Assembly (NCBI GenBank): GCA_017617715.1
Contig: JAFZVQ010000019.1
Span: 1-36,158, forward strand
Length of the DNA stretch: 36,158 bases
Direction of reading: 5' to 3'
From: Bacteroidales bacterium
GTDB taxonomy: Bacteria > Bacteroidota > Bacteroidia > Bacteroidales > UBA932
The translations under genes and the position numbers were made by a program. Of the stretch, positions 1-36,158 are shown one piece after another (position 1 is the first letter of the stretch; every line of letters begins with the position of its first letter). The notes beneath the pieces are model-generated. The model was not told the origin of the DNA and did no database searches. It saw only the letters and a program-made list of their open reading frames with translations.

Positions 1-252
1 CCCCCTGCACCCCCAGGGGAGAAGGGGAAGGTTCCCCTTCCGCGGCGTGCGCCGCTATCCCCTCTGTCGCTCCGCTCCGAATCGGTCCTTCCAGGCCGGT
101 TTTTTTCTGCGGGAATCCCTTCCGATCCCCCTGCACCCCCAGGGGAGAAGGGGAAGGTTCCCCTTCCGCGGCGTGCGCCGCTATCCCCTCTGTCGCTCCG
201 CTCCGAATCGGTCCTTCCAGGCCGGTTTTTTTCTGCGGGAATCCCTTCCGAT
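1..252. repeat. Two tandem copies of a 126-bp GC-rich intergenic repeat
   Basis: Positions 1-126 are repeated at 127-252 with no difference that I can see; the match stops at about 253. Each unit carries short inverted repeats, for example GCGGCG/CGCCGC at 42-47 and 50-55, and a run of seven T after GGCCGG. The left copy begins at the window edge, so the array may be longer outside. The unit is a multiple of three, so the reading frame at 47-274 stays open across both copies, but its product is a repetitive Arg/Pro/Ser-rich string with no recognisable domain and I do not treat it as a gene. It lies directly downstream of the fimbrillin-like gene, which ends at 292. No other gene is visible in 1-291. 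Confidence 0.9.
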
Positions 253-291
253 CCGCTTTCGGCCTCCAAAGTGACGATACCCGTAAAATAA

Positions 292-1233
292 TCAGTACAC
301 CTTGCTTTCAAAGTCATCTTTGCCGCTGACGGTGAGGTCGACGGTGGTGGTGGAGTTGCGGCGGATAGCGGGGAGGTCGATTATAAACTGGCAGGTTTCA
401 CCTTTGATTTCACATTCGAATATAAGTTTCGTGCCGGGGGTGCCGATTGTGGTCTCGGAGGAGTCGTTGGGGTAGCAGAAGACTTCGGTGCCGGGGTGCT
501 GGGCGAAAATGCCGATGTCGCAGGGGAGCGTGGCTTTGGCGCCCTTTTCGGCTATTGAGCTTGGCCGGAATCCTCCGACGCGCATGATTTCAGCGCCTGT
601 GTTCAGGTTCTCCAGATATATTCTCGGGTCTTCCAGCCGCACGTAGTTCTTCATCCTGTTGCAGACTTCCCCAAGCCTGATCCGGGCCATCAGCGGCGTC
701 AGGCAGATGGTCTCCGTGTCTCCTGCCTCCACGGTGCACATGCCGCTCATGACAGGTATGGCGGAACTCTCGCTTGCGAAATCGACGCTTAGCATCTCGA
801 TGGCATCGAAACGGCCGGTGCTTTCCGCACCGAAATCCCCCGGGGAGTTGGCTATGGCCACTATTATACGTGCCTTGCCGTTGCCGTGCACCACCACGCT
901 TTCGGGCACCGACTCGTAGCGGCGCTTGTCCAGCAGTGGTTTGATGCCGTCCGCATCATATATATACAAGTCCAGGCGCCGGATGGCGTGTGGCGTTTCG
1001 GCGATGTTGTCCACTATCTGGAACCTGACGCTGAAACGGCTGCTGTCGAGCTGTACTTCTATGGCGTCCAGGCTGTCCGGCCCGGTACTGTCCTTGCCAC
1101 AGCTGGAAATCAAACAGGCCGGCGGTAGTATAAGCAAGCTGAACAAGAGTAGTAGTAGGGGAAGAGGCCCCCTTGGCGAACGCCGGTAGAAGCACCACAA
1201 AACCCGGCCTGTTTGATTCCATTCTGTTTTCAT
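292..1233 (-). CDS. Fimbrillin-like surface lipoprotein (FimB/Mfa2 type)
   Basis: This 313-residue protein is probably a lipoprotein of the Bacteroidales fimbrillin superfamily, whose members build or cap type V pili on the cell surface. The N-terminus has a basic stretch, a leucine-rich membrane segment (residues 23-38) and a lipobox ending ISSC at Cys45. After that come fimbrillin-like features: a DLYIYDADG strand near residue 90, a RIIVAIANSPGD segment near residue 122, and a C-terminal strand TTTVDLTVSGKDDFE. The signal region is long for a lipoprotein, but the ATG at 1233 lies 7 bases after a good promoter element, which supports this start. No other pilus gene is adjacent, so an isolated anchor or tip subunit is possible. 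The superfamily call is by pattern; the pilus role is inferred. Confidence 0.6.
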   Translation of the reverse strand: MKTEWNQTGRVLWCFYRRSPRGPLPLLLLLFSLLILPPACLISSCGKDSTGPDSLDAIEVQLDSSRFSVRFQIVDNIAETPHAIRRLDLYIYDADGIKPLLDKRRYESVPESVVVHGNGKARIIVAIANSPGDFGAESTGRFDAIEMLSVDFASESSAIPVMSGMCTVEAGDTETICLTPLMARIRLGEVCNRMKNYVRLEDPRIYLENLNTGAEIMRVGGFRPSSIAEKGAKATLPCDIGIFAQHPGTEVFCYPNDSSETTIGTPGTKLIFECEIKGETCQFIIDLPAIRRNSTTTVDLTVSGKDDFESKVY

Positions 1234-1240
1234 AGTGCCG

Positions 1241-1270
1241 CAAATCTAAGCAGGCAAAATGAAAACCCAA
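1241..1270 (-). promoter_or_regulatory. Bacteroidota-type promoter for the fimbrillin-like gene
   Basis: The minus strand carries TAGATTTG (1248-1241), an exact match to the Bacteroidota -7 consensus TAnnTTTG, and TTG (1270-1268) 19 bases upstream as a -33 element. Only seven bases separate the -7 box from the ATG at 1233, so the transcript would have almost no 5' leader. Confidence 0.6.
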
Positions 1271-1278
1271 TGGAATCG

Positions 1279-1300
1279 AAAAAATCGTAAATCAGATTTT
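1279..1300 (-). terminator. Weak AT-rich terminator after the glycosyltransferase
   Basis: AAAATC (1281-1286) and GATTTT (1295-1300) can pair around an 8-base loop, and on the minus strand the stem runs into six T. It lies just past the stop codon of the glycosyltransferase (1310). The stem is short and AT-rich, so this is a tentative call. Confidence 0.35.
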
Positions 1301-1309
1301 GTGAATATT

Positions 1310-2398
1310 TTAAGTCCCGGATTTCGTACCCCTTTCCGGACCCCTCAGGAGGTTTATATATCTTTCGAAAAATAATTTTTTCGAAAACGAGATTTCCGCC
1401 ACGTGGCGGCTTCTGGAGGCATATTCCCGCATCGTGTCGGGGGCGGTTGACGCGAGTGCCTGCAATGCCCGGATTAATTCTTTTTCATTCCTGACATTGC
1501 ACAAAAAACCGTTCCTCCCCTCTGCCACATAGCGGCCGTTGTCGCTCACGGCGCTGCACACCGCGGGAAGGCCGCAAGCAAGGGCCTCTGTCAGGGCATT
1601 GGGCGTGCCTTCATAGAAACTGGGCAGGCAGAAGGCGTCGGCGGAGGCATAGACCGAAGCCACTTCATGTGTGGAAGGATGGATGCGGAAGCGCTCCTCC
1701 AGGCCAAGCCGCGCGATGAGCCTGCGGCAGCGGCGCCCATAGGCTGTTTCCTCCCCGGCGCCGTACCAGTCGAAGCTGAGCCCGGGGCAGCGCGCCGCGG
1801 CGCGGATGAGCCCCAGGGCATTCTTCCGGCTGTCCAGGCGCGCAGTGGTCACCACCCGGTACGGCTGCCTGAAGTCCCGTTCGACAGGCTTGAAAAGCTC
1901 CAGATCCGTGAAATTGGGGATTGTGTAGAGACGGTCGCGCAGGGCCGGAGCGTGACGGCTTATGAATCCGGTCTGGGCGTAGCTGTTGCTGACCACGCGG
2001 TCGGCGAACCTGCGGTAGAGGCAGAAACGCAGCATGTCGTGCGGGAGCAGGGAAGTGTTGCAGTTGCGCTCGGACACTATCAGCCGCAGCTCCGGGCACA
2101 GGCGTTTCACAAGGCAGGCCTTGAGGTTGGTGCCGGCGAGGAAAGAAATCAGCGTGTCGCATCCGGAGGCCTTTATGTGCGCCGCTATATCGCGTACCAG
2201 CTGCGCTTCGCCTCCCTTCTGCGGGATGAAAGTGTGCGGCACGCCTGCCTCCTCCAGGGCGGCTTCGTAGAAATCTCCGTCCCTGTATGTCAGCACTTCC
2301 ACTTCTTCACCTGCCGCCTTCAGCATACACGCCAGCCCGGCGAGCTGCCTTTCGGCCCCGCCCAGGCGCAACGACGCTATCAAGAAACAGATTCTCAT
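1310..2398 (-). CDS. Glycosyltransferase family 4 (GT-B fold)
   Basis: This 362-residue protein is a retaining GT4-type glycosyltransferase, expected to transfer a sugar from a nucleotide donor onto a surface polysaccharide or lipid-linked glycan at the cytoplasmic membrane face. The N-terminal acceptor domain has GGAERQL (13-19). The C-terminal donor domain has VVTTARLDSRKN (182-193), WYGAGEE (211-217) and the E-x7-E signature in EGTPNALTEALACGLP (Glu263, Glu271). Length is normal for the family. No signal peptide is seen. Its start lies only 12 bases beyond the hairpin that ends the nqr operon, so it is probably expressed by read-through or from a weak promoter I cannot see. Acceptor and donor sugars cannot be predicted, and no other glycan genes are adjacent. 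Confidence 0.9.
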   Translation of the reverse strand: MRICFLIASLRLGGAERQLAGLACMLKAAGEEVEVLTYRDGDFYEAALEEAGVPHTFIPQKGGEAQLVRDIAAHIKASGCDTLISFLAGTNLKACLVKRLCPELRLIVSERNCNTSLLPHDMLRFCLYRRFADRVVSNSYAQTGFISRHAPALRDRLYTIPNFTDLELFKPVERDFRQPYRVVTTARLDSRKNALGLIRAAARCPGLSFDWYGAGEETAYGRRCRRLIARLGLEERFRIHPSTHEVASVYASADAFCLPSFYEGTPNALTEALACGLPAVCSAVSDNGRYVAEGRNGFLCNVRNEKELIRALQALASTAPDTMREYASRSRHVAEISFSKKLFFERYINLLRGPERGTKSGT

Positions 2399-2410
2399 AT
2401 TATAAAAGTC

Positions 2411-2432
2411 AGGGGCACTCGAGGGTGCCCCT
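2411..2432 (-). terminator. Rho-independent terminator of the nqr operon
   Basis: AGGGGCAC (2411-2418) and GTGCCCCT (2425-2432) form a perfect 8-bp stem with a 6-base loop. On the minus strand the stem is followed by GACTTTTATA. It lies 8 bases past the nqrF stop and 12 bases before the glycosyltransferase start, so it may act as a partial terminator (attenuator) between the two genes. Confidence 0.75.
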
Positions 2433-2440
2433 GATGAAAG

Positions 2441-3715
2441 CTAAGCTCCGAAATTGTCGAAGAGTATGCTCTCCGGCGCGACTCCGAGGGAGTCAAGCAG
2501 GTCGCATACGCACTTCGTCATCATGGGCGGGCCGCACATGAAGTACTTGATGTCCTCAGGGGCTTCGTGGTCCTTGAGGTAGGTCTCATACATCACGTTA
2601 TGCACGAAGCCGGGGGTGTATTTCACGCCGGCGGCGTCGGCTGCGGGATCCGGACGGTCGAGGGCGAGGTGGAACTTGAAGTTCGGGAACTCGCGCTCGA
2701 TTTCGGCAAAGTCTTCAAGGTAGAACGCCTCCACGAGCGCGCGGGCGCCGTAGAAGAAGTGCACCTTGCGGCCGGTCTTCAAAGTCTTGAACAGCTGCAT
2801 GATATGGCTGCGCAGAGGAGCCATGCCGGCGCCGCCGCCCACGAAGATGTATTCCATGTCTTCAGGATCGTTCTCCGGCAGGAGGAACTCGCCGAAGGGG
2901 CCGCTGATCCACACTTTGTCGCCCGGTTTGCGGGAGAATACGTAGGTGGAAGCGATTCCCGGAGGCACGCCCGGCACGAACTTGAAGACGCCCTTGGGCT
3001 GGGTCTTGTCGAACGGGGGAGTGGCGATACGGACGTTCAGCTTGATAATGTTCTTCTCTCCGGGATACGAGGCCATGGAGTACGCACGGATAGTGGGCTC
3101 GGTGTTCTTGTATCTGAGGGAAGTGATGCCGTATTTCTCCCAGTCGCCCATGTAGATGGGATCGACGCCCATGTCGGAGAAGTCCGCTTCGTACTCCGGA
3201 ATGTCGATCTGGATGTATTCGCCGGACTTGAAGTCGATGTGTTCGCCTTCGGGGAGCTTGACGGTGAATTCCTTGATGAAAGTGGCCACGTTGTCGTTGG
3301 AGATGACCTCGCACTCGAGCTTTTTCACGCTCAGCGCGCTCTCGGCCACCTGGATCTTCAGGTTGTCCTTGACCTTCACCTGGCACCCCAGGCGCCAGCC
3401 GTCCTTGATCTGCTTGCGGTTGAAGAAGCCTGTCTCGGTGGGGAGTATCTCGCCGCCGCCTTCGAACACCTGCACCTTGCACTGGCCGCAGTTGGCCTTG
3501 CCGCCGCAGGCGGACGGGAGGAATATCTTCTCGCCGGCCAGTGTGGCCATCAGGTTATTCCCGGGGGCCACGTTGAGCTCCTTCTTGCCGTTGTTGATGT
3601 CTATCTTCACCGTGCCCTTCGGGGTGATCCAGTTCTTCACGACCAGAAGAAGGGCCACGAGGATCAGCGTCACGCAGACGATGACCGCAATTGCTGCAAT
3701 AATAGTCTGTGTCAT
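2441..3715 (-). CDS. nqrF: Na+-NQR subunit F, NADH dehydrogenase subunit
   Basis: NqrF accepts electrons from NADH and passes them through FAD and a [2Fe-2S] cluster into the Na+-pumping NADH:quinone oxidoreductase. The 424-residue protein has a single N-terminal membrane anchor (about 5-27), a plant-type ferredoxin domain with cluster cysteines Cys70, Cys76, Cys79 and Cys111, the flavin-binding RAYSMASYP (210-218), the NADH-binding GGGAGMAPLRSH (293-304), a CGPPMMTK segment near the C-terminus and a terminal FDNFGA. All expected cofactor residues are present and the length is normal. It is the last gene of the nqrABCDEF operon, six bases after nqrE, and is followed by a hairpin terminator. 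Confidence 0.98.
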   Translation of the reverse strand: MTQTIIAAIAVIVCVTLILVALLLVVKNWITPKGTVKIDINNGKKELNVAPGNNLMATLAGEKIFLPSACGGKANCGQCKVQVFEGGGEILPTETGFFNRKQIKDGWRLGCQVKVKDNLKIQVAESALSVKKLECEVISNDNVATFIKEFTVKLPEGEHIDFKSGEYIQIDIPEYEADFSDMGVDPIYMGDWEKYGITSLRYKNTEPTIRAYSMASYPGEKNIIKLNVRIATPPFDKTQPKGVFKFVPGVPPGIASTYVFSRKPGDKVWISGPFGEFLLPENDPEDMEYIFVGGGAGMAPLRSHIMQLFKTLKTGRKVHFFYGARALVEAFYLEDFAEIEREFPNFKFHLALDRPDPAADAAGVKYTPGFVHNVMYETYLKDHEAPEDIKYFMCGPPMMTKCVCDLLDSLGVAPESILFDNFGA

Positions 3716-3721
3716 AGCCGC

Positions 3722-4336
3722 CTAAAGTTGAATTCCCATAAAGATCATGAATGCCATACCCATGAGGCCCACGGTGATGAACGTGATGCCTATGCCTTTG
3801 AGGGGCTTGGGTACGTTGCAGTAGCTCATCTTTTCGCGGATTGCGGCAAGCGCCACGATGGCGAGGTACCAGCCGATACCGGAGCCGAGGGCGTAGACCA
3901 GCGGCTCGCCGATGCCGGTGAAGTCTCTCTGCTGCATGAACAGCGAGCCGCCCAGGATGGCGCAGTTCACTGCAATCAGCGGCAGGTAGATGCCGAGCGA
4001 GGAGTAGAGCGAAGGAAGGAACTTCTCCACGATCATCTCCACCAGCTGCACGAATGCGGCGATGACGGCGATGAATATGATGAAGCTCAGGAAGCTCAGG
4101 TCCACTTCCGCGAACTTGGGGCCGAGCCACTTAAGGGCGCCGGGCTGCAGCACGAAAGTGTTGAGCAGCCAGTTGAGCGGAAGCGTGCAGAGGAGCACGA
4201 AAATGACCGCAAGGCCGAGGCCGTTGGCAGTCTTGACGTTCTTCGATACCGCCAGGTATGAGCACATACCCAGGAAGTAAGCGAAGATCATATTGTCAAC
4301 GAAGATTGACTTTACGAATAAGCTGATGTATTCCAT
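3722..4336 (-). CDS. nqrE: Na+-NQR subunit E, membrane subunit
   Basis: NqrE is one of the two small, homologous integral membrane subunits of Na+-NQR that together hold an iron centre in the membrane. The 204-residue protein consists almost entirely of hydrophobic segments (about six) and keeps the two expected cysteines, Cys25 in LGMCSYLAV and Cys125 in AVNCAILGG. Known family data place these as ligands of the intramembrane Fe centre with the matching pair in NqrD. It starts 12 bases after the nqrD stop and is followed by nqrF six bases on, consistent with one transcript. Confidence 0.97.
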
Positions 4337-4348
4337 AAGGCTGTGCTG

Positions 4349-4960
4349 TTAGTTTTCCTGAAGGTCTTTGTCGATGGCCCTGTGCACCCAGATTATGCAA
4401 CCCAGGAGGATGAGGGCGAACGGAGGCAGTATCACCAGGTTGTTCGGCACGTAGCCGGAAGGCAGGACCTGGAATCCGAAGAGGGTGCCGCTGCCGAGGA
4501 GCTCGCGGAAGAAGGCCACCACCACGAGGATGAGACCGTAGCCGAGGCCGTTGGCGATGCCGTCGAGCAGCGAAGGAATGGGCTTGTTGCCGAGGGCGAA
4601 TGCCTCGATGCGGCCCATGACGATGCAGTTGGTGATGATCAGGCCGATGTAGACGCTGAGCTGCTTGTCTATGGCGTAGGTGCCTTCACCTGCCTTGAGG
4701 ATCTGGTCCACCAGGATCACCATCATGGCCACCACAACCAGCTGCACGATAATGCGCACGCGGTTGGGGATGGTGTTGCGGAGCAGCGAGCACACGAGGC
4801 TCGAGAGCCCGGTGACCGCGATGACCGAAAGGGCCATCACCAGGGCGCCCTTGAGCTGTACCGTGACGGCCAGCGCCGAGCAAATACCGAGCACAAGGAC
4901 GGTAATGGGATTGCCCTTGAGTATCGGATTGAGGATGGTTTCTTTAAGTTTCTTGTCCAT
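4349..4960 (-). CDS. nqrD: Na+-NQR subunit D, membrane subunit
   Basis: NqrD is the partner of NqrE in the membrane part of the Na+-pumping NADH:quinone oxidoreductase. The 203-residue protein is highly hydrophobic with about six membrane segments. It has the conserved cysteines Cys27 (LGICSAL) and Cys112 (TNCIVMGRIEAFA), which in the family bind the intramembrane iron centre together with NqrE. Length is typical. It begins three bases after the nqrC stop, which implies translational coupling within the operon. Confidence 0.97.
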   Translation of the reverse strand: MDKKLKETILNPILKGNPITVLVLGICSALAVTVQLKGALVMALSVIAVTGLSSLVCSLLRNTIPNRVRIIVQLVVVAMMVILVDQILKAGEGTYAIDKQLSVYIGLIITNCIVMGRIEAFALGNKPIPSLLDGIANGLGYGLILVVVAFFRELLGSGTLFGFQVLPSGYVPNNLVILPPFALILLGCIIWVHRAIDKDLQEN

Positions 4961-4963
4961 AAC

Positions 4964-5752
4964 CTATTCCTCCTCTGTGTTAATGGTTTCTGAGTCGGCG
5001 TGCTCTCCGAGCATGCTGAAGAACGCTCCGGATCCGAAATGCTTCTCGTATGCCTTGAACCAGACGTTCAGAGCCTCGTTGAGGCCCTTGGAGGTCATGG
5101 TCGCGCCGGTGATGGCGTCGACCGCATTGGTCGCGCCGGTGGCTTCGGCATGCTTTTCCAGCCTGAAGGCGGGGGTGTCGCCCCATTCGACGGTCTTGCC
5201 GGAGAACTTCTCGCGGAACCAGGGCTCGTCCTTGATCTTGGCGCCAAGGCCCGGGGTCTCGGACTCATGGTCGAAGAATGCGCCGGCTATGGTGTGGCAG
5301 TCGGGCTGGAAGGCTATGTAGCCCCAGACCGGCCCCCAGAGGCCTGCGCCGTAGATGGGTATAACGGCGATGCCGCTGTTGAAAATATAGACCGGAAGGG
5401 TCACGTCGCCGCCGGCAAGTATTGCCTTGTGCTGCGGCTTGAGTTTGCTGATGAGCTCTATCTTGTCCTTGCTCACGGAAAGCTCGCCGTTCTTCTGGCC
5501 GTCCAGGCCGATGGTGTAGGCCTCACGGATGTTGTCCGCATAAAGCTGGAGCACTTCCGCGTTCCTGGCTGCGTAAAGCTCTTCGGTGGGCTTCACCCCG
5601 GCCGCGGACATCATCTGCCGCAGCGTCTCCGCCTTGGCGTTGGCGTCCTGGGCGGGACCCAGCTTGCCGGACACGAAAGCGAGCAGCGCAGCCACGACGA
5701 CCACTATGACCGCCGTGTAGATGACTGTATAGACGTTGTTGTTGGTGTTCAT
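4964..5752 (-). CDS. nqrC: Na+-NQR subunit C, covalent FMN subunit
   Basis: NqrC carries a covalently bound FMN and relays electrons within Na+-NQR. The 262-residue protein has one N-terminal membrane helix (about 9-28) and an FMN-binding domain with IPIYGAGLWGPVWGY (131-145) and the flavinylation motif DAITGATMT, whose TGAT threonine is Thr218. Attachment of FMN there needs the transferase ApbE, whose gene is not in this window. The C-terminus is acidic (ending EEE). It starts two bases after the nqrB stop and ends three bases before nqrD. Confidence 0.97.
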   Translation of the reverse strand: MNTNNNVYTVIYTAVIVVVVAALLAFVSGKLGPAQDANAKAETLRQMMSAAGVKPTEELYAARNAEVLQLYADNIREAYTIGLDGQKNGELSVSKDKIELISKLKPQHKAILAGGDVTLPVYIFNSGIAVIPIYGAGLWGPVWGYIAFQPDCHTIAGAFFDHESETPGLGAKIKDEPWFREKFSGKTVEWGDTPAFRLEKHAEATGATNAVDAITGATMTSKGLNEALNVWFKAYEKHFGSGAFFSMLGEHADSETINTEEE

Positions 5753-5754
5753 GG

Positions 5755-6870
5755 CTATGCTGCTTTAAGTTTCTTGAACCTGCGGGAGATGTGGGCGCCG
5801 GTGACGCAGTGGTCGATGAGCGGAGAGAAGGTGTTCATCAGCAGGATTGCGAGCATCATGCCCTCGGCATAGCCGGGGTTGAAGAGGCGCACCGTGATGC
5901 AGAGCATGCCGATCAGCAGGCCGTAGATCCACTTGCCGCACTCCGTCTGGCAGGAGGTCACAGGGTCGGTGGCCATGAAGACGGTGCCGAATGCGAAGCC
6001 GCCGTAGAGAAGCTGCATGTAGAAGGGAATGTCCGTGATGCCGGCGAGCTGTCCGATACCGCCCACGAGAAGGGCGCCGGCGACGCTGCCGCACATTATC
6101 TTCCAGCTGGCGATGCCCGTCCAGAGGAGCAGGAAGGCGCCAAGCAGGATGGCGATCACGGAAGTCTCACCCACGGAACCGGGCACGGTGCCGATGAAGA
6201 GGTCCCAGAAACCGGTGCCGTACTGGGCGGGGCCGTCGAGGGCGAGGGGAGTGGCGCCCGTGAAGGCGTCGGCCACTGCCGTCTCACCCTTCCTGAACGC
6301 TATCCAGCATTCGGAACCGGACATGTAGTTGGGGTAGGAGAAGAACAGGAACGCACGCGTCAGCAGGGCGGGGTTCCATATATTCATGCCGGTGCCGCCG
6401 AAGATCTCCTTGCCGAAAACCACGGCGAAAGCCACGGCCACCGCGAGCATCCACAGGGGGATGTCCACGGGCACGATAAGGGGAATGAAGAAGCCGCTGA
6501 CGAGGTAGCCCTCGCTCACTTCTTCACCGCGTATCTGGCTGGATGCGAACTCGATACCCAGACCCACGATGTAGGAAACCAGATAGAGCGGAAGCACTTT
6601 GAGGAAGCCGAACCAGAAATACTCTAGGATGTGCACCCCGGTCTGGCCCATTGCAAGGCCGTGCTGGTAGCCGACGTTCCACATGCCGAACAGGGCGGCC
6701 GGAGCGGCGGCGAACACCACGAGGATGAGGAGACGCTTGAGGTCTATGGCATCACGCACGTGCGAGCCCTTGAGCGTCACTGTGCCGGGCACGTGGAGGA
6801 ACGACTCAAAAGCGTCGACGGTGCTGTGTAGCCAGTAAAGCTTGCCGCCTTTTTCAAAAATCTTGTCCAT
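5755..6870 (-). CDS. nqrB: Na+-NQR subunit B, sodium-channel and riboflavin/FMN subunit
   Basis: NqrB is the large membrane subunit of Na+-NQR and is thought to form the Na+ pathway; it carries a covalent FMN and a riboflavin. The 371-residue protein has about ten hydrophobic segments, FGKEIFGGTGMNIWNPAL (152-169) typical of NqrB/RnfD proteins, and the flavinylation motif FTGATPLA with Thr207 as the expected attachment site. It is somewhat shorter than the Vibrio protein, as I expect for Bacteroidota. Gaps to nqrA (5 bases) and nqrC (2 bases) show tight operon packing. Confidence 0.97.
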   Translation of the reverse strand: MDKIFEKGGKLYWLHSTVDAFESFLHVPGTVTLKGSHVRDAIDLKRLLILVVFAAAPAALFGMWNVGYQHGLAMGQTGVHILEYFWFGFLKVLPLYLVSYIVGLGIEFASSQIRGEEVSEGYLVSGFFIPLIVPVDIPLWMLAVAVAFAVVFGKEIFGGTGMNIWNPALLTRAFLFFSYPNYMSGSECWIAFRKGETAVADAFTGATPLALDGPAQYGTGFWDLFIGTVPGSVGETSVIAILLGAFLLLWTGIASWKIMCGSVAGALLVGGIGQLAGITDIPFYMQLLYGGFAFGTVFMATDPVTSCQTECGKWIYGLLIGMLCITVRLFNPGYAEGMMLAILLMNTFSPLIDHCVTGAHISRRFKKLKAA

Positions 6871-6875
6871 ATCTT

Positions 6876-8204
6876 TTAAGCCATTTCTTTAAGCATCAGG
6901 TCTATGCCCTTTGCGATGATGTCCTGGATGTAGTTCTTGCTCGGGTCCACGAACTCGCAGACGGCGAGGTCTTCGGGGAGCACTTCGTAGATGCCGAACT
7001 TTTCCATCTTTTCGATGTCGCCGGCGAGGCAGGCCTTGGCAAGAAATACGGGGTAGATGTCCATGGGGAGGACCTTTGAGTAGTAATTGTCGTTCATCAG
7101 GAACGGACGGGGGCCGCCGTGGAGGTTGGTGTCCATGTCGTACTTGCGCCAGGGCATCAGCCAGCTGAAGTAGCTGTGGTCGGTGCTGAACTGGCGGAAA
7201 CGTATGGGACGTATCCAGCCGAGCAGCTCCTTGTCCACGCCTTCGCGGATGATGGTCACCTGGTCGTCGTCGCGGCCCAGATAGCCGTCCTTGCCCACTG
7301 CGGCGCCGCTGAGGATGTCGCCGCTGATGATGCGGATCTGCTCTTCGGTGTTGCCCCAGAAAGCGACGAAACTCTTCATGGGAGTGCCGGGGAGGGCTTC
7401 CACGTAGGACGGGCAGAGCGCCGCAGGACCGCCCACGGCCACCTTGCGGCGGAGGTTGCAGCGGCCGGTGGCGAAGAGCTTGCCGATGGCGGCGAGTCCT
7501 GCCAGGGACACCGTCCACACGGTCTCACCCTTCATGATGGGGCTGATGTGGCTGATCTGCACGCCCACGTTGCCTGCGGGATGCTTGCCCCGGAAGGAGT
7601 GGAGCGTGCATCCGGTCAGCCTGCTGAAGGCGCTGTCTTTGCGGCTGCCGTCCAGGGACACGTGGACCGGAGCGATAGTGGCAAGGGCGTCGATGCCTTT
7701 CTGGATGCTCTGCACTTCGCCTCCGAGGGTGAATTCAGTGTCGGCCGCAAGGGGGGAAGTGTGGAATGCTGAAACAAAAATCCCCTTCGGAGCGGCCGCA
7801 GGATCTGCGAGCACGCCGTAGGGGCGCTGTACGAGCAGGGGCCAGAGGCCGCTCTGCATCAATGCGGTCTTGACGTCGGAAGTGTCGAACTGGACATATT
7901 CCTGCCTGTCATCGACCTGGATAAGGACGGCGAGAAGTTTCCGCTTCTCGCCACGGACAATCTCCTTCACGGTGCCGCTTGCAGGGGCCGTGAGCAGGAT
8001 GCCGGGATTTTGCTTGTCAGCAATCACGGGGGAGCCGCAGAGCACGCGGTCGCCCTCCTTCACGAGGAGCCTGGGGAGAAGCCCCTTGATTCCGCCGGGC
8101 TCTACAGCCACCACGGAAGGCTGCATCGATTTGCTGACCACAAGATCCGCGCACCCGCTTACGGGGATGTCCAGACCTTTTTTCAAAACGATGTTATTTG
8201 ACAT
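6876..8204 (-). CDS. nqrA: Na+-NQR subunit A
   Basis: NqrA is the peripheral cytoplasmic subunit of the Na+-pumping NADH:quinone oxidoreductase and is linked to quinone binding. The protein from the ATG at 8204 is 442 residues and begins MSNNIVLKKGLDIPVSG, the normal NqrA N-terminus. The reading frame is open further upstream to 8558, but that extension runs antisense into the helicase gene, crosses the divergent promoters and adds a Ser/Arg-rich sequence foreign to NqrA, so I reject it. Other family features include a lipoyl-like segment (GILLTAPASGTVKEI), a glycine-rich middle, and C-terminal motifs such as FSWLMPWRKYDMDTN. It is the first gene of the six-gene operon and is transcribed away from the helicase. 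Confidence 0.97.
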   Translation of the reverse strand: MSNNIVLKKGLDIPVSGCADLVVSKSMQPSVVAVEPGGIKGLLPRLLVKEGDRVLCGSPVIADKQNPGILLTAPASGTVKEIVRGEKRKLLAVLIQVDDRQEYVQFDTSDVKTALMQSGLWPLLVQRPYGVLADPAAAPKGIFVSAFHTSPLAADTEFTLGGEVQSIQKGIDALATIAPVHVSLDGSRKDSAFSRLTGCTLHSFRGKHPAGNVGVQISHISPIMKGETVWTVSLAGLAAIGKLFATGRCNLRRKVAVGGPAALCPSYVEALPGTPMKSFVAFWGNTEEQIRIISGDILSGAAVGKDGYLGRDDDQVTIIREGVDKELLGWIRPIRFRQFSTDHSYFSWLMPWRKYDMDTNLHGGPRPFLMNDNYYSKVLPMDIYPVFLAKACLAGDIEKMEKFGIYEVLPEDLAVCEFVDPSKNYIQDIIAKGIDLMLKEMA

Positions 8205-8206
8205 TT

Positions 8207-8220
8207 TTATACCGGTATAA
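8207..8220. promoter_or_regulatory. 14-bp perfect palindrome in the nqrA leader
   Basis: TTATACCGGTATAA reads the same on both strands. It sits 2 bases upstream of the nqrA start codon and downstream of the proposed nqr promoter, where a bound repressor, or a structure in the mRNA leader, could control the operon. No partner regulator is visible nearby. The palindrome is a fact of the sequence; the operator role is a guess. Confidence 0.4.
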
Positions 8221-8239
8221 TTATTTGCAAAAAGCAATG

Positions 8240-8247
8240 CGAAGATA
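8240..8247 (-). promoter_or_regulatory. Probable -7 element of the nqr operon promoter
   Basis: The minus strand reads TATCTTCG, one mismatch from TAnnTTTG, followed by C, giving a leader of roughly 30 bases to nqrA that contains the palindrome at 8207-8220. No clear -33 TTTG is seen at the usual distance. Confidence 0.45.
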
Positions 8248-8259
8248 CCACTTTTTTTG

Positions 8260-8267
8260 TAATTTTG
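8260..8267 (+). promoter_or_regulatory. -7 element of the helicase operon promoter
   Basis: TAATTTTG matches the Bacteroidota -7 consensus exactly and is only 7 bases from the ATG at 8275, so transcription would begin at or next to the start codon. A -33 TTTG at the expected spacing is not evident. Confidence 0.5.
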
Positions 8268-8274
8268 CGTCATT

Positions 8275-10611
8275 ATGGAGAACAATGTGCGTGCAATTCT
8301 GGACGGACTGAACGAGGAGCAGGAGAAAGCGGTCCGGTGTGTTGATGGTCCTGTGTTGATAGTGGCGGGAGCCGGTTCCGGCAAAACCCGCGTCCTGACC
8401 AGCCGAGTGGCGTATTTGCTTGCCCTGGGGGCGGATCCTTCGCGTATCCTGGCCCTCACTTTCACAAAGAAGGCGGCAGGCGAGATGAAGGAGAGGATAG
8501 CCCGTATGGTAGGGGGCTGGAAGGCACGCCGCGTCGTGATGGGCACCTTCCACTCCATCTTTGTACGCTTCCTGCGGGAGTTTGCCGGCAGTCTCGGTTA
8601 TCCCGAAAGTTTCACCATATACGACCAGAGCGATTCCACGGCCGCCGTGAAGACGGTGGTCAAGGAGCTCGGGCTGGACGATTCCCTCTACAAGCCCCGG
8701 GACGTGCTGGCCAGGATATCCAACGCCAAAAACAACCTGATAACTCCCCGGGCCTACCGCGAAGACCGCAATATCCAGATTGCCGATACGCACGCAAAGA
8801 AACCCCGCATGGCGGACATCTACGACCGCTACCAGGCCCGCCTCAAGCAGTCCGGAGTGATGGATTTCGACGACATCCTCGTGAACATGAACATCCTGCT
8901 CCGCGACAACAAGGAGGCCCTGGACAGCATTTCCGCCCGCTTCACCCATATCATGGTCGATGAGTACCAGGACACCAACTACGCCCAGTACCTCATCATA
9001 CGCAAGCTCGCTGCCCGTCACCACAACATCTGCGTGGTGGGCGACGATTCCCAGTCCATCTACGCCTTCCGCGGCGCCAAGATACAGAACATCCTGAATT
9101 TCAAGCAGGACTACCAGGAATGCAAGGTCTTCCGCCTGGAACGCAACTACCGCAGCACCCGCACCATCGTGGATGCCGCCAACTCCCTGATAGAGCACAA
9201 CACCGGCCGCATCCCCAAGCACTGCTACGCGGACGGGCCCGAGGGCGAGAAGATCCACGTCCTCAAGACCTGGTCCGAGCAGGACGAAGCCATCGACATA
9301 GTGTCTGCGATACAGGACCGCGTGCGCAAGGACGGTGCCCAGTACCAGGACTTTGCCATACTCTACAGGACCAACGCCCAGTCCCGCCCGCTCGAGGAGC
9401 AGCTGCGCCGGCGCAACATCCCCTATATAGTCTATTCCGGCCATTCCTTCTTCGACCGTGCCGAGGTGAAGGACCTGATGGGCTACTTCAAGCTGGTGGT
9501 GAACCCCATGGACGACGAGTCCTTCAAGCGCGTGGTCAACACCCCGGCGCGCGGCATCGGCGACACGAGCATCCGTGCGCTGGAAGAGGCGGCCCGGGCG
9601 CTAGGTACGTCCCTGTTCCGGGCGGCGTTCTCCGACGGCCTCGACGCGTACGGCCTGCGCAGCGCCGGAGCCCAGAAGATACGCTCTTTCTGCCTGATGA
9701 TAGACGCCCTGAACCAGAAGTTCAAGCAGACCGACGCCTTCGAGCTGGCCACCGAAATAGCCGACAAAAGCGGCATTCTGGCCCTCTACAAGGCCGATCA
9801 GTCCATTGAGGGGCAGTCCCGCCTGGCCAACGTCGAAGAACTTATCAACTCCGTGGCTGCCTTCGTGGAGGAGCGGGAAGACGAGGCGGAAGGCGCCGAA
9901 GCCACCTTCACCCTCGACGACTATCTTGAAAACGTGTCCCTGCTCAGCAGCGTGGACATCGAGGACGAGGAAGATACTCTCAACAAAGTGGCCCTGATGA
10001 CCGTCCATTCCGCCAAGGGTCTGGAATTCCCATACGTGTTCGTGGCGGGCCTGGAAGACAATCTCTTCCCCAGCCAGAACATGCTTCTGTCCATCAACGA
10101 CATAGAAGAGGAGCGCCGGCTCTTTTATGTGGCCGTGACGCGTGCCGGCAAGGTGGTCACGCTGTCGTACGCCGGCACCCGCATGCGAAACGGCCGCCAC
10201 GAGTCCAACGCCCCGTCCCGCTTTCTCCGCGAGATCAACCCCAGATACCTCGATCGTCCGATAGACCCTTCCGATACCGATTTGCATTTTGGCAGTCCGA
10301 GGGGCAGTCTGACCCGGACGGGTTTCGCGCAAAGCGCTCATCCCTCCCAGCGAAGCTGGGCCCCTCGAACTGCCGCCCCCATTCGGAGAGAATCCCCTGC
10401 ACCGACAGCCGCAATTGATCCTGACTTCATCCCTTTGCCGATGACCGAATTCAAAGTTGGCATGCGCATAGAGCACAACCGCTTCGGCTTCGGCGAAATC
10501 CTCGAAATCACAGGTAAAGTCCCCGAGCTCAAAGCCCGCGTCCGCTTCGACACCCTCGGCGAGAAGCTCCTCCTCCTCAAATACGCCAAAATGCGCCCTG
10601 AAAAGAAATGA
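8275..10611 (+). CDS. uvrD: UvrD/PcrA-type 3'-5' DNA helicase (superfamily 1A)
   Basis: This 778-residue ATP-dependent helicase unwinds DNA in repair and clears proteins from DNA. All SF1A motifs are present: Walker A AGAGSGKT (31-38), Ia LTFTKKAAGEMKERI (61-75), II DEYQD (229-233), III GDDSQSIYAFRGA (256-268), IV RNYRST, V TVHSAKGLEF (about 577-586) and VI EEERRLFYVAVTRA (about 613-626). A Tudor-like C-terminal tail follows (about 726-778, KVGMRIEHNRFGFGEIL), as in PcrA, where it contacts RNA polymerase. The linker before the tail is unusual: its DNA holds several inverted repeats (10298-10367). The stop codon overlaps the start of the following lipoprotein gene (ATGA), so the two should be co-translated, which is an odd pairing. 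PcrA and UvrD names are interchangeable here. Confidence 0.96.
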   Translation: MENNVRAILDGLNEEQEKAVRCVDGPVLIVAGAGSGKTRVLTSRVAYLLALGADPSRILALTFTKKAAGEMKERIARMVGGWKARRVVMGTFHSIFVRFLREFAGSLGYPESFTIYDQSDSTAAVKTVVKELGLDDSLYKPRDVLARISNAKNNLITPRAYREDRNIQIADTHAKKPRMADIYDRYQARLKQSGVMDFDDILVNMNILLRDNKEALDSISARFTHIMVDEYQDTNYAQYLIIRKLAARHHNICVVGDDSQSIYAFRGAKIQNILNFKQDYQECKVFRLERNYRSTRTIVDAANSLIEHNTGRIPKHCYADGPEGEKIHVLKTWSEQDEAIDIVSAIQDRVRKDGAQYQDFAILYRTNAQSRPLEEQLRRRNIPYIVYSGHSFFDRAEVKDLMGYFKLVVNPMDDESFKRVVNTPARGIGDTSIRALEEAARALGTSLFRAAFSDGLDAYGLRSAGAQKIRSFCLMIDALNQKFKQTDAFELATEIADKSGILALYKADQSIEGQSRLANVEELINSVAAFVEEREDEAEGAEATFTLDDYLENVSLLSSVDIEDEEDTLNKVALMTVHSAKGLEFPYVFVAGLEDNLFPSQNMLLSINDIEEERRLFYVAVTRAGKVVTLSYAGTRMRNGRHESNAPSRFLREINPRYLDRPIDPSDTDLHFGSPRGSLTRTGFAQSAHPSQRSWAPRTAAPIRRESPAPTAAIDPDFIPLPMTEFKVGMRIEHNRFGFGEILEITGKVPELKARVRFDTLGEKLLLLKYAKMRPEKK
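10298..10367. repeat. Cluster of nested inverted repeats inside the helicase linker
   Basis: CGAGGGGC (10298-10305) pairs with GCCCCTCG (10360-10367). Between them lie ACCCG/CGGGT (10312-10316, 10319-10323), GCGC/GCGC (10327-10330, 10334-10337) and CCCAGC/GCTGGG (10346-10351, 10355-10360). These cover roughly codons 675-698, a low-complexity Ser/Arg/Pro-rich linker. The layout resembles an intergenic palindromic element that entered a coding region in frame. Confidence 0.55.
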
Positions 10612-13600
10612 AACGCAAAATAACGATACTTATCCTTACGGCCTGCGCGGCCCTGCTCCTCTCCTGCAACCGGGAGACCAGCCCCGACCTTCCTGCAACG
10701 CGCGAGATCAGCTTCACCGCCGTTCGTGAAGAATCCACCCCCGCCTCCAAGACCACGGTCCAGCCCGACGGCAAGACCGTCTGGTGGGACGTGGGCGACA
10801 AAATACTTGTGTTCGCCGGCCCCGGGGCCCCTGCTGCCGAGTTCGTCAGCACCGAGACCGAGCCCGGCCCGGTCGCAGTGTTCAAAGGCACGGCCGGGGA
10901 GGCCGACACCTATTATGGCATATATCCCGTCAGCGATGCCGCGGCCGTGGCGTCCGACGGCTCCATGACAGTGTTCCTCTCCGACACCCAGAACGCCGTC
11001 GAAGGCTCCTTCGACAAGGATCTCTTCCCCGTGGTGGCGATAGCAGAAGGCTCCCGGATGAACTTCCGCAACGCAGCCGGCGGCATCAAGTTCTCCCTTG
11101 CTGAAGAAGGCGTGAGCGCCGTGGTGATCAGGAGCCGCGGGGGCGAGGCCATCGCCGGCACCGCGAAATTCGCCTTCACTGAAGGCGCGCCCGTGCTGCA
11201 GGAAATCATTGACGGCCGTCAGGAAATCACCCTGAACGCCCCCTCCGGCGGATTCGTCCCGGGCAAGTTCTACTACTCCGTACTATTTCCGATGTCGCTT
11301 TCGGAAGGGTTCACCATGACGCTGAAGCACAGCGGCGGCGCGCCCGATTCCGAAATAGTCTCCACCGGCGCCCGCACCATTTCCAGGGGAGTATTCGGAG
11401 TCCTCAGGGACCTGCAGTCTTCGGTCCCGGATCCCGGCACCATCCGCTTTGACGTTACTGCCGGCAGTGAAATCTGCACCGCCCTTGGGGTGCCCCAGTG
11501 CGACCTTGGCTCCTGCACCGTCAACGTGAACGGCAGCGACTTCACCATGCTCGGCGATACCGGCAGCGGCTATTACATCGAAGTGCCCGTGGCTGCGGAC
11601 GGCAAGTATGACGCAGTGCTCATGGGACCGGATGCCTCTGCATGGTGCGGCACGGACCCTTTCAGCGGCGTAGCGGTGCCGTATTCCCAGTTCTGGAGCA
11701 CCACAAAAGCCGCATACGCATCATATCCCCGCTACCTGGGTTGGAGCGCGGATATGGGCGGCACCCTGAACTTTACAGACTGCTTGTCTCTAGTGAACCT
11801 TAGGATAAAAGGCACGGGATCAATCAGTTCCGTGAAGATAAAGGCCATAGGAGGCGAACGCCTTAGCGGCAGGGCGTCGTACAGCCGGGGTTCCGGATTC
11901 AGCCTCACCGAAGGCCTTGACTGGGCCGTCGTGAACTGCACCGAACACGGCAGCTTCGTGCCCCTTGGCTCCGATGCCGTCTCAATCCCCGTTTTCATCA
12001 GTCCCGGCAACTATTCCGAGGGCCTGGAGCTCACCATCTGTGACAATTCGCACAAGATGATGAAAAAAACCATAAGCCCTCTTGCGCTTGCTCCGGGTCA
12101 GGTCTGCAAGCTGCTCGTGACCTGGGCTCCCGACAGCGACCTGCTGTTCTACGAGGGCTTCGACAACTTCGTCTGGGGCGGCGACATAATGTCCGGCGAA
12201 GGAGCAGTCGGCTATGCTCCCGACGACTCGGCGATAAGCATTTCCGGCGGTCAGGACCGCGACGGCTATGCCGCCTCCCTGACTCCTGTCGCATACAACA
12301 ATCCCGGCACCGGCTTCATCCAGCCCAATTCATGGTCGGGCGTGGAGACCAGCACGGTTGGTGATACCCATTCCATGAGTGATGCCTATATGGCCAGCCG
12401 CAACATCGACGACTGGGTGTATCTGTTCCGCTGCCAGGAGTGCCCCGGCTACCTTGCCGTCGGCACGGGCAATTCCTACAGGGGCCAGGTCCGCACTCCT
12501 TTCCTGCGCAGCATTGAAAGCATCACCGACATGGTGGTGTCGTTCCGCTTCAGCCTGCAGGCCGGATTCAACGATGCTCTCCTTGTCGACATCATAAATG
12601 CCGGATACATAAGCGAATGCAAGATTGACGGAGCTCCCGTGACCCCTCTCTCCGGCGGCTACAAGTCCAACCACTGCGAAGCCAAATTCGCCAAGACCGT
12701 CGTGGAGATTCCTGCTTCTGCAGCTGTCGCCAAGCAATGGCACACGGCTGAGCTCACGGTCACCAACGCCACCGACGCCACGCTCCTGGACATCAAGGGC
12801 GCCAGCTCCTCATACGGCATCCATGGTTTCTGGCTCGACGACATCGAGATGCGTGCCATCCCGGGCACTTCGCGCAAAGGCAATCTCCGTCTCATGTACT
12901 GGAACATCCAGAACGGCATGTGGTACGACCAGGCCAACAACTATAAAGATTTCGTGGCCTTCGTGAAGAAATACGACCCCGACGTGTGCGTGTGGTGCGA
13001 AGCGTCCTCCATATATAAGAACAACACCAATACCTCGGCGTCCAGCTCCAGCCGTTATCTCCCGAGCAACTGGCTCACCCTCTGCAAACGTTACGGCCAC
13101 AATTACGGGGCCCTGAGCGGATGGCGGGACAACTATCCCCAGGAAATCACGGCCAAATATCCCATAACCACATTATTGAAGATCACGGACACGGATACTT
13201 CCGGCAAGCCTGTCGCCCACGGCGCCGCCATCCAGAAAATTACCGTCAGCGGCCAGGACATCTATTTCGTCACCTGCCACATGTGGCCGCAGGCCTACGG
13301 CTTCGGCGTGGCCTCGTCCGACCAGGAACGCAGCAAGGCTGCCTACGAAGGCGACTACTACCGCCAGCATGAGATGCAGTACATCATAGACCACACCATC
13401 AACAGTCCCGATTACGCCGGGGTGGACAAGTGGATACTGCTTGGCGACATGAACTCCCGGTCCAGGGTGGACAACGGCACGTATAACTACACCGCCACCA
13501 GCACGGCTTTTCTCACCCAGGACGTCATCCTGAACCAGACAGACATGATCGATGTGATAGGCTATCGCTATCCGGCCCCCGCCAACTTTGTGGCCAGTAC

Positions 13601-13775
13601 CTACGGCGCCGCCCGCATCGACTACGTGTACGTGTCGCCGGCCCTTAAGGAAAAGGTGGTGAACGGCTTCATCCTTGCGGACCAGTGGAACTATGAGGGC
13701 GCTGCCAGCCCCTACGTCAGCTCTTTCCGCATGCCATCCGACCACCGTCCCATCATAGTTGACTTCGAATTTTAA
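10608..13775 (+). CDS. Surface lipoprotein with C-terminal EEP (DNase I-like) domain and N-terminal fimbrillin-like domain
   Basis: A 1055-residue predicted lipoprotein (lipobox LLSC, Cys20). Residues about 25-265 look fimbrillin-like (ISFTAVREES, VWWDVGDKI, YYGIYPVS). Residues about 285-755 form beta-rich domains shared with the EEP lipoprotein at 28782-31277. Residues about 756-1055 are an endonuclease/exonuclease/phosphatase domain: MYWNIQNG, VWCEAS with Glu798, TCHMWPQ, GDMNSRS with Asp947 and Asn949, IDYVYVS and the terminal SDHRP with Asp1045 and His1046. These are the metal- and phosphate-binding residues of the family, so the enzyme should be active on a phosphodiester or phosphomonoester (nucleic acid, phospholipid or sugar phosphate; which one is unknown). 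The start codon overlaps the helicase stop. A 42-residue peptide gene follows 30 bases downstream. Confidence 0.85.
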   Translation: MKRKITILILTACAALLLSCNRETSPDLPATREISFTAVREESTPASKTTVQPDGKTVWWDVGDKILVFAGPGAPAAEFVSTETEPGPVAVFKGTAGEADTYYGIYPVSDAAAVASDGSMTVFLSDTQNAVEGSFDKDLFPVVAIAEGSRMNFRNAAGGIKFSLAEEGVSAVVIRSRGGEAIAGTAKFAFTEGAPVLQEIIDGRQEITLNAPSGGFVPGKFYYSVLFPMSLSEGFTMTLKHSGGAPDSEIVSTGARTISRGVFGVLRDLQSSVPDPGTIRFDVTAGSEICTALGVPQCDLGSCTVNVNGSDFTMLGDTGSGYYIEVPVAADGKYDAVLMGPDASAWCGTDPFSGVAVPYSQFWSTTKAAYASYPRYLGWSADMGGTLNFTDCLSLVNLRIKGTGSISSVKIKAIGGERLSGRASYSRGSGFSLTEGLDWAVVNCTEHGSFVPLGSDAVSIPVFISPGNYSEGLELTICDNSHKMMKKTISPLALAPGQVCKLLVTWAPDSDLLFYEGFDNFVWGGDIMSGEGAVGYAPDDSAISISGGQDRDGYAASLTPVAYNNPGTGFIQPNSWSGVETSTVGDTHSMSDAYMASRNIDDWVYLFRCQECPGYLAVGTGNSYRGQVRTPFLRSIESITDMVVSFRFSLQAGFNDALLVDIINAGYISECKIDGAPVTPLSGGYKSNHCEAKFAKTVVEIPASAAVAKQWHTAELTVTNATDATLLDIKGASSSYGIHGFWLDDIEMRAIPGTSRKGNLRLMYWNIQNGMWYDQANNYKDFVAFVKKYDPDVCVWCEASSIYKNNTNTSASSSSRYLPSNWLTLCKRYGHNYGALSGWRDNYPQEITAKYPITTLLKITDTDTSGKPVAHGAAIQKITVSGQDIYFVTCHMWPQAYGFGVASSDQERSKAAYEGDYYRQHEMQYIIDHTINSPDYAGVDKWILLGDMNSRSRVDNGTYNYTATSTAFLTQDVILNQTDMIDVIGYRYPAPANFVASTYGAARIDYVYVSPALKEKVVNGFILADQWNYEGAASPYVSSFRMPSDHRPIIVDFEF

Positions 13776-13805
13776 TTACATAACAATCAACAAACCAAAA
13801 CAATC

Positions 13806-13934
13806 ATGAAACAAACAAGAATCTATGCTCCTCCGATAGTTGAGGAAATCGATGTGGATCTGAACTGCATGCTTTGCGACAGCCCCGGCAACAGGACCGA
13901 GCCTATTGTCTATGGTGATGAAGTAGATTTTTAA
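13806..13934 (+). CDS. 42-residue peptide A of the peptide-lipoprotein module
   Basis: A short gene encoding 42 residues, beginning MKQTRIYAPPIVEEIDVDL and ending GDEVDF, with Cys21 and Cys24. Two other genes in the window (18054-18182 and 33478-33606) encode peptides of exactly 42 residues, all ending in Asp-Phe, with a cysteine at 23-25 followed by Asp/Thr-Ser, and all placed just before a homologous lipoprotein. Peptide C shares the pattern GN(R/K)TE-x-IVY-x-DE. The N-terminal pattern M-K-x-x-x-I-Y-x-P resembles short unannotated peptides I know from other Bacteroidales. There is no signal peptide or membrane segment. Function unknown; the repeated context makes it a real gene. Confidence 0.8.
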   Translation: MKQTRIYAPPIVEEIDVDLNCMLCDSPGNRTEPIVYGDEVDF

Positions 13935-13942
13935 AAGGGGGA
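13935..13942 (+). promoter_or_regulatory. Purine-rich ribosome binding site of lipoprotein A
   Basis: AAGGGGGA lies 7 bases before the ATG at 13950 and immediately after the stop of peptide A. The other two module copies have GGGAGG and GGAGAG in the same place, which is notable in a phylum where such sites are usually weak. Confidence 0.55.
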
Positions 13943-13949
13943 CAAAGCC

Positions 13950-15950
13950 ATGAAAACAATCAAGACTATCAGAATAATTATGCTTGGCGCAGCTATCTGC
14001 GCTTGCCAGAAAAGCCAGACTGTCACCGAGGCCCCTGAAGGGCCCAAGATGATCGAGGTCCGTGCCGTTTTCGCAGATGGGGAAGTTTCTTCCAAAGCCT
14101 CCCTTGCCGAAGGTTCCACCCAGTTTGCCTGGAACGCTTCCGACGAAGTTGTTGCCTGGGACGGCAGCGCTGCAACACAGAATTGCGCCATCACGGATAT
14201 AGATGCCAATGGTGTCGCCACCTTCTCAATCCCCGCAGGCTCCGAGTGGGTAATCTATCCTTCCGCTGCGCTCACCGTCAGCGGCAACACCGCCACCTGG
14301 ACGCGTCCTATCGGGCAGCCTGTCTCTGATGCAGACCAGATTGTCGGAAACGGGGCCAACCCCATGTTCGGAAAGGTGAACGGCGATGAAGTGGAATTCA
14401 CGAACCTCTGTGGCTACATCCAGTTCAATTTCACCGGCACCAAGACCCTCAACAGGATGTTCTTCAAGAGCAATAACATCACTTCGCCCGCCCTTACAGG
14501 CCAGGCAAGCATCGATGTCAGCGCAGCGACTCCCGTGCTGTCTTATCCGGTTCTCAGCACCTTAGCCAGCGGTCAGTATCAGTATGGCTATACCAATGTA
14601 AGCGGCCTTAACCTCACGCTGGATCCCACCACCCCCACTCCTGTGATGGTGGTTCTCCCTCCTGCAACCTATGAAGCAGGGGAAATTGTTCTTTTGTTCA
14701 GCGACGGCACGTCCCTTTCCATCATCTCCAACAACGACCTCACCGTGACGCGCAATACCGTGCTCAGGGTCAAGACTATTGACGTGGATTCAAAGTTCCC
14801 TGCCAGCCCCGTCGCTCTCGATGCGGACGGCCGCTCCAACTGCTATATGGTGATTGCTTCAGATGAGCCCCAGGCATACAGTTTCGAGGCCGCCAGCATC
14901 ATGGACGGCACCCCGTTCAGTCTGGCGAAATCGGCCAATATGGTGTGGTCCGAGGATAAGAAGCTCATCAATAACATCACCTACGACGCCAATACGCATC
15001 GCGTGACTTTCCAGTACAACGGAGGCGGACGTGAAGGCAACGCCCTGGTGGCCATTGACCAGAGCCTTGAAAATGACGGCGGCACCCTTCTCTGGAACTA
15101 CCATATCTGGGTCACCGACCAGCCGGAAGACATCAAGATGAGCGGCTCTGCCATGCCGCAGGCAATAATGGACCGCAACGTGGGATCCACTTGGGCGCCC
15201 AAGACCGAGGCTGAAGTCACGGGGATGACAAAGGCTCAGTGGCTCGAGACCATAGGCACATATTACCAGTATGGCAATCATATTCCTTATCCCCGAATCA
15301 CGGATGCCAGAAACTCAAGCGCTGCGTGGGATATGTACAAGGTGTCCGTCATGTACGGCTTCAGCAGGTATTGCCATCGCTTTACTGCTTCTACAGGCGT
15401 AAAGAACACCCTTGCCGAGCAGGAGAGGTATCCCAACTATGCCTACCATAAGAGCACCGGCACCAAGTATGGAAGCGCCACTGAAACAATCTGGACAAAT
15501 GTAGTGCTTAAGGGCGGCCCCAAGGGCGAAACCGGCCAGAATATCTGGATCACCAATAATTCAGCCACGGCGAAGACCAACGACTACGACCCTTGTCCCC
15601 AGGGATACTGCCTGATTACTGCAACACATACGTATAATGCAACCAAAGATTATCCTGTATCCGATCATTTGCTGAACTCCTATTTTGCCGGTAAATACAA
15701 CATTGATACAGAGAACCATCTTATGTATTATCCTGCCGCAGGTTATCTGGGTAATGGCAAATACGCGCTGGTCGGAGGCGTTTCCGACAACAAGGGACGG
15801 GTCGTTTACTGGTCTTACTATCTGGATTCCGGCACGGACATGGATCACAAATTTCGCCGCAACTTCATGAACCAGGCGCAAACGACGTTTTCCTATGATA
15901 ATCAGCCTTTCTCCTCGCAAGCTCATAACATGCGTTGCAGGAAGCTGTAA
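13950..15950 (+). CDS. Two-part lipoprotein A: fimbrillin-like N-terminus and FISUMP-like C-terminus
   Basis: A 666-residue predicted lipoprotein (lipobox ICAC, Cys19). The N-terminal half (about 34-290) resembles Bacteroidales fimbrillin-like domains (IEVRAVFADGE, FAWNASDEVVAWDG, WVIYPSAALTV, VMVVLPPATYE). The C-terminal half has RSNCYMV, LLWNYHIWVTDQP (about 380), MDRNVGSTW, YYQYGNHIPYP (about 440), DYDPCPQGY (around Cys549), PAAGYLG, VVYWSYY and a terminal NMRCRKL. This series matches the wider Bacteroidota pattern of FISUMP-type (Fib_succ_major) domains, which have a C-type-lectin-like fold (inferred). It is probably an exposed adhesin or ligand-binding protein. Its first ~290 residues resemble copy C (31453-33459), whereas its last ~330 resemble copy B (16026-18038). 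Confidence 0.8.
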   Translation: MKTIKTIRIIMLGAAICACQKSQTVTEAPEGPKMIEVRAVFADGEVSSKASLAEGSTQFAWNASDEVVAWDGSAATQNCAITDIDANGVATFSIPAGSEWVIYPSAALTVSGNTATWTRPIGQPVSDADQIVGNGANPMFGKVNGDEVEFTNLCGYIQFNFTGTKTLNRMFFKSNNITSPALTGQASIDVSAATPVLSYPVLSTLASGQYQYGYTNVSGLNLTLDPTTPTPVMVVLPPATYEAGEIVLLFSDGTSLSIISNNDLTVTRNTVLRVKTIDVDSKFPASPVALDADGRSNCYMVIASDEPQAYSFEAASIMDGTPFSLAKSANMVWSEDKKLINNITYDANTHRVTFQYNGGGREGNALVAIDQSLENDGGTLLWNYHIWVTDQPEDIKMSGSAMPQAIMDRNVGSTWAPKTEAEVTGMTKAQWLETIGTYYQYGNHIPYPRITDARNSSAAWDMYKVSVMYGFSRYCHRFTASTGVKNTLAEQERYPNYAYHKSTGTKYGSATETIWTNVVLKGGPKGETGQNIWITNNSATAKTNDYDPCPQGYCLITATHTYNATKDYPVSDHLLNSYFAGKYNIDTENHLMYYPAAGYLGNGKYALVGGVSDNKGRVVYWSYYLDSGTDMDHKFRRNFMNQAQTTFSYDNQPFSSQAHNMRCRKL

Positions 15951-15975
15951 GCGCTGTCTTCAGCACTTTCACTAT

Positions 15976-16008
15976 AAAAAAAAGAGGTCTCGACGACCTC
16001 TTTTTTTT
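15976..16008. terminator. Symmetric bidirectional rho-independent terminator
   Basis: Eight A (15976-15983), GAGGTC (15984-15989), a 5-base loop, GACCTC (15995-16000) and eight T (16001-16008) form a 14-bp stem usable on both strands. It separates the tail-to-tail lipoprotein genes A and B and ends both operons. Confidence 0.95.
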
Positions 16009-16025
16009 ATGAAGGATAAACCGTA

Positions 16026-18038
16026 TCAGTCGGCGGACAGCACGCGGCAGCGCATGTTGTGGGCCTGGGAGCTGAAGGGTTGGTTGTCGAAGGAGAACTT
16101 GGTCTGTGCCTGGTTCATGAAGTTGCGGCGGAACTTATGGTCCATATCGGTCTTGGTGTCAGAATAGTAGGACCAATAGACCACGCGTCCACCGGTCTGG
16201 CCGCCTCCGACAAGTGCGTACTTGCCGTTACCCAGATAACCTGCAGCAGGGAAGTACATCAGGTGCGAGCTGATGTCCATGTTGTATTTTCCGGCGTAGT
16301 TGCCATTGAGTAGGTGGTCGGTGACTTCATTGTTCAGGGTCTCCTGGTAGGTGTAGGTGGCCGTGATGAAGCAATAGCCCTGCGGGCAGGGGTCGTAGTC
16401 GTTTGTCTTCTCGGTGGCAGTGTTGTTGACATACCAGATATTCTCTCCCTCTTCTCCGGTAGGACCACCCTTGAGGACGACCAGTGTCCAGACAGTTTCG
16501 TTGGCGGAGCCGTACTTGACGCCGGTGCCTTTGTGGTAGGCATAGTTGGGGAACTGCTCCTGTTCGGCAAGCGTGGCTTTTGCGGAACCGCTGTGGGCGA
16601 AACGGTGGCAATAGTTGCTGAATCCGTACATAACTTCCATCCTGTAGTTGTCCCATGCGGCCGTTGAATTCTTCGGAGTCTTCAGGCGCGGGTATGGGAT
16701 GTGGTTGCCGTACTGATAGTATGTACCTATTGTTTCAAGCCACTGCTCCTCAGTCATATTGGTCACCTCGGCCTCGGTCTTGGGGGCCCAGGTGGCGCCG
16801 ACGTTGCGGTCCAGTATGGCCTGGGGCATGTCGGTCTCGTCCATGAGGATGTTCTCAGGCTGGTCGGTGACCCAGATGTGGTAGTTCCATAGCAGGGTGG
16901 CGCCTACGCCGAGCTGGTTCTGGTCCAGGGAGATGACCGCATTGCCTTTTTCGTTGCCGCCGCCATACAGGAATGTGACCTGGTGGGTGTTGGCGTCGTA
17001 GGTGGTGCTGCGGATAAGGGTTTTGGACTCGGACCAGAGCAGACTGGCCATCTTGGCAAGGTCGAAGGTTTCGCCGGAGACGCATTTCTTGGCGGTGAAT
17101 CCGTAGTGCTTGGCCTCGGGTCCGGCGATGACCATGTAGCAGTTGGACTGGCCGGCGACGTCGAGGGGTTCGGGATCGGCGGGGAACAGGGCATCGGTGT
17201 CGATGGGCTTGATCTTGCGCACCTTGTTGCGCTCCACGGTGATGTCGTTGGAGGCGACCAGGGCGGCGGCGGTGCCGTCGGTGAACTCAAGCACAAGTTC
17301 GCTGGTCTCGTAGGTTGCCGGGGGCACTACCACGTAGACGCTTGTCGGGGTTGAGCTCAGGGGGATGCCCCTGCCGTAGACGTTGATGTAGGCATGCTTG
17401 CTCACGCCGCTGGTGGAGACCTTGCTCAGCACGGGATAGGAAAGCACCGGGGAGGCTGCGCTCACGTCGATGGTGGCGTCGCCGGTGAGTGCCGGGGAAG
17501 TGATGTTGTTGGTCTTGAAAGACAGCCTGTTGATGGTCTTCGAGCCGGTGAGCTGGAACTGGATGTATCCGCAGAGGTTCGTGAATTTAATCACTCCGCC
17601 TTCCAGACGGCCGAACATGGGGTTGCCGCCGTCTCCAATAAGCTCACTCCCTTCCTCGGATATCTTCTGGGAAGTGGAGCGGCTCCAAGTGGCGGTGTTG
17701 TCTGTCACGACCAGCTTGCGGGAAGGATAGATTACCCACTGGGTGTTTTCGGGAACTTCGAACGTGGCGACGCCCTTCTCATCGATGTCGGTGATGGCGC
17801 ACTGCCTCTTAACGTTGGTGCCGTCCCATGCGACCAGGGAGTCGGCTTCGCTCCAGTGGAACGATAGGGAACCCTCGTCCAGGGTGGTCTTGGTGAGCTC
17901 ACCGTCGGCGAGGACGGCCTTCACCTTAATCATCTTCACTCCGTCGGGTGCGGCGGGGATTTCAAGGCTTTCTTTGACCTGGCAGGCGGAAAAAACCGCG
18001 GCAAGCGCGAACGCTGCAATGAATAAACTCTTTTTCAT
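16026..18038 (-). CDS. Two-part lipoprotein B: fimbrillin-like N-terminus and FISUMP-like C-terminus
   Basis: A 670-residue predicted lipoprotein (lipobox VFSAC, Cys19) with the same layout as copy A: fimbrillin-like half (IKVKAVLADGE, FHWSEADSLVAWDG, YVVVPPATYE), then QSNCYMV, LLWNYHIWVTDQP, YYQYGNHIPYP, DYDPCPQGY, PAAGYLG, YWSYY and NMRCRVL. The last third is nearly the same as copy A (FRRNFMNQAQT, DNQPFSSQAHNMRC), while the N-terminal half is clearly more diverged. It is the last gene of the operon that encodes the SusCD pair and is preceded by peptide B with a 15-base gap containing GGGAGG. The role is probably surface binding; the ligand is unknown. Confidence 0.8.
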   Translation of the reverse strand: MKKSLFIAAFALAAVFSACQVKESLEIPAAPDGVKMIKVKAVLADGELTKTTLDEGSLSFHWSEADSLVAWDGTNVKRQCAITDIDEKGVATFEVPENTQWVIYPSRKLVVTDNTATWSRSTSQKISEEGSELIGDGGNPMFGRLEGGVIKFTNLCGYIQFQLTGSKTINRLSFKTNNITSPALTGDATIDVSAASPVLSYPVLSKVSTSGVSKHAYINVYGRGIPLSSTPTSVYVVVPPATYETSELVLEFTDGTAAALVASNDITVERNKVRKIKPIDTDALFPADPEPLDVAGQSNCYMVIAGPEAKHYGFTAKKCVSGETFDLAKMASLLWSESKTLIRSTTYDANTHQVTFLYGGGNEKGNAVISLDQNQLGVGATLLWNYHIWVTDQPENILMDETDMPQAILDRNVGATWAPKTEAEVTNMTEEQWLETIGTYYQYGNHIPYPRLKTPKNSTAAWDNYRMEVMYGFSNYCHRFAHSGSAKATLAEQEQFPNYAYHKGTGVKYGSANETVWTLVVLKGGPTGEEGENIWYVNNTATEKTNDYDPCPQGYCFITATYTYQETLNNEVTDHLLNGNYAGKYNMDISSHLMYFPAAGYLGNGKYALVGGGQTGGRVVYWSYYSDTKTDMDHKFRRNFMNQAQTKFSFDNQPFSSQAHNMRCRVLSAD

Positions 18039-18046
18039 CTCTGTTT

Positions 18047-18052
18047 CCTCCC
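18047..18052 (-). promoter_or_regulatory. Shine-Dalgarno-like site of lipoprotein B
   Basis: GGGAGG on the minus strand is 8 bases upstream of the ATG at 18038 and lies in the 15-base gap after peptide B, the same arrangement as in copies A and C. Confidence 0.55.
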
Positions 18053-18053
18053 G

Positions 18054-18182
18054 TTAAAAGTCAATACCTTCAGTGTCGTCAGCGACGATGTCTTCCAACT
18101 GGCTGTCGCACAGCAGTCGTGTGAGCTCCAGCTCCCAGCCGTCGATGTCGGGAGCGGCATACATGATTGTTTTTTTCTTCAT
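18054..18182 (-). CDS. 42-residue peptide B of the peptide-lipoprotein module
   Basis: From the ATG at 18182 this gene encodes 42 residues, starting MKKKTIMYAAPDIDGW and ending DDTEGIDF, with Cys25 followed by Asp-Ser. A longer in-frame start at 18236 would overlap the upstream DUF5689 gene and add a sequence absent from the other two copies, so I use 18182. Length, the Asp-Phe C-terminus, the central Cys-Asp-Ser and the position before a lipoprotein match peptides A and C, but the C-terminal third is divergent (it lacks the GN-x-TE-x-IVY pattern). It starts 10 bases after the DUF5689 gene stop, so it is part of the SusCD operon. Function unknown. Confidence 0.78.
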   Translation of the reverse strand: MKKKTIMYAAPDIDGWELELTRLLCDSQLEDIVADDTEGIDF

Positions 18183-18192
18183 AACGCTATGA

Positions 18193-20640
18193 TTATTTGT
18201 TGTATCGTATTGCAATGTACTCGATGGCGCTGGCATGCGCTCCGTCGCCGGCCGGCTGGTTGATCAGGACGTCGTTGGCGTAGTCGGAGCCGTTGCTGCA
18301 CACGTCGCTGGTGGGCCTCAGGCGCACGTAGACATTCTCATGGCCGAGGATTTCCTGCGGCAGTTCGAAGTCGAGCGTCTTGTATCCCACGATGGACGAA
18401 TACAGGGTGTTGGACCACACGGACACATCCGGAATCGTGTAGTCGGCGATGGTGTGCCACTGCGGGTCGTCCTTGGGATCCATGCTGTCCACCAGCGACC
18501 ACTCCGCTCTCCAGAAACGGGGAGCATACCAGGTCTGCTGGGTGTTGAGCACTGAAATCTGCATGGAAATGTGACTGGTGGTGATGCCGTCCGTGGAGAA
18601 GTTTATCATCCAGGCATGCGGGCGGGAAGTGTCGTAGTCCCACCAGTAGTGCGACGCCCAGCCGGTGAAGCAACCGCCGTAGAGGTTGCTCTTGCCGTAC
18701 ATGGAGCTGGACTGGTTGTTGATGCCGCCGCCGCCCATGGTGGTGCCGACCGCATCAGCGCTGGTGGCGTTGGGCCCGCACCACTCGATGGTGCCGTCGG
18801 GATTGAAGCTCACCAGGTTGAGCAGTGCGGCATGCTCGGTGTCGTAGTGCTCCCTGGCCGGATCTATCACGATGCCGCAGCCGTTTTTGTTGCCCCAGTT
18901 CAGGCCGAACATATAGCTGTCTTTGTTGCCCATGGGGCCGAGATACTCATAGGTGCCTGCGCCCCACATGTGCTGCTTGTAGGTCTGCTGGGTGTACTCC
19001 TTGACCTCGGAGCCGGTGTACTTCCGCTGGTAGGTGTGCGTGAACCAGCCGTTCTCGCCGTAGGTGGGGAGGCAGACCTCGTTGGTCATGTCGGGGAGCC
19101 AGTAGCGGTATTCGGTCAGCAGGGCGGAGAAGCTGTCTTCCACGCTGTCCTTCATCTGTCCCCAGATATCCTCCTTGCACTGGTGGCGTATCTGGTAGCG
19201 GCCTATGTTGCCAAGGGTGACGTCGTCCTCCATTTCAGCAGGGTCGGCGCCTTCCCTCCACTCGAAGCGGGGGAAGCGTTCGTGGACTATCACGCCACTG
19301 ATCTTTCCGGAACCGTATGGCAGGCGGGTGCCGTCGTTGCGGTAGGTGCACACGGTGTTGGTGTACATGTAGATATGGTTGGCATTGATGTCACGCACCA
19401 TCAAAGGGTATTTGGACAGGCGGTGAGCGCCGGTGCCGATAGCATATCCTTCGTTGACGGGGACTATTGAACCCTTACGCACCGGGAACTCCACGTCCTT
19501 GAGGGTGACATAGGTGTACAGGTCGCTGTCGGTCAGTTCGGAGATGTACTTTTCCTTCACAGGCACGGAAGCCTTGTTGCCGGCCACCTGGGACACGACC
19601 ATGTTCTTGGTCACGTTCTTGATGGTCATGCGCTCAGGCTCCTCGCTGAGCACCGCCGTGGCTCCATGCAGCAGTATCTGCACGCGGTCGAACTGGCTGA
19701 ACACGTTGTCGGCGGCATCTGCGAGCACCACCATGACGCCGCTGCTGCCGTCGGGAGCTTCAATGTAGACGGTGCGCTGGCAGCCGGTGTAGTCGATGCT
19801 GGAAGTCGTGATCTGTTCGTTCTCGCCGGAGTTGCCGGAGGAGGGGTCGCTGACCACGATGCCGTCGAGTATTATGTAATCTTCGATGGGCTTGCCGGTG
19901 GCGTAGGTGCCTGCGATGTCGGAGAACTGCGCCGGTACACCGATGCCTTCCTTGGCGTTGCGCTGCACGAGGTTGAGCAGCACGCTCACCTTGTCGCCCC
20001 AGCCGTCGGTGTAGGAAATGTTCACCGTTGCGGTGCGCGGCACCACCTCGTCGGGATTGGCATCGGTCACAATCGAGAGCGCATGGGTGCCGTCTGTGAG
20101 CGGCGTATCGTCGATGGACACGCCGGACACCCATCCGGAAGGTGCTCCTTCAGGATACTCGATGTCGATGTTCATATAGGAGAAGGGCACGTTGGTGGAC
20201 ACGTATTCGGTCACGTTGCCTCCCTTGCCGGGGAGCACAATGGATGTGTTCTCCTTGGTCAGCACGGCTTCGACGGCCCCTTTCTGCTTGATGGACAGGG
20301 TGTCGCGGCGGCTGTCCACGTCGCTGCAGAGCGCTATGCGGCTCATGCGCTTGAACTCTTCGTTCAGGGTGGCGGTGACCTTCAGGGAATCGTCGCCGTT
20401 GCCGTTCATGCGGTCGAGCGACAGCCACGGCGCGTCGTCAAGGGACACAATGCTGTACGGGCCATTCGAGAACACGGCTATCTTCACGGTGCCGCCGTCC
20501 TCGTCGATCACATATTCCTTTTGCGTCGCGCCCAGTTCCACGAAGGCGACAGGGGTCGCGTCGTCGTATTTGCAGGCCGCCAGCAAGAGCAGGGCGGGCA
20601 GCAAGGCCAGGCTTTTAAGTATTATGTTCTTCATATTCAT
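18193..20640 (-). CDS. BACON/DUF5689 surface lipoprotein (copy 2)
   Basis: An 815-residue predicted lipoprotein (lipobox LAAC, Cys23). Residues about 32-122 fit a BACON domain (EYVIDEDGGTVKIAV, WLSLD, TLSIKQKG) and a second BACON-like unit may follow (about 125-228). Residues about 238-470 fit DUF5689 (DYIILDGIVVSDPSSGN, TVYIEAPDGSSGVMVVL, ISELTDSDLYTYVTLKDVEF), a beta domain of Bacteroidota surface proteins. The rest (about 500-815) is Trp/Tyr-rich and looks like a beta-sandwich ligand-binding region; I do not recognise its family. It is a paralog of the upstream gene, two bases away, and holds the place that SusE/SusF-type surface binding proteins have in sugar loci. Ligand unknown. Confidence 0.75.
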   Translation of the reverse strand: MNMKNIILKSLALLPALLLLAACKYDDATPVAFVELGATQKEYVIDEDGGTVKIAVFSNGPYSIVSLDDAPWLSLDRMNGNGDDSLKVTATLNEEFKRMSRIALCSDVDSRRDTLSIKQKGAVEAVLTKENTSIVLPGKGGNVTEYVSTNVPFSYMNIDIEYPEGAPSGWVSGVSIDDTPLTDGTHALSIVTDANPDEVVPRTATVNISYTDGWGDKVSVLLNLVQRNAKEGIGVPAQFSDIAGTYATGKPIEDYIILDGIVVSDPSSGNSGENEQITTSSIDYTGCQRTVYIEAPDGSSGVMVVLADAADNVFSQFDRVQILLHGATAVLSEEPERMTIKNVTKNMVVSQVAGNKASVPVKEKYISELTDSDLYTYVTLKDVEFPVRKGSIVPVNEGYAIGTGAHRLSKYPLMVRDINANHIYMYTNTVCTYRNDGTRLPYGSGKISGVIVHERFPRFEWREGADPAEMEDDVTLGNIGRYQIRHQCKEDIWGQMKDSVEDSFSALLTEYRYWLPDMTNEVCLPTYGENGWFTHTYQRKYTGSEVKEYTQQTYKQHMWGAGTYEYLGPMGNKDSYMFGLNWGNKNGCGIVIDPAREHYDTEHAALLNLVSFNPDGTIEWCGPNATSADAVGTTMGGGGINNQSSSMYGKSNLYGGCFTGWASHYWWDYDTSRPHAWMINFSTDGITTSHISMQISVLNTQQTWYAPRFWRAEWSLVDSMDPKDDPQWHTIADYTIPDVSVWSNTLYSSIVGYKTLDFELPQEILGHENVYVRLRPTSDVCSNGSDYANDVLINQPAGDGAHASAIEYIAIRYNK

Positions 20641-20642
20641 GG

Positions 20643-23117
20643 CTAATTGTATCTAACGGTAATGGTGCCCAGACGTATGCCCGTGGCTTTGTCGGTGAGA
20701 GTGGACTGCTCCAGGCCCAGATTGGTCAGATATGTGGCGGAAGAGGTGGCGGGAGCCTTGTCGGTGACCTTGTCGGCTACCTGCATGCGAAGTATCACCT
20801 TGTCCTTTCCGAAGCACTCGGCAGGCAGCTTGCGCAGGTGGTCTTTGAAGCCCGGGCAGGCGTCCTGGCCTGTGCCGCTCCACCAAACTATCGAACGGTT
20901 CTTGATCATCTCCGCTCCGGGCACAGCCTTGAAGCTGGCTCCGCCGTCGAGGGAGTACAGGAGATTCCAGTGGGCGGGGGAGTCGAGGGTGGTGTTGTTC
21001 ATGATGCCGTGGTTCCACACAATGCCGAACACCAGGTTGGACCCGCTGATTCCGGCCGTGGAGAAACTGATGTCGAAATACTCGCCTTCGTCGGTGCTGA
21101 AATTCCACCACTTGCGGGTGGCGAGCAGGGCGGCGTTAGGCACCAGGCCGGCCTGGCCCTTCTTGTCGTACTCGTGGCTCATCATAGAGTTGAAGTCGGG
21201 GGTGGCGGCGAGGGTGGCATCGTAGAAGTCGAGGGTGCCGGAACCGATTTCCGGCACGACATCGGTCTTGGTGTCGTTCCAGTTCCATTCCACGATGGTC
21301 TTTGAGAAGGCCGGATTCTCGAGCTTGATGTCGTTCCTGGTCATGGGACGAATCTTGTAGCGCCCGAGCTCGCCGTAGCGGACCAGTTCCTCGGCGGTGA
21401 TGATGCCCCTATAGGTGCCGGATCCCTGCGCCACCACTTCGGCGCCGTTGCCGTAGGTGATGCCGCTGCGCCTCCAAGGCACGAGGGAGTTGGTGAGCAT
21501 GTAGATCACGTTGCCGGACTTGTCGCTCATCAGCAGGGGGGCGGTGTCCCAGCGGGGAGAGGTGGTCCCGGAAAGGGGATTCACCGTCTCGTCCTTCAGG
21601 GAATAACCGTCGGTGCAGTTGGTGTAGGAGCCGTCTTTGCACATGATTTCTATATCCTTGAGCGACACCATGGTATAGATATCGCTGTCGGTCAGTTCGG
21701 CCAGGGCTTTGCTCTTGACGGGCACCCCGAACTCATCCGGTCCAGTCACCGTCTCGATGATGCTGGCGGCGGTGAGTCCGTCGAGTGTGAAGCAAAGCGG
21801 ATCGTCCTGGCGCAACAGGGTGAGCCCGTTGATGCTCACGCGGACGCGGCTCCAGCGCTCTGTCACGTTGTCTTCGCGTGTGGCGAAGCGCAGGCGGAAG
21901 CCGAGCTGTCCGTCGGTGCTCTCGATATACGCGGTCTTGTAGTTCTCATCGAAATCGAATGCGAATTGGGCCGTCTGCAGGTTCTGGCACACGTTGGCGC
22001 TGGCGGGGTCGCTGACTATGAAGCCTTCGATGTACTTGTCTTCAGCCAGCGTGCCGGGGACCATGTCGCGGACCTCCTGGAAGGAGACGGCGCCGGGGTA
22101 AGCGGTCTGCGTGACCTTGTATTCGGCGGTCAGCGTGGTGCCTGCGCCGTCGTTGAAGACGGCCCTGGCGGTGCCGGTCCTGGGAGCGCCCGTGTCGTTG
22201 CGGGTCACGGTGAACACCAGGCCGTCGGCGGTCAGGGATACCCTTGGAATCCATTCGTCGGAGCTGTCGCAGGTGATGAACCTGCCGTATGCGACCACGT
22301 TGTTCTCGGTGGCGGGGATGGTGTAAGTGGCGGGGAAGCCGCTGAATTCACCGGCCGTCTCGGAAAGCCTGAGCGCAGGGGCATCAGTGCCTTGGGTGAT
22401 GGACTGTCTGGCGGTGTAGACTGCGCCGTCGGCAGCGCTCACCACCATGGACATCACGGCGTTGCGGGGCGCTCCGGTGGCGTTCTCGGCCACGTCGTAT
22501 GCGATATGGAGCCCGTCTTCGGATTCAATCTTCATGTTGGAAATCCAGGGGATCACGTGGAGCGTGTCGGGAACCGCTTCTCCTGCAATCACTACGCCCT
22601 GGGACACTCCGTCGGAATCGAAGAACTCCACCCGGGGCACTATCATGTCGGTGCTGTACCTGAGCGAGGTGCTGATGGGCGTCTGCACGCCATAGCCGTT
22701 CCGCAGCAAGGTGATTGCCGGGCTCTTGAAGGAGAGGGACACGTTGTCGCCGGACACCAGTCCTTTCTGCACCAGGACTATGGTGTCGCGGAGCTCGCCC
22801 TTAACGAGGAGGAGATTGACGCTTCGGGTCACGCCGTAATTGGCGGCATAGGAGAACTCGATGTCGCTGTTGCCGCTGCCTTCCAGCTTGTTGAGCGAAC
22901 CCCAGTTGATAGTCCTGTCGAAACTTGCCGTCCAGTCTCCGTCGGCCCAGATGAGGATATGCGACGAACCGGAGGTGTTCTCGAATGTCAGCTTGTGCGA
23001 GTTCACGGCAAGCGGAAGGTCCATTTCGAACGGCTTGTCGCAGGACAGCGCGAGGGCGCCCGCGAGGCAGAGGCCGGCAAATATGCGGAATGGAAGTTTA
23101 AAGTCCGTATTTCTCAT
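20643..23117 (-). CDS. BACON/DUF5689 surface lipoprotein (copy 1)
   Basis: An 824-residue predicted lipoprotein (lipobox LALSC, Cys26). Several BACON-like beta repeats fill residues about 35-340 (units ending in TIVLVQKG, ARQSITQG and EYKVTQTA). DUF5689 covers about 345-590 (DKYIEGFIVSDPASAN, TAYIESTDGQLGFRLRF, LAELTDSDIYTMVSLKDIEI). The C-terminal part (about 620-824) is a beta-sandwich-like region ending in TVRYN. It follows SusD with a 20-base overlap of coding sequence, suggesting coupled translation, and is followed two bases later by its paralog. By position it should be a surface substrate-binding protein that works with the SusCD transporter; the substrate is not known. Confidence 0.75.
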   Translation of the reverse strand: MRNTDFKLPFRIFAGLCLAGALALSCDKPFEMDLPLAVNSHKLTFENTSGSSHILIWADGDWTASFDRTINWGSLNKLEGSGNSDIEFSYAANYGVTRSVNLLLVKGELRDTIVLVQKGLVSGDNVSLSFKSPAITLLRNGYGVQTPISTSLRYSTDMIVPRVEFFDSDGVSQGVVIAGEAVPDTLHVIPWISNMKIESEDGLHIAYDVAENATGAPRNAVMSMVVSAADGAVYTARQSITQGTDAPALRLSETAGEFSGFPATYTIPATENNVVAYGRFITCDSSDEWIPRVSLTADGLVFTVTRNDTGAPRTGTARAVFNDGAGTTLTAEYKVTQTAYPGAVSFQEVRDMVPGTLAEDKYIEGFIVSDPASANVCQNLQTAQFAFDFDENYKTAYIESTDGQLGFRLRFATREDNVTERWSRVRVSINGLTLLRQDDPLCFTLDGLTAASIIETVTGPDEFGVPVKSKALAELTDSDIYTMVSLKDIEIMCKDGSYTNCTDGYSLKDETVNPLSGTTSPRWDTAPLLMSDKSGNVIYMLTNSLVPWRRSGITYGNGAEVVAQGSGTYRGIITAEELVRYGELGRYKIRPMTRNDIKLENPAFSKTIVEWNWNDTKTDVVPEIGSGTLDFYDATLAATPDFNSMMSHEYDKKGQAGLVPNAALLATRKWWNFSTDEGEYFDISFSTAGISGSNLVFGIVWNHGIMNNTTLDSPAHWNLLYSLDGGASFKAVPGAEMIKNRSIVWWSGTGQDACPGFKDHLRKLPAECFGKDKVILRMQVADKVTDKAPATSSATYLTNLGLEQSTLTDKATGIRLGTITVRYN

Positions 23118-24624
23118 ATTCCTTATTGTCTAAAGCGTATTTGGATTTGATGACCTCCTGCTCCGGAATCGGATAGAAGCGGTGGCAGGGCTTGATGTAG
23201 TTCAGCAGGGTCTCGTAGTTGTTGTTGCCGAGTGTCTCTTCATACCAGATGCCCCAGCGCACGAGGTCGAACTTGCGCTGGAATTCCCCGAAGAGCTCCC
23301 TTGCGCGCTCGTTGCGGATTTCGCTCTGCAGACGCACGTGGGTGCGGTACACATATTCGGCAAGTCCGGCGCGCACGCGGGTCTTGTTGAGGTACTCGAC
23401 AGCCTTTTCGTCCTGGTCCAGCTCGTTGTAGCATTCCGCCATCATGAGCACGGCGTCGGCGTAACGGAACACCTTGTAGTTGTTGCCGTCGTTGGTCTGG
23501 TACATGTTGGGGCACCAGAACTTGGGACCGCACCAGGGGCGTGAGTTCACGTTCTTGAATTCGTGGCCGTCATAGCTCCAGGCCATGTTGTAGTTCTTGC
23601 GTATGTCCTTGCTCATCTTGGACTGCAGGCCCTGGCAGAAAATGACGTTGGGCCTCATCGACGCCCATGCGGTGGCCTGGCTACCAAGTTCGGACACCTG
23701 GATGCCGTCGTAGTAGTCGGTGCCGGCCGAGCGGGGATAAGGCATGCAGATGGCTGCAACGTTGGATGTATATACCGTACCGCCCTGGGTGTAGGTGTGC
23801 TGGATCTCAAGAATGGACTCCGGCGTGTTCTTGTTGCGGAACATCACGTTCTCGGCGTAGTCGTACTGCGAGAGGTCGCCGTAGATTGACTCAAGGTGTC
23901 CGAGAGCCTCCAGGGCAGTGCTCCACTGCTGGTTCCACATTGCCATCTTGGCGATGAGCATCCAGGCTGCGGATGCGCCAAGGCGGTCTTCCTCGTTGTC
24001 GGAAGTGCGTGTCTGGGAAGCGAGGGGAGCGATGGACTGGAGGTCTTCTATGCATTTGTTACGGGTCTCGACCGCGCTCATGCGGGGCAGCAGGGCAAGA
24101 CGGTCCAGGGTCTCCAGGTCTTCGACGTCGTCGAAATAGAAGGGCACGTCGCCGAAGAAGCAGGTCAGGGTGTAGTAATAGAAGGCGCGCAGCACCTTTG
24201 CTTCGCACAGAAGCCTGATGCGGTCTGCGTTGTTTTCATCTATCTCATGGGTTTGCTTATCCTGGAAAGCACGGGAGCGCTCTATGCCGGAGATTGCAAA
24301 ATTACAGCGCTGTACGCCCTGGTATGCCTGAGTCCAGACGGTCTGGCCGTGGCGGGGCGTGGCCGGGGATATGTCCAGGCGGGCGTCGAGGGTGCCGGAA
24401 GGACAGTAGGCCAGGTCCGTGCAGCACTCGGTCGCGAGCATATAGACATAGGTGTAGTAATTCTTCATCGGAATATAGCAGCTGTTGACCACCGATTCGC
24501 ATTCGGCCTTCGAACGGAAGTAGTTGTCCGGAGTGGAGATGGGTGAGAGGTCTTCCTGCAGGGAACATCCCTGGAAGAGAGCTGCTGCGGCGAGGGCCGC
24601 CATGATAATGTATCTTGTCTTCAT
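23098..24624 (-). CDS. SusD/RagB-like outer-membrane substrate-binding lipoprotein
   Basis: A 508-residue SusD-family lipoprotein that acts as the extracellular lid of the adjacent SusC channel. The signal peptide ends in LFQGC (Cys20). The N-terminal part reads LSPISTPDNYFRSKAECESVVNSCY, typical of the family, followed by helical TPR-like segments (RLLCEAKVLRAFYYYTLTCFFGDVPFY). The C-terminal part has FRYADAVLMMAECYNELDQ, YLNKTRVRAGL, EIRNERARELFGEFQRKFDLVRWG and the closing FYPIPEQEV. Length and motif order are normal. The gene lies 12 bases after susC; its last 20 bases overlap the next lipoprotein gene. Confidence 0.96.
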   Translation of the reverse strand: MKTRYIIMAALAAAALFQGCSLQEDLSPISTPDNYFRSKAECESVVNSCYIPMKNYYTYVYMLATECCTDLAYCPSGTLDARLDISPATPRHGQTVWTQAYQGVQRCNFAISGIERSRAFQDKQTHEIDENNADRIRLLCEAKVLRAFYYYTLTCFFGDVPFYFDDVEDLETLDRLALLPRMSAVETRNKCIEDLQSIAPLASQTRTSDNEEDRLGASAAWMLIAKMAMWNQQWSTALEALGHLESIYGDLSQYDYAENVMFRNKNTPESILEIQHTYTQGGTVYTSNVAAICMPYPRSAGTDYYDGIQVSELGSQATAWASMRPNVIFCQGLQSKMSKDIRKNYNMAWSYDGHEFKNVNSRPWCGPKFWCPNMYQTNDGNNYKVFRYADAVLMMAECYNELDQDEKAVEYLNKTRVRAGLAEYVYRTHVRLQSEIRNERARELFGEFQRKFDLVRWGIWYEETLGNNNYETLLNYIKPCHRFYPIPEQEVIKSKYALDNKEYEKYGL

Positions 24625-24636
24625 GGTCCTTCTGTT

Positions 24637-27600
24637 TTAGTATCTTACCTGGACGCTGAAAGTGATGGTGCGGGCCTTGGGATAAGCTCCCAGGTCGACA
24701 CGGCGAAGAGTGGAAGAAGTGCCTTCCGACGAGACGTCGGGGTCGAAACCGTTGTAGTTCTTCCAAAGGTAGAGGTTCTCGCCCACGGCGCTGAAGGTTA
24801 TGTCCCTTAGGAAGTTGCCGCGCTTGAATGGTAGCGTGTAGGAAAGGGACACGTTCTTCAGGCGGAGGAATGAGGCGTCGTGGATCATGAAGTCGCTCGG
24901 AAGGGCGGCGTCGGTCTTTGCAGCGGCCCTGGGGATATCCGACAGGGGGTTGCGCTCCGGATGCCACGCGTCAAGCATATACCGGTACTGGTTGCAGAAG
25001 ATGGAACCTGCCATGTAGAATTCGGAGTAGTTGTAGATCTTGCCTCCGAGGGAATAGGCGAGGAAGACGCCGAGGCGCAGGTTCTTGTAGTGGAAGGTGT
25101 TCTGCAGACCGCCGTAGAGATAGGGGTCCGCATTGCCCATGTACACGAGGTCGTCCTGGGACAGGATTCCGTCGTGGTTGATGTCGTAGTAGCGGGGACC
25201 GCCGTCCGTGTTGCTGAGGGATGCGTAGGCGTGTGTGACTTTGTTGCGCTCACGCTCGCCGGCGCTCTTCCATGTGCCTCCGTACTTGAAGCCCCAGAGG
25301 GAGTTCAGGGGGTATCCGGCCACATATCCGTACATCATGTACTTGTTGTTGCCGGGGCTGTCGTAGGCGGACACGAACTCCTCGCCGCCGATGTCGTCCA
25401 CCATCTGTGAGTTGTGGGAGATGGTGAAAGAGGTGATCCAGCTGAAATCCTTCTTTGCTATGTTGCGGGTCTCGATGGAGAGCTCGACGCCCTTGTTGGA
25501 CGTTTTGCCGATGTTGATGAACTTGCTGGAGTAGCCCACTTGCGTCGGCGTGGGCACGTTCAGCAGCAGGTCGGAGGTGTGCGAATCATAGAGTTCCAGG
25601 GTCACGGACAGGCGCTCCTTGAAGGCGGTGAAGTCCAGGCCGAGGTTGTAGGCAGCGGTCTTTTCCCATTTCAGCTCGGGGGAGTCCAGCCTGCTGCGGT
25701 AGGCGGCCGCCGGCTGCTTGCCGTCGAACAGGTAGCCGCCGGTGGTGGTGCTGATGGCGGCGTGGGAACGGTAGGCGCTGATGGCGTCGTTGCCGGAAAG
25801 GCCGGCGCTTGCCCTGAGCGACATTTCGTCGATCCAGCCCACGTTCTTCATCCAGGGCTCGTTGGCTATGTTCCACTTGAACGCCGCGGAAGGGAATGTG
25901 GCGTATTTGTGGTTCTCGGCGAAGTTGGACGCACCGTCGCGGCGCACCGTGGCGGTGAGGTAGAAGCGGGAGTCGTAGTTCCAGTTGGCACGGGCGAACA
26001 CGGAGAACTTGCGTGTGGCCGATGCGGAGGTGCCGGCGCTGTAGGTCTCCTTGTCCTGCACTGCGTTCATGTTGTTCCACATCACCTCGTCGTCCATGTA
26101 GCCGCTGCCGCTGAGGGTGAAGTTGTTGGAGCCGAACTTATAGGCGGAAAGGCCCGCCATGACGTCCAGACGGTGTTTGCCGAACTTCATCTTGTAGGTG
26201 GCGGTGTTTTCCGACGACAGGGAATGCTCGTCGTATTCGGCCCTATAGGCGTCGCCTCCCTGGTCCTCGCCCTTGGTGGGGAGGGTGCCGGGATAGTAGC
26301 GGTAGGTGTGACGCTGGTAATAGTAGTAGGAGAACACGCTGCGCAGCTCCAGGTTCTTGACGGGCGTCATGACGGCCGAGAAGTTGTTGGTCATGGAGTG
26401 GCGCTCGAGATAGTGTGTGTTCATGTCGATGAGCGAGCGCGGGGTGTTGATCCATGCACCGGAGTAGTAGTAGTCGTTGAAGGTGTCCTCCGGCTTCATA
26501 TTCGGATTCAGGTAGACCGCTCCCTGGTACCAGGAGGTGCCGCCCAGGCTGGCCTTGTTCTCGTCGTTGTGGCGCCAGGTGTAGGAGCCGTTGTAGCCCA
26601 CTTTCAGCCATTTGAATATCCTGCGGTCCAGGTTGATACGGCCGGTCATACGTTTCTGGCCGCTGCCCTGGATGATGCCCTGGGTGTCGTTGTAGGAGAA
26701 GGAGGCGTAGTAGTTGTGCTTTTCTTCCGAGCCGTTTAGGGTGAGCGCGTAGTTCTGCGTCACGGCGGTGCGGGTGATTTCCTTGATCCAGTCGGTGCTT
26801 TCGGTCACGTGGTAGGGATCCTTGTAGATGAGGCCGGACAGGGGCGTGTCGAGGCTGAGCCCGGTGTGGTTGGCATCGGCTCCGAATGCGGCCACGTCGT
26901 TGCGGTACATCTGGAATTCGGCGGCGTTCATGATGTCGAGCGTGCGGGGCAGCTGGGAGAAGCCCACGTCGCCCTTGAAGGTGATGCCCGTCTGTCCTTT
27001 GCGGCCGGTGCCCTTCTTGGTGGTGATTATGATCACGCCGTTGGCTCCGCGGCTGCCGTAGATTGCGGTGGAGGATGCATCCTTGAGCACCGAAATGCTG
27101 GCGATGTCGTCGGAGTTGATGTCGTTGAGGTCGTGGATGGCGTCGATTATGCCGTCCACGACGAAGAGCGGTTCGTTGGAAGCGGTGATGGAACGGGTGC
27201 CGCGGATACGGATAGTGGTGGTGGAACCGGGCGCGCCGTCCGTGGACATGAAGTCGGCACCGGCGATGCGGCCCTGCAGGGCGTTATCGACGGAAAGCAC
27301 CGGGGCTGCCTGTATGTCCTGCATCTTGACGTTGGTCACGGATCCGGTGAGGTCCTGTTTCTTCACGGAGCCGTAGCCTATCATCACGACTTCTTCCAGC
27401 ATGTTGCTGTCTTCTTCGAGGGTGAAGTTGAAGACGGTGCGGTCGCCCGTGATGCGTGCGGTCGCGGTCTTGAAGCCCATGAACAGCACTTCGATGGTGT
27501 CGCCGCGGTTGACTTTCAGGGTGTAGCTTCCGTCTGCGGCGGTAACCGCGCCTTTGTTGGTGTTCTGTATGCGTATGGTGGCGCTGGGCAGGGGAGCCCC

Positions 27601-27705
27601 GTCGGTGTCGAGGACCTTTCCGGATATGGTCACCTGCTTGTCCTGGGCCTGGAGGCCGAGGGAGCAGAGCAGGGCGATAGCCAAAAGTAACAGTTTCTTG
27701 CTCAT
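24637..27705 (-). CDS. SusC/RagA-family TonB-linked outer-membrane transporter
   Basis: A 1022-residue SusC-type TonB-dependent transporter that should import, in an energy-dependent way, the product bound by the adjacent SusD. Features in order: signal peptide (1-20), a carboxypeptidase-D regulatory-like domain (about 24-95, VTISGKVLDTDGAPLPSATI), plug domain with MIGYGSVKKQDLTGSV (108-123), NALQGRIAG (141-149), IRIRGTRSI (165-173) and AIYGSRGANGVIIITTKKG (214-232), then the 22-strand barrel ending in a terminal aromatic-rich strand (TITFSVQVRY). Length is normal. It follows the BACON lipoprotein by 12 bases and precedes susD by 12. Absence of sugar hydrolases nearby suggests a non-glycan or phosphorylated substrate. 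Confidence 0.96.
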   Translation of the reverse strand: MSKKLLLLAIALLCSLGLQAQDKQVTISGKVLDTDGAPLPSATIRIQNTNKGAVTAADGSYTLKVNRGDTIEVLFMGFKTATARITGDRTVFNFTLEEDSNMLEEVVMIGYGSVKKQDLTGSVTNVKMQDIQAAPVLSVDNALQGRIAGADFMSTDGAPGSTTTIRIRGTRSITASNEPLFVVDGIIDAIHDLNDINSDDIASISVLKDASSTAIYGSRGANGVIIITTKKGTGRKGQTGITFKGDVGFSQLPRTLDIMNAAEFQMYRNDVAAFGADANHTGLSLDTPLSGLIYKDPYHVTESTDWIKEITRTAVTQNYALTLNGSEEKHNYYASFSYNDTQGIIQGSGQKRMTGRINLDRRIFKWLKVGYNGSYTWRHNDENKASLGGTSWYQGAVYLNPNMKPEDTFNDYYYSGAWINTPRSLIDMNTHYLERHSMTNNFSAVMTPVKNLELRSVFSYYYYQRHTYRYYPGTLPTKGEDQGGDAYRAEYDEHSLSSENTATYKMKFGKHRLDVMAGLSAYKFGSNNFTLSGSGYMDDEVMWNNMNAVQDKETYSAGTSASATRKFSVFARANWNYDSRFYLTATVRRDGASNFAENHKYATFPSAAFKWNIANEPWMKNVGWIDEMSLRASAGLSGNDAISAYRSHAAISTTTGGYLFDGKQPAAAYRSRLDSPELKWEKTAAYNLGLDFTAFKERLSVTLELYDSHTSDLLLNVPTPTQVGYSSKFINIGKTSNKGVELSIETRNIAKKDFSWITSFTISHNSQMVDDIGGEEFVSAYDSPGNNKYMMYGYVAGYPLNSLWGFKYGGTWKSAGERERNKVTHAYASLSNTDGGPRYYDINHDGILSQDDLVYMGNADPYLYGGLQNTFHYKNLRLGVFLAYSLGGKIYNYSEFYMAGSIFCNQYRYMLDAWHPERNPLSDIPRAAAKTDAALPSDFMIHDASFLRLKNVSLSYTLPFKRGNFLRDITFSAVGENLYLWKNYNGFDPDVSSEGTSSTLRRVDLGAYPKARTITFSVQVRY

Positions 27706-27717
27706 AGTCTTCGCGCT

Positions 27718-28761
27718 TTAATCATTAGACGTACCGAGCACCATGTCCTTGCCGCTGCCGCCGTTGACCTCCCAGAGGTCTTCGTCGCCATTCTTCACCG
27801 TAATCCTGCGGATGTAGAAATTGTCCACGAAGATCCTGTTGGGTGTGCCGCCGGAAGTGGAAGGGTCGCCGGCCGTGATGCGGATACGGGTGTTGCCGGT
27901 GAAGGGGTTGCGGTCGGAGGAAAGGATGCCCAGGAGGAATTCGGAGCCGGTCCAGAAATCGCCAGGGAAGTTTTCAGAGTGTATGTCGGCGTAGGGAGCT
28001 TCCAGTTCCATGCTGGTAGCGCCGTTGTCGCGGAACACTCCGCCGTCGAGGATTTCCACGGTGAGTTTGTTGGCGTCGCGTTTGCCCTCGAGGTCGGTGT
28101 AGGCGACGGCGCGGAACGACACCACGGCGAGCGAATCATAGCGAATGCCTTCGTAGAAAGGTGAGGAGATGCTGCCTCCCCGGCCGTCGGCGTCGCCCAG
28201 GATCAGGTAGCCGTTTTTCCCGTACACTGCGGCATCGTTGTCGGTGACCCAGCCGCGGTTCTTGTCGTTGTTGATCCACTGGGAATAGACGGTCCCGTCC
28301 AGCTTGCGCGGGTCGGATGTGCCGTACTTGCTCCATGAGAAGTCGCTGGCCACAGGGGTGACCAGGCCCTGGTGCACTGTGACGAAGGTCCCAAGCTGTT
28401 TCTCCGGGGCGGTGAGCAGGAGCGTGCCGGTGCGGCGGGTGTAGTAGGCTAGGGTGGCGCGGGGAATGAAGGAGAGGGTGACTTCGTAAAGGTCGTCACC
28501 CTTTTTCTCCAGGCCCTGCACCGCTGCCCAGGGAGTGCCCAGGTCGTCCTGCCACGATGCCGTGAACTCCACGTTGGAGCGTACGGTGAAAGTGGCAGAG
28601 CCGCCTTTCACGGACACGCTGACCACCTTGGAGGGCTCTTCGTCGCCGGCGTTCCTGTAGAAATCGATGTACTCTTTCCGTAGCGTCTCGCCAGCGTCTT
28701 TCCCGCAGGAACAGAGCAGGGCGAGGGCGGAGAGCACAACGAAGATTCTGGTTTTTGACAT
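27718..28761 (-). CDS. BACON-domain lipoprotein
   Basis: From the ATG at 28761 this is a 347-residue predicted lipoprotein (MSKTRIFVVLSALALLCSC, Cys19). The frame is open to 28995, but the extra N-terminus is a Pro/Arg-rich shadow of the upstream EEP gene, so I reject it. Residues about 48-132 fit a BACON domain (VSVKGGSATFTVRSNVEF, FVTVHQG), and residues about 150-335 look like a carbohydrate-binding-module-like beta-sandwich (GWVTDNDAAVYGKNGYLIL, RIRITAGDPS, RIFVDNFYIRRI). It lies between the EEP enzyme (20 bases upstream) and susC (12 bases downstream) and probably binds substrate at the cell surface. Ligand unknown. Confidence 0.75.
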   Translation of the reverse strand: MSKTRIFVVLSALALLCSCGKDAGETLRKEYIDFYRNAGDEEPSKVVSVSVKGGSATFTVRSNVEFTASWQDDLGTPWAAVQGLEKKGDDLYEVTLSFIPRATLAYYTRRTGTLLLTAPEKQLGTFVTVHQGLVTPVASDFSWSKYGTSDPRKLDGTVYSQWINNDKNRGWVTDNDAAVYGKNGYLILGDADGRGGSISSPFYEGIRYDSLAVVSFRAVAYTDLEGKRDANKLTVEILDGGVFRDNGATSMELEAPYADIHSENFPGDFWTGSEFLLGILSSDRNPFTGNTRIRITAGDPSTSGGTPNRIFVDNFYIRRITVKNGDEDLWEVNGGSGKDMVLGTSND

Positions 28762-28781
28762 AATGTTAAACAGGTTATTGA

Positions 28782-31277
28782 TTATTTTGAAAGATCGAAA
28801 TCTATAAGTATTGGTCTGTGGTCGGAAGGGTCGTAGTAACTGGGTACATAGACGCTGGGGACCTGGTCCACCCATTTGTCTCCGATTATCAGGGCATTGA
28901 CGACCTGGTCCATCAGAGGGGCCGAGGCATACACGTAGTCTATCCTTGCGGAGCCTGCCGTGGAAGACAGGTAGTTGGCCGGGGCGGGATACCATTCGCG
29001 GATCACATCTTTGAGGGCCGTCTTGTTCAGCACCACGTCCTGGGTGAGCAGGCGGGTGTCGTCGTCTGGGTAGCCAAGATACCAGTTGTCGAGGCGGGAG
29101 CGGGAATTCAGGTCGCCGAGCAGTATCCAGTCGCTGACTCCGGAGTAGGCCGCGGCGTTGACTGTGCGGGACACAATGTATTCCATCTCGAACTGCCGGT
29201 AGTAGTCGCCTTCGTGTTTTGCGGTGCTTTCATCGCGCTTGGCGGAGGCTACGTTGAATCCATAAGACTGCGGCCACATGTGGCAGGTCACGAAATGCAG
29301 TATCCTGCCGTTCACGTTGACCTGGTGCAGGGCGGCGCCGTGGGTCACGGGCTTTTCCGTCGTGTCGGTGTTGGTGATCTTGAACAGCGTGTTGATGGGA
29401 TACCTGGAGGTGATTTCCTGCGGATAATTGTCCCGGTGGCCTCCGAGGGCGCTGTAATTGTGGCCGTAGCGGGCGGCGATGGACGCCCAGCCGGACGGCA
29501 GGAAACGGAGGGAAGAGCTCTGGGCGCTGTTGGTGTAGTCCTTATATATGGAAGCGGCTTCGCACCACACGCAGATGTCGGGGTCGTATTTCTTGACGAA
29601 GGCCACGAAGTTGTCGTAATTGTTCCACTGGTCCGCCCACATGCCGTTCTGGATGTTCCAGTACAGAAGCCTCAGGTTGCCTTTGCGGACGTTGTCGGCG
29701 ATGCGGCGCACCGTGATGTCGTCCAGATAGAATCCGTGGACTGTCGCCGAATTGGGGTCGGATCCTGCGAAATAGAGCATGGTGCCGTCGGTGGCGTTGG
29801 TGGCGGTGAGTGTGGCTGTGTGCCAGGTCTTGGGCTCCAGCGCGGAAGCGGGGATGGTGACGGTTTTTCTGTCGATACCCGCCTGGGATACGCTGCCTAC
29901 GTATGGGAAACTGGTGGCGGCGTCTTTGCCGTCAACCTTTAGGGACGTGATGTGGCCGGCGTTGACCAGCTGAAGGAGGATGTTGTCGCCGGCGCCGTCC
30001 TGGAAGCAGAACTTGAATTCTACGGAGATGTCGGCCAGGCCGGAGACGTTGGTGATGGGGGGCGTCTGCATGACGCCGCGGGCTTTGTTGCCCTCGCCGG
30101 AGCCTACGGCCAGCACGCCCTGGTATTCCTGGCAGCGGAAGAGGTAGCGCCAGTCGGTGAAAGCGCGGCTGGCCACGTACGAATCCGACATCACGTGGCT
30201 GGTGCCCACCCGTTTGCCGGAGACTTCGGACCAGGTGTTGGATTGGATGAAGCCTGTGCCGGGGTTGGTGCAGGCCACGGGGGTGTAGGCGCCCGAGTAG
30301 CCGTCCCTGGTGCTGCCGCCGGTGGTGCCCATGGCCGCACCGTCGGGGGAGTAAGCCTTTGTCTTCTCTCCGCCCATGATGTTGCCGCCCCAGACGCAGT
30401 TGTCGAAGCCCTCGTACCACACGAGGTCGGGCTCGGGACTGAAGTCTATCGTTTGCGTAAGAACTGAGCCGGCGGTGAGCGCACCGGGGGTGACGGAGGT
30501 GCGCATCATCCTGTGGTCGGAGCTGCACACGGTGACTTCCAGGCCGCTGCGCAGGGAGGACGGGGCCAGCACGAAGGCTACGCTGGTGCCTTCGGGGCTC
30601 AGGGGCACAAAATTGCCGTTCTCGGTGCAGTTCACCACGGCGAAATCGACCCCTTCCGTCATCTGGAGGCTGCCCTTGGAAGGGTAATACACGGCTTTAC
30701 CGGCTATGATTTCCCCGGCAGGAGACTGGACCTTCACCGAACTCAGGCTTCCGCTGCCCTTGACCTTCAGCTCCAGCACGGCCACGGCATCCTTGAAAGT
30801 CAGCACGTTGCCGGTCGCTGCGGAGTAGGAGGCGTAGCGCGGATAGTTCTTGAAAGATGTTTTGGTGCCGGACCAGAACTGCGAAAAGGGCACGGCCAGG
30901 TCTTTATAGGCGGAGCTGCCGTACCACTGCCCGGAATAGCGCGTCACCAGTACGGCGTTGTAGGTCTCGTTCGACATGGCTTCCACGTCGGCATACCAGT
31001 TGCCGTCCGAGTCCGGCTGGAGGATGTAGTCGGTGCCGTTGACGTTGAGCTTGCAGCCCGTGAAATCATCGGCCGGCAGTCCCATCGCGCCCCGTACGGC
31101 GAAAGACGCCTCATCGGCCTCGGCATAAAACCGCACCTTGCCGTCCACCACCGAAATGGGCGAACCCTTCGGCGAGGGCTCTCCCGGATTGGTTCCCGGC
31201 TTGTCTCCTTCCAGCTCACCCTTGCACGAGAAAGCCAACACGGTCATTGCCAGAGCAATAAACAGTTTTTCTATCAC
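28782..31277 (-). CDS. Surface lipoprotein with EEP (DNase I-like) domain, first gene of the SusCD operon
   Basis: An 831-residue predicted lipoprotein (lipobox LAFSC, Cys18) starting at a GTG codon (31277). Residues about 40-525 are beta domains that align along their length with residues about 285-755 of the EEP protein at 10608-13775 (VWYEGFDNCVWGGNIM, NPGTGFIQSNTWS, RYLFRCQE). Residues about 529-831 are the endonuclease/exonuclease/phosphatase domain: LYWNIQNGMW, VWCEAA with Glu573, CHMWPQSYG, GDLNSRS with Asp722 and Asn724, IDYVYAS, and SDHRP with Asp819 and His820. All catalytic positions are present. Unlike its paralog it lacks the N-terminal fimbrillin-like domain. As the first gene of the operon it is the likely enzyme that acts on the substrate before SusCD uptake; nuclease activity is inferred from the fold. 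Confidence 0.85.
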   Translation of the reverse strand: MIEKLFIALAMTVLAFSCKGELEGDKPGTNPGEPSPKGSPISVVDGKVRFYAEADEASFAVRGAMGLPADDFTGCKLNVNGTDYILQPDSDGNWYADVEAMSNETYNAVLVTRYSGQWYGSSAYKDLAVPFSQFWSGTKTSFKNYPRYASYSAATGNVLTFKDAVAVLELKVKGSGSLSSVKVQSPAGEIIAGKAVYYPSKGSLQMTEGVDFAVVNCTENGNFVPLSPEGTSVAFVLAPSSLRSGLEVTVCSSDHRMMRTSVTPGALTAGSVLTQTIDFSPEPDLVWYEGFDNCVWGGNIMGGEKTKAYSPDGAAMGTTGGSTRDGYSGAYTPVACTNPGTGFIQSNTWSEVSGKRVGTSHVMSDSYVASRAFTDWRYLFRCQEYQGVLAVGSGEGNKARGVMQTPPITNVSGLADISVEFKFCFQDGAGDNILLQLVNAGHITSLKVDGKDAATSFPYVGSVSQAGIDRKTVTIPASALEPKTWHTATLTATNATDGTMLYFAGSDPNSATVHGFYLDDITVRRIADNVRKGNLRLLYWNIQNGMWADQWNNYDNFVAFVKKYDPDICVWCEAASIYKDYTNSAQSSSLRFLPSGWASIAARYGHNYSALGGHRDNYPQEITSRYPINTLFKITNTDTTEKPVTHGAALHQVNVNGRILHFVTCHMWPQSYGFNVASAKRDESTAKHEGDYYRQFEMEYIVSRTVNAAAYSGVSDWILLGDLNSRSRLDNWYLGYPDDDTRLLTQDVVLNKTALKDVIREWYPAPANYLSSTAGSARIDYVYASAPLMDQVVNALIIGDKWVDQVPSVYVPSYYDPSDHRPILIDFDLSK

Positions 31278-31308
31278 GGATAGTATCGGTTATCAGTTAT
31301 TATTTTAA

Positions 31309-31316
31309 CAAAAATA
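31309..31316 (-). promoter_or_regulatory. -7 promoter element of the SusCD-EEP operon
   Basis: TATTTTTG on the minus strand matches TAnnTTTG and is about 31 bases from the GTG at 31277, in an AT-rich stretch after the terminator of the preceding gene. The AT-rich context makes chance matches likely, and I see no clear -33 element. Confidence 0.4.
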
Positions 31317-31358
31317 ATAAAAAATGATGAAAATGTGTGTTTGGCGGGATAAAATAGT

Positions 31359-31404
31359 GACAAGAACCCCGAAAGCTTTTTGTGTAGCTTCCGGGGTTCT
31401 TGTC
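31359..31404 (-). terminator. Strong hairpin terminator after lipoprotein C
   Basis: A 19-base inverted repeat with one mismatch (arms 31359-31377 and 31386-31404, loop of 8 bases). On the minus strand, the direction of lipoprotein C (stop at 31453), it is followed by ACTATTTTATCCC and later T-rich sequence. It insulates copy C from the SusCD operon that starts at 31277. Confidence 0.75.
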
Positions 31405-31452
31405 AGTTGAAGTTATCCACTTTATATATTGTAAATGTGTGGAGTAAAAAAG

Positions 31453-33459
31453 CTACTTGAGCCTGGCGCAGCGCATGTTGTGAGCCTGGGAGCTGAAGGG
31501 AACGTTGCCAAAGCCAAAAGTTGTTGAGCCTGACTCCATTATTGCCCTTCTGAATAATCCGGCGTTCATATCGTTGCCGGTATAATATGACCAATAGACC
31601 ACACGGCCACTGTCGTTTATACCTCCGACCAGGGCGGCTTTGCCTTGTCCTAAATAACCAGCTGCTGGGTAATACAATAAGTCTCCGGATGTGTTGGAAT
31701 GGTATTTACCGGAAAAATAACTATTGAGCGTCTGGCTTTTCACTTTGTTATTACTGTTCGAGGTCAATCTGTACAAGTGCGTTGCTCCAATAAATACATA
31801 TCCTTGAGGGCACGGATCATAATCATTTTGCTTCGTAGAAGTTCCATTAGGCGTGATCCATATATTATCGTAGCCGTCTCCTTTGGGGCTGCCTTTTATT
31901 TTTACAGTTGTCCATATTGTCTCATTAACAGGATTTTCTTCTGTGCCATAATTAGTGCCAGTTCCTTTTTGGTATAGATAATTAGCCATAGTCTCCTGGT
32001 CTGCCAGTGTGGTTTTGGCAGCTGTGGAGGCCTTCATAGTATGGCAATAATTGCTGAATCCGTATTGGATTGCAATGCGGGCATTGTCCCATGCTGCAGA
32101 GGAATTGTCAATACGTGCAATACGAGGATAAGGGATATGGTTGCCGTACTGATAATATGTCCCGACGGTCTCAAGCCACTGATCAGCTGTCATTCCGGTG
32201 ACCTCGGCTGTGGTTTTAGGTGCCCATGTAGCGCCAACATTTCTGTCCATGACAGGAACTGGCAAACCAGTGTCATTCATTGAAACATCAGCAGGTTTAT
32301 CGGTAACCCAGATATGGTAATTCCAAAGGAGGGTTGAGGCTGCGTTTTGAAGATTCTGGTCAAGTGCTACAATTGCATTGCCCTCTAGGTTTCCCCCCAT
32401 ATACTTGAAAGTCACGCGCTTTGTGGTGCTGTCATAGGAGATGTTATTGATTAGACTCTTGCTTTCCGCCCAAAGGATATTTGCGGTCTTGGCAAGGTCG
32501 AAAGCAACGTCTCCAGTAATGCTTGAAGCCTTGAAGCTGTAGTACTTTCCTTCAGCAGACGGCTCAAGCATATAGCAGTTCGACCTTCCTCCAGCATCAA
32601 GGGCAATAGAACTGTCGGGGATCCTGGAATCCACGTCAATATTCTTGACCCTGAACACTGTATTGCGCGTCACGGTGAGGTCGTTGTTGGAAATGATTGT
32701 AAGGGATGTGCCGTCATTGAACTCGAGTATGATTTCCGCACCCTCATAAGTTGCGGGCGGAAGAACCACCATCACAGGAGTGGGAGTAGTAGGATCCAGT
32801 GGGAGGTTAAGCCCGCTGACATTCGTATATCCGTAGATATTGTTACCACCTGTAGCCTTAGGGTAGGACAATACCGGAGTCGCAGCGGAGACATTGATAC
32901 TTCCCTTGCCTGTCAAGGCATTGGAACTAATGTTGTTGCTCTTGAAAGAGAACTTAGTGAGCGTCTTGGTGCCGGTGAACTTGAACTGGATGTAGCCGCA
33001 GAGGTTGGTGAATTCCACTTCGTCGCCATTCACCCTTCCGAACATGGGATTGGCTCCGTCGCCGATAAGCTGGCCTGATCCGGAAACAGTCTGGCCGACC
33101 GGACGCGTCCAGGTGGCGGTGTTGCTGCTGACGGTGAGCGCGGCTGAAGGGTATATCACCCACTCTGAGCCTGCGGGGATTGAGAAAGTGGCGACACCGT
33201 TTGCGTCAATGTTCGTGATGCCGCAGTTTGTGGTTTCTTTGCTGCCGTTCCAGGCTACTACTTTGTCGGAAGCGTTCCATTCAAACTGGGTGGAGCCATC
33301 GGCAAGGGAGGCTTTGGAAGAAAGTTCCCCGTCCGCAAACACGGCACGGACCTCGATCATCTTGGTGCCATCAGGGGTTTCTGTAACTTGATTTTCTTTC
33401 TGGCAAGCGCAGAAGGCTGCCGCAAGCATAATGATGCTGATTGTCTCGATTGTTTTCAT
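31453..33459 (-). CDS. Two-part lipoprotein C: fimbrillin-like N-terminus and FISUMP-like C-terminus
   Basis: From the ATG at 33459 this is a 668-residue predicted lipoprotein (MKTIETISIIMLAAAFCAC, Cys19). An ATG at 33474 is in frame, but its GGAGAG lies inside that extension and forms the ribosome site for the ATG at 33459, and copies A and B start at the matching place. The N-terminal half is very close to copy A (MIEVRAVFADGE, SSKASLADGSTQFEWNASD, NIDANGVATFSIPAGSEWV). The C-terminal half has the same landmarks (LLWNYHIWVTDKP, MDRNVGATW, YYQYGNHIPYP, DYDPCPQGY, YPAAGYLG, QAHNMRCARLK) but is more diverged from A and B. It is preceded by peptide C and followed by a strong terminator, so it forms an independent unit. 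It looks like a surface-exposed binding protein of unknown ligand. Confidence 0.8.
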   Translation of the reverse strand: MKTIETISIIMLAAAFCACQKENQVTETPDGTKMIEVRAVFADGELSSKASLADGSTQFEWNASDKVVAWNGSKETTNCGITNIDANGVATFSIPAGSEWVIYPSAALTVSSNTATWTRPVGQTVSGSGQLIGDGANPMFGRVNGDEVEFTNLCGYIQFKFTGTKTLTKFSFKSNNISSNALTGKGSINVSAATPVLSYPKATGGNNIYGYTNVSGLNLPLDPTTPTPVMVVLPPATYEGAEIILEFNDGTSLTIISNNDLTVTRNTVFRVKNIDVDSRIPDSSIALDAGGRSNCYMLEPSAEGKYYSFKASSITGDVAFDLAKTANILWAESKSLINNISYDSTTKRVTFKYMGGNLEGNAIVALDQNLQNAASTLLWNYHIWVTDKPADVSMNDTGLPVPVMDRNVGATWAPKTTAEVTGMTADQWLETVGTYYQYGNHIPYPRIARIDNSSAAWDNARIAIQYGFSNYCHTMKASTAAKTTLADQETMANYLYQKGTGTNYGTEENPVNETIWTTVKIKGSPKGDGYDNIWITPNGTSTKQNDYDPCPQGYVFIGATHLYRLTSNSNNKVKSQTLNSYFSGKYHSNTSGDLLYYPAAGYLGQGKAALVGGINDSGRVVYWSYYTGNDMNAGLFRRAIMESGSTTFGFGNVPFSSQAHNMRCARLK

Positions 33460-33466
33460 TGCTAAA

Positions 33467-33472
33467 CTCTCC
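33467..33472 (-). promoter_or_regulatory. Ribosome binding site that decides the start of lipoprotein C
   Basis: GGAGAG on the minus strand is 7 bases upstream of the ATG at 33459 and overlaps the alternative ATG at 33474-33472. This favours translation from 33459. Confidence 0.55.
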
Positions 33473-33477
33473 ATGCT

Positions 33478-33606
33478 TTAAAAATCAAATTCTTCGTCAC
33501 TGTAAACAATCGTTTCCGTTTTGTTCCCGGCGCTGGTGCACAACTCCTGCGGGACCATCTCGTAAATCACCCTAAGACAGGGCGGACAATAATCTAAGTT
33601 GGTCAT
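33478..33606 (-). CDS. 42-residue peptide C of the peptide-lipoprotein module
   Basis: The gene encodes 42 residues, beginning MTNLDYCPPCLRVIYEMV and ending SDEEFDF. It contains Cys7, Cys10 and Cys23. The C-terminal segment, Cys23-Thr-Ser-Ala-GNKTETIVY-Ser-Asp-Glu, closely matches that of peptide A, while the N-terminus differs and has a Cys-Pro-Pro-Cys motif (residues 7-10) that could be a metal or redox site. The stop at 33478 is 18 bases before the lipoprotein start. No signal peptide. The fixed length of 42 residues and the Asp-Phe end link it to peptides A and B. Function unknown. Confidence 0.75.
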   Translation of the reverse strand: MTNLDYCPPCLRVIYEMVPQELCTSAGNKTETIVYSDEEFDF

Positions 33607-33626
33607 AATAAGTAAGTTATTAATGT

Positions 33627-33635
33627 CAAATTATA
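33627..33635 (-). promoter_or_regulatory. Possible promoter of the peptide C-lipoprotein C unit
   Basis: TATAATTTG on the minus strand resembles the -7 element with one extra base, and a TTTG lies about 24 bases upstream. It is about 20 bases before the peptide C start. Imperfect match, so low confidence. Confidence 0.3.
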
Positions 33636-33705
33636 TGTTCGTTCTTTTTATTGGGACTTCAAATGTAATCATTATTAGGATAAATAGCAAAAATCCGCCC
33701 CTTTT

Positions 33706-34449
33706 TCAGGCGAACGCTATCTTGCAGATGAAGCTCTGGAGGCCGTCGTGGAGGCCTTCGACGTACCAGGCGCCGTCGGGGCCCTGGGCGCGGAAGAGCT
33801 GCACTTTGTCGCCCAGCCGGACTTCGTGGCTGTAGTTGAGAATAAGGTCGGTAACCGTGCGCTCCGTGGTGATTTCCGAGGGAAGGCAGTCCATTGCCCA
33901 GCGGGGGTGCTTGCCGTTGTTGGCGTGTCTGTTGTCGTCCAAATCGGACCAGGAGACTATGTGGAATCCCGCATCTTCCTTGATGCAGCCCTCCGGGAAT
34001 ACGACCTTGGGCGCATCGGGCTCCAGGGCGCGTTCGGGGCACTGCGGCTCCGGGGTAAGCAGGTCGGAAATCCGCTCCGGCTTGGCTAATTTGCGGGCCG
34101 CAATGTCCATCAGTCCCCAGGAACTGGTGGCGTTTATGATTGCCTCCCCGCCGGCGTCCAGCATACGGTAATCCCTGATGCTGATGGGGCCGTGGATTCC
34201 GCTGTGCCAGGTCTCCAGCGTCACTTTTTCTTCCTTCTGGGGCATTCTTTCGAAGTGGATAGAATTACGCAGCAGTATCCAGCACAGCCCCCTGGCATTC
34301 AGCACCGGGTCCGGAATCCCTAATTGGGCGGAACCGCGCAACGCCAGTTCCTGGGCTATGTCGAAAAAAGAAGATGGGCGCAGTTTGCGGTTGCAGTCGA
34401 TGAAGTACCCCGGAATAATGTACTCTTCCCGGTATTTGTCAGGCATCAT
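33706..34449 (-). CDS. Acyl-ACP thioesterase (FatA/B-like)
   Basis: A 247-residue acyl-[acyl-carrier-protein] thioesterase that would release free fatty acids from acyl-ACP in the cytoplasm. Two hotdog domains are seen: the first with EEYIIPGYFIDCNRKLRPSSF, LCWILLRNSIHFERMP and VTLETWHSG, the second with SDLDDNRHANNGKHPRWAMD, the family's D-x-N-x-H-x-NN pattern (here NRHANN). Length is normal for the bacterial family. Its first codons overlap the end of the Nif3-like gene by 11 bases (ATG at 34449, or 34446 as an alternative), so the two are co-translated. Downstream only a weak CGCC/GGCG hairpin followed by T5 is seen. Confidence 0.9.
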   Translation of the reverse strand: MMPDKYREEYIIPGYFIDCNRKLRPSSFFDIAQELALRGSAQLGIPDPVLNARGLCWILLRNSIHFERMPQKEEKVTLETWHSGIHGPISIRDYRMLDAGGEAIINATSSWGLMDIAARKLAKPERISDLLTPEPQCPERALEPDAPKVVFPEGCIKEDAGFHIVSWSDLDDNRHANNGKHPRWAMDCLPSEITTERTVTDLILNYSHEVRLGDKVQLFRAQGPDGAWYVEGLHDGLQSFICKIAFA

Positions 34450-35218
34450 AGCAAGTCGGGTTGGTGTTTAGGGATGTCTTTACGACTTCCAGGCCCGGGC
34501 AGCCGGTGCCCAGAATATCCGCGAGCAGGTCGATGGTGCAGCTTTCGCTCTGGTAGTGACCGAGTTCGGCCAGCAGCATGCCGTCGTTCTCGAAGTAGTC
34601 GTGGTAGTGGAACTCCCCGGTGATGAAGCAGTCTGCGCCTTTGCGTATGGCGTCCCGCATCAAGAACGCTCCGGCGCCGCCGCAGAGCGCTACGCGCTTG
34701 ACCGTTTTGCCGCACGTGGCTGTGTGCCGGAGGCATTCAACCTTGAAAAGTTGCTTCACGCGCTTAAGGAACTCCGTGTCCGGCACGGCTTGCGGGAGCG
34801 TGCCGATGATGCCTGAGCCTGCGTCCATACCATCCTTCGGCTGCAGCCACTCGAGGTCCGTCAGGCCAAGGAGGGCGGCGATCTTATGATTCACGCCACC
34901 CGGCGCGTTGTCGAGGCTTGTGTGGGCGGAGTACACAGCAATGCCACCAGCCAGGGCCTTCACCACGCAGCGCTGCTGGTAGGTGCTGTCGCTCACCTGG
35001 CTCAGGGGACGGAACAGCAGGGGATGGTGGGAGACTATCATCCGGCAGCCCCGCTCGGCCGCCTCATCCAGTATCGCCTCGGTAACGTCCAGGCACACAA
35101 GAACCCTGCTGACCTCATTCTCAAGGAAACCCACCTGCAGGCCGGAATTGTCCCATTCGTCCTGCAGCTTCAGCTGCGCCGTCCGCTCGATGGCGCCGAT
35201 AATATCCCGTACTTTCAT
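34439..35218 (-). CDS. Nif3-like dinuclear metal centre protein (NIF3/YbgI family)
   Basis: From the ATG at 35218 this is a 259-residue protein of the Nif3/YbgI/YqfO family, hexameric ring proteins with a two-metal site. They are often annotated as GTP cyclohydrolase I type 2, but the true activity is unsettled. Metal ligands are visible: SHHP (His64, His65), HTSLD (His99, Asp103) and LGHYQSE (His221, Glu225). The length corresponds to the short form without the PII-like insert. An upstream in-frame start at 35287 is rejected because it runs through the promoter and the pckA terminator. The gene overlaps the thioesterase downstream. Confidence 0.92.
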   Translation of the reverse strand: MKVRDIIGAIERTAQLKLQDEWDNSGLQVGFLENEVSRVLVCLDVTEAILDEAAERGCRMIVSHHPLLFRPLSQVSDSTYQQRCVVKALAGGIAVYSAHTSLDNAPGGVNHKIAALLGLTDLEWLQPKDGMDAGSGIIGTLPQAVPDTEFLKRVKQLFKVECLRHTATCGKTVKRVALCGGAGAFLMRDAIRKGADCFITGEFHYHDYFENDGMLLAELGHYQSESCTIDLLADILGTGCPGLEVVKTSLNTNPTCYDA

Positions 35219-35223
35219 GCCCG

Positions 35224-35231
35224 CAAAGATA
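35224..35231 (-). promoter_or_regulatory. -7 promoter element of the Nif3-thioesterase operon
   Basis: TATCTTTG on the minus strand is an exact TAnnTTTG match and ends 5 bases before the ATG at 35218, so the mRNA would be nearly leaderless. Confidence 0.55.
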
Positions 35232-35278
35232 CGGATTATTTCCGTAAAACGTAAGCCGCTGAGTACCATATAATAACA

Positions 35279-35312
35279 AATCTCCATGGCGCGGATTTAC
35301 ACCATGGAGATT
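35279..35312 (-). terminator. Rho-independent terminator of pckA
   Basis: AATCTCCATGG (35279-35289) and CCATGGAGATT (35302-35312) form an 11-bp perfect stem with a 12-base loop, followed on the minus strand by TTTGTTATTATATGG. It lies about 40 bases past the pckA stop. Confidence 0.85.
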
Positions 35313-35352
35313 AAGAAATGACTGATAATCAATCAGTTGCGAAAAACGGCTG

Positions 35353-36158
35353 TTACAGCTGGGGGCCGGCTTTGACAAGCTTCTTGCCGGCGGCGTTGCT
35401 CTCGTACTTGTGGAAGTTCTTGATGAAACGTCCGGCGAGGTCTTTTGCCTTCTCTTCCCAGACTGCGGGATCGGCGTAGGTGTCGCGAGGATCAAGGATG
35501 CCGGTGTCGACTCCTTCGAGCTTGGTGGGGACTTCGAAGTTGAAATAAGGGATCTTCTTGGTCGGGGCCTTGTCGATGCTGCCGTTCAGGATGGCGTCGA
35601 TGATACCGCGGGTGTCGCGGATGGAGATACGCTTGCCGGTGCCGTTCCAGCCGGTGTTCACGAGGTAGGCCTTGGCGCCGCTCTTCTTCATCTTCTTCAC
35701 GAGCTCTTCGGCATACTTGGTCGGGTGGAGCTCCAGGAAGGCCTGGCCGAAGCAGGCGGAGAAGGTCGGGGTGGGCTCGGTGATGCCGCGCTCGGTGCCG
35801 GCCAGCTTGGCGGTGAAGCCGGAGAGGAAGTAGTACTTGGTCTGCTCAGGGGTCAGGATGCTCACGGGAGGCAGCACGCCGAATGCGTCGGCGCTCAGGA
35901 AGATGACCTGCTTCGCTGCGGGGCCGTGGCTGTCGGGACGGACGATCTTCTCAATATGGTAGATAGGATAGCTCACGCGGGTGTTCTCGGTGACGCTCTT
36001 GTCGGCGAAGTCGATCTTGCCTGCTGCGTCCACGGTCACGTTCTCCAGGAGCGCGTCGCGGCGGATTGCGTTATAGATGTCGGGTTCGCTCTCCTTGTCG
36101 AGCTTGATGACCTTGGCATAGCAGCCGCCTTCGAAGTTGAAGACGCCCTTGTTGTCCC
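35353..36158 (-). CDS. pckA: Phosphoenolpyruvate carboxykinase (ATP), C-terminal part, cut by the window edge
   Basis: About 268 residues of the C-terminal half of ATP-dependent PEP carboxykinase, which converts oxaloacetate and ATP to phosphoenolpyruvate, CO2 and ADP; in Bacteroidota it often runs towards oxaloacetate for succinate fermentation. The frame continues to the window edge with [13 protein letters not shown] and [17 protein letters not shown], so the GTG near 36039 is not the start. Further matches are [53 protein letters not shown] and [13 protein letters not shown]. The protein ends in KAGPQL. A hairpin terminator follows. Confidence 0.97.

Follow-up and report, generated by a model that had tools for sequence, protein, structure and literature searches.

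Short open reading frames directly in front of a lipoprotein gene raise the question of whether the encoded peptide has a function of its own and, if so, whether that function is linked to the lipoprotein. Here it was asked of three such arrangements in the window, that is, the whole stretch of 36,158 nucleotides analysed, which is one entire contig of an incomplete source genome (2.32 Mb in 86 contigs, 76.6% complete). A preliminary description of this DNA had noted, in three places, a 42-residue peptide paired with a lipoprotein, and the sequence check found all three pairs in place (Table 1). As had been described, every peptide has 42 residues, ends in Asp-Phe and carries a cysteine near residue 24, at 24, 25 and 23 in peptides 1, 2 and 3, which is followed by Asp-Ser, Asp-Ser and Thr-Ser, respectively. 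The gaps of 15–18 nt and lipoprotein lengths of 666–670 aa were likewise reproduced by measured values of 15, 15 and 18 nt and 666, 670 and 668 aa, the third module having an alternative start codon that lengthens the lipoprotein to 673 aa and shortens the gap to 3 nt. The second and third copies showed 64% and 69% identity to the first.

Table 1. Positions of the peptide and lipoprotein genes of the three modules in the window.
Feature	Position	Strand	Product	Sequence features	Basis
Peptide 1, precursor-like	13806..13934	+	42 aa + stop	Y7xxP10 leader motif at 13824–13835; C24xS26 at 13875–13883; acidic tail	sequence, family profiles
Lipoprotein 1	13950..15950	+	666 aa	lipobox Cys at residue 19	lipobox rule
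Peptide 2, precursor-like	18054..18182	-	42 aa + stop	Y8xxP11; C25xS27	sequence, profile
Lipoprotein 2	16026..18038	-	670 aa		lipobox rule
Peptide 3, precursor-like	33478..33606	-	42 aa + stop	Y6xxP9; C23xS25	sequence, profile
Lipoprotein 3	31453..33474	-	673 aa (Met 33474) or 668 aa (Met 33459)		lipobox rule

The three peptides gave zero Pfam or NCBIfam matches at E ≤ 1, and the label "FISUMP-type" that had been attached to the lipoproteins is not supported for those of the window, as they have no match to PF09603 or the NCBIfam FISUMP model at E ≤ 1. The structure prediction of the window lipoprotein, made from a three-row alignment, reached a pLDDT of 30.7 and was unusable. Lipoprotein genes without a peptide also exist in the window, for example at 10608–13775 and 18193–20640. 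Among the surroundings of the modules, two large Exo_endo_phos proteins are encoded at 10608–13775 and 28782–31277, the first with a clear lipobox, and genes with a similar SDHxP ending stand before the modules at C5 and C78:65.9k of the source genome. The region between modules 2 and 3 (18193–28995) holds a SusC/SusD locus with DUF5689 and BACON lipoproteins, and the genes at 2441–8558 resemble an Rnf electron-transport operon by eye.

Sequence and distribution of the peptide family

When peptide 1 was used as sole query, weak sister matches were obtained elsewhere in the source genome. Profile A1, built from nine peptides of which three were those of the window and three had previously been found before lipoproteins, detected 30 places in the source genome at E ≤ 1, and profiles A2 and A4 added seven places to give a total of 37; the peptide profiles take in no neighbour genes. 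The Y-x-x-P motif was present in 34/34 family peptides, and the mean charge from residue 27 onward was −4.8 in the same set. The Asp-Phe ending does not generalise (3/34), and the lengths in the family range from 39 to 61. In a wider set of 79 peptides, all except one contain a [C/A/S]xS motif, with the small residue being Cys in 67, Ala in 7 and Ser in 4. The step from Tyr to this small residue is 17 in 68/78 and 18 in 8, and the residue at Y+19 is Ser in 69/78. A typical member carries C-x-S at Y+17 to Y+19 and an acidic, variable tail. By their sequence, the 42-mers are members of a large peptide family with an invariant Y-x-x-P.

The preliminary description had proposed selection and profile searches as checks on the peptides, and both came out in their favour. 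For nine disjoint pairs of peptide genes the pooled dN/dS was 0.24, which indicates purifying selection, although some of the pairs approach saturation at synonymous sites. The family was found to be widespread, with lipoprotein neighbours co-occurring in the source genome and in others. Within the genus, 92/121 genomes matched at E ≤ 0.05, with about 6 expected by chance. The first order-wide search with A2 matched 9 of 198 genomes besides the source genome at E ≤ 0.05, as against about 10 by chance; the wider profile A4 reached 13 genomes outside the genus and gave between 2 and 17 matches in each of six, and real and chance matches across the order were told apart by neighbour genes and profile A4. 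Two loci (L153 and L157) had been left out before the peptide list was made, and L157 later proved real.

Pairing of the peptides with lipoprotein genes

The link between peptide and lipoprotein that had been suggested for the window was supported on a much larger sample. All 37 peptide sites of the source genome lie 5' of a lipobox gene, including the 30 places of profile A1 (27 outside the window and three within it), and on contig C15 two tandem peptides stand before one lipoprotein gene. A single automatic lipobox rule was passed at 29/29 own sites, compared with 81/416 background genes, and the remaining 8 of the 37 sites likewise have a lipobox gene next. The pairing exceeds chance. Among the loci numbered below 195 in other genomes, 53/56 distinct peptides passed an automatic but laxer lipobox rule, the background value above belonging to the stricter one. 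The three failures comprise one neighbour that is lipoprotein-like by eye and two related peptides, those of L063 and L081, which are true exceptions. In other genomes, the genes of two close relatives of the lipoprotein are also preceded by a 42-mer, at a distance of 14 nt.

The partner lipoproteins range from 310 to over 1600 aa and belong to several families. When ten sister module lipoproteins were scanned, NAGPA, Big_2, Lcl_C, GLUG or Fib_succ_major domains were found in some and none in four; Fib_succ_major was above cut-off in one of the ten (34.3 versus 33.9 bits) and below it in another. In 28 modules of the source genome, the distances between peptides correlated with those between lipoproteins (rho 0.30, p 0.0015), also after the closest 5% of lipoprotein pairs had been removed (rho 0.26, p 0.0055). 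By peptide part, the correlation was 0.27 for the core and 0.17 (p 0.052) for the leader. The peptide and lipoprotein of a pair tend to travel together.

Enzyme and exporter loci

The source genome contains two copies of a locus encoding an HprK-like kinase, an S26-like peptidase, a PqqD protein and an ABC exporter. Both lie on contigs other than the window, and the peptides and this machinery are unlinked in the source genome. The PqqD proteins of the two loci matched PF05402 with 54.7 and 60.1 bits (cut-off 23.4) and qualify as discrete RREs; among solved structures, the PqqD profile matched TfuB1 best (E 2.9e-5), which is the B1 protein in a lasso system. The kinase was weakly matched by sequence (ScmC, 16.8 bits, below the cut-off of 125), and its HprK-like nature was seen from the AlphaFold model (pLDDT 93.6) of a kinase with 92% identity, for which Foldseek found PEPCK and HprK/P; HprK chains were absent among the 50 matches listed by VIA-align for the kinase model, while Foldseek lists HprK. 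Its relatives come mostly from rumen and horse-gut Bacteroidales MAGs, one of which, 63% identical, is from Candidatus Cryptobacteroides choladohippi, which makes Cryptobacteroides the likely genus of the source genome. The S26-like peptidase showed a weak match to NCBIfam sigpep_I_arch (21.6 bits, cut-off 51.85), and strict patterns around Ser, His and GDGN were found in 67, 68 and 74 of 76 sequences, respectively. The exporter scored over the cut-offs of PF00664 and PF00005; the MsbA and CydC models of NCBIfam were its best, yet under their cut-offs, and it was classed as MsbA-like. An NTP transferase (NTP_transf_5, PF14907) adjoins the kinase in Fibrobacter and in genome G054, and that of the source genome is on contig C81, unlinked to the four-gene loci. 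All four genes were present in 48/80 kinase-anchored named loci. Locus L251, from the cultured Prevotella sp. khp7, encodes an NTP transferase, the kinase, S26 and PqqD.

The kinase alone was set aside as a marker because an unlinked paralog also matches. This paralog of about 350 aa adjoins rpiB and truB away from PqqD (L178:8641–9753, L179:7863–8933 and L181:7565–9625), and in L181 it is fused in frame to truB. Two further loci were noticed on the way. At L180:8129–12455 (G081:C3), two SPASM-type radical-SAM-like genes stand beside two PqqD-like matches, a kinase and an S26 gene, with relaxase-like genes near, which is possibly a further-modified version of the kinase/S26/PqqD system. L117 (G013:C1:480000–497000) is a separate cluster of two asparagine-synthase-like genes, an HprK-like gene, a sulfotransferase-like gene and PqqD, and looks lasso-like by eye.

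Linkage and co-occurrence of peptides and machinery

Because the peptides and the machinery lie apart in the source genome, their linkage was sought in other lineages. In each of the following, the genes are on one strand. L219, from horse faeces, encodes the kinase, S26, PqqD, a peptide and a lipoprotein; L250, from Prevotella, has a peptide between two secreted-type proteins, followed by the kinase, S26, PqqD and ABC genes; and L259, from Fibrobacter, has a secreted-type protein, two peptides, two NTP transferases, the kinase and S26. The order is PqqD, peptide, kinase and S26 in G206, and peptide, kinase, S26, PqqD, NTP transferase and ABC in G054. The loci listed with peptide and machinery on the same strand are L219, L250, L259, L305 and L306. 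A profile built without the six first-seen loci gave 26 matches at E ≤ 0.05 (12 at 1e-3) in 20/87 loci, 10 of the 12 Fibrobacter loci being among them, and it gave 0 matches on reversed DNA and 0 in ten Markov shuffles. None of the 12 Fibrobacter loci has PqqD or ABC within the DNA examined.

At the level of genomes, the PqqD region was examined in seven peptide-bearing genomes outside the genus, and in 7/7 the kinase, S26, PqqD and ABC genes occur together, a count that is separate from four further PqqD-positive genomes and from G270. The last has a peptide match with E 4.5e-6, with no machinery near it, and is missing from the PqqD matches. PqqD was present in 11 of 13 non-genus peptide genomes versus 127/198 overall, which is a weak contrast. 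Among genomes of the genus with a completeness of at least 90%, peptides were found in 38/47 PqqD-positive and 1/6 PqqD-negative genomes (p 0.0035, by statistics that ignore kinship), and in 37/46 with both markers and 0/5 with neither; over all genus genomes the figures were 84/101 for PqqD-positive and 8/20 for PqqD-negative. These counts come from hand-copied lists, genomes absent from the lists having been assigned by elimination, and matches to the unlinked paralog count towards the kinase marker. The exceptions were G032 (23 peptides and PqqD, with no kinase match), G120 (2 peptides and no PqqD), and the 9 of the 46 genomes with both markers in which no peptide was found.

A second type of partner in Prevotella and Fibrobacter

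Another class of partner was met in Prevotella and Fibrobacter. In the fetched loci, 28/32 peptides (23 distinct genes, judged by eye) lie directly downstream of a gene with a KGxYxxNGKKVxIK-type C-terminal tail, which was present in 0/1068 control ORFs of the window's group. The tail-bearing proteins that precede the peptide genes are those of L320–L348, and their shared tail has no Pfam or NCBIfam name in the ten proteins scanned. It resembles a type IX secretion tail; that label was set aside as no such Pfam or NCBIfam match was obtained in the ten, and we speak of a shared tail only. With another profile, 2 to 30 precursors were found in 12 of the 14 genomes reached through these loci and none in 2. 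This second-type profile misses some precursors, because it found none in the genome of L219 itself.

These arrangements bear on whether the short ORF might be an expression leader, in which case coupling or ribosome arrest during its translation would control the lipoprotein gene and the peptide itself would have no further role. Its place 5' of the lipoprotein gene at a small gap would suit such a leader. Conservation at the peptide level, the fixed Tyr-to-Cys spacing and the dN/dS given above argue against it, as does the position of the peptide downstream of its partner in the 28 of 32 cases, and a leader role leaves the peptides inside the enzyme locus unexplained. We consider this explanation very unlikely.

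Proposed mechanism

A gene set close to the present one has been reported from Bacillota as the RiPP system of linear polyphosphorylated peptides (LPP; Popov et al, 2026, PMC13381572). In the available text of that paper, LPP loci comprise an RRE, a signal-peptidase-like peptidase, an HprK-like kinase, an NTP transferase, an MsbA-like exporter and YxxP precursors; leader binding, phosphorylation of core Ser3 and RRE-dependent leader cleavage are experimental, and LPPs are called Bacillota-restricted and of unknown role. The 42-mers are quite probably precursors of a RiPP-like system with gene content matching that of Bacillota LPP. We favour a modified and exported peptide because of the YxxP leader, the kinase/S26/PqqD/ABC locus and the peptides inside such loci in other lineages. 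Of the options in the preliminary description, the secreted or surface-attached peptide comes closest to the evidence, secretion itself being inferred, and the chaperone or regulator and the expression leader are less favoured since the same three observations point elsewhere.

By analogy with the Bacillota system, PqqD would bind the YxxP leader in trans, the kinase would phosphorylate the conserved Ser, the S26-like peptidase would cut near C-x-S and remove the leader, and the ABC protein would export the core; the NTP transferase may decorate the phosphate. With a cut before the Cys, the Ser would be the third residue of the core, as it is in LPP, whereas a cut after the small residue (C/A/S) would fit a small residue at −1. 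The core may then work with or on the co-encoded lipoprotein at the cell surface, as their adjacency suggests, and this action with its own surface protein is the least certain step.

The precursor could instead belong to another RiPP class, for example that of lasso peptides, with the cyclase gene at another place in the genome, given that YxxP, PqqD, an HprK-like kinase and an NTP transferase also accompany lasso clusters in the available texts of PMC7533575 and PMC13381572. Among the genes of the four-gene loci read by eye there is no cyclase or B2 peptidase, and a lasso reading from Asp/Glu at core 7–9 was checked by eye and dropped, the tail having no fixed acid there, so that such a class appears improbable. 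The least probable explanation considered is a chaperone or regulator in the cytosol with the nascent or exported lipoprotein as its target, for which the lack of a signal sequence, the tight pairing and the distance correlation (rho 0.30, p 0.0015) could speak, but the partners are diverse in size and domains and are other proteins in Prevotella, and the invariant part of the peptide is YxxP, in agreement with a single common partner, for example PqqD.

Returning to the modified, exported peptide, a wider proposal, to which we give rather less than even credence, is that an LPP-like pathway in Bacteroidota and Fibrobacter makes, in place of a single secreted metabolite, dozens of different phosphorylated, possibly nucleotide- or sugar-decorated peptides, each for its own co-encoded surface protein as tag, ligand, cap or anchor, with one enzyme set serving many dispersed pairs. 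The role of LPP-type peptides is unknown in the available text on LPP, and 37 precursors that all stand beside lipoprotein genes make a partnership of peptide and surface protein testable; the surface-type proteins of a different class that are paired with the peptides in Prevotella and Fibrobacter add to this question. The pairing hints at the use of the modified peptides. Very common short ORFs of bacteria from gut and rumen, to which Pfam and NCBIfam were blind in the three scanned, would likewise receive a function class.

Comparison with known systems

A search of the open-licence literature found only PMC13381572 with this gene set and no paper describing it in Bacteroidota. The earlier remark that the system is not a described one thus stands for Bacteroidota, for which no description was found, and gives way for the gene set, of which a closely similar Bacillota version was published in 2026 (PMC13381572). 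The Bacteroidales RiPP clusters of PMC10352776 are alike in being RiPP-type clusters of the same order. They differ from the S26/kinase loci in the peptidase-containing transporters and radical SAM enzymes named there; the main text of PMC10352776 has no instance of "S26", "S24", "signal peptidase" or "YxxP" and a single one of "PqqD", within a reference.

The likeness to lasso systems with a discrete B1 (paeninodin-like) consists of a YxxP/WxxP leader recognised by a PqqD-type protein, with kinase and NTP transferase as accessories in the portions of the literature at hand, and the nearest solved PqqD relative is the lasso protein TfuB1. The differences are the S26-like peptidase in the present loci, no cyclase or B2 peptidase having been seen in those read, and a 42-mer family in which no fixed ring-closing acid is seen by eye.

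The closest resemblance, as far as the available text on LPP goes, is to that system. All five gene kinds are present in the source genome, S26 by weak similarity only, and both systems have short YxxP precursors with a conserved Ser near the presumed core start and a variable C terminus. In contrast to Bacillota LPP, the present family is from Bacteroidota and Fibrobacter, and its Ser has a conserved Cys two positions ahead of it. As many as 37 precursors are scattered over a genome, compared with one to three per LPP cluster, and each adjoins the gene of a surface-type protein, where PMC13381572 reports capsule loci. From the LPP leader consensus YxxPxVLxHQxIxFETxxS, the Y, the P and a Ser (at Y+19 here, at Y+18 in LPP) are shared and the HQ and FET positions are missing. 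Because the full leader consensus is absent, we file the system, on present sequence evidence, as an LPP-like variant and not as a member of LPP; what is new is its occurrence in other phyla, the dozens of dispersed precursors per genome and their pairing with surface-type proteins.
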